A DNA stretch of 64,000 nucleotides, taken from contig NZ_JAQNDM010000002.1 in NCBI RefSeq assembly GCF_028368975.1, positions 8,798,425 through 8,862,424 on the forward strand, written 5' to 3'. The notes under the pieces are model-generated. The model made no database searches. It was not told the origin of the DNA and was given only the letters and a program-made list of their open reading frames with translations. How positions within the stretch are numbered: position 1 is the first letter of the stretch; each line of letters starts with the position of its first letter. This document shows positions 1 to 64,000 of this stretch, piece after piece. Position numbers and translations under genes: made by a program. Source of the stretch: Stigmatella ashevillena. Its GTDB lineage: Bacteria; Myxococcota; Myxococcia; Myxococcales; Myxococcaceae.

Positions 1-399
1 GGAGATGGCGTCCGCGAGCATCTCCATGAGCGTCTGCCGCAGCTCGCCGCGCTCGATGCTGTCTTCGAGCACTTCGTCGCTGAGCCTGACTTCGCCCTTG
101 AAGAGCTTGGCGTCCAGCTCTACCTGGGAGAGGTCGGGCTTCACGCGCTGGGCGGCGGGGACGGCGGTGGCCTCCTGGCCTGGGCGCAAGATTCGGTTGC
201 CGAATTTCAACTTGCTGAACTGCTGCTTGGGCGCCGCCATGGGGACGACGGTGCACTGCTGCAGCAGGACGGATTGCTTGATGAGGAGGCGCATGAACTT
301 CTGCGCCTGTGCAGGCTGGAGGATGCCGCCGCCTGCCGTGAGGTCGGCGAGGGCCAGATCCGCCTTGGCCAAGAGGGTGCTGTTGTCGAGACGACTCAT
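1..399 (-). CDS. phage major capsid protein, N-terminal part
   Basis: The gene runs off the left edge, so only the first 133 residues are visible. It starts [20 protein letters not shown] and continues with a glutamine- and lysine-rich capsid N-arm ([20 protein letters not shown], later [18 protein letters not shown]). This is the layout of HK97-like major capsid proteins of the type found next to XkdF proteases. An AAGGAA ribosome site lies just upstream of the ATG. It is last in the visible late operon, after the scaffold-like and Dam-XkdF genes. The capsid call rests on motif resemblance and on position; the diagnostic C-terminal fold is outside the window. Confidence 0.75.
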
Positions 400-443
400 G
401 GGAATTCCTTGGGCGGTGAGGCTTTCTGGAGGCGGGGGGGACT

Positions 444-1136
444 TCAGACGTCGTGGAAGGAGAGGGCCTTGTCGACGCTCTCCCGGTTGAGGGGCTTGTT
501 GAGGTCGAGCGGCCAGCCGACGTCCTCGACGGTGGGCTTGGGCGGGCGCTCCGCGGGGGCGCTGCTGTTGGGCAGGCCGAACTGCTTCTCCACGCGGCCC
601 AGGCGCTGGTGCTGTTCCTTCACACTGCCCTCCAGCGCGTGGACGGCTTCGGTGAGCTTCGTCAGGCCTTCCATGACGCCGGAGGCGTCGGGGCCCGGCG
701 CGGGCGCGGGCGGAGTCGGCTGCGGAGGCGGCGAGGGGGTGGCGGCCTTGGCGCGCGCCTCGACGTCCTCCTCGTCGTCCTCGTTCTCGTCCTCCAGTGC
801 GTCGGCCAGCGCGCGCAGGTGCTGGGCCACCTCCACCACGCGCACGCCGTCGATGCCGTCCGTGGAGGTCAGCGCTTCGACGAGGACTGTCACTGCCTCG
901 AGGGCCCGCTGGGCGGAGGCGAGGACTGCGTCGTCAGCCTTGGACGTGTCCGAGGTGGTGCTGTCGGTGCCCTCGGTCGGCGCGGTGTCCTGGGGAGCGT
1001 CGTGCATGGTGTCTCCGTCTCGCTTCACCAAGAGGAAGCGGTGCTTGTTGGCGGCCCTATCCACGAGGGACACCTCCTCCACCACCATGTCGACGAGGCG
1101 GTGGACGGGCGCGGAGCCTTGGGTGGTGCTCGTCAT
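444..1136 (-). CDS. phage scaffold-like / XkdF-associated protein
   Basis: This is a 230-residue acidic protein. Residues 1-40 contain [21 protein letters not shown], which resembles the start of XkdF-type prohead proteases. The middle is helical and acidic ([18 protein letters not shown]), followed by a Pro-Ala linker and a coiled-coil-like stretch (about 150-190), then a C-terminal tail with WPLDLN. Placed between the protease-fusion gene and the capsid gene, it probably works as a scaffold or capsid-assembly factor. Its ATG overlaps the stop of the upstream gene by ATGA, so translation is likely coupled. The function is inferred from position and composition. Confidence 0.7.
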
Positions 1137-2491
1137 GCGGCCTCCGGCTGGGAGTCAGCGGCAGGTGTGTCGGAAGGGGGCGGCTCGGTGGTCGGCGAGG
1201 ACTCGGGGAGGCGGCGAGCGGTGCCGCCAATGCTGAAGCCCGTCAGTTGCCCGTCCTTCACCCGGCCCCAGAGTTCGTCGGAGAGGACGCGCACGGCGAG
1301 CAGCCAAGTGCCCTTGCGCACCGGCACCTCGCCCAGGTTGAAGTCGACGGGGGCCAGATAGCTCTCCAGCACCTTCACGTGCCCGTTGACGCGCATCTGG
1401 TGCATGAGGCCGAGGCCCCCGAATTCCTCCATGAAGCGGTGCGCGGCCTGGCGAATCTCCGCGGCGGAGTAGAGGTCTCCCTGGGCGTCCACCGTCTCCG
1501 GCTCCAGGACGACACCCAAGACGTACCGCTCGTCTTCGGGCTCGACGCCCTTGAGGAGCGGCTTTGTCGCGAGGAAGGAGGCGGTGTCGGGCGACTTCTC
1601 CGGTTGCCAGTCGTCCACCGTGAAGTCCGGGCCGCCCTCCAGCGCCTTCGCGGCGGGCTGGTAGTTGGAGACGAGGAGCTGCGTCAGCACGGAGGAGCCG
1701 CCCACGCCGCGCATGGCGGCAATGGTGCGAGGGGTGCGGATCCGCTTCACAAGGAAGCCGGAACCCTTCAGCATCCCGGGCAACTTCCCCCGGATGCCAT
1801 ACGTCATGAGCCAGCGGCCCTTGAGCGACTTGAGGACGCCGTAGAAGCGCTCCTCGTCGAATTGGCCCTCGCCGACGTCAACGTTGTAGCCAGGATAGGG
1901 CGGGTCCAAGAAGAAGACGGTGTCCTTCCCGTCGTACTTGCGCACCACGCGCTCGTAGTCGCCGCCGTACACCTTCACGTGCTTCAGGCGCGGGGCGAAC
2001 TGCTCGATGCGGGCGAGCGTCTTCGCCTCGATGCCCGCGCTGCTGGGGCTGAAGCTGCGACCGCGCAGCTTCCCGTAGGAGAAGTGCGTCAGGTAGAGGA
2101 AGCGGTGCAGGCGCTCTAGGTCGCCCTTGGGCTTAGCGTCGAAGAGGCTCTTGAACGTCTTCTCGTCGCCCACCCATGGCAGCTTCTTCAGCTTGGCCAG
2201 GTCCGCAGGCGTCAGCTTCTGGAGGAGGCGGTAGGCGTCGGCGATTTCGGTGTCCGCGTCGTTGATGGCTTCGACGTCCGAGGCAGCCTTCTCGAAGAGG
2301 ACGGCGGCGCTGCCAGCGAAGGGCTCCACATACGTCTTGTGCGCTGGCAGCATGGCCACCAGACGCTTGGCCAGGCGCTTCTTGCCCGCGGGGCTGCCCC
2401 AGATGGTTTTCTCCACCGGTTCACCGCCCTGGAGGGAGGACTCCAGGACGTGCCGTGCGCGGGCGAGAGCCTTCGAGAGGGCGTCACCCAT
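1133..2491 (-). CDS. Dam-type DNA adenine methylase fused to XkdF-like prohead protease
   Basis: The protein is 452 residues with two parts. The N-terminal part is a D12-class N6-adenine methyltransferase: the SAM-binding motif [12 protein letters not shown] is at about residues 55-66 and the catalytic DPPYPGY at about 196-202. From about residue 310 the sequence changes to an XkdF-like phage protease ([42 protein letters not shown]). The fused order suggests a virion-assembly protein that also methylates DNA. Both joints are coupled: it overlaps the upstream 62-residue gene by 8 bases and the downstream gene by ATGA. No stop or frame change separates the halves, so the fusion is in the sequence itself. 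Protease activity is inferred from family resemblance. Confidence 0.85.
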
Positions 2492-2672
2492 CCTGGAGTC
2501 CCTCCGGGTCGAAGCCCCACGTCAGTTCCCCGGAGGTGGGCAGGTTGAGGTCACGAGGCCAGACGACGGGCGTCGCCTCGGCCTTGGCCGTGGAGGTCGA
2601 CTCCTGCGGCGTCGCGCTGCCCTTAGGTGTCGTCGGAGGTGAGGTGGGGGTGGGTGTCGAGGTGGCCTGCAT
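2484..2672 (-). CDS. small phage protein with WPRDLN tail
   Basis: This is a 62-residue protein with a low-complexity Thr/Pro/Ser N-terminal half and a conserved-looking tail, VVWPRDLNLP then ELTWGFDPEG. The WP-x-DLN core recurs near the C-terminus of the scaffold-like protein two genes downstream. It overlaps the Dam-XkdF start by 8 bases and has a GGAG ahead of the ATG. Small proteins with such tails occur in phage head operons, but I do not recognise a named family. A shorter frame beginning at about 2725 overlaps it and is discussed in the findings. Confidence 0.55.
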   Translation of the reverse strand: MQATSTPTPTSPPTTPKGSATPQESTSTAKAEATPVVWPRDLNLPTSGELTWGFDPEGLQDG

Positions 2673-2690
2673 GGCGTTTCGTCTCCGGAA

Positions 2691-2727
2691 GAGACAAAGG
2701 CCCGCGGCGCGAAATCGGGGACATCGC
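2691..2727 (-). repeat. 38-nt phage repeat, copy A
   Basis: Read on the minus strand this element starts TGTCCCCG and ends CCTTTGTCTC. Closely related copies occur at 6575-6612 and 11618-11658. Here it lies just upstream of the 62-residue gene. It also encodes MSPISRRGPLSL in one frame, similar to the start of the protein beginning at 6609. Confidence 0.55.
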
Positions 2728-2841
2728 TACGTTTTCAGGGTGGAGTAGTCCCACGGCTGATACCGTTAGGACGGCGTAGCACTTCCCCTACCGAAGACTG
2801 AGCTTGTTGCCCTCGCGCGAGTACCGAGAGGAGTCCTGCTG

Positions 2842-3057
2842 ATGGCATACGCACGCTTCGGCTGCGATTCGGACGTCTACGTGTACGAGGACATTCGTGG
2901 GGGATTCACCTGCGAGCGATGCCCCGGCGCCGGCCAGCAGTTTCGCTGTGCAACGGCGGTCGAGATGGCCACGCACCTGCGTCAGCATCGGGCGAAGGGC
3001 GACGTGGTGCCGGAGGACGCCATTGTGGAACTGGAGAGTGAGCCGCCGAGTAGCTGA
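2842..3057 (+). CDS. small Cys-containing hypothetical protein
   Basis: A 71-residue protein beginning MAYARFGCDSDVYVYEDIRG, with a CERCP motif and HLRQHRAKGD, which may form a small zinc-binding fold (Cys-x2-Cys, His-x3-His). Small proteins of this appearance are common in phages and high-GC bacteria; I know no function for it. It is alone on the plus strand inside the minus-strand head operon, with a strong GAGAGGAG site about 8 bases before the ATG. It may be a cargo (moron) gene with its own promoter. Confidence 0.7.
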   Translation: MAYARFGCDSDVYVYEDIRGGFTCERCPGAGQQFRCATAVEMATHLRQHRAKGDVVPEDAIVELESEPPSS

Positions 3058-3142
3058 TCACCGATGGTTGCCTGTCCGAGTCGGGTAGGGCAATTCCGGG
3101 GTCTGTTCGCGGCCATAGTCACGCCATGAGGCCTTAAGCTCT

Positions 3143-4222
3143 TCACACGACGGCCAGTGTCGCGGTGCGGCAGAGGGCGTGGAAAGGAGGGAAGCCCACG
3201 CCCGCGTCCGCAAGCTGCCTGTCCGAAGCGAGCGCGCGGAACTCGCCGACGTCGTCACGGGTGTCGGCGGCGGAGCGGAGCACCTCGGCCAGGCGCGTCT
3301 GTTGGCCACCTCGGTTGACGTAGAGGAGCGCACGCCCAGTGTCCGCGTCGAGGCACTCCCTCACCCAGGGCAGCTCCTGCTTCACGTCCTCCGGCCGCTC
3401 GAGTGACTCGACACGCTCGAAGCGCTGGAGGGCATCCGCCACGGCGAACGTCTTGCCGTGGAGGAAGCGGCACACCTGGGTGGTGGCCTCGTCGAGGACG
3501 GCCTCGATGCGGTAGCGGCGGATGCCGGCCTCGGCGTAGCTGCTCATCTGACTGAAGGAGCGCCCCTGGCCGATGAAGTGGCTTGCCACCACCTCCCAGT
3601 AGAAGGGCGCTCGCTCGATGAGCGCGCCGCGTGCGGCCCGCTCCAAGGACTCGGCGATGTCGCTTCGCCCGAGTCCGGCCTCCAGCCCCTCGGCCACGAG
3701 CCGCCGGGCCTCCTCGCCGAAGGCGTCCAGCCGGCGCCCGTACTCGTCCCGGACGAAGTTGCCCTGGGTGCGGACGATGTGCTGGGCCACGCGCCTGTCA
3801 ATGGCGTTGAAGCGGGCGGCGAGGGCGAGGCCCTGCTCGCGGCGGGCATGGCTGCGAGTGGACGCCACCACCTCCTGGGCTGCGTCGCCGAAGGGCGCCT
3901 GGATGCGGGAAGGGATGATGGCTGTCCGCCGGCCCGCGGCCTCCAGGGACTGGGCGACGAGACGCCTGCGCTGGGCCGCCGTCGTCTTCCTCCAGTCCAC
4001 GTCAAGGACGGCCACCGCCTCCCGCATGGCGTCCACGTCCGCGCGCCCGACGGCGCGGCGAAGACGCGCGGCGAGCAGGGCCACGGCGCGGTCCATGCCG
4101 GCGGTGGTGCCGACGTCGAGGGCCTTGGTCACCGGCAGCCGCAGGACGTCCCAAAGGAGGGTGTCCGCCACCGCCCGCGCTTCGTGCAGGATGAGGAGGC
4201 TGTCAACGGGGGCCGTGCACAC
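3143..4222 (-). CDS. MuF / SPP1 gp7-like phage head morphogenesis protein
   Basis: The protein is 359 residues and mostly helical. Its C-terminal third carries the minor-head-protein signature: AVLDEATTQVCRFLHGK, then after a variable stretch FPPFHALCRTATLAVV at the end. This matches the Cys-and-His motif of the phage Mu protein F / SPP1 gp7 family, which sits at the portal and assists head assembly or DNA delivery. Gene order (portal, small zinc protein, this gene) is typical. The likely start is a GTG at 4222, overlapping the upstream gene by 20 bases. Confidence 0.85.
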   Translation of the reverse strand: MCTAPVDSLLILHEARAVADTLLWDVLRLPVTKALDVGTTAGMDRAVALLAARLRRAVGRADVDAMREAVAVLDVDWRKTTAAQRRRLVAQSLEAAGRRTAIIPSRIQAPFGDAAQEVVASTRSHARREQGLALAARFNAIDRRVAQHIVRTQGNFVRDEYGRRLDAFGEEARRLVAEGLEAGLGRSDIAESLERAARGALIERAPFYWEVVASHFIGQGRSFSQMSSYAEAGIRRYRIEAVLDEATTQVCRFLHGKTFAVADALQRFERVESLERPEDVKQELPWVRECLDADTGRALLYVNRGGQQTRLAEVLRSAADTRDDVGEFRALASDRQLADAGVGFPPFHALCRTATLAVV

Positions 4223-4484
4223 GGGGCACCTCCTGCGTCACCAACTCCACGGGACTGCGGCGACTGGCGCGCACTTCGACACCCGCCGGAGTGGGAGAGA
4301 AGACGACGTCGTGCCCGCCCGCGCACGTGTCGCACAAGGCGAAGACGAGGATGCCGTTGCGCCACAGCGTCGTCGTCTCCTCCAGTGGGCCACGCCTTCG
4401 GCACATGCGGCACTCCAGGACACCGCGCTCGGCGTCGGCCTGGGCCTGGAGCACCCACGCTCGCTGGAGTTGCTCGGGTGTCAT
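4203..4484 (-). CDS. small zinc-ribbon phage protein
   Basis: A 93-residue protein with two Cys-x2-Cys pairs (CRMC and CDTC) spaced as in a zinc ribbon. It begins MTPEQLQRAWVLQAQADAER. The ATG at 4484 overlaps the portal stop by ATGA, which selects this start over longer in-frame options. It lies between portal and MuF-like genes and may be a structural accessory or DNA-binding protein; the role is not known. Confidence 0.7.
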   Translation of the reverse strand: MTPEQLQRAWVLQAQADAERGVLECRMCRRRGPLEETTTLWRNGILVFALCDTCAGGHDVVFSPTPAGVEVRASRRSPVELVTQEVPRVHGPR

Positions 4485-6280
4485 GTGGGTTGCCCCGAGA
4501 ACCAGGTGTCGACCTCCTCGCGGGGGACGGGGACGTGCTCGGTGTCCATGTAGCGGCGAGCCAGCGCCAGGCGTCCTTGGGCCAGGCGCTCCTCCTCGGC
4601 CCGAAGCTCTTCTCTCAGCCCCAAGAGGCGCTTGGCCTCGCCCAGCAACGAGTCCTTGTCCTTCTGAGGCGTCAAATCGCTGGTACCGGTTTGGATGCCC
4701 GCCAACGTGAGTGTGAGGGGGCGCCGGACCCAATCATCCGCAATCTTGCGGAACTCCCGGTGGAAGATGTCGCCGGCCAACTGGCGGCCCTCTTCGGGGG
4801 TCAGCACACCCACGCGAACCAGGCGCTCCACCATCTCCGTCATGCGCTCCGGGTCGCGGGTAGCAGTCGTCTGGCTGCGGAAGCGCCAGAAGCGCACGCC
4901 CATGTCCGCGAGCACCTTGCGATTGAGGAGGAAGTCGAACTCGTCGCGCTCAGGTTGAAACACCTGGTCCTCAGCGAAGCGCAACTGCGCCTCCGCCACC
5001 GAGCGGTTGAAGTCCCGTCCGTCGCCGCGCAGCAGCGGCGGCAGGCGGAAGGAGCTGCCCACCTTGTCGATGTTGCGCTGGTCGTACTGCTGGAAGAGGG
5101 CGTCCTGCTGCTGGGCGTCCGTCAGGGGGCGCAGTTCAATCTTCGCGCGGCCTCCGTCGCCGGTGCCGGCGCCGTCCGCTTCGAGGATGAGGATTTTGTG
5201 AAAGTTGGCTTTGCCCTTCAAATTTTCTTCGATGAAGCGCTCGATGCGCGGCACCGAGGCATCCGAGAGCCTCCCTCCGGAGACGAGCAGCGCGAGGGGC
5301 GGGACGGACTTGTTGTTGAAGTAGAGGTAGTTGACCTCCTCCATCTGCCGAGAGCCGAGGACGGACAGCAGGGTGCCCACCCAGCGCGGAATGCCGTAGG
5401 GAGAGCGCGGCGAATGGATGGCGAAGTGGATGAGTTCCGTGGCGGGGCCGTCCGAGGAGTCCGCGGCCTTGAGGGTGGTGACATCTGGGAAGACGCGGCC
5501 GGTGAGGCGGGAGATGACGCGCGAATCTCCGAAGGACTTGAAGTACATCCGCTCGCTACCCTGCACCTGAATGTAGCGGCGCAGGCGCCGACGGGTGCTC
5601 ACCGTGTCGAAGCTGACGGCGGAGATGCGGATGCGCTCGCGCACCTCGACGGCCTCCTTGTCCAGAGGGAGGAGGCGCACGGTGTAGGAGGGGACGTAGA
5701 CGAAGCGGGCGATATCGCCCTTTCCGTCGCGCAGCACCTCCCAGTACGCATTGCCCGTCACCTCGAGGTCGTGGCGGGTGCGGCGGCGGAGCTCGACGAA
5801 ACTGGAGTCGAAGCAGCAGAAGTCGAAGAAGGACTCCAGGCGGGCCTTCTCCACCCGGGCCTGCTGACGCACCTCCTCCGCGTGAGCAGCGACTTCCTCA
5901 GCCATGGGACGTAGGGGTGTGCCTGGAGGCAGCGTGCCCGCATCATGGGCGGCGGCGCGCTCCAGGGCCATGGCGTCGGCCACCTTCTCCTGCGCCCCGT
6001 CGGCGTCGAAGTCGATGGCAGGCTCGAAGCGGAAGCCGAAGCCGTCGATGTTCGTCGAGTAGGCGTCGACGTTCTGCCTCAACGAGTTGGAGTGCTCGAC
6101 GAGGAGGCAGAGGGCCTCTGGCTCATACGGTGGCTGGAGGGCACCCGCCTCGCTGAAGGCCAAGGCGTCCTCGCCTCCGGGGCGGCTGGCGGGCTCGTCG
6201 ACGCGGGCGCCCACCACCACCGCCTTCAGGATGGACTGGAGGCGCTCCTCGGCCTGGTGGACTTCGGCGGTCACCGTCAC
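4481..6280 (-). CDS. phage portal protein
   Basis: This 599-residue protein has portal features of the PBSX/SPP1-like type. It contains YSTNIDGFGFRF near residue 80, TGNAYWEVLRDGKGDIARFVYV in the wing, YGIPRWVGTLLSVLGSRQMEEVNYLYF, and FRLPPLLRGDGRDFNRSVAE ahead of a charged C-terminal helix. It would form the dodecameric ring at the DNA-entry vertex that binds terminase. The start is GTG, coupled to the preceding small gene by GTGA. Gene size, helical C-terminus and neighbours (terminase upstream, MuF downstream) all agree. Confidence 0.9.
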   Translation of the reverse strand: MTVTAEVHQAEERLQSILKAVVVGARVDEPASRPGGEDALAFSEAGALQPPYEPEALCLLVEHSNSLRQNVDAYSTNIDGFGFRFEPAIDFDADGAQEKVADAMALERAAAHDAGTLPPGTPLRPMAEEVAAHAEEVRQQARVEKARLESFFDFCCFDSSFVELRRRTRHDLEVTGNAYWEVLRDGKGDIARFVYVPSYTVRLLPLDKEAVEVRERIRISAVSFDTVSTRRRLRRYIQVQGSERMYFKSFGDSRVISRLTGRVFPDVTTLKAADSSDGPATELIHFAIHSPRSPYGIPRWVGTLLSVLGSRQMEEVNYLYFNNKSVPPLALLVSGGRLSDASVPRIERFIEENLKGKANFHKILILEADGAGTGDGGRAKIELRPLTDAQQQDALFQQYDQRNIDKVGSSFRLPPLLRGDGRDFNRSVAEAQLRFAEDQVFQPERDEFDFLLNRKVLADMGVRFWRFRSQTTATRDPERMTEMVERLVRVGVLTPEEGRQLAGDIFHREFRKIADDWVRRPLTLTLAGIQTGTSDLTPQKDKDSLLGEAKRLLGLREELRAEEERLAQGRLALARRYMDTEHVPVPREEVDTWFSGQPT

Positions 6281-6609
6281 GGACGGTCCTCCACGTAAGC
6301 CAGGAGGCCCGTGGGGGTGTGAGAGACGGCGCGCACGCGCTGTCCGCGGGCTGCCACCTCGACGTGGACTGCCTCCAGCAGTCCGTCGTGGGTGGATGCC
6401 TCGACGGTGAACTCATGCCCGGGGTGTGGCGTGCCGCCCGAGCCGGAGGAGATGACGAAGACTCTGACGACACGTCGCACAAGGGCCTCCCGCACCAGGT
6501 CGAGGTAAAGCGCGCGGTAGGAGGGGTGCCCTCGATGTACGGGGGCGTTGGGGGCCGCGTGCCTCACCTCCAGCGAGGACAAAGGCTTCGGGCCCAATTT
6601 CGGGGACAT
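6277..6609 (-). CDS. small phage protein upstream of portal
   Basis: A 110-residue basic protein (VREALVRRVVRVFVISSGSG, HEFTVEASTHDGLLEAVHVE, ending LLAYVEDRP). It is coupled to the portal by a GTGA overlap. It may be a small head or connector accessory, but I do not recognise a family. Its first codons lie inside repeat copy B. Confidence 0.6.
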   Translation of the reverse strand: MSPKLGPKPLSSLEVRHAAPNAPVHRGHPSYRALYLDLVREALVRRVVRVFVISSGSGGTPHPGHEFTVEASTHDGLLEAVHVEVAARGQRVRAVSHTPTGLLAYVEDRP

Positions 6610-6612
6610 CCG
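6575..6612 (-). repeat. 38-nt phage repeat, copy B
   Basis: On the minus strand it reads TGTCCCCGAAATTGGGCCCG and ends CCTTTGTCCTC. It overlaps the start of the gene at 6609 and encodes MSPKLGPKPLSS there. It matches copies A and C in its TGTCCCC and CCTTTGTC blocks. Confidence 0.55.
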
Positions 6613-7018
6613 GCGCGTGCTTTTTCTCTCAGGGACTGCACATCAATGAGTTGTCTTCGTCGGAGGACAGAGCGCTATTGGCGACACCTGCGGCTGACGC
6701 GGGCGCCCGCGCGCGAGCTGAAGCGCATGCGTAGAGGCGCCTCCCGCTGCCGAGACTCACCGCGATGATGTCGGCCTCGAGGGAACTGCAGCGGCTGGAT
6801 AATCAGGCCTGCGGGGCCCCTGCTGGCACACGAAGAGTTTGTCGTCGTGGCTCCTGGCCAGGGGTTAAATGCATCGGTCTGATGCACACCTCGGGCACGG
6901 TCACTGCAGAGGCCTGCCTGCTCTCTGCGCCGTCGCTCACCTCACGGTCTCGCTCTCGACGCGGGAGCTACCGCGCTCGGCAGCGCGATATCCGACGGGG
7001 CAGCTTAGATGCTGGCCC
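6610..7018. other. gap without a supported gene
   Basis: There are short open frames on both strands, but none has a convincing ribosome site, family motif or codon pattern. A possible AT-rich patch (GGGGTTAAATGCATC near 6860) is the only notable base composition. The stretch separates the head operon from the IS-disrupted area. Confidence 0.4.
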
Positions 7019-7378
7019 TTACGGTCTCGACATCTGAGAGGGAGCCGCCGCACGCGACGGCGCGACCTCTGAAGGGGGCATCTTCGAGAAGACGGAGCCT
7101 GCGGAGCTGAGGGAGATGCGCTGATAGCGCGCATAGGCCTCCACGAGTGCCGTGCGCATGGCCTTGGTCTCCGTGGGCCCATGGCGCGCCACGGTACTGG
7201 CCAGTGCCTCCAGCAGATAGGCCTCGGGCGCCATCAGCGTTCGCGTGAGCGCGACGGGGCTCGCGCCCATCGTTTTCAGCACCGGACCGAAGTACTGCTC
7301 GCTTATGCAGGCCAGGACGACCACGGGCCTTGGCGTGGCTCCCCGCGGGGCATCCACCCGGGGAGGCTCGCGGTCCAT
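7019..7378 (-). pseudogene. hypothetical ORF, probably truncated at its 5' end by an IS element
   Basis: The frame encodes about 119 residues ([40 protein letters not shown], then an Ala/Ser/Pro tail). It stays open upstream of 7378 into the IS701-like remnant and has no ribosome site at its first ATG, so the original start was probably removed by the insertion near 7400. I know no family for it. It could instead be a chance open frame. Confidence 0.35.
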
Positions 7379-7407
7379 GAGCCGGTCATATCCGGCCCAC
7401 ACCACCG

Positions 7408-8126
7408 TGAGTTTCGGGATGGAGTGAGGCAGCGAGGGTTGCACTACCTGGTGGGAGTGCAGGGAGGGCACAAGGTGTGGCCCCCAGGGGCCCAGCCGCA
7501 GCAGCCTGCGAAGGAGCCAGGAAAGAAGGGACGCCCGCGCACGCGCTACGTGGCCGAAGGCACGGAGCCTTGGGCGATTGAGGCGCTGGTGAGCCCGTTT
7601 CTCAAAGAGCAGTGGAAGAAGGTGAGCTGGCGCGAGGGCAGCAAAGGCGAGCAGTGCTCGCGCTTCGCGGCGGTGCGCGTGCAGACCGCCGAGCGGCATG
7701 TGCATGGAGCGCCGCCCAGTGAGCCTTTATGGCTGCTGGTGCAGTGGCCCACGAGGGAGAAAACTCCGACGAAGTACGCCCTGTGCTCCCTGCCCCAGGA
7801 CACGCCCCTCAAGCAACTGGTACGGCTGTGGAAGCTGCGCTGGAGAGTAGAGAGGAACTACCAGGAGATGAAAGGCGAGGTGGGGCTGGACCATTTCGAG
7901 GGCCGAACGTGGCGAGGCTTCCATCACCAAGCCACGCTGTGCATGGCGGCTCATGGCTTTCTGGCGCACTGCCGAGCGCTTTTCCCCCCGGAGGACAGTG
8001 CCCTGGACGCTGCCTGAAGTGCGCCACCGCCTGCAGCACCTGCTGCTGCGCCGCATCGGCCACTGCCCGCTCTGCCTGCGCCACATGGGCGCCCGCGCTC
8101 CTCCTCAAGGGCCCTCACGCATCTAA
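7408..8126 (+). pseudogene. IS701-like DDE transposase remnant
   Basis: The C-terminal half of an IS701/IS4-type transposase is recognisable: [18 protein letters not shown], then LVRLWKLRWRVERNYQEMKG, GLDHFEGRTWRGFHHQ. The N-terminal DDE part is missing. A frame change at the run of six C (about 7983-7989) moves the end of the protein (VPWTLPEVRHRLQHLLLRR) into another frame, stopping at 8126. The sequence after the stop, TAACCAGGTAGTGTTAA, resembles the end of a second remnant near 30413 and is probably the right terminal repeat. The element is inactive. Confidence 0.7.
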
Positions 8127-8285
8127 CCAGGTAGTGTTAATTGTCGGACATGTTCGGCAGTCCAAAGAAAGACACACTTGGAGTGAAAATAATCAGTGCA
8201 GCACTTCGGTCCCATTGCTACTGAATTGGTGCGGCTTGGAGTTGGGCCAGTCGTCCAACACTGATCGGTGCTCAGGGAGAGAAAG

Positions 8286-8735
8286 ATGCGGAACTTCAAG
8301 AAAATCGTGTCTGGCGTTGTCTGCACGGTGGGCCTCCTCGCGGGCGCGGAGCCCCCTGCGGAGGTTCGCACCAAGGTGTTCGAGCTCCCGCCCGAGCAGG
8401 GTGGCACGCAGTTTCGGGGCCAGGGTCTCGAAGTCGGTGACTGCGTGATGTTCCGCGCGGGGCACCAGCGTGACCCTGCGAAGCTGACGCTGCACAGCGA
8501 CGGCCGAATCCACTTCGACGCCGTCGTAAGAAGCGAGGACAGCAATGACGAATTCTACATCCAGTTCGCGGCGTACGACCGCAATGGCCACTTCCTCTTC
8601 AAGTACTACCCGGCGCAGTCGCCCACCATGCCCCGGAGCAGTGACATGGGGTGGCACATCCGTAACGGGAAGTTCGATCCGGTCTTCTTCGAGTCGGTGG
8701 AGAAGATCACTTGGTCGTCCTCTGGGTGCCACTGA
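8286..8735 (+). CDS. small secreted hypothetical protein
   Basis: A 149-residue protein with a signal-peptide-like start (MRNFKKIVSGVVCTVGLLAG). The mature part is beta-rich (TLHSDGRIHFDAVVRSED, FYIQFAAYDRNGHFLFKYY) and ends in a single Cys. The ATG at 8286 follows an AGGGAGAG site. It lies alone in a region disturbed by an IS remnant between phage genes, so it may be cargo carried by the prophage. I do not recognise a named family with certainty. Confidence 0.65.
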   Translation: MRNFKKIVSGVVCTVGLLAGAEPPAEVRTKVFELPPEQGGTQFRGQGLEVGDCVMFRAGHQRDPAKLTLHSDGRIHFDAVVRSEDSNDEFYIQFAAYDRNGHFLFKYYPAQSPTMPRSSDMGWHIRNGKFDPVFFESVEKITWSSSGCH

Positions 8736-8875
8736 GGCGCTGTTTCGGTGGGTCGCCAAGAGTGGCTGCCCGCTCACCTACCAGGGGTGCCTGGCAGTGG
8801 TGACGGTGGGGCGTGGCGCGTCGTGCCACGCCGCAGCTCAGTCGTTGGAGTGCGTCACCTTGACAGTGGTGTCTC

Positions 8876-10310
<1,435 letters not shown>

Positions 10311-10390
10311 GCCATCCTCCCTGCATGTGTCGTTGCTTTCTCTCGGCACCAGAGCGTGCATGGCCACGTCCTCTTCACGATGGAGTCGCC

Positions 10391-11005
10391 ATGTCTGCCT
10401 ATGCCGCTGTTGCCCGCCCACCGCGTACCCTCACGGAGAAGGAGGTGAACCTCCTTTTGCGCGTCACGGGGCAACACCGGGACGGATTCCGAGACCACTG
10501 CCTGTACAGCCTCGCGCTGGCCTCGGGCCTGCGAGAGCACGAGTTGGTCGCCCTCAACATCGGCGACATCTTCAACGAGCGTGGGCGAGCCCGTCGGCAC
10601 GTGACGTTGACTGTCTTTAAGGGCAGCCGCCGGCACCCGCGCCCCCAGGAAGTCGTCCTCTCGGACACGGTGCGCGCGAAGCTGGAGAAGCTCCTGCGCC
10701 TGAAGCGCTCGCAGGGGCACGACGTGGGGCCCCTGGCGCCGCTCTTCCTGAGCCGCAAGGGCATGCGCTTGTCCACGCGGCAGGTGCGCCACGGCTTCAC
10801 GGTGTGGCAGGAGCGCGCGGGGCTGGAGCGGCACCTGAACTTCCACTGCACCCGCCACACCGCGTGCACCGGGGTGTACCGGAGGACGAAGGACATCCGC
10901 CTCACCCAGCGCTTCGCGCGCCAGCTCAGCATCCACTCCACCGTCATCTACACGCACGCCTCGGACGACGAGCTGGTGAGCGTGACGCAAGAGTTGCCCT
11001 GCTGA
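10391..11005 (+). CDS. compact tyrosine recombinase
   Basis: A 204-residue protein with only the catalytic domain of the phage integrase family. It has [19 protein letters not shown] with Arg48, HCTRHTA with His152/Arg155, and [10 protein letters not shown] with the presumed nucleophile Tyr187. The second His of the usual LGH motif appears to be Gln179. The N-terminal core-binding domain seen in full-length (~300+ residue) integrases is absent, although the protein starts cleanly with [14 protein letters not shown]. It is divergent from terminase. It could be a XerC/D-like resolvase or transposon relic; the serine recombinase at 23.3 kb is the better candidate prophage integrase. Confidence 0.8.
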
Positions 11006-11130
11006 GGGGGCATGCCGCCTCCGCGCTGAGCGCCCGCGAAAGCCCTTGGCTGGGCCGTGGTGCCGCGCGGAGGCGGTGAGGGGTGGCCGTGCGCGGGGGG
11101 CGCGCGGACTACCCCAGGCGCCGCCGGGGA

Positions 11131-12028
11131 AAGTGAACAGCGCGAGGCGTTCACTTACCGGGTGCAAATGAACAGGGGAGGGGTGTTCACTTTTTCGAAC
11201 CTGAGCCTCTCGAAAAGGGCCCCAGGTACACGCCCCGGCGGCGAGGCCCCCACGAAAAAACGCACCACCCCCCACCCTGGCGTCAGGGGTAGGCGGGGTA
11301 GGCGTGCTAGCGTCATGGGTAGGCATGGTTGCGCCCGGCGGGGGCAGGCGGTGAAGGTGACTGGGGCGGAGGTGGACCGCGAGGGCGCGCGGCAGGTGGC
11401 GGCAACCTGCGGAAAGCGGCCATGGGCCTCGGCACTTCGGGCCGTCACGAGGCCTCGTAAGCGCGCGAAAGAGCGTCGGGGCCGTGACGCCGAATGGCCG
11501 ACTTTACCCATTTTCGGCCATTCGGCTCGGCCCTGGTAACGGCACGCGCGCCCAGGTGCGCGTGGGGTGGAGGGCCGGTGGTTCGAGGGCGTTGCTGGGG
11601 CTCGTGGGGCTCACAGGGAGGACAAAGGCCTGCGGCCCGAAGCGCTGGGGGACACGCGCGCACGACCGGGGCGCCACGCGGCGGAGGCGCTGGCGCGCGG
11701 GGCTGACCGGGGCCGCGCACCAGGTGTGCCGCGTGGCGGCCAGCGGGGCTCGATGGCGAGAGGGCAGATGGGCCGGGGAAGTGAACGGCGCGCGCGTCCA
11801 GCGCTCCGGATGGAGTGTGTTTCCGGGCGCGAGTTAAGGTCCGGACTCGTACTGCGGAGCCCGTCGCCTGGTGGGCTGGGTGAGGCAGCCCCGCGAAACT
11901 TCAGAGGCTGCGGCGCCAGGCGTGTGCTTGTGCGTGCCAGGTGGAGCTCCCGGGGGAAAGTGAACGGGCGCGGCCAGGTGGCGTGAAAGTGAACGGCGAA
12001 AATGAACGCGGAAAGGCTCCGTTCACTT
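11131..12028. repeat. cluster of nine AAGTGAAC/GTTCACTT boxes
   Basis: AAGTGAAC or its near variant AATGAAC occurs at 11131, 11167, 11779, 11958, 11987 and 12000. The inverse GTTCACTT occurs at 11149, 11185 and 12021. Most extend to AAGTGAACRG. The two ends are densest: four boxes between 11131 and 11192 and four between 11958 and 12028. Spaced direct and inverted copies suggest a multi-site protein-binding array. Confidence 0.6.
11618..11658 (-). repeat. 38-nt phage repeat, copy C
   Basis: The minus strand contains GTGTCCCCC, then CTTCGGGCCGCAGGCCTTTG and TCCTC. It matches copies A and B apart from about three extra bases. Here it encodes only a 14-codon open frame (VSPSASGRRPLSSL), so coding conservation cannot explain it. 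Confidence 0.5.
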
Positions 12029-12042
12029 ACCGGAGGGCGCAC

Positions 12043-13146
12043 TCAGGCGGGTTCGTCGGGGGCCGCGACGTGCGAGGGAGAGGCCACGAGGGAGTCGTCG
12101 TCGCTCTCCACCACCTCTGCGTCCACCTCGCCGCGTTCGGCAGGCGTCGTCTCGCGTGCCGCGCGCAGGGCGTGTGCGTGCCGGGCTTGGAGTCCTTCCA
12201 AGGAGAAGCTGGCGTGCAGCTCCTGGCGAGAGTCGGCGCCGCCCATGAGGTACTCCTTCAATCTCACGAGGGTGTTGAAGTCGGTAGGGTTGTCGACGCG
12301 CACGCGGCCCTCTGCGAGGGCCTCCTCGAAGCCGAGGAGGTAGCCGTCAATCATCTTCAGGGCGTCGTCCTTGGAGACGGCGATGGCGTTAGCGCGCAGC
12401 TCGATGAGCTTCTGGTCCGCCTTGGTGGCGATGCGAGTCTTGGCCTCCTCTCGGCGGCGCAGGCAGTTGTGCTCCCTGGAGTAGTTGGCGATGAGGGAGG
12501 TGGCGACGCCGAAGCGCTCGGCCAGTTCGCGGTACGAGGCGTAGGACGTCATGGTGGAGCCGTCGGGGAGCGCCTTCACGTCGCCGAAGACGAGGGCCTT
12601 GTCGAGCTCGTTACGAGGGAGTGCGGGCTCCTCGGACTTGCGGGGGCGGCCCAACTTGCGCTGCGCGGTAGGAGGTGGGGGAGGTAGCGCTTCGGGAGGC
12701 GCGGACGGCGGTGGGGGAAGTAGCGCTTTGGCAGGCGCGGGAGGCGGTGGAGGAGGTAGCGTTTCGGCAGGCACGAGCGGCGCGGGCGGCGGCGGAGGAG
12801 GTAGCGCTTCGGCAGGCGCGGGCGGTGCGGGCGAGGCGAGTTGTGCGGGCAGCGGCGTAGGACGCGCTTCGGCGGGCGCCAGCATCGCGCGTGGGGAGTC
12901 CGCGAGGAGGCGCTTGCGGCGGCCGAGGCAGTCGTGGTGCTCGGCGTACCGTGCAATGGCGCTGTGGGCGACGCCGAAGCGCTGAGCCAACTCGCGGAAG
13001 GAGGGGAAGCGCCTCTGCACACGGCCTCGCGTGGTGGGCGCCTCCTCGCCCTCGACGAGGAGTCGGTCCACGGTGTCCGGGGGGAACCGGGGGCCTTCTG
13101 CCTTGGTGGGGCGCCCCAGCTTCTTGAGGGGCTTCTTCTGGGCCAT
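12043..13146 (-). CDS. terminase-small-like protein with duplicated AT-hook/HTH domain
   Basis: The protein is 367 residues. Residues 9-83 (KLGRPTK ... FRELAQRFGVAHSAIARYAE) and 164-236 (KLGRPRK ... YRELAERFGVATSLIANYSR) are copies of one module, an AT-hook-like GRP core followed by a helix-turn-helix. They are joined by a Pro/Ala linker (91-162) of about four PAEALPPPPPPAP-type units. The C-terminal region is helical (KDDALKMIDGYLLGFEEALA, DFNTLVRLKEYLMGG) and resembles the body of small terminase subunits. DNA recognition for packaging is the likely job; a transcription regulator is the alternative. Start MAQKKP at 13146. Confidence 0.7.
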   Translation of the reverse strand: MAQKKPLKKLGRPTKAEGPRFPPDTVDRLLVEGEEAPTTRGRVQRRFPSFRELAQRFGVAHSAIARYAEHHDCLGRRKRLLADSPRAMLAPAEARPTPLPAQLASPAPPAPAEALPPPPPPAPLVPAETLPPPPPPAPAKALLPPPPSAPPEALPPPPPTAQRKLGRPRKSEEPALPRNELDKALVFGDVKALPDGSTMTSYASYRELAERFGVATSLIANYSREHNCLRRREEAKTRIATKADQKLIELRANAIAVSKDDALKMIDGYLLGFEEALAEGRVRVDNPTDFNTLVRLKEYLMGGADSRQELHASFSLEGLQARHAHALRAARETTPAERGEVDAEVVESDDDSLVASPSHVAAPDEPA

Positions 13147-13154
13147 ACCTTGCC

Positions 13155-13964
13155 TCAGCCGCCTCCGGAGGGCGGGGCCACCGCGTCGCCAGCCTGGGCG
13201 CGCAGGCGCTGCATCAGCCGCGTGCGCTGGCGCTTCAGCCGCTGGTATGTTCTCTCGGCCTCGGAGGTGTCGCCGTCGACGAGGCGGCGGACATAGGCGC
13301 GCAGCTTCTCGCGGCGGACGACGGTGGCCATGAGGACGTCGACGTCGCTGCGAGGAAGGGTGGCCCGGGCTAGGTGCACCAGCACGGCGTCGCGCTTCAC
13401 GAAGCTGGGGCGGACGCTGGGCCGCTTGGGGCTTTCTACCGGCGCGGCGCTGCGTGCGTCGGGCAGCCACTCGGCGAGCTGGGCCTGCGTGTACGTCTCG
13501 TGCTGCTCGGCGCGCTCCTTGCGCAAGTAGCGGAACACCTCGCGCGCCGTCTGTTGGCGCAGGCGGACGGCCGTCCAGTCCCCCCATCGAGAGAGGGGGA
13601 AGGCGCGTGAGACGGAGAGGAAGGTGGAGAGGACGAGCTGGTCCAGGTCCTCCCTGGGCAGTGTGTTGGCGAGAAGGCGGCGACGAAGGCGACGCAACAT
13701 GGGGGCGTAGGCGGAGACGAGGGATGCCGTCCAAGCGGGGCTGGAGGAGGCCTGCATTTCGGCCACCAGGGCCCGGGAGAGGGCCTCCCGCTCCGGGTAG
13801 GTTTCCTCGCGCGCGTCAGCCAATGCGGTCAGCACTGATTCGAGGGTGGCATGGCGCGCGAAGGCCGACTGCTGCGTGCGTGCCGCCGCGAAGAGGGCTT
13901 GGTGCCGAGGAGAGAGCGCCTCCACACGTAGCAGGCCCAAGAGGTGGGCGAAGAAGTCACTCAC
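13155..13964 (-). CDS. sigma-70/ECF-like protein
   Basis: A 269-residue protein. Residues around 80-150 look like sigma region 2 (APMLRRLRRRLLAN, LDQLVLSTFLSVSRAF, WTAVRLRQQTAREVFRYLRK). A C-terminal helical part with RSDVDVLMATVVRREKLRAY is roughly where region 4 would be. The start is GTG at 13964, coupled by GTGA to the nuclease gene upstream. It probably directs RNA polymerase to phage late promoters, which the 38-nt repeats might represent; that link is inference. The resemblance is distant and no classical region 4 HTH is obvious. Confidence 0.55.
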   Translation of the reverse strand: MSDFFAHLLGLLRVEALSPRHQALFAAARTQQSAFARHATLESVLTALADAREETYPEREALSRALVAEMQASSSPAWTASLVSAYAPMLRRLRRRLLANTLPREDLDQLVLSTFLSVSRAFPLSRWGDWTAVRLRQQTAREVFRYLRKERAEQHETYTQAQLAEWLPDARSAAPVESPKRPSVRPSFVKRDAVLVHLARATLPRSDVDVLMATVVRREKLRAYVRRLVDGDTSEAERTYQRLKRQRTRLMQRLRAQAGDAVAPPSGGG

Positions 13965-14299
13965 CGGGGTCGTGCCTCCCACCACTCGCGCACCAACTCG
14001 AGGAAGTCTTCCAACGGCATGGCGACGAGGGGCGGCTGGTGGTCGTCCTTGCACACGGCCAGGGGCCAGCGCCCCGCCGGGCACGTCTCTACCGCCTGCC
14101 GCAGGGCCTCTCGGAGGTTGGTGCGCTGGTGGGCCTTTGCTTCCAGCCAGAAGCACGGCACTTCGACGTCGGACACCTCCTGGCCGGAGCGGTACTGGAG
14201 GCCGCGGCGGATGAGGGCCTCGGGCATGGCCTCGCGGAAGCGGTGGACGAGCGTCCGTTCCCACTCCGCGCCCTTGCGACGGGAGGAGGCGCCGCTCAC
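13961..14299 (-). CDS. PDDEXK-like phage nuclease
   Basis: A 112-residue protein with the pattern of small phage Holliday-junction or VRR-type nucleases: SSRRKGAEWERTLVHRFREA, then LQYRSGQEVSDVEVPCFWLE followed by AKAHQR, that is an Asp ... Glu-x-Lys metal site. It ends with hydrophobic strands (PLAVCKDDHQPPLVAMPLED). The GTG start at 14299 overlaps the exonuclease stop by GTGA. It is probably a recombination or packaging nuclease acting on branched phage DNA, together with the exonuclease next to it. Confidence 0.7.
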   Translation of the reverse strand: MSGASSRRKGAEWERTLVHRFREAMPEALIRRGLQYRSGQEVSDVEVPCFWLEAKAHQRTNLREALRQAVETCPAGRWPLAVCKDDHQPPLVAMPLEDFLELVREWWEARPR

Positions 14300-15048
14300 G
14301 AGACACCTCCCGACTCCTCTAGCAGGCGCTCCAGGTGGCCGCCTCGGGACATGCGGATGGCCAGGCACCGTGCCACCTCCAGCGCACAGCGAGCGTCGGC
14401 CATGGCGCGGTGAGGCGTAGGCCGGTGGAGGCCGAAGCGCTTGGCCAGGGCGTTGAGGGAGAGGGACTCCACCTCACCTGTGGCCAGCAGCGGCCAAGCG
14501 AGGCTGGCGGTGTCGAGGCGGTGGTAGTCGACGCTGGGCAGGGGCAGTTCAGTGCGGCGGTAGCCCTCGACGAGGAAGCCCCAGTCGAAGCTGGTGTTGT
14601 GGCCGGCTACGAGGGTGCCTGCCACGAGCGGCGTCACGGTGGCGAGGACTTCCTGCAGGGGCAACGCGTCCCGCCACGCCTCGTCGGAGTAGCCGCACAC
14701 GGCCAGGGACTCGGGGTGGGCGTTGGCCAGCCGGGAGGGCTGCACGCGGGTCTCATACTCGGCCAGCACGTGGAGACTGCGGGCGTCGACGCGGAGGATG
14801 GCTACCTCCAGCACTTCGTGCCGGGAGGCGTCCAGGCCCGTCGTCTCCAAGTCGATGAAGGCGAGGGTGCGAAGCTGCGGCGGGAGGCTGGGAAAGAGCG
14901 GCGGGTGGAGGAAGGAGACAGGGGTGGTGTGGGAAGCAGGATGAGCGAGCAGCACGATGCGACCTCCTTGGCCCAGAACCTGGGCGAGTGGTGTTTGGCG
15001 GCGAGGGAGTCCAGCTCGGCCTTCAAGCTCGTTTCGCAGTTCGCTCAT
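14296..15048 (-). CDS. DnaQ-like DEDD 3'-5' exonuclease
   Basis: A 250-residue protein with the DEDDh exonuclease motifs: LAFIDLETTGLD (Exo I, Asp and Glu), VAGHNTSFDWGFLVEGY (Exo II) and TPHRAMADARCALEV (Exo III, His and Asp). The family trims DNA or RNA 3' ends. The ATG at 15048 with a GGAG ribosome site is preferred; the frame stays open to 15150, where an alternative start would add a Cys/His-rich segment (RECDDCLATRHCTGQEAH). It is coupled to the next gene. Confidence 0.85.
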   Translation of the reverse strand: MSELRNELEGRAGLPRRQTPLAQVLGQGGRIVLLAHPASHTTPVSFLHPPLFPSLPPQLRTLAFIDLETTGLDASRHEVLEVAILRVDARSLHVLAEYETRVQPSRLANAHPESLAVCGYSDEAWRDALPLQEVLATVTPLVAGTLVAGHNTSFDWGFLVEGYRRTELPLPSVDYHRLDTASLAWPLLATGEVESLSLNALAKRFGLHRPTPHRAMADARCALEVARCLAIRMSRGGHLERLLEESGGVS

Positions 15049-15182
15049 GGCGTGGGCCTCCTGGCCGGTGCAGTGGCGTGTCGCGAGACAGTCATCACAC
15101 TCTCTCCGAGCGAGACATGAGGTTGAAGCGGGGAGACGGAGTGGCTCCATGCGTGTGTTTCACAGGCGCGGGGCCCGCTCAT
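15045..15182 (-). CDS. possible 45-residue coupling peptide
   Basis: A short frame starts with an ATGA overlap on the upstream gene's stop and ends with an ATGA overlap on the exonuclease start, which would couple translation across the gap. The peptide (ETHAWSHSVSPLQPHVSLGE) is His- and Ser-rich with no known motif. The alternative is that this DNA belongs to an N-terminally extended exonuclease. Confidence 0.35.
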   Translation of the reverse strand: MSGPRACETHAWSHSVSPLQPHVSLGESVMTVSRHATAPARRPTP

Positions 15183-15787
15183 GGCGACGCCTCCGCGGAG
15201 GCCGGACGCTTCACGAAGGACATGACGCGAGAGCCCGGGAAGGCAGACAGGACGCGCACCAGGGTGGCGGCATGCTCGGGGGTGAGTTCCCTCCGAGAAT
15301 GGCCGGTGTAGGCTGGGACGAGCCACACCTCGCCGTAGGTTTCGGAGGCGAAGCACACCTCGGCGCCGAGAGCCTTGAAGCTGGCGATGTCCTCGTCAGT
15401 GAGGCCGCTCAGGACGGAGTGCGGGGCCTCGGCTTGCGGCGCCTTCACATCGAGAGACGGAGCTGGCGGCGAGGGCTTGGAGGTGGGGGCTGGGGCGAGC
15501 TTCTTCGAGCCAGCTTCGGTCAGCGGGTGGCCGAACAAGTCCACGGTGGCTGGGGCGGACTTCCCCTGAGTCACGGGGGCAGGTGGCGCGGCTACGTCAC
15601 GAGGAGGCCGGGCTTGCCCGTTTACCTTCAGCCACTCGGTGCAGGTGCCCACACCGGGCAGGGCGCAGCCACCGCGAGGCCGGTAGTGCAGGCAGCGATT
15701 GTCCTCGTCGCGGACGTACGCTTCACACGTCACGCCGGGAGGGCGTTGAAGAGCAGGGGTGGGCTGGAGGTGGTGTGTAAGGGCCAT
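15179..15787 (-). CDS. phage hypothetical protein with N-terminal Cys motif
   Basis: A 202-residue protein. The N-terminus holds a Cys-rich segment (VTCEAYVRDEDNRCLHYRPR then GGCALPGVGTCTEW) that could bind zinc. A Pro/Ala linker follows, and then a C-terminal domain (DIASFKALGAEVCFASETYG, HAATLVRVLSAFPGSRVMSF). It is the first gene of the minus-strand replication/recombination block and starts immediately beside the origin-like region. I do not recognise its family. The ATG at 15787 has no strong ribosome site. Confidence 0.6.
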   Translation of the reverse strand: MALTHHLQPTPALQRPPGVTCEAYVRDEDNRCLHYRPRGGCALPGVGTCTEWLKVNGQARPPRDVAAPPAPVTQGKSAPATVDLFGHPLTEAGSKKLAPAPTSKPSPPAPSLDVKAPQAEAPHSVLSGLTDEDIASFKALGAEVCFASETYGEVWLVPAYTGHSRRELTPEHAATLVRVLSAFPGSRVMSFVKRPASAEASP

Positions 15788-15823
15788 GCGCGGATGTCGG
15801 CGGCGCGTGATTGCCGATACATC

Positions 15824-15862
15824 CTAAAAGCACCCCATCCCGTCGATTTGGGACAGGAAATC
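15824..15862. repeat. 39-bp inverted repeat flanking the origin region, left copy
   Basis: It begins CTAAAAGCACCCC and ends TTTGGGACAGGAAATC. The reverse complement recurs at 17916-17954 with 36 of 39 bases identical. It lies just ahead of the minus-strand gene starting at 15787. Read on the minus strand it encodes NDFLSQIDGMGCF and a stop, like the end of the sigma-like protein at 17954. Confidence 0.8.
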
Positions 15863-15965
15863 ATTTCGCCAGAATTTATTTTTGATTTTCGCTGAGCAGC
15901 GAGGGGGCGGACGTTGTGTCTTCGCCCGAGGTGCGCTACCTCAAGCCTCAGAGTCGCCCACGCCC

Positions 15966-16242
15966 TGTGGACAGTGTGGACAGCCTGTGGACGGGCTCCT
16001 GTCCACGGAAACTGCGAGTGATTGCAGGGGGATAGGTGGCTGTGGACAGTGTGGACAGGTTTTGAAGAGTACCCCTACGTATGCGTGCGCGCACGCGTAT
16101 TGAATATTCAATATGGGCGCGCACGCATACGTGTGTCTCCCTATAAAAGCTGTCCACACTGTCCACAGTGAGTATTTCAATAGAGAAATCATGGAGATAA
16201 GTGTGGACAGAGAGCTGTCCACACCTGTCCACGCTGTCCACA
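15966..16242. other. origin-like array of TGTGGACA boxes
   Basis: Within 277 bp there are nine exact TGTGGACA boxes (plus strand at 15966, 15975, 16041, 16050, 16202; minus strand as TGTCCACA at 16151, 16160, 16216, 16235). There are also three one-base variants at 15986, 16000 and 16226. TGTGGACA is close to the DnaA box TGTGGATAA. Pairs are spaced 9 bp start to start and are placed almost symmetrically about a palindrome centred near 16104.5, whose middle is AT-rich. The array sits between divergent phage operons. This is the layout of a replication origin or a partition or operator centre; origin is my preferred reading. Confidence 0.7.
16077..16132. repeat. large palindrome at the centre of the box array
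   Basis: A perfect 16-bp inverted repeat (ACGTATGCGTGCGCGC at 16077-16092 and its complement at 16117-16132) encloses a 24-bp core. The core contains the perfect palindrome TATTGAATATTCAATA (16098-16113). The alternating purine-pyrimidine arms could form Z-DNA or a cruciform, and the AT-rich centre could melt. Confidence 0.9.
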
Positions 16243-17156
16243 CCCGTTCGCCAAGTGAAGCTGGCGTGGCTGTGTGTGAAGGCACATGCGAAGCGGGCAG
16301 GTGTGGTGGCCGGACGCGGTATGGCCCAGGCCTATGAATGGCCGCAGGAGGACCAGAAACTGCCTCTATGCGCGCGAAAGAGGAATGGGGGCTGCCCTGT
16401 TGAGGCGGAGGCCTTTCGTGTCATCTGCGGCCTTCCAGAGTCGCATCGCTCACCGGCATGCGGCGCGCAAGCCGCGATTTCTGCCGGGTGCGCGCCTGTG
16501 GAACGAGGGGCGATGAGACTGCGAGGAAAAGAGGGTTCACTGGCTGCACGTCCGAATGCACATACAGCCCATCCCCTCGAAGACGGAAGCCGAGAGGCGG
16601 CGCGCTGGCATGAAAGTAGCAGGGCGCAGCCGTGTTGCTGACTTCAAGGCGGCCTGGGTGTCTTCATTGAAGAATCGGATGCGATGGAAGTGTCGCTGAA
16701 GCCGTGGCTGTCTGAGGATTGGGAATTCAGAGGGGATTGAAACGCTGTGGGGAAACTGCGTGAATTCCAGACCCGACGAGGGGGGTGGATTTGTTGTGAT
16801 TGGCTTGATTCTGACGGTGGCTCGGGTGGGCTAATGCGTCGTTCAGAGTGGGCGTGGCCTGCGCTGTGGGAGTGGTGTCCTGACTTTCTTGGGCACTCCG
16901 CGTTCCCGTTTCCGGGCCTCCAGTTGGAAGGGCGCTCGTCCGTTACTCTAACGGAGGCTTGGGAGCGGCTTGGACGCGCGTGTAGCGCTCTCTCTTCCTT
17001 CGACTGACTCGCCGCAGCCCCAGCCCCAATGCTCCCGCAGAAGACGGGAACGCCTCGGAGGCGCTGGCGCTATTTCCTAAACGGGGCTCGCTCTTCTCTC
17101 CCCACTCGCCTGGCTTTTCCCGCGTGCTGAGCGCAGGGCCAGGGCGGCATACATCT
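16243..17156. other. leader region with no well-supported gene
   Basis: The stretch between the box array and the sigma-like gene has several open frames. Only the weak candidate at 16747 is listed separately. Base composition near 16640-16760 is lower in GC than the flanks. Confidence 0.4.
16747..17007 (+). CDS. weak candidate small protein
   Basis: An 86-residue frame from a GTG, rich in Trp (GGWICCDWLDSDGGSG, EWAWPALWEWCPDFL). A GGGG lies rather far upstream of the start. There is no recognised family. It could be a small early phage protein or a chance open frame. Confidence 0.3.
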   Translation: MGKLREFQTRRGGWICCDWLDSDGGSGGLMRRSEWAWPALWEWCPDFLGHSAFPFPGLQLEGRSSVTLTEAWERLGRACSALSSFD

Positions 17157-17954
17157 GTGAGTCGTAACTGGAATGCTCTTCATCGAGAGCTGAGCGTGAC
17201 CCTCCGGACGGCTGAGGCGCAGCGCGCCTACCGCTTGGTGCGGCGCGACTGGGAGGCGCTCTCCGGCTTCGAGCAACCGGACGCCCTTGTTTCATTTCTC
17301 ACCGCTCGCGAAGGTGAGTCTCACGTCAAGGATGGGTTACTCGCGGGGCTCGTTGTCCTGGTGCAGATGGGAGCCGCGGTCCGTTTCTTCGTGGCGTTGT
17401 TGTGGTTGGGGCTGTGGCCAGGGTTGGACGGCGTGTATCGCCGATGTCTCAGGCGAATGGAGCGCGAGCCCGCTGAGGTGGTGTCTTCGATTGCCGCGTC
17501 CTTCATGGGCCTCGTGGTGCGCGTCAACTTATCCAGCGTCCAGCGCGTGGCCGCGACGCTCGTGCGTGGTACGGAGCGCGATGCCCTCAAGGCTTGGTGC
17601 AAGGAACGGGAAGAACAGCGTCAGCGCGCGCGTCTCGCGTCGCTGTCGGAGGCGGATGGCTGGGAGCCTGTGGTGCAGTGGCCTGTTCCATTCGTATCTC
17701 GTGCCCGCTCCTTCAACTCCGAGGTGGAGGAACTGCGCGCATGGCTCCTTCCGCTGGTGGGCGAGGACACCGACTTGGTGGTGTCCGTCCTCCTTCGCGA
17801 GGAAGACTACGTCGATGCCGGAGCAAGTCTCGGGCTTGCGCCTGCAGCGGTACGCAAGCGCGTCCAGCGGGCCCTGGAACGCCTGCGGAAAATGACGAAA
17901 AAACTCCCCGAAAAAGATTTCCTGTCCCAAACCGGCGGGAAGGGGTGCTTTTAG
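17157..17954 (+). CDS. sigma-like regulator of the prophage early region
   Basis: About 265 residues. The C-terminal part has a sigma region 4-like helix-turn-helix: DYVDAGASLGLAPAAVRKRV then QRALERLRKM. The N-terminal half is helical and contains an unusual hydrophobic stretch (LLAGLVVLVQMGAAVRFFVA), possibly membrane-associated or a buried helix. The start is uncertain: GTG at 17157 (VSRNWNALHREL) is chosen, and GTG at 17124 is also open. The last 13 codons (KDFLSQTGGKGCF) lie within the 39-bp inverted repeat. A role in transcription control of phage genes is likely. Confidence 0.65.
   Translation: MSRNWNALHRELSVTLRTAEAQRAYRLVRRDWEALSGFEQPDALVSFLTAREGESHVKDGLLAGLVVLVQMGAAVRFFVALLWLGLWPGLDGVYRRCLRRMEREPAEVVSSIAASFMGLVVRVNLSSVQRVAATLVRGTERDALKAWCKEREEQRQRARLASLSEADGWEPVVQWPVPFVSRARSFNSEVEELRAWLLPLVGEDTDLVVSVLLREEDYVDAGASLGLAPAAVRKRVQRALERLRKMTKKLPEKDFLSQTGGKGCF
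17916..17954. repeat. 39-bp inverted repeat flanking the origin region, right copy
   Basis: This is the reverse complement of 15824-15862 with three mismatches. It forms the 3' end of the sigma-like gene, including its stop codon. All three differences change amino acids, so similarity is better explained at the DNA level or by recent duplication than by protein constraint. Confidence 0.8.
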
Positions 17955-18149
17955 AGGTGATGGATTTTGAAACAACCTTGAGGGAGGCGGCCGACGGGAG
18001 CCGCGATTCGCGTGTCCCCGGTTCGTGCCGCCTGGCTTTGGGTGGGTGAAGGGGCCTCCTCGCTCCCCAATTCATTCCTGTTTCGACACTCCCTGTCCGC
18101 TTCGGCGGACAGCAACGCCCCTGTATTGCCAGCAACCCAGGAGAACTCA

Positions 18150-18830
18150 ATGAAGACAGCAGCGCGAAACAACTTTGAGCAAGATGAAACATGCGGACGA
18201 TTCTTCGCACGCATCGACGGACACCGTCTCCGAGTGGTGGTCCTGGGCGAGCCAGGGTCGGGCGGAGAGGGGCGTAGCGCGTGCCTCTGCTGCGAGTGCG
18301 CGGAAGCCCAGGCCAATGACTACGTCCGCCTGCCGGGTCTCTTCCGCCGCTGGGAAATCCAGCACGTGGTGGGCACCGGAGCGGACTTCAACATCGAGGC
18401 GGCGGGCTCCACGGAGGATGGCACCGAGCTGTTCTCGGTGTACCGGCGCGAGCGCCCCGCCCCCACCACGCACCGCCCGGACCGGCAGCTTTCTCGAGAA
18501 GAGGCGGTGGCCTTCCAGTCGTTGCGCCTGCATGACTTGCCGAAGCTGTATGCGGCCGAGGAGGCGGGAGCGGCGAGTGGCACGTCGCCCGGAGCCGCTT
18601 CCAGCAGGAAGGCCGCTGAACCTGTCGACATGAAGCTGGCGCAGGCGATGGCCACGGCACTGAAGGTGCTCCCGCGTGAGGCAGTGGACCGTTTTCTTCA
18701 GAAGTTCGGCGTGCAGCGCATTCGCGACTTGCCGGCGTCGAAGGGAGAGGTGGCGCGCGCCTTCGTCGATGCCCTCGTCACGGAGTACTCCGCGGAGAGC
18801 CTTGCGGACGTGGACCCCTTCGGGCTGTGA
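18150..18830 (+). CDS. phage early protein, possible recombination factor
   Basis: A 226-residue protein starting MKTAARNNFEQDETCGRFF behind a strong CAGGAGAA site. The N-terminal domain has a Cys cluster (SACLCCECAEAQ) and mixed strands (GLFRRWEIQHVVGTGADFNI). The C-terminal helical region (AVDRFLQKFGVQRIRDLPAS, ARAFVDALV) resembles the C-terminal tail of some phage single-strand-annealing proteins. It sits between a sigma-like gene and the primase-helicase, as recombination genes often do. The family is not established. Confidence 0.6.
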   Translation: MKTAARNNFEQDETCGRFFARIDGHRLRVVVLGEPGSGGEGRSACLCCECAEAQANDYVRLPGLFRRWEIQHVVGTGADFNIEAAGSTEDGTELFSVYRRERPAPTTHRPDRQLSREEAVAFQSLRLHDLPKLYAAEEAGAASGTSPGAASSRKAAEPVDMKLAQAMATALKVLPREAVDRFLQKFGVQRIRDLPASKGEVARAFVDALVTEYSAESLADVDPFGL

Positions 18831-19029
18831 GCGCGCCTCGCTGAAGCTGGTTGCGGTAGCTCTGCGCGTAGGGGGCCTCTCGCGCGCCTTTCTGAGGACA
18901 ACAAGAGGACGGGAAGGTGCCGTTGCTCCGGCGCCACCACGCGGAGCGCCGCCAGCAGTACTCCACGGTGCTGGGGGTGGCGACCGCAGCCAAAGCACAT
19001 TGAATCGCTGCAGGGAGTGAGCACCTTCG

Positions 19030-22000
19030 ATGACGACACCTTCTGACACCACTCCGAACCCCGACGCCATCCGTGCCACCTGGCGGTGGCTGGCCCATGC
19101 GGCGCATGGCGTGAGCGAAGTCCGTGTCATCCGCCCCGGAGGTGGAGGCATTGTCGGCCTGGGCTTCTTCGACGACGAGGAGGCCTTCGTCGCGGCCTGC
19201 GAGGCGGCCAATGCCGATGGCAACGTGTACGTGGGCATCCAGCCGCGTCCCCGGCGCCTGCTCAAGTTCGCCCCCAACGTCCTCCGCCCCTTGCGGACTG
19301 GGGCGGGTAGCAAGGACATCGAGGTGGTGACCGCCACAGTGGTAGACCTGGATCCGGTGCGCCCCAAGGACACGGCTAGCACCGAGGACGAACTCTCGCT
19401 GACGCTCCAGGTGGCGGAAGCAACTGCGGCCTGGTGCGAAGCGCAGGGACTCGTTCGCCCGCGGCTGATGATGAGCGGCAACGGGGCGCAGCTGTGGTTC
19501 GCCTTGCCGCCGCAGTCGCTGGAAAGCGAGCTTCACGAGCGCGTGCAAGCGGGCTTGAAGTCCTTCGAGGCGGAGGTGCGTGCCCGTTTCCAATCCGAGC
19601 GCGTGCATGTGGACTCCATCCATGACGTGGCCCGCATCATCAAGGTGGTGGGCACCGTCAGTCGGAAGGGAGCGGGGACTGCGGAGAGGCCTCACCGAGC
19701 AGCTCGGGCCCTCGCCAGTTTCGAGCGCGTGGAAGACGCAGGACTCCTGGAGCGCCTGCTGGGAGCGCCTGCGCAGCAGCAGATGGCAAACCTGGCGAGT
19801 CCAGCTCAGGTGGCGTTACCTCTGGCTCCTCCCAACGCGGCACCGCTGGGGACGGTGAAGGCCCGCCGGACGGCGACGGGGGAGTATGACTGGGCGCACC
19901 CGGTGGAGATGTGCGGCCCGGTGCAGCGCCTGTGGGAGCAGGGGGCGGAGGACCGGAGCGTCGCCATCTTCAACATGGTGCGCTTCTTCGTGCACAAGGG
20001 GCTGGGCCTCGATGAAATCACCGAGCTCGTCCTCGAGTACGACAGGCGCGGCTTAGGGAAGCTGAAGGGCAGGGATGGCGTCGGCTACGTCCGCAAGGCG
20101 CACGAGAAGGTGGTGGCTACCGCCCGCGAGGATGGCACCGTGGCGCCCCCCTGCCACTCCCTCCAGGGACTGGGCTTCTGCCGTGTCAACCGTGAGCCGG
20201 ACGTGCGCTGCGAGCTGTACGACGTCGTCTTCGATGTCGAGAAGGCCGTGGAGGCCTTGGCCACCGTGCCAGCCCAGGACGTGGAGTACCGCCTCAAGCC
20301 CATCCTGGAGGCCATTGCCCACCGTCCGCCGTCCGCGCAGGAGAAGTACCTGGGCCTGCTGGAGGTGCGCACCGGCCTGGCTGCGCAGAAGCTTCGGCTG
20401 GCCATGGCTCGTGCTGTGCGCACCCGAGCGGACAGAGAGGGCTCGGAGGGCGCGAACTCGAAAGGAGGGAAGGGCAGCAGCGGCGACGACACCATCGACG
20501 GCGAGGTGTACGAGGACGCGTACTGCTACTACACGGTGACGCAGCGGGGGGAGGCGAAGGCGATTTCCTCCTTCACCTTCACCCCGAGGGCCCTCTTGGA
20601 AACCGAGGAGGGGGAGGTATTCCTCGGGGACGTCCGCACGGACAAGGGCACCCGCATGGAAGGAGCACGGCTGCCGCGGCGGGCCTTTCACTCGCGCAAG
20701 GAGCTGCTGCTCCACCTACCCTCCGTCCACACGCAGTGGACGGGCAGCGACAACAACGTGCAGGGCTTGCTGCGCGCGGTGGCGCGTCGGCCTGTGCCTC
20801 GCCTTCCGGGCACCACCACGCTGGGAGACTTCAAGCGAGGGGAGCACCACGTTTGGGTGGCGCCTGGGCGCACCCTTGGGAAGGAGGGCTTCCTCGCGGC
20901 CTCCCCCGTGGCGTACCTGCCGAATGGCACCTCACTCGAAGCGCGTATTCGGTATGAGGCCACGGACGACGACTCCTTCCTCACGGTGGCGCGCACCGTC
21001 TTCGAGTACCTGCCGCAGCTCAACACGCCGCAGGTAGTGCTGCCCATGCTGGGGTGGTTCTTCGCCACACCGATGAAGCCACGCCTCATGGAGAAGGTGG
21101 GCTCCTTTCCGCTCCTCTTCATTCACGGGACACAGGGCAGCGGCAAGTCGAGCATGTGCACCGACGTCTTCTGGCCCCTCTTCGGGGTGCCTTCCTCCGA
21201 CGCCTACAGCGTGACGGAGACGGAGTTCGCCCTGGTGAAGCTGCTGTCCGCCACGCGCTCCGTGCCGGTGGTGGCGGACGAGTACAAGCCCTACGACATG
21301 CCGCTCCACCGGCTCCAGATGCTGCACCGCTACATGCGCCGTCTCTACCGAGGGGAGACAGAGGAGCGAGGCCGCTCGGACTTATCGGTGGTGAGCTACC
21401 GCCTGCAGGCGCCGCTGTGCGTGGCTGGCGAGACACGTCCCACAGAGGCTGCTCTCCTCGAGCGCCTGCTGACCGTCAACCCGGAGAAGGCGACGCTGAA
21501 GCGACGCGACTGCCGGGCGGCCTTCCGCAAGCTGAAGTCCGTCAACCTGGCCCTCTTCGCACCTCGCTACATTCAGTTCTGCCTGGGGCGGGACTTCGAG
21601 GCGGACCTCCAGGTGGCCCGCGCAGTGACGGACGTCTTCCTCAAGGACAGGGAGGTGCCCCCACGAGTCGTCGACAACGTGACGGCCATGCTGTTGGGGC
21701 TGCACCTCTTCGAAGAATTCGCCCAGGCATGCGGCTACGTGCTGCCCGAGGACCTGGGGGCCCGCGAAGCAGTGGACGCGGTGTTGGCGGATATTCTCGA
21801 AACGGAAGGAGGGGTGAAGAATGCCCTCGACGCCTTCCTCGAAATGCTGGGCGTCATGGCCATTCAGGGGGAGCTGCGGCACAGGATGCATTTCGTCTTC
21901 GAGGGCGAGCGTCTCTGCCTGCACTTAGAGAGTGCATATGACGCCTTCCGCGCCCACTGCCGACGCATCGGCTACGAGGGCGAGGTGGTGGACATGAAGG

Positions 22001-22233
22001 CGCTGCGACGCCTGCTGCAGGAGAATCTCCGCGAGGGCGGCTACGTCGTCGCGCTGAATGAGCGCGTCTGCTTCGACGGGAGGATGAACCGCCGCCGCGC
22101 CGTGGTGATGGATTTGTCTCGCACGCGACTCGTCTCGGCGGAGGACTTCCCCCATTCCCACGAGGGTGGGAGTGGCTGGCGTGCGCGCAACGGCGACTCC
22201 GGCGACTCCGCAGCGGAGGACGCCAGCGGGTAG
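19030..22233 (+). CDS. phage primase-helicase (AEP-like primase plus SF3/AAA-like helicase)
   Basis: A 1067-residue protein. The N-terminal third has archaeo-eukaryotic-primase-type motifs: VVDLDPVRP (Asp-x-Asp, about residues 106-112), LMMSGNGAQLWFALP (about 147-160) and HVDSIHDVARIIKVVGTVSR (about 195-215). A long middle region follows. The helicase has a Walker A at about 697-707 (FIHGTQGSGKSSMCTD) and a Walker B (VPVVADEYKP). C-terminal helices resemble DNA-binding wings. It would prime and unwind at the phage origin, and it lies 3 kb from the box array. The ATG at 19030 is preceded by GGGAG. Confidence 0.8.
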   Translation: MTTPSDTTPNPDAIRATWRWLAHAAHGVSEVRVIRPGGGGIVGLGFFDDEEAFVAACEAANADGNVYVGIQPRPRRLLKFAPNVLRPLRTGAGSKDIEVVTATVVDLDPVRPKDTASTEDELSLTLQVAEATAAWCEAQGLVRPRLMMSGNGAQLWFALPPQSLESELHERVQAGLKSFEAEVRARFQSERVHVDSIHDVARIIKVVGTVSRKGAGTAERPHRAARALASFERVEDAGLLERLLGAPAQQQMANLASPAQVALPLAPPNAAPLGTVKARRTATGEYDWAHPVEMCGPVQRLWEQGAEDRSVAIFNMVRFFVHKGLGLDEITELVLEYDRRGLGKLKGRDGVGYVRKAHEKVVATAREDGTVAPPCHSLQGLGFCRVNREPDVRCELYDVVFDVEKAVEALATVPAQDVEYRLKPILEAIAHRPPSAQEKYLGLLEVRTGLAAQKLRLAMARAVRTRADREGSEGANSKGGKGSSGDDTIDGEVYEDAYCYYTVTQRGEAKAISSFTFTPRALLETEEGEVFLGDVRTDKGTRMEGARLPRRAFHSRKELLLHLPSVHTQWTGSDNNVQGLLRAVARRPVPRLPGTTTLGDFKRGEHHVWVAPGRTLGKEGFLAASPVAYLPNGTSLEARIRYEATDDDSFLTVARTVFEYLPQLNTPQVVLPMLGWFFATPMKPRLMEKVGSFPLLFIHGTQGSGKSSMCTDVFWPLFGVPSSDAYSVTETEFALVKLLSATRSVPVVADEYKPYDMPLHRLQMLHRYMRRLYRGETEERGRSDLSVVSYRLQAPLCVAGETRPTEAALLERLLTVNPEKATLKRRDCRAAFRKLKSVNLALFAPRYIQFCLGRDFEADLQVARAVTDVFLKDREVPPRVVDNVTAMLLGLHLFEEFAQACGYVLPEDLGAREAVDAVLADILETEGGVKNALDAFLEMLGVMAIQGELRHRMHFVFEGERLCLHLESAYDAFRAHCRRIGYEGEVVDMKALRRLLQENLREGGYVVALNERVCFDGRMNRRRAVVMDLSRTRLVSAEDFPHSHEGGSGWRARNGDSGDSAAEDASG

Positions 22234-22324
22234 TCGGCCCCGGAGGTGAGTGTCTGACGGCCTGCTGCAGTGGGGCGTGGAGACGTGTGTGCATGTCCCC
22301 GAATGCTTGCAGGTGGCCTTTGTC

Positions 22325-22522
22325 ATGGTGATGACCCCGAGAATGTCGAAGCAGGAGGAGGCTGACGTCGTGGCTGATAGGCAGCCGAGCGCCCTTCAGC
22401 AGCGTCGCGATGATGCAGTCGACGTGTTGTCCGAGGCCCTCTGGGAGTTGTGGTTGCGTCGGCATGCGCAGGCACAACGAGAAGCGCCTGCGTGGGACGC
22501 GGAGGAGAGCGCGCATGGCTGA
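22325..22522 (+). CDS. small phage protein before the DUF2924 gene
   Basis: A 65-residue acidic helical protein (SKQEEADVVADRQPSALQQR, DVLSEALWELWLRRHAQAQR). AGGTGG eight bases upstream supports the ATG at 22325; ATGs at 22331 and 22343 are alternatives. The function is unknown. It lies just upstream of the recombinase cassette. Confidence 0.5.
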   Translation: MVMTPRMSKQEEADVVADRQPSALQQRRDDAVDVLSEALWELWLRRHAQAQREAPAWDAEESAHG

Positions 22523-22610
22523 GCCGCAGACTCTCGACTTGTCTTCTTCCGGGGACAGAGCGTCCATGGTTTTCGCCCGAGGGCGTGCTGCCCTGGGCGA
22601 AGGAGACACC

Positions 22611-23144
22611 ATGGCGAAGAAAGGGACGGCACGTGCCGCGCGCCAGCAGTTGGCGGACGTGCCGCAGCAACTGGCTGCGCTGGCCAGCATGTCGGTGCCG
22701 GAGTTGGCGGAGAAGTACCTGGAGGTGTACGGCGAGCCCACGCGCAGCCGGAACAAGGGCTACCTGCAGAAGCGCCTGGCCTTCCGGATTCAGGAACTGG
22801 CCGAAGGGGGCCTCACGGCGCGTGCCGTGGCACGCATTGCGGAGCTGGGCGATACGCTGCCTGAGCGCTGGCGGATGCGGCAGGTGGAGGAGAGGAAGCC
22901 CGCTACGCCTCCTCCTGCCCCAGCCGACGGGCGCGACACGCGCCTGCCGCCCCTTGGGACGGTGCTGACACGCGTGTACAAGGGCAAGCAGCACCAGGTG
23001 ACAGTGCGTGAGGGCGGCTTTGAGTACGAGGGCCAGTTGCACCGTAGCCTCTCCAGCATTGCCAAGCAGGTGACGGGGACAGCCTGGAATGGCTTTAGTT
23101 TCTTCGGCCTCAAGTCCGGCAGCTCCAAGGAGGTGACGCCATGA
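22611..23144 (+). CDS. DUF2924 family protein
   Basis: A 177-residue protein with the DUF2924 pattern: SVPELAEKYLEVYGEPTRSR, NKGYLQKRLAFRIQELAEGG, then LPPLGTVLTRVYKGKQHQVT and GFEYEGQLHRSLSSIAKQVT. The family is regularly encoded directly upstream of large serine recombinases and may assist DNA binding or direction of recombination; its role is not proven. The start at 22611 is chosen because AAGGAG lies five bases upstream. The frame is open to 22515, where it would overlap the previous gene. It is coupled to the next gene by ATGA. Confidence 0.85.
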   Translation: MAKKGTARAARQQLADVPQQLAALASMSVPELAEKYLEVYGEPTRSRNKGYLQKRLAFRIQELAEGGLTARAVARIAELGDTLPERWRMRQVEERKPATPPPAPADGRDTRLPPLGTVLTRVYKGKQHQVTVREGGFEYEGQLHRSLSSIAKQVTGTAWNGFSFFGLKSGSSKEVTP

Positions 23145-23341
23145 GCGGCCCCTCCTTCTTCCAGACGCACATGGGACAGCGCTTCTTCGAGGGGACGGTG
23201 CCGCAGCTCGTCCGAGAGCTGCAACGCCTTAACGGCAATCTGGAGCGGCTGGTGGCCGTGGCGGAGCAGCTCGCCGGGCAGAAGCAGTCGTCGAGCGCCG
23301 AGTCTCTGGAACCGGCGCCCGGGGATTTGGAGGGGAGATGA
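23141..23341 (+). CDS. small coiled-coil protein in the recombinase cassette
   Basis: A 66-residue protein with a leucine-rich helix (VPQLVRELQRLNGNLERLVA) likely to form a coiled coil. It overlaps DUF2924 and the recombinase by ATGA at each end. It may be a partner or recombination directionality factor, a guess based only on size and position. Confidence 0.65.
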   Translation: MSGPSFFQTHMGQRFFEGTVPQLVRELQRLNGNLERLVAVAEQLAGQKQSSSAESLEPAPGDLEGR

Positions 23342-24891
23342 GGAAGAGCAAGTTGCAGCCCGCGGATACGAAGCGCTGCGCCATCTACACACGCAAGTCC
23401 ACTGCGGCGGGCTTGGAGATGGAGTTCAACTCCCTGGACGCCCAGCGCGAGGCCTGCCTCGCCTACGTGCAGCGCCAGCCCGGCTGGGGGCTGGTGGACG
23501 AGAGGTATGACGACGGTGGCTTCACCGGCGCAAACATGGAGAGGCCCGCGTTCCAGCGCCTGCTGCAGGACGTTGATGCCGGGCGGGTGGACGTGGTGGT
23601 GGTGTACAAGGTCGACCGTCTCTCCCGCAGTCTCCTTGACTTCGCGAAGGTCATGGAGCGCCTCAACGCGGCGGGCGCCTCCTTTGTCTCGGTGACGCAG
23701 AACTTCAGCACGGCGGACGCCATGGGACGTCTCACCCTCAACATGCTGATGTCCTTCGCCGAATTCGAGCGGGAGATGATTGCGGAGAGGACGCGGGACA
23801 AGGTGGCCGCCGCGCGCCGCAAGGGGAAGTGGACGGGAGGGCGTGCGCCGCTGGGCTACGACGTGAAGGACAAGCGCCTCGTGGTGAATGAGTACGAGGC
23901 GGTGGTGGTGAGGGAGGCCTTCGCGTTGTACCTCCAGCACCAGAACGCCTCAGCGGTGGCGCGCCTCCTCAACGAGAAGGGGCGGAGGACGAAGCGGTAC
24001 GAGGCCCAGAGTGGTGCCACGCGCGAGGCTCGGGCCTGGACGACGCAGGACGTGCTACGCCTCTTGAGCAGCCCCTTGTACGCGGGCTTCGTTGCCTACG
24101 GGAACGAGACGCACCCGGGAGAGCACCCGGCCCTTGTGGACCGGAGCACCTTCCACCAGGTGAAGGACATGCTGGAGGGCCGCAGCCCCGGCCTCCAGTA
24201 CCACGGGCGCAACCCCGACTACGTGCTGAGGGGCCTGTTGCGCTGCGACCTGTGCGGAGAGGCAATGACGCCGGGTTCCACGCGCAAGGGCGCACGGGAG
24301 TATCGTTACTACCGCTGCACCACGCGGGACAGGAGGGGGAAGGAAGCATGCCGGGCAGCTCCCATATCGGCCCCTGCCCTGGAGGACTTCGTCGTCGCCC
24401 GGCTGAGGGATGTCTCGGTGGGTGAAGGCTTCGCCGCGCAGGTGCACGCCCGCCTCGCGGCGCGGTTGGAGGAGAAGCACAAGGCCCTGCGCGCCGAGCA
24501 CGCGCAGCTTCCGAAGGACATGGCCAGGCGAGCCGTGGAGTCCGAGAAGTGGGTGGACTCCCTCTCCAAACTGGAGGGCCCTGCCCGGCGCCTTGTGGAG
24601 GAGAAGCTGACGGCCGCGGAGGAGGAGGCTGCCGACATGAGGAAGCGGCTGGCGGAGGTGGAGCGCGCCCTGGACGCCATGGAAGGGGAGAGGCTGGAGG
24701 CGGCGTGGGTGGCCCAGGCGCTGGCGGACTTCGACGCGGTGTGGAACGCCCTCACAGCCACCAATCGGGGGCGCCTGCTGCGGGCCCTTGTCGGCCGGGT
24801 GGTGGTGAACGAGGTGACCGGCCGCGTCGACGTGCACCTTGTCCATTCCGGTGAGGCCGCGGCGACCAGGCGCGAGGAGGCTGTCGCGTGA
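23338..24891 (+). CDS. large serine recombinase, likely prophage integrase
   Basis: A 517-residue protein with all parts of the large serine recombinase family. The resolvase domain has the catalytic Ser21 in YTRKSTAAG and arginines in VDRLSRSLLDF. The recombinase domain includes KWTGGRAPLGYDVKDKRLVV. A zinc ribbon follows (LRCDLCGEAM ... YYRCTTRDRRGKEACR), then a coiled-coil C-terminus (about 390-450). It would cut and join attP and attB without needing host factors. It is at the right-hand end of the phage genes, as expected of an integrase next to an attachment site. No att core can be named from this sequence. Confidence 0.92.
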   Translation: MRKSKLQPADTKRCAIYTRKSTAAGLEMEFNSLDAQREACLAYVQRQPGWGLVDERYDDGGFTGANMERPAFQRLLQDVDAGRVDVVVVYKVDRLSRSLLDFAKVMERLNAAGASFVSVTQNFSTADAMGRLTLNMLMSFAEFEREMIAERTRDKVAAARRKGKWTGGRAPLGYDVKDKRLVVNEYEAVVVREAFALYLQHQNASAVARLLNEKGRRTKRYEAQSGATREARAWTTQDVLRLLSSPLYAGFVAYGNETHPGEHPALVDRSTFHQVKDMLEGRSPGLQYHGRNPDYVLRGLLRCDLCGEAMTPGSTRKGAREYRYYRCTTRDRRGKEACRAAPISAPALEDFVVARLRDVSVGEGFAAQVHARLAARLEEKHKALRAEHAQLPKDMARRAVESEKWVDSLSKLEGPARRLVEEKLTAAEEEAADMRKRLAEVERALDAMEGERLEAAWVAQALADFDAVWNALTATNRGRLLRALVGRVVVNEVTGRVDVHLVHSGEAAATRREEAVA

Positions 24892-25310
24892 GAGCGAGTC
24901 CCGAGTCCCAGCCAGCGGAGGCAAGCCTCGTCACTGCGTATTTCCACAGGGTGCGCCGGGCGGAGGTGAAACTCAGGGAAGGGCAACGGCCCCCGCCGCG
25001 ACAGGAGGTGCGGCGGCCGGCTCACGCCGCGCGGATGCTGGCCCTGGCCCACCATGTGGAGGCTGCGATTGGGCAGGGGAGACTGAAGAGCGCCGCGGAC
25101 ATGGCCTGCCAGTTGGGCTTCACGAGGGCACGCATGACACACCTGCTCGACTTGCTCCTGCTGGCCCCGGACATCCAGGAGGACGTGTTGTTTCTCGAAG
25201 CTGTCGATGGGCAGGAACCCCTCAGCGAGCGTGTCCTCCGGGCCATTGCCCACGCGGGAGCATGGGAGGTGCAGCGGGAACGGTGGCGCGATGTGCGCGC
25301 TTCATTTTGA
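24888..25310 (+). CDS. HTH protein downstream of the recombinase
   Basis: A 140-residue protein starting at a GTG that overlaps the recombinase stop. The middle has a helix-turn-helix (LKSAADMACQLGFTRARMTH then LLDLLLLAPDIQEDVLF). Proteins of this type often follow DUF2924-recombinase pairs and may bind the attachment region. It is the last phage gene on this side. Confidence 0.75.
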   Translation: MRASPESQPAEASLVTAYFHRVRRAEVKLREGQRPPPRQEVRRPAHAARMLALAHHVEAAIGQGRLKSAADMACQLGFTRARMTHLLDLLLLAPDIQEDVLFLEAVDGQEPLSERVLRAIAHAGAWEVQRERWRDVRASF

Positions 25311-25542
25311 GGCTGGCCGTACCCATGTTCATCTGCGGTCGGAGTTCAACTTCGACACGGTGCAGGGAACCTTGCGGGATCGCCGCGCGGCGCTCGCTCC
25401 AGTGCAGCCGCGCTTCTAACTCTACTTTCGCGGGTGGGCTGGTGTGGTGCGGCAAGGTGTACCGCGAGAATTCCGCCGCATCTCCCGGATCGTGGGATTT
25501 GAGCCCACTGCGCGAGTGCCCGCGATGGTAGCGTGGCAATCT

Positions 25543-25549
25543 AGGAGGT
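25543..25549 (+). promoter_or_regulatory. AGGAGGT ribosome binding site that decides a TTG start
   Basis: A near-perfect AGGAGGT lies nine bases before TTG at 25559. No ATG or GTG in frame is near, and a signal peptide begins exactly there. Confidence 0.75.
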
Positions 25550-25558
25550 CACCCATCC

Positions 25559-26428
25559 TTGTTCCAACCGCTTAGATTGTCCCTGGTGCTCGTGCTCCTC
25601 TGGGGGACTGCGGCACGAGCCGAGTCGGCGCCTGGGGGGCGCGTAGAGCGCACACGAGCCGTCACCGTCACGGGTAACCCCGCTGAGCCGCTGCCCGAAG
25701 TACGTGTCGCGGGGGATACCCCAACGCTGCTTCTGTTCTCCGCGCCGATCCAGAAGAAGACCCTCACCTTCGACGAGTCGCGGATCCGCGTGCTGGATTC
25801 TGGGGAGTTCACGATCGTCGTTCAAGGCGTGGCGGACCTTCAGGAAGGTGAACGCCACGAGATTGGGGTTTTCTTCGCTGATGGAAGGGCGCCGACGCGG
25901 GCTGCCTTCGTACTCGTCACCAACCCCTCTGAAGTGGACATCCGGATCGACGTGAGGCGCCCCGAACTGCCCGTCGCGCCTTGCCAGAACGAAGCCCAGC
26001 TGCGGGCGCCACTGCCGGAGGATTTCGTGTTGCTCGGCTATGTGGGCGAGGAAGGTGTTTCGGCGACACCCATCAAAGATGTTGATGCTCCATCTCAGGG
26101 TCTTTCGGCAGTGGTGGGGTATTCTTATCGCGGCCATGGGTGGGGACTGGTAGCTGTGCTGATCAATAATCACTCCTCTCAGCCTCCATGGACACCGCGA
26201 CAAGCAACGTTTACGGGAACGCTAGGATTGTCGTTGCAGACGCGGCTGGTGGTGGAAGGCAAGGGCGCGATTGAACCGGGGCTCACTAAGAGGGTGCTCG
26301 CTGTAGTGGATACACCGATATTGAGCGCAGGTGCGGTATTCATGTTGGAATTACGTGGAGAGGATGGTCGTAGCCTCAAGATCCCGAACGTACGTTTTCC
26401 GAAAGCAGTAATGGAGGAGATTCAATGA
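25559..26428 (+). CDS. DUF2381 family secreted protein
   Basis: A 289-residue protein with a signal peptide (LRLSLVLVLLWGTAARAESA) and the pattern of the myxobacterial DUF2381/TIGR02268 paralogous family: VTGNPAEPLPEVRVAGDTPT, LLFSAPIQKKTLTF, RVLDSGEFTIVVQGVADLQE, and a C-terminal part ending in GEDGRSLKIPNVRFP. Members are exported and often paired with membrane Ser/Thr kinases, as here. It may be a periplasmic sensor or ligand-binding partner of the kinase. It overlaps the kinase start by ATGA, so the two are co-translated. The function is inferred from the pairing. Confidence 0.85.
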   Translation: MFQPLRLSLVLVLLWGTAARAESAPGGRVERTRAVTVTGNPAEPLPEVRVAGDTPTLLLFSAPIQKKTLTFDESRIRVLDSGEFTIVVQGVADLQEGERHEIGVFFADGRAPTRAAFVLVTNPSEVDIRIDVRRPELPVAPCQNEAQLRAPLPEDFVLLGYVGEEGVSATPIKDVDAPSQGLSAVVGYSYRGHGWGLVAVLINNHSSQPPWTPRQATFTGTLGLSLQTRLVVEGKGAIEPGLTKRVLAVVDTPILSAGAVFMLELRGEDGRSLKIPNVRFPKAVMEEIQ

Positions 26429-28167
26429 CAGCGACTCTATCCAGACTGCCGTCTGGCACTGTTGTTGACGGCTGGCACGTCTCAAGAGAACTCGGCAACG
26501 GTGGGTTTGCCGTCGTCTATCTGGTGGAGAAGAACGGCAAGCCGTATGCGCTCAAGGTGGCGCGCCATCGCGAAGCCAGCGGGGATGACAAGCAGACACA
26601 TGCCCGGATGGTGCGTGAGGCGACAACACTCCTCATGCTAAACCATCCCAACATCATCCGGCACAGGGGGTATGGATACGCTGAAACGGGCAACATGTAT
26701 GTCGCATTGGAATACGTGGACGGCTGGACGCTGGCAGAGTGGAAGGAGCGCAAGCACCCCACGATCCACGAGATCTTGCGAGTCTTCGTCAAGCTCGCGT
26801 CCGCGCTGTCGTACATGCATGAGCGGGGCGTGCTTCATCGGGATTTGAAGCTGGTCAACGTCCTGATCCGCAAGAGCGATGGGGAGCCCATCATCATCGA
26901 CTTCGGCTGCGCGACCTACTCGATGGCCGAAGACTTGACGGAAGAAGGTTTGCCACCGGGGACCGAGCGCTTCCGAGCACCCGAGCAGTTCAAGTTCCTG
27001 CGGGAACACAAGAACGAGCACCGGGCACGATATGCCTTCAAGGTGGCCGACGAGATCTTCGCGCTGGGAGTCATGCTTTATGAACTGCTGACGGACCCAC
27101 GACCTGCGGAAAACAGACCGCGCATCGCCCCGAACAACCCCTTGATGCCACCTCCTCCGGTACGGAGGGTGAATCCCCGGATACCCTTGGCGCTCAGCGA
27201 ACTGGTCGAGAGGATTCTTTCCCGGGACCCCTCCCAGCGCCCCGTAGACACGGAGGCCCTCCGTCGTGAACTGGAAGAGCACCTGGAGCGCTCGGGGGCC
27301 GAGTACATGGTGCCCGCCCATGCCCCCTCGGAACAGTGGTCGTCCGAGTCTTCAGGGGTTGGGGGGCCTCCTGGGGTGCCTTCCAACGGCCCTACGCTGC
27401 CCAAGAGGGCCTCAAGGGTGCTCGCCGCAGGTGCCGCACTGGTGATGGCCCTGACCGCGGCTGTGACCTTCTGGCGCGTCTCTGGAGACGTTCCCTCCCC
27501 GATTCCGGACCATTCTGCCCCGCCGATGACCTCCCCCCTTGATATGTCCCTCCCGAGCCCCGCGCCGATCGTCCTTCCCCCGGCGACGGACGTTGGCCAG
27601 AAGGAAGGTTCCACCGTGAAAATGACGACACCTGAAGTCCCGATCCAAGAGCGCCGCACGCGCGTGCGCAACAAGGTCAGTGCTGCCGAATGTGCGGGGC
27701 TGTCCCTCGTTGCGGCACTGGCAGCGGGCTGCCCCAGTTCTCAGATCCGGCCCGAGTCCTTCACCTGTCCGGCCGGCGCCGCACTGGCCATGGAGGACCA
27801 TCTTCATTGGGAGACGGGAGACCGTTTCACGCTCGTAATCGATGACCGTCACAACAAAGAGGGTAGAGTCTGGTTCACCCCCGGCTCAGATGTGGTGGGG
27901 GTTGTTCCCAAGGACAACCTTTATGGAAAGCAGCGCGAGGTTGCCCCTACCGGGACCCGGTTCTACGGGAAGGTTTACTACCTTTCTGACAAGATGGGCC
28001 GCGCGGACGGGCCTGCGCTTGTCGTGAGGTACGACCGCGTGAAGCTTCCTGGGCAGGATGAGCACCCCATCTGCTTTGTCGTAGAGGGGCGCTCCTACGG
28101 CTTCAAGGATGGTCGCGTGGAGGCAAGCAACTACCTCTCGGGCCGAGTCGTGGACCGCTGGCCCTGA
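26425..28167 (+). CDS. membrane Ser/Thr protein kinase with extracytoplasmic domain
   Basis: A 580-residue protein. The kinase domain (about 15-290) has a glycine loop GNGGFA (24-29), Lys44 in YALKVARH, the catalytic HRDLKLVNVL (Asp about 141) and IIDFGCATYS. A Pro-rich linker leads to a single transmembrane helix at about 329-352 (AAGAALVMALTAAVTFWRVS). The outer C-terminal domain (FTLVIDDRHNKEGRVWF, TRFYGKVYYLSDKMGRADGP) may sense a signal. All catalytic residues are present, so it should be active. It forms an operon with the DUF2381 protein. Confidence 0.9.
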   Translation: MTATLSRLPSGTVVDGWHVSRELGNGGFAVVYLVEKNGKPYALKVARHREASGDDKQTHARMVREATTLLMLNHPNIIRHRGYGYAETGNMYVALEYVDGWTLAEWKERKHPTIHEILRVFVKLASALSYMHERGVLHRDLKLVNVLIRKSDGEPIIIDFGCATYSMAEDLTEEGLPPGTERFRAPEQFKFLREHKNEHRARYAFKVADEIFALGVMLYELLTDPRPAENRPRIAPNNPLMPPPPVRRVNPRIPLALSELVERILSRDPSQRPVDTEALRRELEEHLERSGAEYMVPAHAPSEQWSSESSGVGGPPGVPSNGPTLPKRASRVLAAGAALVMALTAAVTFWRVSGDVPSPIPDHSAPPMTSPLDMSLPSPAPIVLPPATDVGQKEGSTVKMTTPEVPIQERRTRVRNKVSAAECAGLSLVAALAAGCPSSQIRPESFTCPAGAALAMEDHLHWETGDRFTLVIDDRHNKEGRVWFTPGSDVVGVVPKDNLYGKQREVAPTGTRFYGKVYYLSDKMGRADGPALVVRYDRVKLPGQDEHPICFVVEGRSYGFKDGRVEASNYLSGRVVDRWP

Positions 28168-28327
28168 GAACACGTGCCAGGGGGGACGTGACAGGTAGGC
28201 TCGGATTTTCGCCCGCTCGCTCGAACGACATCGAATGACCTGGGGGGTAGTTCACTTTCGTCCAATCCTGCGGGTAATATTCCCCTGCGTCGCGTTGGCG
28301 TGGTGCCGCGCGAGCGGAGGGACGAAC

Positions 28328-29464
28328 ATGTCAGCAACCGGTTTTGGAGTTCCCAAAGGGGCGATTCTCTTCGAGGAGAAAGGTTTTCAGTACGAGTTCC
28401 GCGAAGACTTGGGGGAGATTCACCAGGGGGTTCACCTCCTTTTGGCGTGGCGACGTGAAGGTGGGCAGCCCCGAGACAAGGTGCTGATCAAGGCGATTGG
28501 CCCTTCGAGTGTCACCCATACGCCGATATCGAGAATCAAGCGGGCACGGACGAGGCTGGAAGAGCAGGTGCGCCTCTCAAAGTTTCTTGCCCACCCGGGG
28601 ATTCTTGAAGTCCATGGGATGAAGAAGGTCGAGGGGACTTTGTACGTGCTCAACGAGTATCCGAGCGGGAACAGCTTGAGTTCTCTGCTGACGCTCGTAG
28701 GAGAGTGCAGACGTTGGTATTCGCCCCGTTTCACGATGTACGTCGGTGCCCGAGTCGCAGACGTATTGTTGTTCGCGCACACTGCAAAAGGCGAGCGATG
28801 GTGCCCCTTGAACGTTGTTCACCGGGCCATCGATGCGGATCACGTCTTCCTGGACTGGAACGGCATTGTTCGAGTCTCTGACTTCGGTCTCGCGCTTTCT
28901 ACCTTGCCGGGGCGCGTAGCTTCCACTGCTCGCCGCCTGCAGGGGGATGGCTTCTACTCCTCGCCGGAAATGCTTCTGGGCAAGCGTGTCGACGCGCGCT
29001 CGGATCTCTTCTCCCTGGGCGTGCTCATGCTCGAAATGTCCACGGGCAATAATCTTCTCTATGCCCCGGATGAGGTGACCGAGGAGGTGAAGGCGTACCT
29101 CAAACCCTCACAGCTTCGCCGAGTCACGCGCGCCATCCAACGGGCGCAGCTTTCGAGGTGTAGCCCTCTTGTGGAGGATGCGATCTGGCGCGCGGCGACC
29201 TACACGCAAGCGGATGTGGATCGGTTGACGGCAAACCTCTATGAGGGCCTTCGCATTACACTCCGCAAGCTTCTTCATCCCGTGCCCGGAGAGCGCTACC
29301 AGACGGCGGGGGCGCTGGCGGCGGATTTGGAACGCTGGCTCGGAGAGCTGACTTTCAGCCCTGAAGATGTGGTCGCGGAGTTGAAGCGTGTCATGGATGA
29401 GGCTGGAAGGATGATGGCCGGGACGGAGCTACAGTCTCCCCTCGGCGAGAACACCACGGCGTAG
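28328..29464 (+). CDS. probable pseudokinase
   Basis: A 378-residue kinase-fold protein. It keeps the ATP-binding Lys55 (KVLIKAIG) and VSDFGLAL (about 183-190), but the catalytic loop reads VVHRAIDADHVFL: the HRD aspartate at about residue 167 is Ala. There is also no glycine-rich loop. It may therefore bind ATP weakly and act as a scaffold or regulator. The start MSATGF follows a GGAGGG. A shorter copy of its C-terminal part lies at 29.8-30.2 kb. The substitution is visible; the loss of activity is inference. Confidence 0.8.
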   Translation: MSATGFGVPKGAILFEEKGFQYEFREDLGEIHQGVHLLLAWRREGGQPRDKVLIKAIGPSSVTHTPISRIKRARTRLEEQVRLSKFLAHPGILEVHGMKKVEGTLYVLNEYPSGNSLSSLLTLVGECRRWYSPRFTMYVGARVADVLLFAHTAKGERWCPLNVVHRAIDADHVFLDWNGIVRVSDFGLALSTLPGRVASTARRLQGDGFYSSPEMLLGKRVDARSDLFSLGVLMLEMSTGNNLLYAPDEVTEEVKAYLKPSQLRRVTRAIQRAQLSRCSPLVEDAIWRAATYTQADVDRLTANLYEGLRITLRKLLHPVPGERYQTAGALAADLERWLGELTFSPEDVVAELKRVMDEAGRMMAGTELQSPLGENTTA

Positions 29465-29482
29465 CCGCCCCACTCCTTGCTG

Positions 29483-29504
29483 GCCCCCGAAGCTTCGAGG
29501 GGGC
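29483..29504 (+). terminator. hairpin after the pseudokinase, weak terminator candidate
   Basis: GCCCCC and GGGGGC flank GAAGCTTCGA, 20 bases after the stop. There is no T run. A similar CTCGAAGCTTCGA sequence follows the duplicated copy at about 30212, so it was part of the duplicated unit. Confidence 0.3.
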
Positions 29505-29524
29505 TCAGCAGTTCGGTAAGAACG

Positions 29525-29745
29525 CGCCGTGAGCCTGCCTCGGTCCGAGTGGTGGATGAGCCCCTTGGGCGGCTGGCGTTCCTGGAGCGCCATTTCCAAG
29601 CCTGAGAGCACCAGGTGCCGGTCGATGTGCTCGCCCATGGCCCAGCCCACTACCTTGCGGCTGAACAGGTCCATCACCACCGCCAGGTACAGCCAGCCTT
29701 CGGTCGCCCACACATGGGGGATGTCCGTGGCCCAGGTGCTGCGGT
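29525..29745 (-). pseudogene. IS3-family transposase fragment
   Basis: The minus strand encodes part of an IS3-type integrase core: WATDIPHVWATEGWLYLAVV then MDLFSRKVVGWAMGEHIDRH and LIHHSDRG. The first two catalytic acidic residues are in view, and the sequence changes after HSDRG, losing the terminal Glu motif. It lies between the pseudokinase and its decayed copy. Confidence 0.7.
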
Positions 29746-29802
29746 TGGGCGCCTGGGGGGGCAGTCCCTGTGGAGCACTTTGGGGGCTACCGGCAGGCTC
29801 AC

Positions 29803-30191
29803 TTCTCAGTCGGGATGCTCGTGCTCGAACTGGCCACTGGGAAGAACCTGCTCTATGCACCGGATGAGGTGACCGCAGGGTGGGGGATGCGGTCTGGCGC
29901 GTGGTGACCTACACGGAAGCGGACGTCGAGCGGTACACGGCCAGTCTCCCGGAGGGACTGCGCATGACGCGGCGCAAGCTCCTCCATCCCGAGTGGGAGA
30001 AGCGCTATCAGACGGCAGGGGAATGGGTGGTTGCTCTGCGCCGCTGGCTCGGAGAGCTGACCTTGAGCCCCGCCGATGCGGTCGAGGAACTGGAAGGCGT
30101 CATGAATGAGGCTTCGGCGCGCTGGGCCAGGGAGGGAGTGGAACGCCCTCTGTCCGCAAGGCTCGTGGATGAAATCACGACGGCCAAGTAG
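29803..30191 (+). pseudogene. decayed second copy of the pseudokinase
   Basis: The sequence FSVGMLVLELATGKNLLYAP matches FSLGVLMLEMSTGNNLLYAP of the intact gene. A change of frame near 29880 and a loss of about 30 residues are followed by VTYTEADVERYTASLPEGLR and RYQTAGEWVVALRRWLGELT, parallel to its C-terminus, ending at 30191. The N-terminal two thirds are missing, replaced by the IS3 fragment. It is a tandem duplicate that was then broken. Confidence 0.7.
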
Positions 30192-30275
30192 TGGGCCGCC
30201 CCTGCTGAGCCTCGAAGCTTCGACGGGGCTCAGAAACTCGAAGAAAGGTCCGCCATGGGCCGCCAGCAGAAGATC

Positions 30276-30401
30276 GAAGCTCATGTACCCCAAGTGCGAC
30301 GCTGTCTGCAGCACCTGCTCTTGCGCCGCAGTGGCCACTGCCGACTTTGGCAGAGCCGCATCAGCGCCCGCGCGCCTCCTCGAGGGGACTCTTGCATATG
30401 A
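30276..30401 (+). pseudogene. IS701-like transposase C-terminal fragment
   Basis: VPQVRRCLQHLLLRRSGHC matches the end of the remnant at 8.0 kb (LPEVRHRLQHLLLRRIGHC). The stop is at 30401. It is followed by TAACTAGGTAGCATTAG (30413-30429), 13 of 17 bases identical to the end of the first remnant. Confidence 0.6.
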
Positions 30402-31124
30402 CCGAGTAGTACTAACTAGGTAGCATTAGGGGCCTACCTGGGAGGCTTGCTGGTGCGGCGGCTGGGCGGGACGTGGGGGCCGCGGCAGAAGATGGAAGAG
30501 TCCCAGGTGCGCGTTGGCAAGCGCGTCTGGCTTCCCTTCCTCCGCGCTCGCAGGTACATGCAGTCCCGCCAGTCGCTGCTGGACTACTCGCTCACCCCGT
30601 TTTCCGGGAGGTGGAGCGGCATCGCTCCTGATGAGAGGGACACTGCCCGCCTGAACACTAAGCCAGCCGGAGTAAGTTTCGTCAGGAGCGACCACCGCTG
30701 AGGCTAAGAAATCGAGCCTCGGCGCGGCTACCCCCTGAACGGAATTACTTCGCTTGGCTTAGGCCGTGTTGACTGGCGTTCGCGGCGCAGTGGTGCTTGA
30801 ACGAGGAGTCCGGCGTCTGCGAGGCCGAGTTGCTGAAACTTGGCGCTGCCGTCGGCACGAGGGACGCGGCATGTCCGGCGCCTTGTCGCCGACCGCACCG
30901 TCACAGCGTGGAAGCGCGGGCCCACGCACACCCAGGGCACACACCTCGTTGACCCGTTGATACTGGCGCGGGATTTCCAAGACGGAGTCTTGGCGCTTAA
31001 GGCCGCCGACGGCGCCGGGCCCATGGCTGAGCGCCCCCTCCAAGCGTCGGTCGGCGTCGGGACGTGGGCCGACTAGCGGCGGGCGCGGGGTTGCGTCCGC
31101 TAGTCGCCTGAAAATCCACGGGAT
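30402..31124. other. gap with IS end and no supported gene
   Basis: It contains the IS701-like right end, then GC-rich sequence with chance open frames. An 84-codon plus-strand frame from 30447 (VGKRVWLPFLRARRYMQSRQ) might be a relic but shows no recognised domain. The border between this debris and the defence operon appears to lie at about 31.1 kb. Confidence 0.45.
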
Positions 31125-31152
31125 TTGTGACATGACACTGCGTGACCATACT
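31125..31152 (+). promoter_or_regulatory. candidate promoter of the defence operon
   Basis: TTGTGA (31125-31130) and CATACT (31147-31152) are separated by 16 bp and end 15 bp before the HTH gene. Each hexamer matches four of six consensus bases. It is the only reasonable sigma-70-like pair in the 100 bp upstream. Confidence 0.35.
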
Positions 31153-31167
31153 TGATGTTCAGCGACG

Positions 31168-31509
31168 ATGAGCAATAGTCTGCACCCAATAGAGACGAGC
31201 GAGACGCATAGTTACGATGTGCAACCTGTACATCCGAGCAGCATGATGCCGATCGAGATCGAAGGCGTTGAGTACTTCACCGCGACGGACATCCAGCGGG
31301 ATGTCGGCGTCGTTCGGCAGACGTTGTGGCGGTGGCGAAGGGCCCGGGTCATTCCGCAGGGGCTGCGCTACCGGAACAAGGCGATCGTCTTCACGCGCGC
31401 GGAGGTGGACATCATTCGCGAGTACTCGAACCGTCTCGAGCCCGCGGACTCGCCCCCGCTTCGTCGACAAGGCGGCGCCCCAACTGCGGCGCCGAAGGGG
31501 GTCGCATGA
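31168..31509 (+). CDS. MerR-like HTH regulator of the defence operon
   Basis: A 113-residue protein with a winged-helix core: EYFTATDIQRDVGVVRQTLW then RWRRARVIPQGLRYRNKAIV and FTRAEVDIIREYSNRL. This resembles the DNA-binding part of MerR/excisionase proteins without a sensor domain. It is first in the operon, 34 bases ahead of the GHKL gene, and probably controls expression of the system. A role as recombination directionality factor is possible but less likely without an adjacent integrase. Confidence 0.75.
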   Translation: MSNSLHPIETSETHSYDVQPVHPSSMMPIEIEGVEYFTATDIQRDVGVVRQTLWRWRRARVIPQGLRYRNKAIVFTRAEVDIIREYSNRLEPADSPPLRRQGGAPTAAPKGVA

Positions 31510-31543
31510 TGCCACTGAAGGTCTCGGGGCAGCGAGTGGCGCT

Positions 31544-33148
31544 ATGACGAAGGCAGCACACGAAACGAGACGCGAGGACTGCTCGATCATCGCGCTGGAT
31601 AAGTTCATCCAAGCGACGCGGGACTCGGGCTACAAGGGCACCGCCAGCGCCATCTCGGAACTCGTCGACAACTCGATCCAGGCGGGCGCGACGCGCATCG
31701 CGCTCTCCGTCGAGGCCAAAGCCAGCGACGACGAGGAGAAGGCGATCGAGATCTCCGTGCTCGACAACGGCTGCGGGATGGACCCAACGACGTTGCGCCA
31801 AGCGCTCCGCTTCGGTGGCAGCACCCGCTTCGGTGATCGTCGAGGGCTCGGCCGGTACGGCATGGGGCTCCCGAACGCGTCGCTGAGCCAGGCGCGTCGG
31901 GTCACCGTCTGCACGTGGCAGCCCGGCGCGACGAACGGCAAAAGCAGAGCGCCGCGCGGACGCCTTGTGTCACCGTGCGTGCACTCGTCCTACCTGGACG
32001 TCGACGAGATCGTGCGCGGAGAGATGGTGGAGGTCCCTGCGCCCGAAATCGTGAAGGCGCCGTCGTCCTCGTGCACCGGGAACTCCGGCACCCTCGTTTG
32101 CTGGTCGCAGTGTGACAGGCTCGACAACCGGCGCGTTTCAACGATCGTGCGAAAGCTCGAGGTGGAACTCGGGCGGCGGTTTCGGCACTTCATCTGGAAG
32201 GGCCTCCACATCACGGTCAACGGGGACACGCTGGAGGCGTTCGACCCGCTCTACCTCAACCCGGAGGCCGAGATTTCGGGCGCACAACTCTTCGGCGAGG
32301 AGATGCGCTTCGAGGTCCGCGCCGACCCGGTCGACTCACGGAAGACGGGGTGGGTGCGGGTCCGGTTCACGGAACTGCCCGTCCACGCGTGGCACAAACT
32401 CTCCAACGAGGAGAAGCGTCGCATCGGACTGTCTAAAGGCGCTGGCGTCTCCATCGTGCGCGGCGGTCGCGAGGTGGACTACGGCTGGTTCTTCATGGGG
32501 AGCAAGCATCGCGAGAACTACGACGACTGGTGGCGCTGCGAGATCCAGTTCGATCCCATCCTTGATGAGGCGTTCGGCATCACCCACACCAAGCAGCAGG
32601 CTCGGCCGCAGGCGCACCTCATGGAGGCGCTCACGCCGGACTTGGAGGCGACCGCGCGCGCGCTCAGCGGCCGCGCGCGCAAGGCGCACATGGCAGTGAA
32701 GGCGAGCGAGCGATTCTCCGAGGCGGAGCGCATCGCCAACGAGCGTGACCACCTCCTTCGTCCGTTGCCTCGCAGCGCCGATCCTACGGCCAAGGCCTTG
32801 ATGCGGGAGTTGGCAGCGAGCCACCCGGAACTGCGCGAGCGCGCCGATGAGAAGGACCGGTACAGCATTATCGAGCATGCCGTGAAGGACACGTCGTTCT
32901 TCACCCTCGCGCACGATGGGGACCGGCTCGTCCTCGTGCTCAACCCTGACCACCCCTTTTATCGAGAGATCTACAAACCCCTGTCCGAGGGGGAGGCTCC
33001 GCTAGATCCACAGCTCCGCGCGAAGCTTGAACTGCTCCTCCTCGCGGCGGCGCGCAGTGAGGCGGCCATGCGCGGAAAGGTCCCCGCGCTCGCGAAACAT
33101 CGGCTCGATTGGAGTAATACCTTGGCCGCGTTCCTGAACGACAAATGA
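31544..33148 (+). CDS. GHKL ATPase (MORC/HSP90-like) of the defence operon
   Basis: A 534-residue protein with all three Bergerat ATP-binding motifs: ISELVDNSIQ (Glu39, Asn43), LDNGCGMD (74-80), and GRYGMGLPNAS (from about 103). The rest resembles a transducer domain with a conserved Lys-containing loop and helical C-terminus (SFFTLAHDGDRLVLVLNPDH). MORC/MutL-like GHKL ATPases are known partners of restriction-type systems, where they may form DNA clamps. It overlaps the DruA-like start by ATGA. Its inclusion here suggests ATP-gated DNA loading. The exact subfamily is not fixed. Confidence 0.85.
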   Translation: MTKAAHETRREDCSIIALDKFIQATRDSGYKGTASAISELVDNSIQAGATRIALSVEAKASDDEEKAIEISVLDNGCGMDPTTLRQALRFGGSTRFGDRRGLGRYGMGLPNASLSQARRVTVCTWQPGATNGKSRAPRGRLVSPCVHSSYLDVDEIVRGEMVEVPAPEIVKAPSSSCTGNSGTLVCWSQCDRLDNRRVSTIVRKLEVELGRRFRHFIWKGLHITVNGDTLEAFDPLYLNPEAEISGAQLFGEEMRFEVRADPVDSRKTGWVRVRFTELPVHAWHKLSNEEKRRIGLSKGAGVSIVRGGREVDYGWFFMGSKHRENYDDWWRCEIQFDPILDEAFGITHTKQQARPQAHLMEALTPDLEATARALSGRARKAHMAVKASERFSEAERIANERDHLLRPLPRSADPTAKALMRELAASHPELRERADEKDRYSIIEHAVKDTSFFTLAHDGDRLVLVLNPDHPFYREIYKPLSEGEAPLDPQLRAKLELLLLAAARSEAAMRGKVPALAKHRLDWSNTLAAFLNDK

Positions 33149-35175
33149 CCAACGCGCCCGACACGTCCTGGACCACGCTAGAGCCGGCGCTCCCGAGCAA
33201 GGTGTCGCGAGATGCATTCGTGGAGCACACGCGCGCACTCGCGAAGGTGCGTAGGGATGAGCGCGCCGACGAGGTCCTCGATAAGGTCCGTGCCGAGTTC
33301 GTCGCGGAGGTCAAGGCGTCGCGCCGCGCTGACCGGCAGGCGCTGCTCGCCGCCGGGCTCGTGGTGTGCGACCTCGCGACGCAAGGGTGGCTCATTCGAG
33401 TGCGCGGCGAACGCGTCGAGATCAGGCCCCCGGAGCCTGTCGCTGACAGGGCCGCCGAGAAGGCGCGCATCCGTCGACAGGAGTTGGTCAAACGCAACGC
33501 GCAGCTCCGACAATCGTCGGTCCAGCGCTTCTTGGACTCGATGGAGCGACAACGGCTCCACAACGGGGCGTACGTTTCGATCTACTCGCTCATGCGGGAC
33601 GGACGCGAACTCGCGGAGGGACTTCGGGAGGCGCGCACGCACCTCAACAACGGGTGGGCCGACGTGCTCTCCAACCTGGTCGAGCCATACCTTCAGTTCG
33701 TCACCGAGGAGGCCGCCACGTGCGCGTACACCGGGCTGCGCCTCATGGACGTCTGGCGTTATTTCCGCCACACGTGGACGAACCAGCACACGAGCGTGCC
33801 CGGACGGACGATGCTGTTCCTCGTCCGCGACCGCGCTGCCGCTAACCATCCGGTGATGGGGATTGGCGCGCTGAGCAGCCCCATCATGCAGATCCGTGAG
33901 CGGGACTCGTGGATCGGGTGGCACCCCGACACCTTCCTTGAGCGCGTACGCCGAGAGCCGACGCGAAACCTCGCGAAATGGCTCGTGGACACCCTCGACG
34001 CGGCCATCGACGAGATCTACGTCGCGGATCTACTCGAGGACAAAGTCCTCTCGACGCGTGACCTCACCGCCCCGTCCGACGACGCGCTCGACCGGCTCTT
34101 CAATGAGGGAGCGGAGCAGCGTCGGCTGCACCATCGCTACGCGCGCACACGGGACCTCAAGCGACGCCGCGCCGACCTCTCGGGGGACGAGTACTGGGTC
34201 GCGCAGGCTCGAACGCACCTGTTCCGCAGCAAGCGCGCGCTCGCGCTCGCGACGTTCCTGCGTGCGCGCGCGGTCCTGAACGAGGCGTTCCAAGGCAAGC
34301 CGACGGCGGCGAAACTCGCTGCGCTGGCCGCGACGGGCTACGGCAGCGACGCGATCCGCAGGGTGCTCAAGAAGGCGAAGGCCGATCGCGTCGGCATCGC
34401 GGTCGCGGACATCTCCGTGTGCGGTGCCGTGCAGCCCTACAACGCGCTGCTCGGCGGCAAGCTCACTGCGATGTTGGCGGCGAGCCCGGAGGTCGTGCAC
34501 CAGTACCGTCGTCGCTACGCGGGCGCGGAGAGCGAGATCGCGTCCTCCGTCGCGGGGCGGCCCATTGTCCGCGCGTCGAAGCTAGTGCTCCTCGGCACGA
34601 CGTCGCTCTACGGCGTCGGGTCGAGCCAGTACAACCGCATCAAGATCCCCGCCAACCGCCTCGGCGGCGCCGACAAAGACGTCATCCGCTACGAGGAGTT
34701 GGGGCGCTCCGAGGCATTCGGCACGTCACACTACTCAGAGGAGACCGTCGACGCGCTCGTCGATCTCGTGCAGCAGTCCGACGCGCAGCGGGTGAACAGC
34801 ATCTTCGGGGAGGGCGCCAGCCCCAAACTGCGCAAGGTGAGGCAGGCACTCGAGTTGCTGAGCCTGCCCGCTGGCATGCTCCTGAATCACCACCGCCCGC
34901 GCATCGTCTACGCGGTGAGCTTGATCAGGAACCTCGCTGACTACCTAATCGGCCTCGCTAGGCAGCCGGACTACATCATCCCCGCAGACGCGGCTGCCTC
35001 TACTGCTGCGATTGGTGCGTGGTGGCGGGAGCGGTGGCTCAGGCACCGGATTACCTCCGACCAAGCGCTTGAGGAGGTCGCGCGGCACACGCGGGTGCAT
35101 CCGGTCACCCACGGCGCGCGCGTGCCGCACCAACGCGCGTCGACCCAGCAGCCTATGTTCACCGAACACTCATGA
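33145..35175 (+). CDS. druA: DruA-like DUF4338 protein
   Basis: A 676-residue protein. The middle and C-terminal parts match what I know of DUF4338 (DruA): TMLFLVRDRAAANHPVMGIG then SPIMQIRERDSWIGW, and later VCGAVQPYNALLGGKLTAML, AGRPIVRASKLVLLGTTSLY, GVGSSQYNRIKIPA. The N-terminal 190 residues are an added helical region (LAKVRRDERADEVLDKV; RQSSVQRFLDSMERQRLH), making it longer than the roughly 400-residue DruA of the described type I system. DruA is required for Druantia defence; its activity is unsettled. Overlaps of four bases on both sides show tight coupling. The family call is by motif memory, not search. Confidence 0.7.
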   Translation: MTNAPDTSWTTLEPALPSKVSRDAFVEHTRALAKVRRDERADEVLDKVRAEFVAEVKASRRADRQALLAAGLVVCDLATQGWLIRVRGERVEIRPPEPVADRAAEKARIRRQELVKRNAQLRQSSVQRFLDSMERQRLHNGAYVSIYSLMRDGRELAEGLREARTHLNNGWADVLSNLVEPYLQFVTEEAATCAYTGLRLMDVWRYFRHTWTNQHTSVPGRTMLFLVRDRAAANHPVMGIGALSSPIMQIRERDSWIGWHPDTFLERVRREPTRNLAKWLVDTLDAAIDEIYVADLLEDKVLSTRDLTAPSDDALDRLFNEGAEQRRLHHRYARTRDLKRRRADLSGDEYWVAQARTHLFRSKRALALATFLRARAVLNEAFQGKPTAAKLAALAATGYGSDAIRRVLKKAKADRVGIAVADISVCGAVQPYNALLGGKLTAMLAASPEVVHQYRRRYAGAESEIASSVAGRPIVRASKLVLLGTTSLYGVGSSQYNRIKIPANRLGGADKDVIRYEELGRSEAFGTSHYSEETVDALVDLVQQSDAQRVNSIFGEGASPKLRKVRQALELLSLPAGMLLNHHRPRIVYAVSLIRNLADYLIGLARQPDYIIPADAAASTAAIGAWWRERWLRHRITSDQALEEVARHTRVHPVTHGARVPHQRASTQQPMFTEHS

Positions 35176-36215
35176 GTCCCAAGAAGCCCGCGCGGCCTCG
35201 CGCAACTCAAGTCGCTGCGACGAAGGCGGTGGTGCGGTGGTACCTCGACCAGCACTTCCGCCAGGCTTCTGACCCAGGCGTGGTCGAGATGTTCTGCGAG
35301 CCCTCGCGCGTCGGCTCATTCGCCATTGATCGTCACGCGTTGCGCGCAGGGGATGGCCGAGCGCTCTTTCGCCTCCTCGTCGCGACCGCGATGTTTCAGC
35401 GCCGACAGGACGTGCAGATCCTCCGCATCTTGCAGGGGATGGGCGCGTCGGATGCGGCCGAGATCTCCGACGCAGCAAAGCTCCTTGCGCTAGTCGACGA
35501 TAGCGACTGCGCGAACATGCGCACGACGCAGGCCCTCGCGGAGGCGTGTAATCTCGACAAGGATCCACAGACGCGCGAGGGATGTTGTAGCGCAAACCCG
35601 AGCGTCAGCTGTCACCTCAAGCGACACACTGTCCTCCTCAAGCGCTACGGCCATTTCGGGAAGGTGCCGACGTCGATCGCACTGATGGTCAGAGAGTCTG
35701 GCGCGGAGGACCTCGCCGGTTTGCACCGACTCGTGATGCAGAGAGAGCGAGACCCGCTGGCGCGCGCTCAAGCGCTTGAGCGCGAACTCTCTCGCGCTTG
35801 GCGAGTAAGCCAGAAGATCGCGAGCATGTTCCTGTCCATGGTTACGAACCCAGACCTCTCGCGAGGCCTCGCGCCGTGGTCACAAGGCATCGACTCGACC
35901 TACTACGTTGTCATCGACAGCAACGTCGACCTCTTCCTTGCGACGATCGGGTACAAGGGGACCGGGACTTATGATGCCCGCCGCGACTTCGTCCGCGCAC
36001 TCGCGCGAGGCATCGACCTGACCGAGTTCGACGGCGCGCTGCAGCCCTACAACCCGCGCTTGGTCCAGCAGGCGATGTACCTGTTTATGAGCATCGCCAA
36101 CCGCCGCGCAGCGACGGCTGACTGCATGCACCTCGCCCCGGCTCCGTGCGCTACCTGCCCAAGCGCTGTCCGACGCCGGTGTCCCGCAGGACCGGGGCTA
36201 CCTGCGAGCCGGTAG
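35172..36215 (+). CDS. HhH DNA glycosylase / endonuclease III-like protein
   Basis: A 347-residue protein. The second half has the endonuclease III/MutY plan: a helical HhH-like region (RAWRVSQKIASMFLSMVTN), then YYVVIDSNVDLFLATIGYKG, where VIDSNV stands at the place of the catalytic VDTHV aspartate. It ends with four cysteines, Cys-x7-Cys-x2-Cys-x7-Cys (CMHLAPAPCATCPSAVRRRC), like the iron-sulfur loop of that family but with wider spacing. It could excise bases or nick at modified or damaged DNA. It lies between DruA- and DruB-position genes, which is not part of canonical Druantia. Activity is inference. Confidence 0.65.
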   Translation: MSPKKPARPRATQVAATKAVVRWYLDQHFRQASDPGVVEMFCEPSRVGSFAIDRHALRAGDGRALFRLLVATAMFQRRQDVQILRILQGMGASDAAEISDAAKLLALVDDSDCANMRTTQALAEACNLDKDPQTREGCCSANPSVSCHLKRHTVLLKRYGHFGKVPTSIALMVRESGAEDLAGLHRLVMQRERDPLARAQALERELSRAWRVSQKIASMFLSMVTNPDLSRGLAPWSQGIDSTYYVVIDSNVDLFLATIGYKGTGTYDARRDFVRALARGIDLTEFDGALQPYNPRLVQQAMYLFMSIANRRAATADCMHLAPAPCATCPSAVRRRCPAGPGLPASR

Positions 36216-36360
36216 CCCTCGAATGTACCTCGTCCTACTTTCCCTGCTGTGGCATCGTGGAATACGATGTCGGAAGGGCTTTTTGGCTTGGCGCCGAACT
36301 GGAATTATTGGCGCTGACTATGATGGGTAGTTCGAGGGTGTCTAACGCGACCGGGGATGC

Positions 36361-37998
36361 GTGGACTACGCAAGGGATCTGCACAGTAGAAGAATCATCG
36401 CGGCGGAAGATGCCGTGTCGGCGCAATTTTACGAGTGTCCTTGCCCCGGCTGCAGTGGTCACGTCTTTCTTCGTGATGGAGGCAACCGACGAGCGCACTT
36501 TGCCCACCGCGCCGGTGAAGGCACTCGTGCATGTGACGAGTATTTCCCCGGTATTGGAGGTGGCGGTGAGAGTGTTGCGCGGCGTTTCTCCGAAGTCGAG
36601 GGTGACCCGTCGGAACTAGGCTTACTGCTCACCCAATTCGATGGTTGCTGGGGTTTGGGGCTTCGCCTACCGGAGATTCCAAGCAACGAGTTGGGGGAGA
36701 CGTCGCTCGGAGCGCTACGTTCGTCGTTCGTGGACGTCTACGCGGGGGGCGACCAACTGCTTCGAGTTAGTGCCCTGGATCTACGCCCTGGCGTAGGCGC
36801 AGCGCGCGTTGACGTGGTGCCGAGCCTTCAGGCGTTCCGAACGCAACCGGCTGGTTTGTGGCCGGCCTCAGTGGACAAAGAGCGGTGGTCCCTTGAGTCC
36901 CGAGGGCTCGACGCCAAGGGCGCGTTGTTTCGCCTCCGCCGCGGAGAGTGGACGAGGCTCCTCGCTAACTCTGGAGTGCACCACGGTGAGGCGCTCCTCG
37001 TTCTCGCCGACGGACGCAGTACTCCACCGCGATCGATCGTGTTGGAGAGCAATGTGCTGGTTGCTAGCGGTGGCTTGCAGTGGACCCTCTGGGAAGTGCG
37101 ACTCCCAGGCGAGCCCGTCGCGCCCGTGCTCGCGTGGCTTGCCCGGCTTGGGCATGGGTTCATCCCTCGTCCGTGGAGCGTGGGTCTTGCGACACCGCCC
37201 CGGGCTTATAGTGATCGAAACGAGCCGATCTTCTGGACCGGCGATGCGCCGGTGCTGATGTTTGACGCGCCCCAGCCTGGCTCTGCCACGATGGTCGCCT
37301 TTAAGAGCGGCACCAACTCCCACAGCGCCAGTGTGCAAGCCACCGAGGGCAGCATCGTCCTCGTCAGTGTTCGTGCACGAGATGCTGGTCTTGCTCGGCT
37401 ATGCGTCGCGGGCGAGCAGAGCGCCAACGTCGACCTCGCGTACATCCAGCGTCCATCGGTGAGTGCGCTCCGCGAGTTGCTGGGGCAGACCGCGCGACTT
37501 CGTATTCAGATCGGCCAGCAGCAGATCGAGGCATGGCAGAACTCCACTCACAACATTCGCCTGCTTGTGCGTGAGCAGCCGGAGGTACGTGTCGACCTGG
37601 GAGACGAAACCGCACGTGCACGTGTGACGGTGTGGGGGCGAGGCAAGCATCGTTCTCGACGTGGACTCGATTGGAAAGGGGTGTCGCGCGCGGTCGAGGA
37701 CGCACTTGCAGGCGCTGAGCGCTTGGAGATCGATGCTGGCAATCTCGGGCGAGTTGTCATTCTCATCCTCCGTGTATCCGAAGAGACCATCCGTCGGGGC
37801 GAGTCCAGCGACCGCCTCACATGGCACGATCATATTGTGAGCATGGGCGAACTCGCCGAGAAGGGCTGCACGCCGGCCATCCTTAAGCTCCCACGACAGG
37901 CCGATTCATTCGTCCCACGTCAGGTTTCGCCGGCAGTGCTCGTCCGCTCGCGGATGGCGCTCCGGCGGCGAGTCGAGGCTGAAGGACGTCGCTCATGA
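36361..37998 (+). CDS. DruB-position protein with CoiA-like N-terminus
   Basis: A 545-residue protein. The N-terminus (ARDLHSRRIIAAEDAVSAQF, CPCPGCSGHVFLRDGGNRRA, HFAH) has a Cys/His cluster at residues 26-49 as in the zinc region of CoiA-like proteins. The remainder is beta-rich and unrecognised (LFRLRRGEWTRLLANSG; TVWGRGKHRSRRGLDWKG). Size and position agree with DruB of type I Druantia (about 550 residues). The only sizeable intergenic gap in the operon, 145 bp, precedes it, and the start is a GTG. It is coupled to the next gene. Confidence 0.6.
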   Translation: MDYARDLHSRRIIAAEDAVSAQFYECPCPGCSGHVFLRDGGNRRAHFAHRAGEGTRACDEYFPGIGGGGESVARRFSEVEGDPSELGLLLTQFDGCWGLGLRLPEIPSNELGETSLGALRSSFVDVYAGGDQLLRVSALDLRPGVGAARVDVVPSLQAFRTQPAGLWPASVDKERWSLESRGLDAKGALFRLRRGEWTRLLANSGVHHGEALLVLADGRSTPPRSIVLESNVLVASGGLQWTLWEVRLPGEPVAPVLAWLARLGHGFIPRPWSVGLATPPRAYSDRNEPIFWTGDAPVLMFDAPQPGSATMVAFKSGTNSHSASVQATEGSIVLVSVRARDAGLARLCVAGEQSANVDLAYIQRPSVSALRELLGQTARLRIQIGQQQIEAWQNSTHNIRLLVREQPEVRVDLGDETARARVTVWGRGKHRSRRGLDWKGVSRAVEDALAGAERLEIDAGNLGRVVILILRVSEETIRRGESSDRLTWHDHIVSMGELAEKGCTPAILKLPRQADSFVPRQVSPAVLVRSRMALRRRVEAEGRRS

Positions 37999-40052
37999 AG
38001 GTGCTGGGGCTCGTTCAATGGACCGAGCGCGACAAGCGTGGCAGCCCAATCGCTGGCGTACGCCCGCTCGTCGAGATCCAGAAAGGCGAATGGCGAACGA
38101 TCGAAGCTCTCGAAGAGTTCCCGTCACGGGGCCAAGTCTTCTGGCCCAACGCGCAGGTAGCCACCGAGAACTCACTGGTCATTTTTCACGCAGAGTCGAA
38201 CGCTGGCCAGAAGGATGAGTTTAGAGTCGTCGACCCGAAGCTAGTGTACGAAGTGCTCGACCTCCGACGGTACGGAACCGCAACGGAGGTCCGTGCAGCG
38301 CTCATCGAGGGCATTCGCTTGCCAGTACAATTCGGAGCCGCGCGAGCGCTGGTCTGGTGCAAACCGGATCTGCTGGTTGGACCCGTTGAGTTGAACCGAG
38401 TAGCGAGTGGAACGGTAAGGTTGGTCGGGACCAACTTACACCGTCTCGCGGCATACAAGGGCGCCCAAGTTCGATCGGTGCCTGTCGATCATGCGGAGCG
38501 ATTGCTGCGCGTGGATGACACCGCGCCTTCGAGCTACGTCGATTGGGACGACGATGCGATCGTCTTACGTCGTGCTCTTGAGTCCGCAGTTCGGGTTGCG
38601 AAGCAGGCAGGGCACGACACCGGGCAGACGAAGAAGCAGATCGAAGATGCCGCCCGGGCGCTGGCAGCACAGGGTGGTCCCGATGCGCTGCTGGATCGCT
38701 ATCGGCTCGAAAGAGCGCTGACGTTGCTCGAGAACACCGACGTGGTCGTGCGCAGCGCTGGTGAACTCGCGGAGTCGCTGCGAGAGCATCCAACTGTCAA
38801 AGCGTCGCTCGACGAGTTCAGCGTGAAGGTTCGCACCGAGGTTGAACAGCGCGCCCGTGCAGATCTTGAGCAGGGACTCGCAGTGGAGCGGGCCGCGCTG
38901 GGGGAAACAACTGAGGCGCTCGCTCAGACAAAGTTGCTGCTGGAGACGAGAGCGCAGGAGTTGCACAAAGCCGAGGAGCTTCTCGCTGAGGTTCAAAGCC
39001 TAACGGCCAAGACTGCCAAGGCTGCTGAGGCGGCGGTGGACGCGCGTGTGCTCGCTGCGTTGGAGCGCCCTTTGGAACTCCTCGCTGAGGTCAGTGTGTT
39101 GCGCCCATTCTTGGGAGCAGGAGGGAGTCGCGCTGAGAGCGCGACGAATGCTCCAGCGTCATCACCCGCTGCTTCTCCACAGCTAGACTGGGCACGCGCT
39201 CGCGGTGAAGTGGCTAAGGACGTGAAGTCGCTCCGTAGTTCGCTTAGCAGAGCGGCCCGCACCCACAGGTTTCAAGGTGAGCCGTTGTCAATGCTGCTTC
39301 AGATTCATGCCGCCATCGCCGCTGGCCTAATGCCCATCACCTTGGGGCCCAGCGCCCTCGCGGCTCTCACCGCTTACGCGCACGGCGCCTGCGGCGGGCG
39401 GTTGCACATCGTCCACGTCTCCCCCAGTGCCATCCACGCCCATGACTTTGACTATGCGCCTAGGGGCGGCATCGTAGTCGCTGCCGCGGCCGCGAAGGAT
39501 ATCGATGGCATCTCGCTCGTCGTCCTCGAGGGCGCGAATCGATCGCCGCTTGAGGCGTCCGTAGTACCCCTCCTTCAACTGGCCGATGTTGGACTCTCCC
39601 CGGTGGCCAACGCGCCCGGCCTTCGGTTGGCTGCCTCGTTGGTGGTCGGCGCGACGACCGTGCCCGTCACACCACAGCTTTGGAGCCACGCCGTCGCGAT
39701 TCATCCCGGGCCGAGCGCACCCGCGACGCAGGGCGCCACCTTGGGGGATGCCCCTCGGTCGAGCGAACTCTTCGCGCTTGGCGATGAGCCGAAGGGCGCT
39801 ATCGATGCCTTGCTTGACGCTTGGCCTGATTGCCACGAGCTACGTCCGGCAATGAGCCGTTTCGGCGCGGCGCTGACCCAACTCTACGACGAGGAGGACC
39901 GCATCTCCGATGCTCTGCGCAGTGGTCTGGTTCTTCCATATATCGCGACGGCGCTTTCCCCCGAAGAGCAAGCTGAGGCGTTGGCCAACGCGGGAGATGG
40001 CGATGGGGCCCTCGCGTTGGCCCTGCGTGGGCTCCGAAGGAGGCTCGCCTAG
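37995..40052 (+). CDS. DruC-position protein with coiled coil and degenerate AAA-like domain
   Basis: A 685-residue protein. Residues about 200-365 form a long coiled coil (ARADLEQGLAVERAALGETT; ARAQELHKAEELLAEVQSL). The C-terminal third resembles a McrB-like AAA ATPase that has lost its P-loop: PITLGPSALAALTAYAHG (about 445-462) stands where GPxGxGKT is expected, and ISLVVLEGANRSPLEASVVP (about 505-524) resembles a Walker B plus sensor. It is probably structural. Size and order fit DruC (about 640 residues). The AAA relation is my inference from pattern. Confidence 0.6.
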   Translation: MKVLGLVQWTERDKRGSPIAGVRPLVEIQKGEWRTIEALEEFPSRGQVFWPNAQVATENSLVIFHAESNAGQKDEFRVVDPKLVYEVLDLRRYGTATEVRAALIEGIRLPVQFGAARALVWCKPDLLVGPVELNRVASGTVRLVGTNLHRLAAYKGAQVRSVPVDHAERLLRVDDTAPSSYVDWDDDAIVLRRALESAVRVAKQAGHDTGQTKKQIEDAARALAAQGGPDALLDRYRLERALTLLENTDVVVRSAGELAESLREHPTVKASLDEFSVKVRTEVEQRARADLEQGLAVERAALGETTEALAQTKLLLETRAQELHKAEELLAEVQSLTAKTAKAAEAAVDARVLAALERPLELLAEVSVLRPFLGAGGSRAESATNAPASSPAASPQLDWARARGEVAKDVKSLRSSLSRAARTHRFQGEPLSMLLQIHAAIAAGLMPITLGPSALAALTAYAHGACGGRLHIVHVSPSAIHAHDFDYAPRGGIVVAAAAAKDIDGISLVVLEGANRSPLEASVVPLLQLADVGLSPVANAPGLRLAASLVVGATTVPVTPQLWSHAVAIHPGPSAPATQGATLGDAPRSSELFALGDEPKGAIDALLDAWPDCHELRPAMSRFGAALTQLYDEEDRISDALRSGLVLPYIATALSPEEQAEALANAGDGDGALALALRGLRRRLA

Positions 40053-41095
40053 TGAGCGTCGAGGTCATTCGAGCGACCAAGGACGCAATCAGTGCTGTGA
40101 GGCGCACGTTGGGGCTTGGCTCGTGCGAGGCGCCCGACAGCCGCTTCGAGATAATGCGCGCGACGGTCTGGAGTATCGCTGCTCCGGGGAGCAAGGCACA
40201 CATCAACCGTGTGCTAAGTGCAGCCCTGCCGACCTGGCAGATCCTATCGGATCGCGCGACGGCCACCGAAGAGACGCTTCGTGCAGAACTCCGAGGCGCG
40301 CTCTCTATGCTGGAGGACGCAGGCGATCTCATAGGGCTGAGCGGTGGTTACTGGGCTCCTGCTACTGCCCGGTTCATCGAGATCCCTAGAGGCGCGGGCT
40401 ACTTGCTGGTGGGGGGAGTCCCATCTGCGTTGCTGCAACTCAGCTGCGACAAGATTCAGTTTCACGGACCTCATCGTCACCTTGCAAAGCTCCCCCCGGA
40501 ATTGGCCTCGTTGCTGCCAATTGAGGATCTCAAGTCGTGGTCGAGGTTGCCTAATGTCTCGCTCCAAGACTGGGCCCGCGAAGTGAACGAATCACACGAG
40601 CGGCAGCCGTACGCGCCGACGAGCGCGGATGCGTTCGAGTTCTACCTCCCGGTGAAAGCGAGGCCGGGGGCCCCGCAGTTCAAGCGCTGGTCGGAGGACG
40701 CGGGTAACGCGACTGGAACGCTGCTCGCGCGTCGGCGGCGAGTTTATGGGGCGCGCGAATTCCGACTCGTGGACGTGCGTGGGGGGCGGATCGTCGGCGC
40801 GTGCGAGTTGCACGACGTCGATGTCCGGCGGCTAATGTATGCGCTCGATCTCGCCGGAAACAGCCCCGTTCGTGCGCGGCCTCTTCGCGTAGCGGACCAG
40901 ACGCAGTGGCTGTTCACGAGCGAACTGCCGCGCGCTGAGCAGCGCGCGCTCGCCGCGTTCGGAACGCTCGAAATTCCCGACGACCGTCCCTACGAGCGAC
41001 GGTGGACATTTTCACGGAACGAAGGACTCGCGCTCGACATGCTGCGCTCCCTTGGGATCGCGCTCGGGCAGCCCCCCCGAGAGGAACGTCGATGA
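40052..41095 (+). CDS. DruD-position protein
   Basis: A 347-residue protein beginning at a GTG that shares one base with the preceding stop. The N-terminus looks like a winged helix (RVLSAALPTWQILSDRATAT, LRGALSMLEDAGDLIGLSGG). The rest is mixed with no family I recognise (FRLVDVRGGRIVGACELHDV). Length and position immediately before the giant helicase agree with DruD of type I Druantia. It overlaps the helicase start by ATGA. Confidence 0.6.
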   Translation: MSVEVIRATKDAISAVRRTLGLGSCEAPDSRFEIMRATVWSIAAPGSKAHINRVLSAALPTWQILSDRATATEETLRAELRGALSMLEDAGDLIGLSGGYWAPATARFIEIPRGAGYLLVGGVPSALLQLSCDKIQFHGPHRHLAKLPPELASLLPIEDLKSWSRLPNVSLQDWAREVNESHERQPYAPTSADAFEFYLPVKARPGAPQFKRWSEDAGNATGTLLARRRRVYGAREFRLVDVRGGRIVGACELHDVDVRRLMYALDLAGNSPVRARPLRVADQTQWLFTSELPRAEQRALAAFGTLEIPDDRPYERRWTFSRNEGLALDMLRSLGIALGQPPREERR

Positions 41096-44000
41096 GCCAG
41101 CAAGTCGAACTTGGTGTCAACGAAGTCGCGCAGCGAATTCACCTGCGCTTGCGCAGATACCTCGAAGCGCAGTACCACATTCGGAACTCCGCCCTCATTG
41201 AAGAGCGAAGGATTCTCCTTGAGGAGCCGGGCGGAATCTCCCAGCGACCGTTCATCGAGGTCACGCCGTCGTACGCAGTAACTGGGAGCTTCTCAGGCCT
41301 GACCGCGCCCAATCTGGTCACCGGGCTCTTGCAGGAGTTGGTCAGTTGGAAGCCGGGGATTGGTGTCTACCCTCCGTACCGCCATCAAGCTGATGCTCTT
41401 GAGCACTTCTTTGCGAAGGGGGCGCAGAGCGATGACCTCGTAGTCGCTACGGGCACTGGCTCCGGCAAGACGGAGACGTTCCTCTACGCCATCCTCGGCG
41501 CCCTGGCGCTCGAGGGAACAGAACGCCGCGAGTCGTTCGCACGCCACGGCGTGCGCGCCTTGCTCTTGTACCCGATGAACGCGCTCGTCAGCGATCAGAC
41601 CGCGCGTCTGCGTAGGCTCCTAGGCGATGAGCGATTGGCAAGCCTAATGGAGGAGCGCTGGGGACGGCGCGCGCGGTTCGGTATGTACACGAGCCGAACG
41701 CCGTACCCAGGCGTGCGTAAGGGCGCGAAGGACAAACGTCACCTCGACAGGCTCGTTGGGTATTACGAACAGCTTGAGACTTCGACGAAGCCAGAAGAGC
41801 GAGACCTCGTCGCCGAACTCAAGAAGCGTGGACGCTGGCCCGCCAAGGATATCGTCGCATTCTACGCCCGAGCTCTTGAGGAGAAGGCCCTCGTAAAGAG
41901 CGGAAAGCGCGCCGGGAAAGAGAATACGCTCCACCACTGGGGCGCGCGTTTCCTGACACAGCCTGGAGATCGTGAACTCCTCACTCGGCACGAGATGCAG
42001 GAGCAGGCTCCTGACCTCCTCATCACCAACTACTCGATGCTCGAGTACATGCTGCTCAGGCCCATCGAGCGGCCGCTGTTCGATCAGACGCGCGCGTGGC
42101 TCGCCGCCGACCCGAGGAACCAGTTCCACCTGATCCTCGACGAGGCGCACATGTACCGTGGCGTTGGAGGCGCGGAGGTCGGACTTCTGATTCGCCGGCT
42201 CCTCTCTCGCCTCGGTGTTGGTCGTGATCGCTTGCGCTGCATCCTCACGACCGCCAGCCTCCCTGACCAAGGTACCGCAGCGGATGAGGCCGCGAAGAAG
42301 TTCGCGCGTGATCTGACCGGCGAAACCGGCAAGAGGACCTTCGCGATTGTTCGCGGTACGCGCGAGAAGCGCTCCGGGGCGCGGCCTGGGACTCCCGATG
42401 AGGCGAGCGCGCTCGCGGCCGTCAACCCGGCTGCCCTAGCGGCTGCAGGGTTCGCGCCCGACGAGGCGAATGCGTCACTTGCCCGCGTCGCAGCGCGCAT
42501 TGGCTGGGCGACTCCTCCCACGATCGTGGAGAAAGGAGACTCGGCGACACTGGCGACACGCCAGTACATTTGTCGGTCGCTCACAGGTTTTGGCCCGCTC
42601 GAACTGCTCTTGGAGCACGCGTCGGGAAACGCGACTGACTTCGCAGTGCTGGCCCAAACGCTCTTCCCTGGCAGTTCGCTCGGCGAAGCAGAACGTGCCA
42701 CTGACGGACTCCTCGCGCTCGGCACATTCGCGCGGCGCACTGAGCCGGGGCGGAACGAGCAGCCGCTCCTCCCAACGCGCGTCCATGTGCTCTTTCGCGG
42801 GTTGCCGCCGCTCTATTCGTGTATCAATCCGAACTGCTCCGCGCGTCGTAACGGAACTGGGACTACGCTCCTGGGTCGTCTGTACACGGAGCCACGCACG
42901 CAGTGTGAGTGCGGTGGGCGCGTATTCGAACTGCTCACCCACCGCGATTGTGGCGCGGCCTACCTACGCGCGTTCGCGTCGGCGGACTTCCTCTGGCACG
43001 AACGAGGCGGGAAGCTGACGGAGTTCGGCAGGCCCCTTCATGAACTGCACCTGTTCCTCGAAGAGCCTCACCCGGAGCAGAGAGGCGCTGTCGAACCTCT
43101 GCTGCTCGACGTCCAAACTGGCCGCGTTCTCGGCACCGCGAGCGCGACGACTGGTGGAACACGCCTCTGCTACCGCGCTCACGTGGCGGCCGTAAAGGTC
43201 ACTAACACGACGACGTTCAGCGTGTGTCCTGCCTGCACGCGACCGACGCAGTCAAATGGCTCCCTGAAGATCATGGATCTCGCGACGAAGGGTGAGCAGC
43301 CTTTCGCCAATCTCGTGAGAGAACAGTTTGTTTCGCAACTTGCGACCAAGGGACCGAGTGAGCAACACCCGAACGAAGGTCGCAAGGCGCTCCTTTTTAG
43401 TGACGGTAGGCAGAAAGCTGCTCGACTTGCGCGCGATCTACCGCGAGAGGTGGAGCGCGACTCGTTCCGCGAGGCGCTGGTCCTCGCTTGCCAAGAGCTC
43501 GCGCAACTTTCCACGCCTCAGCCAGCGATCCTCGATGAGACCATGTATGCGGCGTTCGTCGCCGTGTGCGCGCGCCACCACCTCCACTTTTTTGACGGGC
43601 GCGACCAGGACAAACTCCTCGAAGAGTGCAGGCAGTTCCGTAAGGACTTCGACGACCTTGATACCGCCCTCGCAGATAAGTGGCGTCCCACACCGCCGAC
43701 ACGTTTCCGCACTGCGCTGGTCCGCCAAATAGGCGACCCCTATTACTCGCTCGTTGCAGCCTGCGCGGCGGTGGTTGAAGCGGCGCCGGCGACTCTCCGT
43801 AAGTTGCAGAAGCGGCTCACCAGCGTCGGCACATCATCGATGCTCGATGAGGTCGCGAACGCGTGGCTCCGTGAGATGTTCCGTATGTATGCGTTTGATC
43901 CCGCCCTCGGGAAGGACGCACGCCTCGACGAGTTTGGCTTCTTTCAGCCTGTCCGTGCTGCTGACGGGCTGAAGAAGTTCTTCGAACTTATCCGTGTGCG

Positions 44001-47000
44001 GACCGGACTCAGTGTTGCCGATGTTGAGCGACTCCGAGACGAACTCTTCGAGGTCTTCACCCGGGAGGCCTCCGCTGGCGACGACTCCGGTCGCCTCGTC
44101 ATGACCGATAGCATCGTGATGCGCCTCGCGCTCGACGAAGAATGGTTGCAGTGCACAGTCTGTGGCCACCTTCAGTTGAAGCCGTTCTTGGGTGTCTGCG
44201 GGAACTGCCAGGACAAGCGCCTTGAGAAGCGCCCACCCGAGCACGAGTACATGCGTTCGCGGAAGGGTTTCTTCCGTGAGCCACTACGCGCGGTCCTCCA
44301 AGGAGCGCGGCCGGTGCACATCACGGCTGAAGAGCACACCGCTCAACTCTCCCAGCGCGACGCTGGTGATGTCTACGCGACCACAGAGGAGTTCGAACTC
44401 CGTTTCCAAGACGTCCCGCTCGGCCCCGACAAGCCACCCGTCGATATCCTGAGCTGCACGACGACGATGGAGGTCGGCATCGATATCGGATCGCTGACTG
44501 CAGTCGGCCTTCGAACGGTTCCGCCCCAACGTGAAAATTATCAACAGCGCGCCGGTCGCGCGGGTCGTAGAGGTACGTCGGTCTCGTCCGTCCTCATGTT
44601 CGCGCAAGGGGGGGCGCATGATGCCCATTACTTCGCCAATCCACAGGCGATCATCAGCGGGCCGCCGCGCGAGCCGCGCCTGAAGGCTGATAACCCGCGC
44701 CTAGCGCGGCGGCATGTCAACTCGCACCTGCTTCAGACTTTCTTCCATTCGCGCCTGGACTCGCTCTCGGCTGAGCATCAAGCGGAGATCGCTAAACACC
44801 GACCCGGCATCATGAGCGCGCTCGGCGATGCAAAGGAGTTCTTCGAAGGAACGGCCGAGTTCTCGTTCGGGGAATTCGAGCAGTGGATGAAGAGGGAGGT
44901 GCTCACCCCGAAGAGCGCCATCGTCGAAGAGGTAGCTGGCTGGCTCCCGGCGGCGATCTTCAAGACTGATGGGGCCGACGAGAAGCGGAAGTTCGTACGC
45001 GAGATTGCCGACACGCTGCTTCACACTCTCACTCAGCTACGCGATGGGCGCCTCGGCGCGTCGAGCGGTGAGGCTGTACCCAGCGAAGAGGATGCGAACG
45101 ACGACGATACTGGAGGGCTCCTGGACCTCTGCTTCGAACGCGGGCTTCTGCCGTCCTATGCGTTCCCGACAGACCTGTGCAGCTTTGTAATTCAGGAATG
45201 GGACAAGAGCACCTTACAGTGGCGAATCAAGGTCGCCGAACGGCCACAACTCGCGAAGGCGCAAGCGCTGAGCGAGTATGCGCCAGGGCGCCTCTTGGTC
45301 GTGAACAAGCAGACCTATCGTGTCGGCGGCGTCTTCGTCGACGGGCCGCCGTCTGCAACTCCGGCGGCAGCGCTGTTTGCGCAGCCGCTCAACCGCTACG
45401 TAGGCTGTCCGCAGTGCTCCTACATCTCGATCGAGGGTGGGAGGGCTTCGGCCCGTACGGTCGAAGGCTCGCCATGCCCGGTGTGTCGCACGCCGCTCTT
45501 CGTACGCGAGTACCTGGACCCGCCGGGGTTTTCGCCAGAGGAGGGGTGTGCGCTGCGCGAGGGTGATCGCGAGCAGGACGTCACCTACGCTTCGTCAGCC
45601 CAACTCCCCGAGATCGCCAGTCGCGACGAGTTCGACTGGAGGGATGGCCCCGGGGTCAACTTCAGCCACGCGTACGGAGAAGACATCCTGTTGGTCGTCG
45701 CGAACAAAGGGAAGGACGCGGCAGGCTTCAGCGTATGCGAGAGCTGTGGCGGCGCGTGGATCGACGGCGAGGAGCCGGACGGTTCTCATCCGCGTCCGTT
45801 CCTTGTTCCGAGGCACATTCTCGAACGCGATGGCGTAGGTAGAGCTTGCAACGGTGAGGTGCGGCGCGGTTTGTTCTTAGTGCACGACTTCCGAACCGAC
45901 CTGCTACTGCTGCGCGGCGCGTTCCGTCAGCCGTTGGACTTTCAGCCGAAGCAGCCTTGGCTCTACGACGCGCTCGCGACGCTGGCTGAGGCGCTCGCGC
46001 TTGGTGCCAGCCTCCATCTCGACATCGACCCGGGTGAGCTCTCGGCGGGGTTCCGCCTGCTACCGGCGCTCATGGATGGTGACCAAGGAGTGGCCGAACT
46101 GTACCTCTTCGACACCGCCTCTGGCGGCGCGGGCTATGCGGCCGATGCTGGCGAACAACTGCAGCAGGTCCTCGACCGGACGGAACAGCTTCTCCGCGTG
46201 TGCCAAGGAAATTGCGAGCGCTCGTGCACGAAGTGCCTGCGGCACTACGGCAATCGCTTTCTGCACGGGCGCCTCGACCGTCGACTCGCGTTCCAATTGC
46301 TGCGGTACTTTCGCGCGGGAGAGATCCCGCCCTTTGCATCTGCGGCCGAGCAGATCCGAAAGCTGCGTCCGCTCGCCCGCTTCCTCGAAATGGAGGGGTG
46401 GACCACAGTAACGGACCCGAGCGGTGCCCTGCGCTGCGAAGGACCTCGCTCGATGACGGTGGGCATCTATCCCGCGTTCCTCGCGAACGATGCCGCCGAG
46501 ATGACGCACCCGACTGTCGCTCCCAGCGATGCCCGGCGCGTCATCTTGCCGGACTACCTCGTGGAGCACGATCTGCCCTCCGCATACCAGCGCGCTACGG
46601 GCCTCACGAGGCCGAGCACATCTGCGCCTCGTCCTACGGCTCCGACTTCGTCGACGGGACGTATCGTCGAACTCTCGGTAAAGGACCTGCGAAAAGCGGA
46701 CGATGACAAGACTCACGGCAAGGTCCGGGTGCTAATCGACGTCGCCCTTGCTGCGGGTGCGTTCGCCGTACGCGTCCCCAGCCCAGGTCTCAAGAACGTC
46801 GGGTTTGGTGCAGGTGGGTGGCTCGTTGTTCGTCCCGTCTCGCCTAGTGACCTCGGCTCTGACGCGTGGCTAGTTGTTCTTCGACCGCGTGGGAAGTTCG
46901 GGGCCACTGGCTCGGTCTGGACAGTCGCGCACGTGAAGGAGTTGTTGAGCTATGAGGGGGCACCGTCGCGGCTGCAAGTCTCGTACGGCAGCGCCACGGG

Positions 47001-47085
47001 CAAGGAGTACCGCCCTGAGCGACTTGACCGCACTGAGGTCACGCTCGCTGCGACGATCGTGTGCCACGCCGACGAGGCAACATAG
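41092..47085 (+). CDS. druE: DruE-like giant SF2 helicase with DUF1998 domain
   Basis: A 1997-residue protein. The helicase core has Walker A VVATGTGSGKTETF (about 118-131), the DEAH box LILDEAHMYRGVGG (about 346-359) and motif VI YQQRAGRAGRRG (about 1150-1161). Several zinc-ribbon-like segments are spread through it (CINPNCSA, CECGG, CTVCGHLQL, CGNCQ, CPQCSY, CPVCRT). The C-terminal Cys cluster CQGNCERSCTKCLRHYGNRF is typical of DUF1998/MrfA-like helicases. Size, domain order and final position in the A-E block match DruE (about 2000 residues). It probably translocates on or unwinds invading DNA. Confidence 0.85.
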   Translation: MSQQVELGVNEVAQRIHLRLRRYLEAQYHIRNSALIEERRILLEEPGGISQRPFIEVTPSYAVTGSFSGLTAPNLVTGLLQELVSWKPGIGVYPPYRHQADALEHFFAKGAQSDDLVVATGTGSGKTETFLYAILGALALEGTERRESFARHGVRALLLYPMNALVSDQTARLRRLLGDERLASLMEERWGRRARFGMYTSRTPYPGVRKGAKDKRHLDRLVGYYEQLETSTKPEERDLVAELKKRGRWPAKDIVAFYARALEEKALVKSGKRAGKENTLHHWGARFLTQPGDRELLTRHEMQEQAPDLLITNYSMLEYMLLRPIERPLFDQTRAWLAADPRNQFHLILDEAHMYRGVGGAEVGLLIRRLLSRLGVGRDRLRCILTTASLPDQGTAADEAAKKFARDLTGETGKRTFAIVRGTREKRSGARPGTPDEASALAAVNPAALAAAGFAPDEANASLARVAARIGWATPPTIVEKGDSATLATRQYICRSLTGFGPLELLLEHASGNATDFAVLAQTLFPGSSLGEAERATDGLLALGTFARRTEPGRNEQPLLPTRVHVLFRGLPPLYSCINPNCSARRNGTGTTLLGRLYTEPRTQCECGGRVFELLTHRDCGAAYLRAFASADFLWHERGGKLTEFGRPLHELHLFLEEPHPEQRGAVEPLLLDVQTGRVLGTASATTGGTRLCYRAHVAAVKVTNTTTFSVCPACTRPTQSNGSLKIMDLATKGEQPFANLVREQFVSQLATKGPSEQHPNEGRKALLFSDGRQKAARLARDLPREVERDSFREALVLACQELAQLSTPQPAILDETMYAAFVAVCARHHLHFFDGRDQDKLLEECRQFRKDFDDLDTALADKWRPTPPTRFRTALVRQIGDPYYSLVAACAAVVEAAPATLRKLQKRLTSVGTSSMLDEVANAWLREMFRMYAFDPALGKDARLDEFGFFQPVRAADGLKKFFELIRVRTGLSVADVERLRDELFEVFTREASAGDDSGRLVMTDSIVMRLALDEEWLQCTVCGHLQLKPFLGVCGNCQDKRLEKRPPEHEYMRSRKGFFREPLRAVLQGARPVHITAEEHTAQLSQRDAGDVYATTEEFELRFQDVPLGPDKPPVDILSCTTTMEVGIDIGSLTAVGLRTVPPQRENYQQRAGRAGRRGTSVSSVLMFAQGGAHDAHYFANPQAIISGPPREPRLKADNPRLARRHVNSHLLQTFFHSRLDSLSAEHQAEIAKHRPGIMSALGDAKEFFEGTAEFSFGEFEQWMKREVLTPKSAIVEEVAGWLPAAIFKTDGADEKRKFVREIADTLLHTLTQLRDGRLGASSGEAVPSEEDANDDDTGGLLDLCFERGLLPSYAFPTDLCSFVIQEWDKSTLQWRIKVAERPQLAKAQALSEYAPGRLLVVNKQTYRVGGVFVDGPPSATPAAALFAQPLNRYVGCPQCSYISIEGGRASARTVEGSPCPVCRTPLFVREYLDPPGFSPEEGCALREGDREQDVTYASSAQLPEIASRDEFDWRDGPGVNFSHAYGEDILLVVANKGKDAAGFSVCESCGGAWIDGEEPDGSHPRPFLVPRHILERDGVGRACNGEVRRGLFLVHDFRTDLLLLRGAFRQPLDFQPKQPWLYDALATLAEALALGASLHLDIDPGELSAGFRLLPALMDGDQGVAELYLFDTASGGAGYAADAGEQLQQVLDRTEQLLRVCQGNCERSCTKCLRHYGNRFLHGRLDRRLAFQLLRYFRAGEIPPFASAAEQIRKLRPLARFLEMEGWTTVTDPSGALRCEGPRSMTVGIYPAFLANDAAEMTHPTVAPSDARRVILPDYLVEHDLPSAYQRATGLTRPSTSAPRPTAPTSSTGRIVELSVKDLRKADDDKTHGKVRVLIDVALAAGAFAVRVPSPGLKNVGFGAGGWLVVRPVSPSDLGSDAWLVVLRPRGKFGATGSVWTVAHVKELLSYEGAPSRLQVSYGSATGKEYRPERLDRTEVTLAATIVCHADEAT

Positions 47086-48830
47086 TGGCGCGCTTCATCC
47101 CTGAGATAGCATCGACGGACATCGTCCACGACTCTGAGCGAGTAGTCTATGAGGCGCTGCGCGGTCTCCCGACGGGCTTTGTAGTTCTCCACTCGTTCCC
47201 CTGGCTCCGTCCCACGCGTGATCTTGCGGGCGAGCCACTCCGCGAGGGCGAGGCGGACTTCGTCATCCTCCACCCGGAGCGCGGTCTATTGGTCCTTGAG
47301 GTGAAGGGGGGCAAGCCGGAACTGACAGGGCGCACGTGGTCTCGCGGCGGGAAGGAGTTGCGTGACCCGTTCGACCAAGCTCGGAAGAGTCGCTATGCGC
47401 TCCTTGACGCGATCGAGGAGCGCACGCGTAAGCGCGTCCACCGCGGAATCTTTGCTCATGGTGACGTTGTCGTGTTCCCGCACGCTCGGTTCTCGGGGAC
47501 ACTACCCGTCAACAGTGATCCTCACATCCTCGTTGATGCATCAAGCCTTCCGATGCTCCCTGCGAGGATCGAGGAGGCGTTCACTGCATGGGCGCGGAGC
47601 GAAACGCACCTGACTCCAAGCCAGTTCACAGAGCTTCTTGATGCCCTGATGCCGAAGCTGAGGTTGATGCGCTGCGCAGGGGCGGAGGTCAGCGCGGAGT
47701 ATCATCGCATCGTCCAGATCACTCTCGATCAACGTGCGACCCTGTTGGGGCTCCTCGAGAATGAGCGCGTACTCGTCGAGGGTACGGCGGGTTCTGGGAA
47801 GACACTCCTCTCTCTCGAGTTCGCGCTGACGCGCGCTGACTGTGGTGAGAGTGTCTTGCTCCTCTGCTACAACCGCCACCTTAGCGCATGGCTTCAGGAG
47901 CAAGCCAAGCACGACCCGAGAGCACACCGTGCTGGCGCGCTGTTGGAAATCTCGACGTTCCACGCGTGTGCGCGCCGTTTGGCGCAGCGAGCGCGTGTGG
48001 ATTTCGACGTCCCAAGCACCGGCGAGCAGGCATTTTGGGATGAAGACGTCCCGCTCATTATGGAGCAATCACTTGAGGTCCTGCGCGCGCGGGGGCAAGC
48101 AGAGGCCTTTGATGCGATCGTCGTCGACGAAGCGCAGGATTTTGCTCCCGACTGGTGGGTGACGATTGAGTCTTTATCGCGCATAGGACAAGCAGGTCGG
48201 CTTTACGTCTTCCTTGATATGAAGCAGAGCCTGCGTGGCGTGGCGAAGCTCCCACCGGTTCCGCTCCCGGCCCGTTTCCGGCTTACAACGAACTGCAGGA
48301 ACACGAAGGCCATCGCCCGAAGCGGGGCAGCGCTCGCTAGCATCGACATTCGTCTGCTGCCTGGCTCGCCGTCGGGAGAGGCGCCTGCCGTTCGAAGAGC
48401 AGGGACGGCGGTGGCCGAGGCGGGGTTGGTGCTCTCCGAGGTCCGGCAGTTGTTCCTGCAAGGCATCAAGCCGCAGCAACTCGCGCTGATCGGTGCCGCC
48501 TCCCACGCGAAGGGCTCGCTCGTCCGCCACGCAGAGGTGGACGGGATCCCTCTTGTCGACGATGCCGTCGACTGGAGGCGAGGCGCTGGCGTTCTCGTGA
48601 CGACAGCGCGCGCATTCAAGGGACTCGAGGCAGACGTCGTGGTCGTTTATGGTCTCAGCGGGTTCGGCGCGCTCTTCACGCCGACTGACCTCTACGTGGC
48701 ATGGACAAGAGCAAGGCATCGCCTTGTACTCGTTTGCCAGTCCGGCGAGGTGCGCGCGACGGTTGAGGCGGCGCTCTTGGAGGCCGAACGGAGTTCAAGA
48801 ATTGCTGAGGCTGTTAACCGAGGCAGTTAG
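47085..48830 (+). CDS. NERD nuclease-SF1 helicase protein
   Basis: A 581-residue protein. The N-terminus is a NERD nuclease-related domain: GEADFVILHPERGLLVLEVK with Asp58 and the Glu72-x-Lys74 pair. An SF1 UvrD/DUF2075-like helicase follows: Walker A VEGTAGSGKTLLSLEF (about 229-244), IVVDEAQDFAPDWWV (about 344), VTTARAFKGLEADVVVVYGL and LYVAWTRARHRLVLVC. Its GTG start shares one base with the DruE stop, so it is co-translated. It can be read as the nuclease arm of the system; canonical Druantia lacks it. All key motifs appear intact. Confidence 0.85.
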   Translation: MARFIPEIASTDIVHDSERVVYEALRGLPTGFVVLHSFPWLRPTRDLAGEPLREGEADFVILHPERGLLVLEVKGGKPELTGRTWSRGGKELRDPFDQARKSRYALLDAIEERTRKRVHRGIFAHGDVVVFPHARFSGTLPVNSDPHILVDASSLPMLPARIEEAFTAWARSETHLTPSQFTELLDALMPKLRLMRCAGAEVSAEYHRIVQITLDQRATLLGLLENERVLVEGTAGSGKTLLSLEFALTRADCGESVLLLCYNRHLSAWLQEQAKHDPRAHRAGALLEISTFHACARRLAQRARVDFDVPSTGEQAFWDEDVPLIMEQSLEVLRARGQAEAFDAIVVDEAQDFAPDWWVTIESLSRIGQAGRLYVFLDMKQSLRGVAKLPPVPLPARFRLTTNCRNTKAIARSGAALASIDIRLLPGSPSGEAPAVRRAGTAVAEAGLVLSEVRQLFLQGIKPQQLALIGAASHAKGSLVRHAEVDGIPLVDDAVDWRRGAGVLVTTARAFKGLEADVVVVYGLSGFGALFTPTDLYVAWTRARHRLVLVCQSGEVRATVEAALLEAERSSRIAEAVNRGS

Positions 48831-49376
48831 CCGCCGTGTGCCTGTCCCGGCTCGCTTTCAACCGCTCTCGTTGGTGACACTCTCTGGAGTTGACTGGACT
48901 GACGTACCGAAAGTTTCGCAAGGCGTGCGAGCGCCGATAAAGAGGAATGGTGCTGCGCGGATCAACGGCCCGCAGCGACCGCCTTCACTTTAAGTATGGG
49001 TTTAGAGGGTCCCCGCTGGCCTTGCGTCGCCCTCTTGAGGACCAGTAAAGCAGGTAAGAGTCGAAACTGGAAAGCAGATAGAGACGCCTTCCCAGAAACC
49101 TCAGAGCGGAAAGAGCGGGTCTCCAGGGGAATGTTGTTAACCACCTCCCCAAAAGTTAACAGCACCTGTTAACCACTCTCGGCCTCTCTCTCCCCAAAAC
49201 GGGTGAAAGAGCGGTCTAGAGAGCCCAATCGGAGGCGGAGGAGAGGGGGCATCTCGCTCTGCGGGGTTGAGAGCCGAGAGGGCCCTCTTCAGCACCGCGA
49301 GGCAAAATCCCTTGGGATTCAGGGGCTTAAGCACGAAGGCCCCGCGATATTCATCGCGAGGCCCGTGTTAAGCAAA
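48831..49376. other. gap between defence operon and tRNA-Asn
   Basis: No supported gene. GTTAAC occurs three times in 38 bp (49136, 49155, 49168), two of them as GTTAACCAC, in an AT-richer patch. A short hairpin-like sequence (CGCGATATTCATCGCG, near 49343-49358) follows. The region may hold the island border or an old attachment site. Confidence 0.5.
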
Positions 49377-49402
49377 AAGGCCCTGCCGGTTGGCAGGGCC
49401 TT
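49377..49402 (-). terminator. intrinsic terminator of the tRNA-Asn gene
   Basis: A perfect 11-bp stem (AAGGCCCTGCC with GGCAGGGCCTT) encloses a GGTT loop. On the minus strand the stem is followed by TTTTTGCT. It lies nine bases beyond the tRNA 3' end. Confidence 0.9.
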
Positions 49403-49410
49403 TCGTTCAG

Positions 49411-49483
49411 CTCCCCGACGTGGACTCGAACCACGGACATGGTGATTAACAGTCACCCGCTCTACCAGCTGAGCTATCGGGGA
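49411..49483 (-). tRNA. tRNA-Asn (anticodon GTT)
   Basis: A 73-nt cloverleaf. The acceptor TCCCCGA pairs with TCGGGGA, followed by G. The D arm is GCTCAGCTGGTAGAGC. The anticodon GTT (49448-49450, complement) sits in GGTGACTGTTAATCACC, and the T arm is GTGGTTCGAGTCCAC. The 3' CCA is not encoded. tRNA genes are frequent integration sites for islands, and the defence operon ends 580 bp away. Confidence 0.97.
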
Positions 49484-49579
49484 ATATGTCCTCCGCCGCG
49501 ACCCAGGCCGCTGCGGCGAGGTGCTTTCTAGAAAACGGAGCCTGCTCTGTCAACAGTCCCCTTCGATCCTCTCGCACGC

Positions 49580-50809
49580 TTGCGCCTCCAGCCCTGGTCC
49601 GCCCTGACCGGGCTGGCCCCCTTGACCGGGGATGTCCTGGGCCGCGTCCTTTCTGGAACCCCTGCCGAGCGCGCCCTCGACCGTGCCCTGCGGGAGCACC
49701 GGTCTCTCTCCCGAGAGCAGCGACAGGCGCTCAAGGAGGCCACCTTCAATGTCGGCCTGTGGCGGCGGCGGCTCGCCTTCCTTCTGGGTCGCCCGGAGGC
49801 TTCCGCCCCCTGGCTTCTCTACGCCCTCCTGCATGGGCTGGTGGGCGTCCCCCCTCACGAGGCTGCTGCCTGGGCCGGGGTCGAAGCTCCGGTGGCACTG
49901 GTCCCGGATGCGCCTCCTTCGCTCGCCCTGAGGACTTCCCTTCCGGATTGGCTCGCCGACCACTTCGTCCACGAGTGGGGCCCAGAGGCCGAGGATTTCT
50001 GTGCCCACCTCAATGTCCCAGGCACGATTACGCTGCGAGTGAATCGCCTCCGCATCTCGCGTGAAGACCTGGCCTCGCGATTGCGTTCCGAGGGGGTTCA
50101 GACCCGGCCGGGGGCCTGGAGCCCCTGGGCCCTCCATCTTGAAGGGGAGCGGCCCAACCTCTATGGCCTCAAAGCACTCCAGGAAGGGCTCTTTGAAGTC
50201 CAAGACGAGGGCAGTCAGTTGCTCGGCCTGCTCGTGGAGGCTCGCCCCGGGGAGACAGTGCTCGATCTGTGTGCGGGGGCAGGGGGCAAGACGCTTCAAT
50301 TGGGCGCCGCCATGGCGAACCGAGGCCCGCTCCTGGCCTACGACCCGGATGCTGGGCGGCTCGACCGGCTCCTGCAACGGTGTTCCCGGGCCGGACTGTC
50401 TCAGGTGCAGGTGCTCCGTGCTCCCCCCGGGGGGCTGAGTGTGGACCGGGTGCTCGTGGATGCGCCTTGCTCCGAGCTAGGCTCGCTGCGCCGGGGGCCT
50501 GACCTGCGCTTCTTGAAGGCCCCGACCGTTCTGGAGGAGTTCGTCCCCCTCCAGCGAGCACTGCTGGCCCAGGCGGGGACGCAGGTACGTCCAGGTGGGC
50601 GGCTGGTCTATGCCACCTGCACGGTGAACCGTGCTGAGAACCAGGAGCGCGTCGCCGAGTTCCTGCGCCAGCGGCCGGACTTCCGGCTCCTTCGCCCTGG
50701 GGCCGGGTGGCTTCCGGAGGAGTTTCTCCAGGAGGGGTTCTTCCTCTGTTCCCCCCACCGGCAGGGCACGGATGCGTTCTTCGCGGCCGTCCTGGAGCGC
50801 TCGGGGTAG
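49580..50809 (+). CDS. NSUN/RsmB-like RNA (cytosine-5) methyltransferase
   Basis: A 409-residue protein. It has an N-terminal NusB-like helical region, a central PUA-like segment, and a SAM-binding core VLDLCAGAGGKTLQL. The catalytic cysteines are in VDAPCSELGSLRR (motif IV) and YATCTVNRAENQ (motif VI), with ending FFLCSPHRQGTDAFFAAVLE. It methylates cytosine in rRNA or tRNA. The first in-frame start is TTG at 49580; the family pattern (DPLARLRLQPWSAL) suggests a few upstream residues could belong to the protein. It is the first core-chromosome gene after the tRNA. Confidence 0.85.
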   Translation: MRLQPWSALTGLAPLTGDVLGRVLSGTPAERALDRALREHRSLSREQRQALKEATFNVGLWRRRLAFLLGRPEASAPWLLYALLHGLVGVPPHEAAAWAGVEAPVALVPDAPPSLALRTSLPDWLADHFVHEWGPEAEDFCAHLNVPGTITLRVNRLRISREDLASRLRSEGVQTRPGAWSPWALHLEGERPNLYGLKALQEGLFEVQDEGSQLLGLLVEARPGETVLDLCAGAGGKTLQLGAAMANRGPLLAYDPDAGRLDRLLQRCSRAGLSQVQVLRAPPGGLSVDRVLVDAPCSELGSLRRGPDLRFLKAPTVLEEFVPLQRALLAQAGTQVRPGGRLVYATCTVNRAENQERVAEFLRQRPDFRLLRPGAGWLPEEFLQEGFFLCSPHRQGTDAFFAAVLERSG

Positions 50810-50812
50810 GGG

Positions 50813-51793
50813 ATGGCGGGGTTCTGGACGCTTGCTTTCCTGGCGCTCTTGAACACCCCTTCCCCCCTCGTGCTGGGTGCTATGAAGGCGCCCGTGCGTT
50901 GGCAGAAGCCGATTCCCCTTCGTCCTCGAGACACCGTTCACGTCGTTGCTCCCGCAGGTCCCTTCGACAGGGCCGGGTTCGAAGCGGGCCTGGCCATCAT
51001 CGGGCAGCGGTATTCGCCCGTGTATGGCCCTGACCTCTTCTCGGCCCACCGGTACCTCGCGGGCGAGGATTCCCGGCGCCAGGAAGAGCTCGCCCGGGCT
51101 TTGAGGGACCCCCAGGGCCGCGCCATCTTCTGTGCCCGGGGAGGGTACGGGAGCATGCGCCTGTTGCCGGGGCTTCCTTTCGCGGACGCCGCGCCCTCCG
51201 CCCTCGTGGGGTTCTCGGACATCACCGCGCTGCACCTCGCCCTCCAGGCGAAGGGCCGGGTTTCCCTCCACGGCCCCGTGCTGACCCAGTTGGGCAGACA
51301 GCCCCCCGAGGTTCACGAGCGCCTCTTCCAACTCCTGGAATCCCCCGCGCCCGCCGCTCCCCTCTCTGGAACGGACACCTACGTGGCGGGGACCGCAGAA
51401 GGCCCACTGCTGGGGGGCAACCTCTCCGTCCTGGCCTGCCTGGTGGGTACGCCGTATCTGCCCTCCTTCGAGGGGGCCGTGCTCCTGCTCGAGGATGTCG
51501 GCGAGCGCCCCTATCGGTTGGACCGCCTGTGGACCCAGTTGCGGCTGGCTGGTCTCTTCCGGCAGGTGCGGGGCATTGTCCTGGGCGATTTCACCGTGTG
51601 CGAGGAGAAGGGCGCGGAGTACACCAGCGCGGAGGTGCTGCGCTCGCTCGCCCAGGAGGAAGGGCTGCCCTGCGCGGCGGGCTTCCCCATCGGTCATGGG
51701 ACCCTGAACTTTCCTGTCCCGCTGGGGGTCCCCGTCCGCCTGGAGGCGGACAGGGCTCAGCTTTCCTTCTTGGAAGGGGCGGTGCGTGAATGA
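50813..51793 (+). CDS. LD-carboxypeptidase (peptidase S66)
   Basis: A 326-residue protein with the S66 catalytic plan. The nucleophile Ser lies in CARGGYGSMRLLP, the Glu in VLLLEDVGERPYRLDR, and the His in GHGTLNFPVPLGV. The family removes the terminal D-Ala from murein tetrapeptides during cell-wall recycling. An in-frame ATG at 50882 (MKAPVRW) could be the true start if the first 23 hydrophobic residues are not used. It overlaps the next gene by ATGA and belongs with Mpl two genes on. Confidence 0.88.
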   Translation: MAGFWTLAFLALLNTPSPLVLGAMKAPVRWQKPIPLRPRDTVHVVAPAGPFDRAGFEAGLAIIGQRYSPVYGPDLFSAHRYLAGEDSRRQEELARALRDPQGRAIFCARGGYGSMRLLPGLPFADAAPSALVGFSDITALHLALQAKGRVSLHGPVLTQLGRQPPEVHERLFQLLESPAPAAPLSGTDTYVAGTAEGPLLGGNLSVLACLVGTPYLPSFEGAVLLLEDVGERPYRLDRLWTQLRLAGLFRQVRGIVLGDFTVCEEKGAEYTSAEVLRSLAQEEGLPCAAGFPIGHGTLNFPVPLGVPVRLEADRAQLSFLEGAVRE

Positions 51794-52968
51794 GTGTCAT
51801 CGGTGGCCTTCAGTCCGTCCTTGAAGAGGCCGTGGAGCTCAAGGTCTTCCCGGCGGCCCAGGCCGTCGTGCTTCACCGTGGCGTCCAGGTGTTTGGAGGC
51901 GTGGCGGGAGCGGCCACGGGCGATACCCGCTTCGATCTGGCCTCGCTCACCAAGGTGCTCTGCACGGCCCCGCTCTTCCTGCGCCTCTGGACGGACGGCA
52001 AGCTGGGCCCGGAGACGCGGGTGGAGCGTTTCTTTCCCGGCTCGCCCGTCGCAGAGGCCGGGGCCACCGTGGCGGATTTGCTGTACCACCGCTCGGGGCT
52101 TCCCCCGTTCGTTCCCTTTTTTGCCCAGGCGCTCACGGCTACCCCGGAACTGCTCGATCCGGCCTGCTCCCCGTCCGTCAGGGCCCGGGCGCGCGAGGCG
52201 CTCGTTCAGGCCGCCGCGAGTACCCCGCTCGCCGCTCCCTGCCGCAGCCGGACCGCCTACAGCGACGTGGGGTTCATCCTCCTGGGGGAGATCATCTCCC
52301 GGGCTGCGGGGGCACCGCTGGAGATCCTCTTTCTCCGCCATGTCGCGGAGCCGCTGGGCCTCGGGACGCGCTTCCACCGGCTCTCGGAGTTGCCCACGGA
52401 CGGAAAGGTTGCTCCCACGGGGGCTACCCGTCCCCGGGAGCCCGCCCCCGGCCAGGAGGGCTTGTGGGCAGACGTCCCGAGCCGGGCCAGCCCTCCGGGG
52501 GAGGTGGACGACGACAATGCCTGGGTGATGGATGGCGTGAGCGGGCACGCGGGGCTCTTCGGCACCGCCGTGGACGTGGCCCGCTTCGGGCAGGCGGTGC
52601 TGGAAGGGTGCGCGGGCAATGTCACCCTCGCGCCCGGGCCCCTGTGGCACCGCGCGCTCGCGACGGATCCGCTCGTTCCCGGCAGCACGCGGTCCATGGG
52701 TTTCGACTCCCCCTCGTTGGAGCACTCCAGCGCGGGGCACTTCATTGGCAATGCCCCTCCGGGCGCCGTGGGGCACCTGGGCTTCACCGGGACCAGCCTC
52801 TGGGTGGACCTGCGCCGCGCCCTGGTGGTGGCGCTCGTCACCAACCGGGTGGCGCATGGGCGTCAGGAGACCCGCATCCGCGACTTCCGCCCCGTCTTCC
52901 ACGACCTGGTGATAGAGGCGTTGGGCCTCGAGAGACTCGACGAACCGAAGCAAGGGAATCATGGCTGA
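51790..52968 (+). CDS. beta-lactamase-like serine hydrolase
   Basis: A 392-residue protein of the class C beta-lactamase/esterase fold. It has SxxK in FDLASLTKVLCTAPLF, a Tyr motif in RTAYSDVGFILLGEIISRAA, and a late GHLGFTGTSLWVDLRR, the KTG-like strand. It could be a D-aminopeptidase or esterase acting on murein fragments or esters. It lies between LD-carboxypeptidase and Mpl with overlapping ends, so a peptidoglycan role fits. No signal peptide is evident. Confidence 0.85.
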   Translation: MSVIGGLQSVLEEAVELKVFPAAQAVVLHRGVQVFGGVAGAATGDTRFDLASLTKVLCTAPLFLRLWTDGKLGPETRVERFFPGSPVAEAGATVADLLYHRSGLPPFVPFFAQALTATPELLDPACSPSVRARAREALVQAAASTPLAAPCRSRTAYSDVGFILLGEIISRAAGAPLEILFLRHVAEPLGLGTRFHRLSELPTDGKVAPTGATRPREPAPGQEGLWADVPSRASPPGEVDDDNAWVMDGVSGHAGLFGTAVDVARFGQAVLEGCAGNVTLAPGPLWHRALATDPLVPGSTRSMGFDSPSLEHSSAGHFIGNAPPGAVGHLGFTGTSLWVDLRRALVVALVTNRVAHGRQETRIRDFRPVFHDLVIEALGLERLDEPKQGNHG

Positions 52969-54427
52969 CGACAACGGAAACGTTCTGGAGACCCTCGCGC
53001 CGGGTGCCGTGCGCCGCATTCACCTGCTGGGCGTGGCGGGCACGGGCATGGGCTCCTTCGCGGGCATGCTCAAGGCGGCGGGCTACGAGGTGACGGGGAG
53101 CGATGAGAACGTCTATCCCCCCATGAGCGACATGCTCCAGGCGTGGGGCATTCCGGTCGTCACCCCCTACCGCCCGGAAAACCTGGATGCGGCGAAGCCC
53201 GACCTCGCCATCATTGGCAACGTCATCCGCCGGGTGAATCCCGAGGCCACCGAGGTGCGCGCCCGCCGCCTGCCGCAGATGAGCTTCCCCGCGGCGCTCG
53301 GCTCCCTGTTCCTCAAGCAGTCCCACTCGGTGGTGGTGGCCGGGACCCACGGCAAGACGACGACTTCCTCGCTGATGGCGCACGTGCTGGTGGATGCGGG
53401 AAAGGATCCGTCCTTCCTGGTGGGCGGCGTCACCCAGAACTACGCGGGCAACTACCGCGTGGGGAAGGGGCCGCACTTCGTCGTGGAGGGAGATGAGTAC
53501 GACACGGCGTACTGGGACAAGGGCTCCAAGTTCCTGCACTACCAGCCCCGCACCGCCATCCTGACCAGCGTGGAGTTTGATCACGCGGACATCTTCCGGG
53601 ACTTGCCGCACTACGAGGCCACCTTCGAGAAGTTCGTGCGGCTCATTCCGCCGGAGGGGCAGCTCGTGGTGTGCGCTGCTTACCCGAACGCGGTGCGCAT
53701 CGCGGGCGGCACGCGGGGCCGGGTGGTGACCTATGTGGCCCGGGAAGGCGCGGAGGCGGATTATACGCCTCGGAACGTCTCCTTTGGCGCCGAAGGGGCT
53801 CGCTTCGAGGTGGTGGAGCGAGGCACGGTGCTCGGCACGGCGCGAATGGAGCTCACAGGCCTCCACAACGTGGAGAACGTCCTGAGCGTCATCGCCGCAG
53901 CGCGGGGCCTGGGGCTCTCGTTCGAGGAGATTGCCCAGGGGCTCGCCAGCTTCCGCGGGGTGAAGCGCCGCCAGGAGGTGCGCGGTGAGCCCGGGGGCAT
54001 CCTGGTCGTGGACGACTTTGCGCACCATCCCACCGCCGTGAGGGAGACGATCGCCGCCCTCTGCCAGCGCTTCCCCGAGCGGCGGCTGTGGGCCATCTTC
54101 GAGCCGCGCTCCAACACCAGTCGCCGCAACATCCACCAGGAGGACTATGCCCACGCCTTCACCGGCGCGGCCCGGGCCAGCCTCAAGGTGCCCGAGCGCC
54201 ACGACAAGGTGCCCAGCAATGAGGAACTGGACGTGCCCCGGCTCTGTGAGGCGTTGAAGGCGCAGGGCATCCAGGCGGACCACGCCGCCGACGTGCCGTC
54301 GCTCCTGGAGCGCGTGGCCCGTGAGGCCCTCCGGGGGGACGTGCTGCTGGTGATGAGCAACGGTGCCTTCGGAGGGTTCATCGACAAGGTGCTCGCGGCG
54401 CTTCAGGCGCGGGGCGGAGAGGGTTAG
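52961..54427 (+). CDS. mpl: UDP-N-acetylmuramate:L-Ala-gamma-D-Glu-meso-DAP ligase
   Basis: A 488-residue Mur ligase. It has an N-terminal Rossmann HLLGVAGTGMGSFAGMLKAA, ATP-binding AGTHGKTTTSSLMAHVL (about 127-143), substrate loop FVVEGDEYDTAYWDKGSKFL, FDHADIFRDL, and the C-terminal LVVDDFAHHPTAVRETIAAL and FEPRSNTSRR. The DDFAHHP and FEPRSNTS motifs point to Mpl rather than MurC. It reattaches recycled tripeptide to UDP-MurNAc in the cytoplasm. It overlaps the upstream gene by 8 bases. Confidence 0.9.
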   Translation: MADDNGNVLETLAPGAVRRIHLLGVAGTGMGSFAGMLKAAGYEVTGSDENVYPPMSDMLQAWGIPVVTPYRPENLDAAKPDLAIIGNVIRRVNPEATEVRARRLPQMSFPAALGSLFLKQSHSVVVAGTHGKTTTSSLMAHVLVDAGKDPSFLVGGVTQNYAGNYRVGKGPHFVVEGDEYDTAYWDKGSKFLHYQPRTAILTSVEFDHADIFRDLPHYEATFEKFVRLIPPEGQLVVCAAYPNAVRIAGGTRGRVVTYVAREGAEADYTPRNVSFGAEGARFEVVERGTVLGTARMELTGLHNVENVLSVIAAARGLGLSFEEIAQGLASFRGVKRRQEVRGEPGGILVVDDFAHHPTAVRETIAALCQRFPERRLWAIFEPRSNTSRRNIHQEDYAHAFTGAARASLKVPERHDKVPSNEELDVPRLCEALKAQGIQADHAADVPSLLERVAREALRGDVLLVMSNGAFGGFIDKVLAALQARGGEG

Positions 54428-54429
54428 CC

Positions 54430-54990
54430 ATGCGCACGGTTCTTGGAGTCGGGGTTGTCCTGGCGCTGACGGGGTGCGCGAAAAACCCCGCCCTCCCGCT
54501 GCTCGTCGAGGATGGGCAGACCCAGCGGGCCTCTCTCACCGGCGCCAGTTCCTCCCAAGGGGGGCCCCTGTACTTCGAGGTGAAGCGCTACCCGGGCGGG
54601 GAGCCCTACAGCGTGGCGAGTGACCGGGGCAGCGTGGTGCTGCTGGATGTGTGGGCCACGTGGTGCGAGCCGTGCCGGGACGCTCTGCCGCTCTATGAGC
54701 AGATCGCCAAGGAGTATGGTTCGCGAGGCCTCAAGGTGTATGCGCTGAACGTGGACGAGGACGAGCGCGCCATTCCCGCCTTCCTGGCAGAAACCAAGGT
54801 CGCGCTTCCCATCCTCGTAGACATCAACGCGGCGGTGGCGGAGAAGACACTGAAGGTGCGGATGATGCCCACCACGTTCCTGGTGGACCGCCAGGGGGTG
54901 GTGCGCTTCGTCCATGAGGGCTTCGCGGAGGAGTTCCTCCAGAAGTACCAGACGGAAATCGAACAGCTTCTCGCAGAACGAGCGGAGTGA
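54430..54990 (+). CDS. TlpA/ResA-like thioredoxin lipoprotein
   Basis: A 186-residue protein with a lipobox (LALTGC, Cys16) and a thioredoxin fold. The redox motif is WATWCEPCRDALPLYEQ (Cys79, Cys82), with a conserved cis-Pro region KVRMMPTTFLVDRQGVVRFV. It would work as a membrane-anchored thiol-disulfide reductase outside the cytoplasm. It follows mpl by two bases and precedes the monophosphatase. Confidence 0.9.
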   Translation: MRTVLGVGVVLALTGCAKNPALPLLVEDGQTQRASLTGASSSQGGPLYFEVKRYPGGEPYSVASDRGSVVLLDVWATWCEPCRDALPLYEQIAKEYGSRGLKVYALNVDEDERAIPAFLAETKVALPILVDINAAVAEKTLKVRMMPTTFLVDRQGVVRFVHEGFAEEFLQKYQTEIEQLLAERAE

Positions 54991-55006
54991 AGGAGAGGAA
55001 CGGGCC

Positions 55007-55825
55007 ATGGAACAGGAGACGCCCGCGGCGCTGCGCCGCATCGCGGAAGAGGCAGCCCGGCTGGGAGGCCGGATCCTCGCCGAGCGCTTTCTGGGAGAGC
55101 GCACCATTGAGCTCAAGGGCAGCAGCTCGAATCTGGTGACCGACGCGGACAAGGCGTCGGAGGCCGCGCTGCTCGAGTTCCTGCGCGCGCACTATCCGCA
55201 CCACGCCATCCTGGCCGAGGAGAGTGGCATCTCCCAGGGCACGGGACTTCGGTGGCTCATTGATCCGCTGGATGGCACGACGAACTACGCTCACCGCGTC
55301 CCGCATTTCTGCGTCAGCCTGGCCGTGGATGGGCCGCAGGGGGTGCTGGCCGGGGTGGTGTACGACCCGATGTTGGATGAACTCTTCTCGGCGGCCCGGG
55401 GAGAGGGGGCCACGCTCAATGGCCGCCCCTTGAAGGCCAGCGAGACGACGCAGATGGAGCGGGCCCTGTTGTGCACGGGGTTCCCCTACGACGTGCGCGA
55501 GCGCCCGGATGGCCCAGTGGGGCTCTTCAGCCGCATTGTCCGCCGCGCTCAGGGCATCCGCCGCACGGGGAGCGCCGCCTTGGATCTGGCCTATGTGGCC
55601 GCGGGGCGCTTCGACGGCTTCTTCGAGTTCGGACTCAAGCCCTGGGACATCGGCGCGGGCTCGCTGCTGGTGCAAGAGGCGGGCGGGCTGATGGAGCAGA
55701 TCGACGGCCGGCCCTTCGATGTGATGCGCGGAGACGTGCTGGCCAGTGCGCCAGGGGTGGCGGCCGAGTTCCAGAAGGAGTGCCACCTGTTCCTCCAGGA
55801 GCTGGGCCGGATTCCCCGCGCCTAG
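55007..55825 (+). CDS. inositol monophosphatase family protein
   Basis: A 272-residue protein with the Mg-dependent phosphatase motifs: [27 protein letters not shown], and [20 protein letters not shown]. It would hydrolyse inositol-1-phosphate or related sugar phosphates. AAGGAGAGG before the ATG at 55007 fixes the start. Its stop overlaps the stop of the convergent exporter gene by 3 bases (55822-55825). Confidence 0.92.
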
Positions 55826-56433
55826 AAGAAGCTCTCCGGGATGAAGATGATGTCGCCGGGCTGGAGCAGGAAGTTCTTCTCTCGGCCCACGCCGATGTCT
55901 TCCACGGGCACTCGGATCTTCCGCTCCTGGCCATCCACCAGCCGGGTCACGTTGGTGCTGTTCTTCGCCGCCAGCTTGGTGAAGCCCCCGGCCACGGTGA
56001 TGGCCTGGATGATGGTCATCTCCCCTTCGTAGGGGAACGTGCCGGGCTTTTGAACTTCGCCGAAGACGAAGATCTTCTTCGAGTTGTACTCGCGGATGAG
56101 CACGGCCACCTGGGGGTTGCGCAGGTAGCGGGCCAGGCAGTCGCGCAGCGCGTCCGCGGCGGTGCTGGAGGTGCGGCCCTCCAGCGTCACTTTGCCGCAC
56201 AGGGGATAGTCGATGGTGCCCTCGGGCGACACGAGCCAGATGCCCGAGTGGTCAGGCTCCTGGAAGACGCGCACCTCCACCACGTCCCCGGCGCCCAGGG
56301 TGTTGCTCGCGGTGGCGGCCCGGCGGGCCTCTTGCTCCGAGGGCAGCGGCAGGTTGGGCACGGGGGGGGCCGAGCGGCAGGCCAGCACCGTGGCAACCAT
56401 CAGGGACAGCACGAGGGGAGGGCAGGGGCGCAT
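55822..56433 (-). CDS. Wza-like outer-membrane polysaccharide export lipoprotein
   Basis: A 203-residue protein with a lipobox at about VLAC (Cys19). It has a polysaccharide export domain ([56 protein letters not shown]), a SLBB repeat ([20 protein letters not shown]) and an ending [15 protein letters not shown]. It lacks the C-terminal transmembrane helix of classical Wza. In myxobacteria such short OPX proteins need a separate beta-barrel partner, and the gene next to it fits; the pair resembles WzaB/WzpB of M. xanthus. This assignment is by analogy. Confidence 0.85.
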
Positions 56434-56443
56434 CGGCGAAGGC

Positions 56444-57709
56444 TCAGTACACCAGTGACAGCCGAAGGTAGCCTTCGTTGCGCGTGTAGTTCAGGCCCGA
56501 GCCCTCCAGGGAGGAGGAGCGCGTGCTCAGCAGATAGCCCACCGCGCCGAGCAGCCAGGGCTTGAACTGGTAGTCCGCTCCCAGGTCCAGGCCCAGCATC
56601 GTGTCCGAGCGTGGGTCTGCCACGTCATAAAAGCCCAGCAGGTCCACCGACACGAGGCCGCGCAGCGTCAGCTTGCCTCCGAACAGGGTCCGGGCTTCGG
56701 CGAAGAGCCGGTCATCGCGATACAGCCCGTAGGCGGCCACCGGGTCCAGGGTCCGGTAGTAACCGGCCTTGAAGGTCATGGTGGGGCTGAACAGGTAGGT
56801 GCCGTCAAGCTGGGCGATAAGGGTATTGCCCCCGGACGAGCCGAAGTTGTGTCCCCAGCCCAGCTTCGCGGTGGCGCTGATCTTCGAAGAAACCAGGCCC
56901 GCCAGGCCCGCCGAGACGCGCAGCAGCAGGGCATCCGGCGAGCTTCCCTGGAAGTAGCTGCGGTAGTCCAGGTCCGTGTCCAGCACCAGCGCCGTCTTGG
57001 GAAGGAAGCGCCAGCGCCCATCCAGCCCGGCGCGCAGGGTGCTGCTGTCGAAGTTGTCGACCCTGAGCGGGTCACACACCTCCTCGATGCAGCCGATGGG
57101 AATGGATCGCCCCACGGGCGAGAAGAACTCCACACCCCAGGAGGCTTCGGGCGTCACTTCGAAGGCCCCCCCGCCCGGCTTGATGGGGACGCTGGCTCGC
57201 AGCTCGTTGAAGAGCGACAGGACGCCCGCCCCCAGCGCCACGTTGCGCGTCTGGTCCGTGCGCAGGAGCTGATCCGACACGATGAGCCCCACGGGGGCGT
57301 TCGGGTTGAAAGTGGCCGTCACGTCCGCGGCCCCTTCCAGGTGGGAGGCATACGTCGACTGCTCCGTCAGCAGCCCCGTGTAGCGCACGTACTCCAGGTA
57401 CGCCGAGGCATTGAGGGCCATTCGCGGAGAGGGCACCTCCATCCGCACTCCAGGCCGCAGCCGCAGCACCAACTCGCCGGAGAGGTTGTCCGAGACGTCA
57501 TTCGGATCGGGCGTGGAGGGATCCAGGAAGTAGCCCACCCCGGAGTCGATCCGCGTCTCCAGATCCAGGAAGGGGTGCAGGCGTCCGTCACCGACCTTGA
57601 AGCCGTTACCGCCCGGTGCGCCGCCCGCAATCTGGGCGGCTCCCGTGACAGGTAAAAGCGTCGCCAGCAGCGCGCACAATGCCCCTCGGATGTGCCCAGG
57701 CTGCATCAT
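56444..57709 (-). CDS. outer-membrane beta-barrel protein, likely exporter partner
   Basis: About 421 residues. It has a signal peptide ([17 protein letters not shown]) and many alternating strands ([51 protein letters not shown]), ending LRLSLVY with an aromatic last residue. It is likely the integral porin through which polymer leaves, working with the neighbouring OPX lipoprotein. The ATG at 57709 gives the best signal peptide; 57706 is an alternative. Confidence 0.75.
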
Positions 57710-57932
57710 GGCTCGGACGAACACTCCGGGAAACGATTCCCCATTCCTTTCCTGGCAACAGACCTGCTCGCGTCATAACACGCAGCGTCGAGTGGCCCAG
57801 AAAATACTGCCTTCTCCGAGTCCTAGGGACAGGCCCTGCCGGGGCAGGCTTGTCACACCGGGGACTGATCAGATTGCAATTATGAAGCGTGACCGGATCC
57901 GCCACACCGCGGTGCTTCGAGTCGTGGGGGAC

Positions 57933-58511
57933 TCAAAGGGTGGGGCTGGCGGGAGGCGGACGGGCGATGACGTCGGGGGGCGTGCGGGGCTGGGTGGGGT
58001 CTCCCCCGGGCAGATCCCTCGGCTCCTCCACTTCGACGGAGAGGTTTTCGTCCGTGCGGAACAGGAGTTGGCCGATGCACTCCTCGGTCTCGGCGCTCAA
58101 CTGAGACACCTTCTGCCGGGCGATCATCACCTTGGTGTACTCGTGCTCGCTGGAGGTGCTGTCGCGGCGGGCCACGGCCTCTTGAAGGGCCACGTCCGCC
58201 TGCTCGGAGATGCGCAGCAGCCCCTTGGTCTGCGTGAGCTTCTCGTTGACGCAGTTGACCTTCACCATGTCCTTGGTGCCGCGGGCCTCGGTGAGCTTGA
58301 GCTGCACTTCCGTCAGCACCCCGCGCATGATGCCGAGGGCTTGGGCGCTGCGCTGAAGCTTGTCCGGATCGGGCACCTCACTGGCTTTTTCCAGCGGGGC
58401 CCGGGTGGGGGCAGGCGGGAGCACTCCCGGCGCACGGGGGCTCTGCGCCAGGGAGGCGCCCGCCGCGAGCAGGACGGCCAACGATGCGACGATGCGCGTG
58501 GTGCGGCTCAA
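57933..58511 (-). CDS. secreted helical hypothetical protein
   Basis: About 192 residues. A TTG start at 58511 has a GGAG upstream. It has a signal peptide (VASLAVLLAAGASLAQ), then a helical domain (IMRGVLTEVQLKLTEARGTK, VNCVNEKLTQTKGLLRISEQ) and a Pro-rich tail. It lies between the beta-barrel gene and the motility-type genes. I do not recognise a family; an adaptor in the periplasm is possible. Confidence 0.65.
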   Translation of the reverse strand: MSRTTRIVASLAVLLAAGASLAQSPRAPGVLPPAPTRAPLEKASEVPDPDKLQRSAQALGIMRGVLTEVQLKLTEARGTKDMVKVNCVNEKLTQTKGLLRISEQADVALQEAVARRDSTSSEHEYTKVMIARQKVSQLSAETEECIGQLLFRTDENLSVEVEEPRDLPGGDPTQPRTPPDVIARPPPASPTL

Positions 58512-58587
58512 CCGTGTCTCCGGCCTGGAAAGGAAGAAAGCCTTTCGAGCGTAGAAGTGAGAGGCGGGGGTGTCAAACGCGCACACG

Positions 58588-59940
58588 CTACCCTGTGGGC
58601 GACAGGAGGAAAGGATAGGCGACCGACACTTCGTCATCGGGCTTGAAGGGGAAGACCCAGCTGCGAATGACGGTGCGGATGCAGCTGCCCACGGCCTCGT
58701 TGCCCAGGGTGTTCTCCTCGATGTCGATGTCGCTCGTGCGCCCAGAGGGTTTGATGGTGAATCGCACCACCACCTTGCCCTTGAGGCTGGGATTGCGCTT
58801 GAGCTCTTTCTCGTAGCACCCCTGAATGGCCTTCAGGCGGGCTTTGATGTAGCGCGACAGCGCCTCCCGGTCCACGTCGCCGCTGTCCACCTCGGGGGTG
58901 GCTTCCTTGACGCGGCCCACCACCGTCACTTCCTTCTTGGTGCCCAGGTCCACGTTGCCACCGCCCCGGGTGCCCACCTCGCCGATGCTCGCCACGCTGC
59001 CGGTTCCACCGCCCCGGGGGCCTCCCGCCGCCACGGACTCGGTGGTGGCCACGCCTACGCCGCCCGCGCCCGCCAATGCCTCGGCGATCTCATTGCCTCC
59101 GGTACCGCTTCCGAGGATGTCCGCGAACGCCCCGCCGCCGCTGCCGCTGCCTGAGGCGCCGAGAATCTTCAAGAGCCCCTTGCTGGAGACCTTCTTGACG
59201 AGTTCCGCGCGCTGCTCGGCCTGATTCGAGGGGCGCGGGGCTGCCGGCTTGGCCTCTTCGGGGTCCTTCTTTTCCGTGGGCTTCTCGGCCTTGTCCTCGG
59301 AGCTCGGCTGGGGTTTCTCGGCCACGGGCTCTTCCCGGAGGAGCTTCTGGGGGATGATCTCCGCCCGGACGAAGCGGTCCTCCAGCTCATCCAGCGACAG
59401 CTCGGCCTCAAGTGGGGGGGCCGAGGAGACGATGAAGAGGCCCCACGCCAGGTGCAGCAGGAGCGAGCTGGCGAGGATGGCGAAGAAGACGCGATCCATC
59501 GTCTTCCAGACGCTGCCCTTCACGCCGGGGGGAAGCTGGGGCTTCTCTGTCTCCGTCGGGGGGATGAACTGGAAGAAGAGGGTGACGTCGCCCACCTCCA
59601 CCTTGCCGCGCGCCGTGTCTTCCAGCGGCAGCACGTAGACCGGGCCGCGCTCCTGCGCCAGGCCCTGCTTGCGCAGCCGGGTGAGGTCCACGTCGGAGGC
59701 GCCCTGATGGATCCGGCCCTGCATCGTGTCGTCGAACACGAGCTGGTACTGGTTGTTGCGGTTCTCGAAGAGGGCGAACTTCGCGGGCAGGTCGTCGTGG
59801 GGCGGCAGGATGAGGGTGTTCTTCCCATCGTGCCCGATGGTGATGTCCTCGCGCAGGACGTGCCGCTCTTCGAGGATGCGGTCGCCTTGGATGATGCCGA
59901 CGCGCAACAGCTTGCTGTGCTGGGGCTGAGGAGACGCCAT
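58588..59940 (-). CDS. GltG/PglI-like FHA-TonB-type protein
   Basis: A 450-residue protein. The N-terminal domain (10-125) looks FHA-like (VLREDITIGHDGKNTLILPP). A transmembrane helix follows at about 151-172 (VFFAILASSLLLHLAWGLFI), then a charged Pro/Lys linker. The C-terminal AgmX/PglI domain (about 360-450) reads RLKAIQGCYEKELKRNPSLK then GKVVVRFTIKPSGRTSDIDI. In M. xanthus such proteins couple the inner-membrane motor to outer parts of the gliding or spore-coat machine. Gene order matches gltD-gltE-gltF-gltG. Which paralogous module it belongs to is not clear. Confidence 0.8.
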   Translation of the reverse strand: MASPQPQHSKLLRVGIIQGDRILEERHVLREDITIGHDGKNTLILPPHDDLPAKFALFENRNNQYQLVFDDTMQGRIHQGASDVDLTRLRKQGLAQERGPVYVLPLEDTARGKVEVGDVTLFFQFIPPTETEKPQLPPGVKGSVWKTMDRVFFAILASSLLLHLAWGLFIVSSAPPLEAELSLDELEDRFVRAEIIPQKLLREEPVAEKPQPSSEDKAEKPTEKKDPEEAKPAAPRPSNQAEQRAELVKKVSSKGLLKILGASGSGSGGGAFADILGSGTGGNEIAEALAGAGGVGVATTESVAAGGPRGGGTGSVASIGEVGTRGGGNVDLGTKKEVTVVGRVKEATPEVDSGDVDREALSRYIKARLKAIQGCYEKELKRNPSLKGKVVVRFTIKPSGRTSDIDIEENTLGNEAVGSCIRTVIRSWVFPFKPDDEVSVAYPFLLSPTG

Positions 59941-59960
59941 GGAGTCCGGGGAGGGCAGTC

Positions 59961-60209
59961 CTAGAAAGGTTGCTTGTCCACGCTCTGGACAACCTGGGGA
60001 ACGAAGCTCTCGGGGCGGTTGAGCTCTTCGAAGTTCAGGTTCGAGCGCTGGAGAATGTAGAAGGCCTGGGGTTTCTGGATCTTTCCCTCGACGGTGATGG
60101 CTTCCAGGCGGATGACCTTCTTCTTCTTGGAGTTCTCGGTCGTGGGCGTGTCCTGGGCGGCCGCGGCGGCGGCAGCGAGCATCAAGAACAGGGCAAGGAA
60201 GGTTTTCAT
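59961..60209 (-). CDS. small secreted protein, GltF-position
   Basis: An 82-residue protein with a signal peptide (MKTFLALFLMLAAAAAAAQD) and mature part VIRLEAITVEGKIQKPQAFY with RSNLNFEELNRPESF. It lies between the TPR lipoprotein and the GltG-like protein, as GltF-type genes do. The role is unknown beyond association with the module. Confidence 0.75.
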   Translation of the reverse strand: MKTFLALFLMLAAAAAAAQDTPTTENSKKKKVIRLEAITVEGKIQKPQAFYILQRSNLNFEELNRPESFVPQVVQSVDKQPF

Positions 60210-60220
60210 GGGGACGGCCT

Positions 60221-61537
60221 CTACTTCTTGTCGTCGGTGGCCAGCTTAGCCGAGCTGGGGGGCGGTGTCGCAGGGGGGGAGGGCTCCTCGGACTTCTGGG
60301 CCTTGCGCTGCTGGTCGCGCTTCTCCCGTTCCCGGCGGCGTTCTTCCTTGTCAATGCCTTTCCGGGCATCCTTGAGATACTGCTCTACCCGGTCGTCCTT
60401 GCCGCCCAGGCCCCGGTACTGCTCGAAGAACGCGATGGACGTCTTGAAGCGCTCCAGGGGGTCCATGCCCTCGGGCTCCAGGTCCAGGTAGAGGATGGCG
60501 AGGTTGAACAGGGCGTCGGCCAGGGTGGGCTGGAGCTTGAGTGCCTGCTCGTATTCGGCCTTGGCGCGGGCAAATTGCCCCAGGCCCCGGTAGGCGTTGC
60601 CCAGGTTGAGCCTCGCGGAGACGAAGTCGGAGGCGGACTTCACGGCGGCCTCCAGCTCCGTCACCGCCGCCGCGTAGTCCTGGGCTTCGTTGAGCAGGGC
60701 GCCGTAGTTGTTACGGGCTTCAGCGAAGTCCGGCCGCAACTGCACGGCCCGCTTGAAGCTGTCGAGGGCCAGGAAGCGCTCATGGAGCGTCAGCTGGACC
60801 ACGCCCACGGCATTGTGGGTGGTTGCATCCCGCGGGGCGATGGCGAGGGCGTTTTCCAGCACCATGCGGGCCAGCTCGTATTTCTTCTCGAGGAAATACA
60901 CCTGGGCCAGCACCTGCATGGCCTTCACGTAGCGCTCGTCCACCTTGAGGGCGCGCTTGGCTTCGGTGGCCGCCGCGTCCAGCTTCTGCTGGTGGAGCAA
61001 CACGAAGGCCAGCGCCGCGCGAAGGGTGACCGCGTCCTGCCGGGCTTCCAGCTTCTGGCGCAGCTCCGCCTCGATGTTCGTGGCCCGTCCGGTGCGGCAG
61101 GAGAGCCGGGCAAGGTAGTCCCAGGCGGCTTCCTGGTCTGGCTTCAGCTCCAGGGCCTTGCGGTAGGCCTGCTCGGCCTGGTCCAGCCTTCCCCTGCGCT
61201 CCCGGATGACGCCCAGGTTGGTCCATGCAGGGTCCAGCGAGGGATTGGTTTTCAGCAGTGCTTCCAGGCCGCGCTCCGCGGCATCCCACTCGCCGCGCTG
61301 GGCCACATCCACCGCGCGCTCGAAGTCCGCGCGAGATGGGTCCTCCTGAGGGGAACGGGTGGATGGCGCCTGGGAAGAGGCCTTGGGCGTGGCCTTCTCT
61401 GGGGCTTTTCCGGGGGCCTTTTCCGGAGCCTGCTCCTGGGGCGCGGATTCAGTAGGCGTGGGGCGTGGCGGGGGAGGAGAAGCGCAGGCAGCGCCCAGCA
61501 GCAGGCTCAGGCATGCGGAGCGCCAGCGCGGGCTCAT
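60221..61537 (-). CDS. TPR-repeat lipoprotein, GltE/AglT-like
   Basis: A 438-residue protein with a lipobox (GAAC, Cys18), a Pro/Ala-rich spacer, then about eight TPR-like helical pairs (NLGVIRERRGRLDQAEQAYR, LDSFKRAVQLRPDFAEARNN, NLGNAYRGLGQFARAKAEYE) and a basic C-terminal tail. TPR lipoproteins of this kind hold the outer-membrane side of Glt/Nfs complexes. The ATG overlaps the stop of the upstream TPR gene by ATGA. Confidence 0.82.
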   Translation of the reverse strand: MSPRWRSACLSLLLGAACASPPPPRPTPTESAPQEQAPEKAPGKAPEKATPKASSQAPSTRSPQEDPSRADFERAVDVAQRGEWDAAERGLEALLKTNPSLDPAWTNLGVIRERRGRLDQAEQAYRKALELKPDQEAAWDYLARLSCRTGRATNIEAELRQKLEARQDAVTLRAALAFVLLHQQKLDAAATEAKRALKVDERYVKAMQVLAQVYFLEKKYELARMVLENALAIAPRDATTHNAVGVVQLTLHERFLALDSFKRAVQLRPDFAEARNNYGALLNEAQDYAAAVTELEAAVKSASDFVSARLNLGNAYRGLGQFARAKAEYEQALKLQPTLADALFNLAILYLDLEPEGMDPLERFKTSIAFFEQYRGLGGKDDRVEQYLKDARKGIDKEERRREREKRDQQRKAQKSEEPSPPATPPPSSAKLATDDKK

Positions 61538-64000
61538 TTCTCGCCCCCACTGCTCAACTTCTGTGCTGTCTCCCCGGAAGGGGACTTGGCGTCCGAGAGG
61601 CTTCCCACCAGCCCTTCGGGGTAGGCCGTCGCGGAGGCAATGGACTGTTTGGGCTCCTTGAGGACCGGGTACTCCTTGGGACGGAAGCGGTTGAGCGACT
61701 CCAGGATGCGGCGCGACCACTCGTTGGCGACGCGGCTCTTGCGCACCTCCTGCAGGGTGGCCGTGTATTTCTCCACGGCGCTGTCCTCGAAGAGCGTTGT
61801 CTGCTTGGCGAGCTCCTCCTGGTAGGCCACCACGGCCTCTTCGCCCAGGCTCTTCACATCGGGGGGGATGGGCGTTTCGATGATGGTGTTGGCGAAGCGC
61901 TCCAGGGCGTACCCCTTGCGGTACGAGGCCGCCAGAGACCACTCCAAGCGCTTGTAGGGGAAGACCTTGTCATAGGCGCTGTTGATGGCCTTCACCCCAT
62001 CGCGCTTGGCCTCGAAGCTTCGTTTGAGCGCCGTGCCCCTGCCGCCAATCTTCAGCTTGTCGAACTTCTGGAACTCCAGCTCGGCGAGCTGGAAGCGGCT
62101 GTAGGCGGCGGCCTCAGCGGCTCGGGGGTGGGTATCTGGCTTCATGCCCCGTTTGTTGAATTCGGTCGCCGCCACCGTCCACGCGCGTTGGGCGTTGCGC
62201 TCGTCGTTCAGCTTCAGGAAGGCATCCCCGATGCGCTTCTTGGCCTCCACCACCAGCTCCGCATGCGCCGGTTTCTTGGAGAACGCGCTCACGAAAGTGT
62301 TCAGCTCGCGAATGGTGCGCCACCAGTCCTGGTTCTTCTCGTAGATCAGGGCGGCACGGTATTGGTTCTTCGGCGCGTCCTCCGCTTTGGGGTACAGCTC
62401 CACCAGATGCGCGAAGGCCTTGGCCGCTTCGGGGTAGCGCTGCTGGGCCTCCATGAGCCGGGCGGCGTTGAAGAGCGCCGCCTCGCGTTCCTTGGAGGTG
62501 GGGTAGTCCTTCACCAGCTTCTGGTAGTTGTTCACGGCCTTGTCGAAGTCGTAGGACTTCTCGGCGTTGACTGCCACGCGGAACAGGGCCGCGTCCGCCA
62601 GCTTGGAGTTCGGGTACTCGCGGTAGATGCGCTCGTAGAGCTTGAGGGCCGAGTCGAACCGGCGGGTGTTCTCGTAGGCGATTGCGGCGTTGTTGAGTGC
62701 CTTGTCCGCGAACTCGTGACGGGGCGCCTCCTCCACGAGGAGGAGGTATTTTTTGGCGGCCTCGTCGTACTGGCCCGCGGCCAGGAGCTGGTCGGCCAGC
62801 TTGAAGCGGCCGGAGAGCTTGTACTTCACCAGTTCCTTGTAGAGCGCACTCGATGGGTCGATGACGTCTTTGTTGGCCACGAGCCTGCCGCTGACCTCTT
62901 CGACGCTGCGCCAGTCCTTGTCGATGAGGAAGCTCTCCACGATGAGGTTGGTGGAGAACCCGGCGACTTCGTTCTTCGGCCAGGTCTGGACGATGGCCTC
63001 CAGGCGGCGGCGCGCCTCGGGAAAGTCATTGTGGGCGTAGAACAGCTCCGCGGCCTTGTAGGCGATGCCGGGGCTCTTGTCGTCCTTGGGCAGCTTGTCC
63101 ACGTATGCATCCGAGCCCGCCACCAGCCGCGTCTCCGGCTCCGCGAAGGGCAGGACTTGGATCTTCTGGCCTTCGGTCAGCTCGCTGGAGCGAAGGGCCT
63201 TGTACTCCTTCGCCTTGCCCGCCTTGATGTCCAGGGCCAGTTGTTGCTGCCAGGAGAGCACCGCGCTGAAGGCCGAGTCCTTGAGAAACCGCGTGTCCTT
63301 GGGCCAGTCGCGGACTTCCTCGTAGTTCTTCGCCGCCTGAGGGAATTGGAAGGAGTTGTAGAGACACTCGGCGTAATAGAACCGCATCTCGTATGCGTTC
63401 GGGCTGCGTGAGAAGCGCTCCAGATAGGCGCCATAGGAGCGCGCGGCTACTTCGAAGCCCGTCCGGGCCTGCTCGAACTTGCCATCCTTCTTGAACACGA
63501 GCGCCTGCTGGTGGTGGTAGGTGGCGGCGCTGTAGAGGCTCTTCTCCGCCATGGCATTGGCGGTGGCCAGGGCCTGGGGTGAGTTCTCGTTCGCCTTGTA
63601 CCAGGCGCTCCCCGGACTGTAGAGGCGCGCCAGCACCTCCGCCTCCGCGAAGGACTCGGGCAGCTTCCGGTCCCGCTCGTAGGCTTCGACGATCTTCTGC
63701 TGGATTCGTGGCGCATCCGCGGCCAGCGGGTCCTTCTCGAGCACTCGCCGGTAGGCGGTGATGGCGTCGGGGTGGTTGGTCTGGTCGAACCAGACGTTGC
63801 CCAGGCGCCGGTAGAGGTCGGCTTCGTAGGCGGGAGAGGGGCCTCGCTGGGCGAGGACCGCTTGGGTCTTGGCCAGGCCTCCCCAGGTATCGTCCGCCAG
63901 GGAGATGGCGACGTACTGAAGCGCCTCCTCGCGCAGGTCTCCGCCTCCGAAACCCTCGCCCAGGGTCCGTTTCTGGGTCTCGTAGAAGTCCGCCAGATCG
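61534..64000 (-). CDS. large TPR protein, GltD/AgmU-like, partial
   Basis: The frame continues past the right edge, so at least 820 residues are seen and the N-terminus is missing. It is a chain of TPR-like repeats (LYERIYREYPNSKLADAALF, NNYQKLVKDYPTSKEREAAL, EAAKAFAHLVELYPKAEDAP). Large TPR proteins are the first members of Glt- and Nfs-type modules, where they sit in the periplasm. In M. xanthus the equivalent (AgmU) is about 1200 residues. It is the upstream member of the five-gene block. Confidence 0.8.
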   Translation of the reverse strand, partial: DLADFYETQKRTLGEGFGGGDLREEALQYVAISLADDTWGGLAKTQAVLAQRGPSPAYEADLYRRLGNVWFDQTNHPDAITAYRRVLEKDPLAADAPRIQQKIVEAYERDRKLPESFAEAEVLARLYSPGSAWYKANENSPQALATANAMAEKSLYSAATYHHQQALVFKKDGKFEQARTGFEVAARSYGAYLERFSRSPNAYEMRFYYAECLYNSFQFPQAAKNYEEVRDWPKDTRFLKDSAFSAVLSWQQQLALDIKAGKAKEYKALRSSELTEGQKIQVLPFAEPETRLVAGSDAYVDKLPKDDKSPGIAYKAAELFYAHNDFPEARRRLEAIVQTWPKNEVAGFSTNLIVESFLIDKDWRSVEEVSGRLVANKDVIDPSSALYKELVKYKLSGRFKLADQLLAAGQYDEAAKKYLLLVEEAPRHEFADKALNNAAIAYENTRRFDSALKLYERIYREYPNSKLADAALFRVAVNAEKSYDFDKAVNNYQKLVKDYPTSKEREAALFNAARLMEAQQRYPEAAKAFAHLVELYPKAEDAPKNQYRAALIYEKNQDWWRTIRELNTFVSAFSKKPAHAELVVEAKKRIGDAFLKLNDERNAQRAWTVAATEFNKRGMKPDTHPRAAEAAAYSRFQLAELEFQKFDKLKIGGRGTALKRSFEAKRDGVKAINSAYDKVFPYKRLEWSLAASYRKGYALERFANTIIETPIPPDVKSLGEEAVVAYQEELAKQTTLFEDSAVEKYTATLQEVRKSRVANEWSRRILESLNRFRPKEYPVLKEPKQSIASATAYPEGLVGSLSDAKSPSGETAQKLSSGGEK

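Follow-up and report, generated by a model that had tools for sequence, protein, structure and literature searches.

What is a nearly symmetric array of twelve octamers doing in a prophage of Stigmatella ashevillena, and which protein reads it? The first-pass annotation of this locus considered it a candidate prophage replication origin made of DnaA-box-like repeats, and listed host DnaA and a sigma-like protein encoded nearby among the possible binders. Here we analysed the window, that is the whole stretch of 64,000 nucleotides at G000:C2:8798425-8862424 in a host genome of 10.95 Mb (two contigs), together with its relatives. In our reading the array very probably serves a Myxococcaceae prophage as its replication origin, and its boxes would be bound by the prophage's own 1067-aa primase-helicase through a C-terminal winged helix.

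The array and its symmetry

The candidate origin, delimited by the box scan and by comparison with relatives, occupies positions 15966-16242 of the window as a near-perfect dyad of 277 bp. Exact TGTGGACA/TGTCCACA octamers occur nine times in the 64-kb window and all nine fall inside this segment; dinucleotide shuffles of the window (n = 100) contained 1.0 on average and 4 at most. When one mismatch is allowed the array holds twelve octamers, and elsewhere in the window a segment of equal length contains two at most. All twelve boxes fall into mirror pairs on opposite strands within 1 bp, around a centre at 16104.0 or 16104.5, and random placement (n = 2000) paired 4.7 boxes of twelve on average and 9 at most. 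The tandem pair TGTCCACANTGTCCAC was found three times across the entire 10.95-Mb genome, each time within the array. The twelve octamers, their near-mirror arrangement about 16104.5 and the 9-bp spacing within pairs, all of which had been described in the first-pass annotation, were thus found again in the window sequence. The separation of the strands into a left and a right side holds for most boxes but not for box 4 and its mirror partner at 16202, which are both reversed.

From left to right, the array starts with an outer tandem pair of TGTGGACA boxes at 9-bp spacing (15966-15982, plus strand), followed by box 3 (TGTGGACG, one mismatch; 15986-15993, plus), by the reversed box 4 (CGTGGACA, one mismatch; 16000-16007, minus) and by the left inner tandem pair (16041-16057, plus). 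The 91-bp centre (16059-16149) consists of alternating purine-pyrimidine tracts, inverted arms and a palindrome. Beyond it lie the right inner tandem pair (16151-16167, minus), a stretch of 70% A+T (16169-16201) that is a putative unwinding element, box 9 (16202-16209, plus), which is oriented opposite to its neighbours and mirrors box 4, and the right outer boxes 10-12 (16216-16242, minus). In the centre, the perfect 16-bp arms (16077-16092 and 16117-16132) and the 16-bp palindrome TATTGAATATTCAATA (16098-16113) are present as previously reported. Concerning base composition, the sign of the GC skew does not change at the array, and the skew gives no support to a bidirectional origin.

Gene neighbourhood and state of the prophage copy

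In the left part of the window, minus-strand genes of tailed-phage type encode a portal, a terminase-like protein and a Mu-F-like head protein. An integrase ORF (9300-10421, plus) lies there too and overlaps the terminase-like ORF (10325-11005, minus) on the opposite strand by about 100 bp. To the right of the array there are the ORF for the 1067-aa primase-like protein, a DUF2924 gene and a large serine recombinase gene, and then probable cargo. The latter (26425-47085) comprises two Ser/Thr kinases, a GHKL-type ATPase, a DruA-domain protein, a CoiA_N protein and a 2027-aa ORF. A tRNA-Asn gene (49410-49483), possibly an attachment site, is found close to the element's right part.

The array lies between divergent operons, about 2.8 kb from the primase-helicase ORF that starts at 19030, in agreement with the 3 kb noted before. 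The first leftward gene beside it encodes a conserved 202-aa protein with no family match (15179-15787, minus), followed by a DnaQ-like exonuclease fused to the remnant of a PD-(D/E)XK exonuclease, the latter being 391 aa and whole in relatives (14296-15150, minus). The first rightward gene encodes a 276-aa protein whose similarity to sigma region 4 is weak and below the cut-off, and which does not track the box class described below (17124-17954, plus). It is followed by a fusion of a p143-like N-terminus and a putative SSB C-terminus, with an internal deletion compared to relatives (18012-18830, plus), by the proposed initiator (19030-22233, plus), which covariation, structural model and fold point to as an AEP-type primase plus helicase with a winged helix at about residues 929-1040, by the DUF2924 protein (22410-23144, plus) and by the large serine recombinase of the element (23338-24891, plus).

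In close relatives the gene order is constant: leftward of the array a DnaQ-like exonuclease, a PD-(D/E)XK exonuclease and p203, and rightward the sigma-like sig266, p143, the SSB-like ssb247, the helicase hel505, the primase, DUF2924 and the recombinase. Compared with these relatives the window copy is decayed: the PD-(D/E)XK gene is mostly gone, p143/ssb247 is partly deleted, and hardly anything is left of hel505 (at 18831-19029). The array and the primase ORF are intact.

Relatives of the array and box classes

We gathered 31 regions plus two more, 29 loci of named genomes and four viral loci; ten proteins were then located on the window and on 53 of these stretches. The search of related prophages that the first-pass annotation had recommended, run as a DNA similarity search, returned the array in 6 of the 96 genomes of the family, versus 3 of 96 for the exact pair geometry; the primase is present in 25 of the 96 (E <= 1e-30). 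The named relatives reached through the primase are records of Myxococcus, Corallococcus and others, most of them myxobacteria. Used as a DNA query, the array gave no matches in collections of phages and of plasmids.

The intergenic sequences of 24 non-redundant elements sort into three box classes. Class A (n = 7) has the octamer TGTGGACA, class B (n = 13 plus one truncated copy) the octamer GGTGGCAG in a syntenic region with the same layout, and class C (n = 3) a looser GTGGACAG-type octamer. Exact counts are unmixed, with no B octamer in A arrays and no A octamer in B arrays. Across classes the layout is maintained: inner pairs face each other over about 81-110 bp, the spacing within a pair is mostly 9 bp, outer boxes lie beyond, and an AT-rich stretch is found just to the right of the inner right pair (58-64% A+T in class A, 62-73% in B and 76-80% in C). 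The box word is therefore exchanged at constant layout. Boxes are more conserved than spacers in both larger classes (0.91 versus 0.75 in A, 0.92 versus 0.84 in B). Near-identical copies from other collections (for example L085, L087-L090, L092, L094, L095, L098, L116 and L118) were kept outside the class counts, as was L114. In this last locus (G020:C76) the array is matched twice, at a distance of about 850 bp, with DUF2924 and a recombinase next to the matches; no primase was detected on its 14-kb stretch, and the locus is possibly an element dependent on the initiator of a relative.

The comparison also changes the weight of the central palindrome. Perfect arms in the other six class A arrays reach at best 6-12 bp, and because the perfect 16-bp arms occur in the window copy only, the palindrome was rejected as a general core of the mechanism. 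As a separate observation, the centre of each of the seven class A arrays contains alternating purine-pyrimidine runs of 18-27 bases, where shuffles reached maxima of 12-15; the runs measure 12-14 bases in class B and are absent in class C.

Going farther from the window, a TGTCCA-type octamer occurs at least four times inside 400 bp in 4 of 13 distant loci with the primase (L041, L102, L104 and L107). In the other nine a k-mer scan found no TGTCCA-type box family, and the generality of the array is therefore established for the close family alone.

The prophage family is present twice in several genomes. Eight genomes carry more than one typed array, of different classes in five (G002 and G054 with A and B; G062, G064 and G078 with B and C) and of the same class in three (G075 and G076 with two B, G020 with several A). 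We considered whether box classes are incompatibility groups, but this was discarded, the co-residence tally being no better than chance expected at the class frequencies.

The protein that tracks the box class

To find which protein varies with the boxes, we counted, for each mapped protein, the alignment columns that completely separate class A from class B. The primase alignment includes 5 A and 12 B rows, because the contigs of L112 and L113 lack a primase and the primases of L105 and L106 are truncated. The primase has 55 such columns versus 0-4 in eight other nearby proteins: none in the DnaQ-like exonuclease, the PD-(D/E)XK exonuclease, p203, sig266, ssb247 and the recombinase, one in hel505, and four in DUF2924, located at its N-terminus. 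When labels were permuted on the primase (n = 500) the mean was 0.02 columns and the maximum 4. Among further neighbours, w13155, w13961 and w23141 have none, and w24888 and p143 have one each; w12043 has 15, but with two class B rows only and a between-class identity that is not below the within-class one it is uninformative.

Along the primase the discriminating columns become dense at about residue 698 and are most concentrated at 983-1035. Over the final windows of the protein, identity is 0.88-0.89 within classes versus 0.53 between them. At residue 1023 of the window primase, an arginine, all class B copies have cysteine; all A, C and distant copies shown keep arginine, except L108.

Trees lead to the same region. 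The A/B label changes once on the tree of the primase C-terminus, where the split is already formed with support 100, twice on those of the primase N-terminus and of DUF2924, and 4-5 times on the others. A one-clade AU test rejects the A/B split for sig266 (p 1.8e-162), hel505 (2.3e-4), p203 (2.8e-4) and ssb247 (1.2e-4). Of these, p203 and sig266 are encoded on either side of the array, and the genes for sig266, ssb247 and hel505 separate it from the primase. For the primase N-terminal tree the same test does not reject the split (p 0.48), and the signal is thus only partly specific to the C-terminus. Two loci, L028 and L117, combine a class B array and a B-type C-terminus with an A-type primase N-terminus. 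Since the C-terminal tree contains a single A/B split, the pattern is one of locked co-inheritance and not of repeated coevolution. As far as comparative covariation goes, these data support a binding specificity of the primase-helicase for the boxes, in which the C-terminal domain of the initiator would specify the repeat sequence.

The same measurements bear on a different function for the array, namely an operator or divergent-promoter control region, bound by a repressor or by the sigma-like protein, with replication starting elsewhere. Such a function would suit the position between divergent gene sets, where symmetric paired operators are usual, and a first rightward gene encoding a protein with weak sigma-region-4 similarity; the initiator could also autoregulate. 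We nevertheless regard it as improbable: neither p203 nor sig266 follows the box class in columns or in trees, the protein that does is the primase-helicase, and a promoter scan, which covered the sigma-70 type only, found no promoter of that type. The sigma-like sig266, in particular, was ruled out as box binder by the absence of covariation, and this part of the first-pass annotation is not retained.

In another rival reading the octamers are host DnaA boxes and DnaA opens the prophage origin. DnaA boxes of the CTGTCCACA type occur in high-GC bacteria, and CTGTCCACA fits 7 of 9 positions of the E. coli DnaA box TTATCCACA. The class A box is indeed DnaA-box-like; the class B box is not. We consider a DnaA origin very improbable, given that class B prophages of the same host family have GGTGGCAG at identical spacing, that the tandem pair is found nowhere else in the host genome and that the boxes track a phage protein. 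In the region around host dnaA no box cluster was seen, oriC itself not being located. Of the original proposal, therefore, one half stands: the prophage origin is well supported, because the array is conserved, lies in a replication gene module and has a box class that tracks its own primase-helicase. The other half, a function for DnaA, is unsupported, because sister prophages in the same host family hold the layout with GGTGGCAG and the tracking residues lie in the C-terminus of the phage primase. From the comparison of prophages, the likely reader of the repeats is the prophage's own primase-helicase rather than host DnaA.

A partition centromere is scarcely credible, as the model for it, the Myxococcus plasmid pMF1, in which ParB binds iterons beside the par genes (according to part of the text of PMC3235114), has a AGATGTCT-like unit, and no ParA/ParB family was found among the flanking proteins scanned, a subset of the ORFs.

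Predicted structure of the primase-helicase

For the primase-helicase as initiator, structural predictions are available at two scales. The model of the whole 1067-aa protein has a moderate mean pLDDT of 61, with residues 691-708 and 723-822 below 50. In this predicted structure residues 490-1044 match SaPIbov1 Rep (Foldseek E 1.3e-8, VIA Z 14.7), the helicase half matches SCCmec Cch (Foldseek E 8.3e-6, VIA Z 11.5), and the N-terminus matches Prim-Pol domains (VIA Z about 9.8). The isolated C-terminal domain was modelled with a mean pLDDT of 77 and is predicted to be a winged helix, in which the discriminating residues fall on helices and on a two-strand wing. Its top VIA match is the C-terminus of SaPIbov1 Rep (Z 7.1), tied with other winged helices and weak when taken alone; the DNA-binding domain of P4 alpha is absent from its fold match lists, an absence that carries no weight.

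Comparison with known systems

The C-terminal domains of SaPI Rep and Cch2 recognise origin repeats, according to part of the text of PMC7581432. Like SaPIbov1 Rep and SCCmec Cch, the prophage protein would have a helicase and a C-terminal winged-helix half of the same predicted fold, and the array, with its 12 boxes in 277 bp, resembles SaPI-type origins in gathering short repeats, the putative initiator sites, in one cis region. At the sequence level identity is low, about 9-12% in the structural alignments, and unlike Rep and Cch the prophage protein carries an N-terminally fused primase. The position is also different: SaPI origins lie directly downstream of rep, while the prophage array lies upstream of the primase, 2.8 kb away in the window and about 5 kb away in relatives, between divergent genes of a tailed-phage-type element. 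The array would work like a SaPI Rep/Cch origin, but given this position we do not class it as SaPI-type.

Phage P4 offers another comparison. Its alpha protein reportedly recognises the origin, as stated in the title of Ziegelin 1993, and joins primase and helicase in one protein, as in the prophage. The repeats annotated at its origin are octamers of the TGTTCACC type, some of them in 9-bp pairs and in opposite-facing groups; the P4 pair CTGTTCACACTGTTCACC can be compared with the window pair CTGTCCACACTGTCCACA. On the other hand, P4 has two separate cis regions (ori1 and crr), and alpha has a zinc ribbon, Toprim, D5_N, DUF5906 and Pox_D5, none of which is present in the window protein. BLASTP between the two proteins gave no meaningful match, and neither residues 491-1067 nor the whole window protein matched the Toprim, D5_N, DUF5906 and Pox_D5 domains of alpha.

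Concerning myxobacterial prophages, Mx-alpha of Myxococcus xanthus is described, in parts of PMC6070905 and PMC5562445, as a polymorphic lineage often present in several copies per genome. The family of the window prophage resembles it in having multiple copies per genome, in a comparison by description only.

The same octamer in unrelated viral contigs

Viral contigs were searched with the tandem pair TGTCCACANTGTCCACA, which gave at least 120 loci, and with the reversed and class B pairs as controls. Among the matches listed, two or more pairs were present in 60 of 120 TGTCCACA-pair loci, in 10 of 120 reversed controls and in 5 of 120 class B controls. A DUF5906 primase-helicase, searched for with a profile that we made from six of the same viral loci and that is biased to that extent, was encoded, among the matches listed, in 36 of 60 multi-pair and 15 of 60 single-pair loci. 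In the controls listed it was found in 3 of 120 loci (reversed) and 0 of 120 (class B).

Contigs such as L155, L162, L178 and L191 share with the window the TGTCCACA octamer and the 9-bp pairs, and in several of these contigs pairs face each other about 100-115 bp apart. In these contigs and others the arrays lie near terminase genes and a DUF5906 primase-helicase, and L178 has a P22-like portal. The primase-helicase is of a different family from that of the window: hhalign aligned 23 columns only, around the P-loop, and the window primase profile matched none of the 360 listed viral loci. Since no relationship can be recognised between the sequences of the viral DUF5906 primases and that of the window protein, the octamer is either an old shared word or has been reached repeatedly.

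Proposed mechanism and meaning of the box classes

Our conclusion is that the array is very probably an origin of the iteron type, read by the AEP-helicase initiator that the element itself encodes, which is a known general kind of origin. New are the host group, as far as literature searches go, the symmetry and the natural specificity classes. In the open-licence literature searched, no replication origin is described for these Myxococcaceae prophages. From the arrangement of boxes and domains we infer a possible course of initiation. The primase-helicase would use its C-terminal winged helix to bind the boxes, spaced by 9 bp, and two oppositely facing multimers would probably assemble on the two mirror halves. 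The protein would then melt the adjacent AT-rich stretch, a helicase ring would be loaded after melting, and the N-terminal AEP domain would prime in both directions. The decayed window copy, too, may still fire.

A broader idea, which we put forward tentatively and hold to be possible although somewhat short of likely, is that the family has naturally orthogonal origin-initiator pairs and that TGT(C/T)CAC(A/C) octamers in 9-bp pairs are an iteron word used across primase-helicase families. If this is true, the array and the primase C-terminus would be a co-inherited module, whose parts lie about 5 kb apart in most relatives with the intervening genes reshuffled. At least two replication-specificity groups (A and B, perhaps C) would then exist, which could allow the co-residence of related prophages, and the same word would serve SaPI-Rep-like and P4/DUF5906-like primase-helicases in unrelated phages. 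The natural exchange of box classes in itself poses a question of specificity, namely which winged-helix residues would read which base, and also yields a sequence rule for locating phage origins of the primase-helicase type. Plasmids are rare in myxobacteria, and origin-initiator pairs of this kind might possibly furnish compatible replicons for them.

Follow-up and report, generated by a model that had tools for sequence, protein, structure and literature searches.

The 64,000 nucleotides of Stigmatella ashevillena DNA analysed here (the window) carry nine co-directional open reading frames on the forward strand, at positions 31168 to 48830, and the locus makes better sense as a single assortment of interchangeable modules. 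On sequence similarity, we assign the operon to the known Druantia type I, as a variant of it with a predicted anti-phage role. The first-pass annotation had described an expanded Druantia-like system with four extra genes. These four do belong to the same operon, but the idea of one new expanded system is not supported, as one form of DruA is constantly accompanied by the GHKL ATPase and the HhH, NERD and HTH genes are optional.

The first gene (31168–31509, 113 aa) encodes a small HTH (HTH_17/MerR-like) DNA-binding protein, a probable regulator. After 34 bases it is followed by a GHKL ATPase (Bergerat-fold, MutL/MORC-like; 31544–33148, 534 aa), a long DruA (DUF4338; 33145–35175, 676 aa) with a predicted GNAT-like core and a helical insertion, and an HhH-GPD (EndoIII/Ogg-like) protein with a four-cysteine cluster (35172–36215, 347 aa). 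A non-coding gap of 145 bases (36216–36360), the only large one downstream of the GHKL gene, forms the junction between this GHKL-DruA-HhH cassette and the B-C-D-E core, and has the same length in Corallococcus (L021) and Myxococcus (L022). The core consists of DruB, fast-evolving and with a CoiA_N-like zinc motif at its N-terminus (36361–37998, 545 aa), a protein in the DruC position (37995–40052, 685 aa), DruD (40052–41095, 347 aa) and DruE, a YprA-like SF2 helicase with an MZB/DUF1998 domain (41092–47085, 1997 aa). The last gene (47085–48830, 581 aa) encodes a NERD nuclease fused to an SF1 (UvrD-like) helicase. Neighbouring genes overlap by four bases at GHKL/DruA, DruA/HhH, B/C and D/E and by one base at C/D and E/NERD, which makes six overlapping junctions, not the seven of 1–4 bases counted before; nor does the GHKL gene begin inside the HTH gene, since its start at 31544 lies downstream of the HTH end at 31509. 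A tRNA-Asn gene on the reverse strand (49410–49483) is the right boundary of the variable region: to its right the sequence is collinear in relatives of the genus, to its left it is not. Neither a promoter nor a terminator came up when both ends of the operon were scanned, a sigma-70 consensus being of little use here.

The nine-gene operon is real, with all reading frames at the coordinates and sizes given in the first annotation. The nine genes are under purifying selection: frames stay open in relatives at 94–95% DNA identity, and in a comparison of eight genes with L021 dN/dS runs from 0.07 to 0.43. Among the genes compared GHKL has the lowest value (0.07) and DruB the highest (0.43), with 0.26 for C, 0.26 for D and 0.12 for E; the NERD-helicase has 0.12 against L022. 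The same nine genes, in the same order, are present in Corallococcus (L021/L140) and Myxococcus (L022), both Myxococcaceae. Given these open frames and ratios, and the same order in two other genomes, the operon is beyond chance. Recurrence of the order had been suggested as a check, and it does recur, in one family; the full set was seen in three genomes only, all Myxococcaceae. It had also been considered that the extra genes might never accompany a Druantia core elsewhere, but they do so in other genomes, where HhH, NERD and HTH vary independently of one another. The HTH gene is lineage-specific and confined to the nearest relatives (L021/L046, L022/L039 and L044); its product has a sub-threshold Pfam HTH_17 match (18.5 bits, cut-off 27) and a weak one to PADLOC mad1.

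We place the operon in type I because the PADLOC matches to DruA1 and DruE1 are strong and those to DruD1 and DruB1 are weak. The A-B-C-D-E order and the likeness to type I, both proposed earlier, hold, HhH being the one gene that separates A from B, and the relations to DUF4338 and DUF1998 that this proposal needed are found in Pfam (DruA and MZB/DUF1998). When each protein was searched against PADLOC, as had been advised, A, B, D and E were labelled Druantia and the DruC-position protein received no label. For DruE, model DruE1 (PDLC00013) is the best by far, with 1872 bits over nearly its whole length; Pfam adds DEAD, Helicase_C and MZB (47 bits), and Walker A, DEAH and motif VI are intact. 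The weak DruB1 match (39 bits) covers residues 1–104 only, CoiA_N scores 29.3 bits, above its cut-off, and a profile comparison shows homology to Pseudomonas putida DruB (E=7e-13). DruD matches DruD1 weakly (46 bits) and P. putida DruD with E=4e-9; since iteration made the profile of D drift towards the k4 form, D identities were taken from pairwise BLAST.

The DruC-position protein is of the right size and in the right place for DruC, a call that is positional only: no HMM matched it, and profile comparison did not relate it to the protein that P. putida has in this place. Homologues of it exist in L021, L022, L045 and L109. Its central stretch has a coiled-coil appearance, and its C-terminal LVVLEGANR is like a degenerate McrB 'IDEINR'; Walker A is absent, and profile comparison with McrB structures gave no match. 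Druantia I/II was reportedly named Type IV CoCoNuT by Bell et al. and is said to have an inactivated McrB/CnuB-like GTPase with a coiled coil.

Other known systems share parts of this composition. ARMADA, TALON and DISARM (PMC12458937) have a YprA-like SF2 helicase in common with the window, and TALON a NERD nuclease as well, but among the nine proteins there is no match to a methylase, BrxHII helicase, TPR-CSD or TBP. TALON was rejected as a class, with DruE1 the best model by far and no TPR, CSD or TBP match; so was the MZA system, the MzaB equivalog scoring 76.5 bits against a cut-off of 850. In restriction operons GHKL paraMORCs act together with SF2 helicases, and the MORC/paraMORC operons, compared by description (Iyer et al. 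2008, PMC2292703), combine a GHKL ATPase with an SF2 helicase and nucleases as the window does; their helicases, however, are Rad25-like, SNF2 or provided with a different C-terminal domain, and DUF1998 is unmentioned.

The GHKL ATPase is no "extra" but the constant partner of the long form of DruA. Among the best 80 of 190 relatives, GHKL lies directly upstream of long DruA in 80 of 80, in eight phyla, and the two genes overlap in 63. The window protein (HATPase_c_3, E=1e-21) has intact ELVDN, DNGCG and GRYGMG motifs, and the Bergerat motifs N, G1 and G2, intact in it, are all three present in 77 of 78 relatives. GHKL is missing from two type I loci with a short DruA, those of P. putida (L138) and Nitrosococcus (L131). 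The long DruA of the window scores 654 bits with DruA1 (PDLC00001) and 102 bits with Pfam DruA, and one of the two PADLOC DruA1 models, with 675 positions, is the long form itself.

The predicted fold of DruA resembles GNAT acyltransferases at a borderline level. In the AF2 model (pLDDT 89.8, sequences from the plasmid collection being left out of the folding alignment) the top 22 rows of VIA-align are GNAT-type acyltransferases, with a maximal Z of 8.5 and an rmsd of 3.9 A, while Foldseek against the PDB found nothing (E above 0.5). Foldseek against viral models returned two giant-virus proteins. Phage records searched for DruA gave no match, and PDB sequence searches with the HhH, DruA and DruC-position proteins nothing usable. 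In the structural comparison proposed earlier, the AF2 model of the HhH protein (pLDDT 89) has the EndoIII/Ogg (HhH-GPD) fold, and the protein is a putative glycosylase/lyase-like enzyme. The matches are MjOgg (Z 13.5, 3.0 A, 189 residues) and EndoIII-DNA (Z 13.2); Foldseek gave MutY with probability 1.00 but E 0.008. K215 and D249, matching the catalytic Lys and Asp, and the four C-terminal cysteines C318/C326/C329/C337, matching the 4Fe-4S cluster, are invariant in 18 homologues. The cysteine spacing (x7, x2, x7) differs from that of E. coli EndoIII, and the residues were paired with those of EndoIII on their motifs instead of on superposed structures. HMM searches with PADLOC, Pfam and further models gave no match for this protein, nor did plasmid searches with the HhH, DruB and DruC-position queries. 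Loci in which the HhH gene comes immediately downstream of DruA occur in Myxococcota, Pseudomonadota and Acidobacteriota.

The GHKL-DruA module is swapped between different Druantia cores in many bacterial phyla. The trees of DruA and DruE conflict (AU p = 3e-71), hence GHKL-DruA, with or without HhH, forms a cassette that passes from core to core. The swap falls exactly in the DruA slot, which holds either the short DruA and no GHKL or the long DruA along with GHKL, and each arrangement occurs with both core types. P. putida pKF715A has the same A-B-C-D-E order with homologous DruB, DruD and DruE (DruE identity 42.5%), yet its DruA measures 409 aa and GHKL, HhH and NERD are absent, whereas the window has its 676-aa DruA with GHKL upstream, HhH downstream and the NERD-helicase after DruE. 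Most loci have one protein of about 960 aa in place of B and C. Nitrosococcus pNWAT01 keeps the DruA-DruD-DruE order of the window around a k3-D-E core, but with a short DruA and a single 955-aa k3-family protein replacing B and C. Paracoccus L003, Leisingera L139 and L047–L051 share GHKL, long DruA, DruE and the NERD-helicase with the window, but k3 and an SNF2 helicase, on the strand opposite DruE, replace B and C, and their DruE belongs to another tree branch. The k3 protein showed a weak relation to DruB over 164 columns and no relation to the DruC-position protein.

Nucleases also vary beside DruE. The NERD-helicase (NERD 35 bits; ADF...LEVK, GTAGSGKT and DEAQ intact) follows DruE directly on the same strand in the window, L003, L022 and L139, and lies on the DruE strand in L048, L049, L050 and L051; in 24 loci it is a PD-(D/E)xK nuclease gene that directly follows DruE on the same strand, and Actinomycetes often have such a gene there. 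DruE has been called the only component common to all Druantia, with its partners determining activation (PMC13192584), while the C-terminal nuclease of type I DruE is predicted to be inactive (PMC12458937).

The papers searched describe no mechanism for type I Druantia; no paper was found naming both Druantia and GHKL, or joining Druantia, acetyltransferase and GNAT. The reading we favour, to which we give an even chance, is a type I operon in which a GHKL and long DruA cassette stands for the short DruA, HhH is an extension and the NERD-helicase is a nuclease added after DruE. The fast-evolving B-C-D proteins would recognise a phage protein or a structure specific to infection, and would load DruE as a translocase onto phage DNA. 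The GHKL ATPase may be a MutL/MORC-like clamp which, with DruA, a possible acyltransferase, would couple recognition to commitment. The reportedly inactive nuclease end of DruE may be compensated in trans by its neighbours, the NERD-helicase here and PD-(D/E)xK in Actinomycetes, and the HhH enzyme could add incision at bases or abasic sites.

Alternatively, two independent defence systems, GHKL-DruA-HhH and B-C-D-E-NERD, may lie side by side through island shuffling, with no joint function. We consider this possible though rather doubtful. It would agree with the gap between HhH and B, with the tree conflict, and with a recombination breakpoint within DruB at 37254 relative to Myxococcus qinghaiensis (L022), where DNA identity drops from 93.7% on the left to about 74% where alignable on the right. 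GHKL and long DruA also occur without DruE in the DNA examined, in L091 and, arranged as GHKL-GHKL-DruA, in L103–L107, so that the pair may act without DruE; a Roseivivax plasmid has GHKL-DruA with no DruE nearby, and L109 has the order C-D-E-GHKL-A. However, D-E lies within 10 kb of GHKL-DruA in most of the 80 loci, type I itself includes a DUF4338 protein and this is the sole DUF4338 match in the S. ashevillena genome, and the exchange affects precisely the DruA slot, with both core types. It is less probable, and in our opinion unlikely, that the locus is a usual type I Druantia whose A–E genes alone matter, with GHKL, HhH and NERD as accessory passengers adding little. PADLOC does already assign A, B, D and E to type I, and many relatives lack HTH and HhH; on the contrary, the presence of GHKL in all 80 loci, its lowest dN/dS and the low ratio of NERD argue for genes that matter.

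Mom is a DNA-modifying enzyme with which a GNAT-like DruA may be compared. DruA might accordingly mark or alter bases, and HhH excise those wrongly marked. The GNAT-like fold predicted for DruA, the assignment of DUF4338 to GNAT in a 2024 paper (PMC10853773), the glycosylase fold encoded directly downstream of DruA and the HhH homologues that neighbour a DNA methylase gene or genes of BREX type (L028, L030) speak for this; yet HhH follows DruA in just 9 of the 80 loci, the operon has no known base-modification pathway gene, and protein targets were suggested for GNAT co-effectors (PMC10853773). We hold discrimination by modification to be very improbable. A broader proposal, about which we are sceptical, makes GHKL-DruA a conserved sensor/commitment module of a broad defence class, exchangeable between DruE cores and also DruE-independent, which with HhH forms a device that alters (DruA) and excises (HhH) bases and feeds DruE and NERD. 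If true, such a device would have no described counterpart among the mechanisms of any Druantia.

Of the operon, only A, B, D and E receive a Druantia label from PADLOC models, so that annotation of this kind would overlook the other parts. DruA occurs as a short and a long form, the latter with GHKL as its constant partner, and the two replace each other beside both kinds of DruE core; an EndoIII-like enzyme is brought into Druantia. This offers a testable division of labour, in which DruE would be the shared engine, GHKL-DruA or short DruA the exchangeable part, and nucleases would be plugged in after DruE; it may also explain how DNA could be destroyed by a system whose DruE nuclease is reportedly inactive.

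The reading frames confirm nine genes running in one direction over 31168-48830, with the sizes claimed in the first-pass annotation: HTH, GHKL ATPase, a long DruA (676 aa; DUF4338), an HhH protein, DruB, a DruC-position protein, DruD, DruE and a NERD-helicase. The seven junctions said to overlap by 1-4 bases are, on recounting, six, the HTH-GHKL and HhH-DruB junctions being gaps of 34 and 145 bases. Compared with a Corallococcus locus (L021), dN/dS is 0.07 for GHKL, 0.19 for DruA, 0.12 for HhH, 0.43 for DruB, 0.26 for both the DruC-position protein and DruD, 0.12 for DruE and 0.32 for HTH, which indicates purifying selection on these eight genes; for the NERD-helicase it is 0.12 against Myxococcus qinghaiensis (L022). 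Because these ratios point to purifying selection, the operon genes are very probably functional.

We judge the operon to be a genuine, new form of type I Druantia. PADLOC models match DruA (DruA1, 654 bits), DruE (DruE1, 1872 bits), DruD (DruD1, 46 bits) and the N-terminal 104 residues of DruB (DruB1, 39 bits), and none of them matches the DruC-position protein. Pfam recognizes DruA; DEAD, Helicase_C and MZB; NERD; HATPase_c_3; and a CoiA_N Zn motif in DruB. The type I Druantia of P. putida pKF715A (L138) differs in having five genes, a short DruA (409 aa) with B, C, D and E, and no GHKL; its B, D and E are homologues of those in the window. The DruC-position protein lacks Walker A, and its sequence LVVLEGANR looks like a degenerate McrB motif. 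According to Bell et al. 2025 (PMC12458937), Druantia I and II encode inactivated homologues of the McrB-like CnuB; for this protein a profile search found no match to McrB structures.

Scanning one genome per species (84,980 species) with the long-DruA alignment gave 190 relatives. Among the best 80, which span eight phyla (39 in Actinomycetota), a GHKL gene lies immediately upstream of long DruA in every locus and overlaps it in 63. GHKL is absent from two short-DruA loci (L138 and L131, Nitrosococcus pNWAT01), and a haloarchaeal long-DruA locus (L005) gave no GHKL match. Judged by these 80 loci, the GHKL ATPase belongs with long DruA. In L103-L107, L091, L099 and L116 a pair of GHKL genes precedes long DruA and the DNA examined shows no DruE match; these are possible stand-alone GHKL-GHKL-DruA systems. 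Other DruA proteins lie near HerA/FtsK-type ATPase genes (L023:9436-19507, L004, L005), possibly in DndFGH-like systems.

The AlphaFold2 model of DruA (pLDDT 89.8, pTM 0.88) found nothing in the PDB by Foldseek. In VIA-align the 22 highest-ranking rows all belong to GNAT-type acyltransferases, with Z reaching 8.5 and, for the best of them, an rmsd of 2.9-4 A; a helical insertion at about 250-415 splits the predicted GNAT-like core. Taken by itself the structural match makes a GNAT-like core a borderline call; DUF4338 was independently assigned to the GNAT domain by Iyer et al. 2024 (PMC10853773). The predicted fold is also matched by giant-virus proteins in BFVD (A0A3G4ZXG3 of Faunusvirus, Foldseek E 1e-8; A0A5K0UAJ3 of Yasminevirus, 7e-7).

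The AlphaFold2 model of the HhH protein (pLDDT 89) matches HhH-GPD enzymes and DUF2419 relatives throughout its top VIA-align rows; Z is 13.5 with MjOgg and 13.2 with EndoIII-DNA, values also possible between helical folds, though here one superfamily makes up nearly the entire list. None of K215, D249 and the four C-terminal cysteines varies among 18 homologues. The gene directly follows DruA in 9 of the best 80 loci (Myxococcota, Pseudomonadota, Acidobacteriota). Outside Druantia, HhH-GPD relatives occur beside BrxL (L030), DUF499/DUF1156 methylase and subtilase genes (L028) and an SMC-like ATPase (L029), as a recurrent accessory of defence-type operons.

The NERD-helicase has intact motifs; it adjoins DruE in Paracoccus (L003), M. 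qinghaiensis (L022), Leisingera (L139) and Corallococcus, and is encoded on the DruE strand in L048-L051. In 24 loci with long DruE, the next gene on that strand encodes a PD-(D/E)xK nuclease family member. Eight loci, mostly Streptomyces (L055, L057, L059, L062, L065, L069, L071 and similar), have instead the candidate defence protein PDC-M02B downstream of DruE. The HTH gene is found only in the closest relatives. In most long-DruA loci DruB and DruC are replaced by one family of ~960-1050 aa, k3 (L041:12217-15105 and relatives, 55 in all), which has no Pfam or PADLOC match and shows a weak relation to DruB across 164 columns.

Comparison of the trees shows that modules are exchanged between Druantia cores. 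By DruA the window clusters with L041, L042 and L043, all k3-D-E cores; by DruE it clusters with L045, L109 and P. putida, all B-C-D-E cores. When the DruE data are constrained to the DruA grouping, the log-likelihood drops by 1672 and the AU test rejects the constraint (p = 3e-71). Both trees are quick searches whose long branches call for caution on deep nodes; the placement of the window among near relatives is independent of these. L042 shares 78% identity with the window in DruA and 76% in HhH, against 37% in DruE. All pairings occur: short DruA with B-C-D-E (P. putida) or with k3-D-E (Nitrosococcus), and GHKL-long DruA with B-C-D-E (the window, L045, and L109 in the order C-D-E-GHKL-A) or, in most loci, with k3-D-E. 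M. qinghaiensis is 93.7% identical to the window in DNA up to 37254, inside DruB, and about 74% beyond, where alignable, a break that marks a second, recent exchange. The nine-gene set is one combination, found in three Myxococcaceae.

A tRNA-Asn (49410-49483) lies near the operon end. Since in genus relatives the DNA to its right is collinear and that to its left different, this region is a variable site. Upstream of the operon are a DUF2924 gene with a large serine recombinase (22410-24891), two protein-kinase-domain genes (26425-29464) and, at 30423-30631, what is left, at about 86% DNA identity, of the 3' end of a 444-aa gene of unassigned function. Corallococcus retains this gene whole ahead of its copy of the operon (L021:2779-4113); Myxococcus (L039) has a relative in the corresponding place, and a further match lies close to the tRNA-Asn site of a genus relative (L133). 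A comparable stretch of recombinase sequence is found to the left of the tRNA-Asn in L137.

As to mechanism, Wu et al. 2026 (PMC13192584) proposed DruE as a common DNA-processing core whose activation is set by partner proteins, and Bell et al. 2025 (PMC12458937) predict an inactive nuclease end for type I DruE. On that view B-C-D might be the phage-facing part, a role proposed because these genes evolve fastest; GHKL-DruA, on the model of MutL and of the paraMORCs found in restriction operons (PMC2292703), would serve as an ATP-driven clamp and as the commitment step, and NERD and HhH would supply strand cutting. We offer this scheme tentatively, leaning rather against it than for it, while we are highly confident of the composition and modularity of the operon taken together; as one joint explanation, the two together are about as likely as not. 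Of all this, we consider the constant pairing of GHKL with long DruA, and the exchange of this pair between cores, the most useful.

Follow-up and report, generated by a model that had tools for sequence, protein, structure and literature searches.

A predicted endonuclease III-like HhH-GPD protein encoded in a myxobacterial Druantia operon and recurring beside other defence genes and DNA methyltransferases

Why does a Druantia-like operon of Stigmatella ashevillena carry an additional gene between druA and druB, and what might its product do? The operon lies in a 64,000-nucleotide stretch of genomic DNA, which was analysed as a whole and is referred to here as the window. The additional gene, called X below, is an open reading frame of 347 codons with its own ATG and stop, and its start lies inside the druA stop in an ATGA overlap; the reading frame is real. 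An overlap of the same kind joins the GHKL ATPase gene to druA. Comparison of X with its two close homologues (L001 and L002) gives a dN/dS of about 0.12–0.17, and X is under purifying selection. The operon consists, in order, of genes for a small HTH protein, a GHKL ATPase, DruA, X, a DruB-like protein, a protein at the druC position, DruD, DruE, and a NERD-UvrD protein (Table 1), and a related genome (L092) has the same gene order through NERD-UvrD. PADLOC recognizes DruA upstream of X (8.5e-197) and DruB, DruD, and DruE downstream, in the order DruA, B, D, E of type I; the gene at the druC position has no PADLOC match. Type I Druantia as described (PMC7251935) consists of druA–E and lacks genes for a glycosylase, a GHKL ATPase, and NERD-UvrD, so X is dispensable for it, which counts against the effector reading set out below. 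The NERD-UvrD gene, which overlaps the end of druE, may be an additional, so far unrecognised component of this Druantia. Upstream of the operon, a primase/helicase-like protein and a serine recombinase were read by eye from the translations (19030–24891), and their presence suggests that the Druantia island sits in an integrated element. A transposase (integrase core) remnant was likewise noted by eye on the minus strand at 29429–29860, downstream of two kinase genes.

Table 1. Window coordinates of the operon genes and of the principal segments of X
Feature	Position	Strand	Basis
Small HTH protein (mad1-like), first cassette gene	31168..31509	+	family matches
GHKL ATPase, MzaB-like	31268..33148	+	reading frame as listed; true start downstream of 31268
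druA	33145..35175	+	family matches; ATGA overlap with X
X, HhH-GPD (EndoIII-like) glycosylase/AP-lyase homologue, 347 aa	35172..36215	+	conservation and predicted fold
Insertion with second invariant Cys set (C113, C126, C139, C147)	35508..35612	+	conservation
Helix-hairpin-helix segment, residues 206–225, LSRAWRVSQKIASMFLSMVT	35787..35846	+	aligned to EndoIII LPGVGRKTA
Invariant K215 inside the HhH segment	35814-35816	+	aligned to EndoIII Lys
D249 of VIDSNV	35916..35918	+	aligned to EndoIII catalytic Asp (VDTHV)
C-terminal Fe-S-type loop, C318-x7-C326-x2-C329-x7-C337	36123..36182	+	invariant
druB-like (CoiA_N)	36361..37998	+	family matches
druC-position gene, no family match	37995..40052	+	position
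druD	40052..41095	+	PADLOC
druE helicase	41002..47085	+	reading frame as listed; likely start 41092
NERD nuclease-UvrD helicase, last gene	47061..48830	+	kept after druE in L092

X has no family match in Pfam, NCBIfam, PADLOC, or PHROGs, and neither a sequence search nor a profile search of the PDB sequences returned a match. A preliminary description of this DNA had proposed an endonuclease III (EndoIII)/MutY-like protein and named structure prediction among the means of checking it. The AlphaFold model of X (15 rows; pLDDT 85.1, pTM 0.86) is matched best in VIA-align by EndoIII 1orn (Z 13.3, 205 of 214 residues aligned, rmsd 3.5), then by archaeal and bacterial OGG, Deinococcus EndoIII-3, and the queuine salvage enzyme DUF2419, and the model of a homologue from a second clade (L014, pLDDT 87.7) is matched by MjOgg (Z 12.3) with EndoIII second best (Z 11.8); Z values of such size can be modest for helical proteins, yet the match lists are filled by the HhH-GPD superfamily. 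Foldseek alone gives weaker matches, with a best E-value of 0.014 and all values above 0.01. The fold matches listed for both models are HhH-GPD proteins, and the uracil-DNA glycosylase superfamily is not among the matches listed. DUF2419 (Z 12.9) shares the scaffold and was weighed lower, since the set of Lys, Asp, and four Cys residues points to EndoIII. The predicted fold of both clades is thus that of an HhH-GPD glycosylase, in agreement with the topology foreseen in the preliminary description. Relative to EndoIII, X is about 10% identical in the structural alignment and about 130 residues longer.

At the level of sequence, an unguided profile alignment against about 20 myxobacterial EndoIII proteins places RVSQKIA of X on GVGRKTA, with K215 on the EndoIII Lys, VIDSNV on VDTHV, with D249 on the catalytic Asp, and the four C-terminal Cys residues of X on the four Cys residues of EndoIII. 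The profile score exceeds those of all 100 column-shuffled EndoIII decoys for each of two related alignments. In hhalign, the 16-row alignment scores 22.7 against a mean decoy score of 15.1, with one of about 60 decoys higher (24.6), and the X–EndoIII pair has an E-value of 0.001–0.03. X does not match Pfam PF00730, a criterion for detecting the HhH-GPD superfamily (EndoIII branch), and one of 15 homologues matches it, at an E-value of 0.041. Taken alone, the sequence link between X and EndoIII is marginal, and it is the predicted fold that carries the case. A lysine at the position of EndoIII K120 is the mark of bifunctional glycosylase/AP-lyases such as EndoIII and OGG1, and MutY has a serine there. 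By this residue, X is EndoIII/OGG1-like (bifunctional type) and not MutY-like, which favours the EndoIII half of the earlier proposal over the MutY half.

The homologues of X were gathered by sequence and not by neighbourhood, from genome contigs, 195 Myxococcota genomes, and one viral-collection contig; one all-genome scan used a single sequence as query and finds close relatives only. The conservation set comprises 16 sequences that are 32–96% identical to X of the window, all from Myxococcota or an unassigned contig. Residues invariant in all 16 include C42, C113, C126, K130, C139, C147, R158, G160, G163, K164, P166-T167-S168, R211, V212, K215, D249, N251, Q299, and the C-terminal C318, C326, C329, and C337. 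The two elements singled out in the preliminary description, VIDSNV at the position of the catalytic Asp and a C-terminal four-Cys loop, are both present; D249 of the former and the four cysteines of the latter are invariant, the loop being in register with that of EndoIII. Further features that it did not mention are the second Cys set, C42, K215, and the motif RxGxxGKxPTS, which is common to the homologues. The second Cys set, judged from its conservation, is perhaps a metal site. Like EndoIII, X combines the HhH-GPD fold, in its predicted structure, with a helix-hairpin-helix segment carrying Lys, a downstream Asp, and a C-terminal four-Cys loop, but unlike EndoIII it has a Cys-rich insertion and an extra stretch between the HhH segment and the Asp.

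The preliminary description also remarked that the Cys spacing is wider than in the classical iron-sulfur loop, which is correct for the clade of the window (C-x7-C-x2-C-x7-C against C-x6-C-x2-C-x5-C in EndoIII). The homologues form two clades, and in the second the spacing is C-x4..6-C-x2-C-x4-C, near the classical one. The wide spacing is therefore a trait of the window clade and no argument against an Fe-S loop.

The genomic context of X is defence, whereas EndoIII is a housekeeping enzyme. At all 14 independent X loci found, defence genes or a DNA methyltransferase gene lie within 10 kb of X, and at nearly all of them such a gene directly adjoins it. The first locus (the window, L001, and L002) is Druantia I, and two others (L003 and L004) carry GHKL-DruA-X. 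In L005, X stands tail to tail with DruA and near a DruK-like nuclease, a DrmD/BrxHI-like helicase, and DruE; in L041, DruA, SspF-like, and DndH-like genes lie within about 20 kb, with DruA about 8 kb away. Methyltransferases accompany X in L033 (D12-type and N6_N4, with an SMODS (CBASS) gene nearby), L034 (D12-type, then X), L035 (N6_N4, then X), L036 (X, a PD-(D/E)XK-motif protein, the motif read by eye, and a DUF1156-type methyltransferase), and L040 (X, then N6_N4). The remaining loci are L037 (HmaA-HmaB-HmaC-McrB-McrC-AAA-subtilase-X), L038 (PbeC, which is Dnd-like, then X), L039 (BREX PglX-PglZ-BrxL-X), and L072 (HSDR_N protein, MTaX1, C5 methyltransferase, TIR protein, X). The earlier placement inside the Druantia core is accurate for the window, with DruA before X and DruB, D, and E after it, but it undersells the distribution: X is not specific to Druantia and also occurs with BREX, Hma, PbeC, restriction-modification (R-M), and plain methyltransferase genes.

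PF01555 methyltransferases number 0–8 per 4–14 Mb genome among relatives of the window, and by a rough estimate a random gene lies within 3 kb of one in about 0.3% of cases; such a methyltransferase directly adjoins X at 3 of the 14 loci. The methyltransferases at L033, L034, L035, L036, L038, and L040 retain an SPPY, DPPY, or DPPF motif. No X was found in plasmids and phages, and among viral contigs X occurs in one, which is probably a host island; in this contig the five genes of the locus are consecutive (L072:974-8945). The genes from HmaA to X in L037 (L037:3627-19899) are codirectional and look like a composite defence cassette. The unclassified Druantia-like locus L005:1-13178 comprises DruE, the DrmD/BrxHI-like helicase, a 909 aa protein, the DruK-like nuclease, X, and inverted DruA.

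Within Druantia, X is part of a separable HTH-GHKL-DruA-X cassette. Comparison of the window with L002 gives 94–98% identity for HTH-GHKL-DruA-X, as against 56, 53, 64, and 81% for DruB, C, D, and E, respectively. L004 retains GHKL-DruA-X (91, 78, and 76% identity) with a different large protein and a DruE of only 37% identity. X therefore travels with GHKL and DruA, with the boundary of the unit just after X. On a Roseivivax plasmid (L079:12034-15788), an ATP-binding protein and DruA form a lone overlapping pair with neither X nor DruB–E.

Our leading reading, to which we assign about half of our confidence, is that X is a divergent bifunctional glycosylase/AP-lyase of the EndoIII-type HhH-GPD kind, which defence cassettes would employ against phages as a base-excision effector. 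The enzymatic part is proposed because of the residues of X and the part in combating foreign DNA because of its genomic context. Lys215 would be the nucleophile and Asp249 its catalytic partner, and the C-terminal loop would hold a [4Fe-4S]-type cluster. The Cys-rich insertion would correspond to the base-contacting region of EndoIII, and the specificity of X has for this reason probably changed. Its target may be a base by which foreign DNA is recognised, either phage-modified or within a site that is devoid of the host mark; X would excise this base and then nick the strand, leaving AP sites and nicks that could block replication and give DruE and NERD-UvrD their entry points. A role as a defence effector is supported by the occurrence of defence or methyltransferase genes at 14 of 14 loci although the homologues were found by sequence, by the translational coupling of X to druA and its co-inheritance with HTH-GHKL-DruA, and by the precedent of the defence glycosylases Brig1–3. 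Brig1–3 defend by excising phage bases, and Brig1, a member of the uracil-DNA glycosylase superfamily, is described as for the most part monofunctional (PMC11078745, PMC13160076). X, whose activity is predicted, would resemble Brig1, Brig2, and Brig3 as a DNA glycosylase in a phage-defence setting, and it differs from Brig1 in being an HhH-GPD protein with the Lys of the bifunctional type and Fe-S-type Cys residues.

The methyltransferases next to X also fit a role in repair, and an alternative that we regard as unlikely is that X repairs lesions or mutable sites that the linked defence system causes in host DNA, such as deamination products at methylated positions. Mig.Mth, a G/T-mismatch glycosylase encoded beside an R-M system, is the model for such self-repair. 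An EndoIII-type active site would suit this task, methyltransferases adjoin many X homologues, and the VIA matches of the clade 2 model include 1kea (Z 10.1), whose title names a thermostable thymine-DNA glycosylase. However, the defence genes at the window locus include no methyltransferase gene, most of the linked methyltransferases are amino-methyltransferases (SPPY/DPPY motifs) and not C5-methyltransferases, and X keeps a Lys where Mig.Mth has a Tyr.

Unlikely, too, is a restriction role at the loci where a methyltransferase and X form a pair (L034, L035, and L040), in which X would excise a base in those sites that its partner leaves unprotected. X would then resemble the R.PabI family, which we take to be a protein family other than X, in the idea of restriction by base removal and in having a methyltransferase partner. 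For that family, restriction through base excision together with a partner methyltransferase has been described (PMC10273834). If this proposal were true, the pairs would be a base-excision R-M system built on an EndoIII scaffold, and BREX, Hma, and Druantia would have taken up X as an extra effector.

We think it rather improbable that X is catalytically idle and serves as a DNA-binding or redox sensor subunit guiding DruA or DruE to damaged or replicating DNA: HhH-GPD proteins can bind AP or damaged DNA uncut, and Mag2 structures are among the VIA matches, but both catalytic residues are invariant among sequences at 32–96% identity, and an idle protein would not need them. The poorest candidate, which we hold to be very unlikely, is a DNA-modifying transferase that decorates bases like the phage amino acid:DNA transferase (ADDT) or HMUDK_hel (the 5-hmdU DNA kinase helical domain), whose scaffold is similar in Foldseek, both models having ADDT as their top viral fold match and the second matching HMUDK_hel proteins as well, since X and its homologues have no Pfam match to PF18724 or PF18723, PF18724 occurs in 0 of 189 genomes and PF18723 nowhere in the genome of the window, profile comparison with HMUDK_hel is null, the HMUDK_hel sequences read have no four-Cys loop, the window cassette has no 5-hmdU kinase, and an EndoIII scores alongside ADDT. 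HMUDK_hel/ADDT was accordingly rejected as the family of X.

Returning to the reading of X as a base-excision effector, we regard the protein as an instance of a known fold that would serve defence in a new and recurrent way. No earlier description of X was found in the literature searched, to which subscription journals contributed little; the surveys of YprA-type systems (including Druantia), BREX, and Dnd contain neither "glycosylase" nor "HhH" in their text, and within the same literature none was found that pairs "HhH-GPD" with "restriction-modification". The glycosylases described in phage defence so far, Brig1 and its homologues, belong to the uracil-DNA glycosylase superfamily. If the proposed role is true, X would add a second, unrelated fold in Druantia, BREX, Hma, Dnd-like, and R-M loci, and base excision would be a general defence strategy. 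Druantia would gain a new enzymatic activity, and the X family could be a source of enzymes specific for new DNA modifications. A second HhH-GPD gene, an EndoIII-like reading frame of 239 aa, was seen about 0.5 kb from a PF01555 methyltransferase gene at G000:C2:9250790-9252535 (L050), and this pairing recurs at matching places in several relatives.
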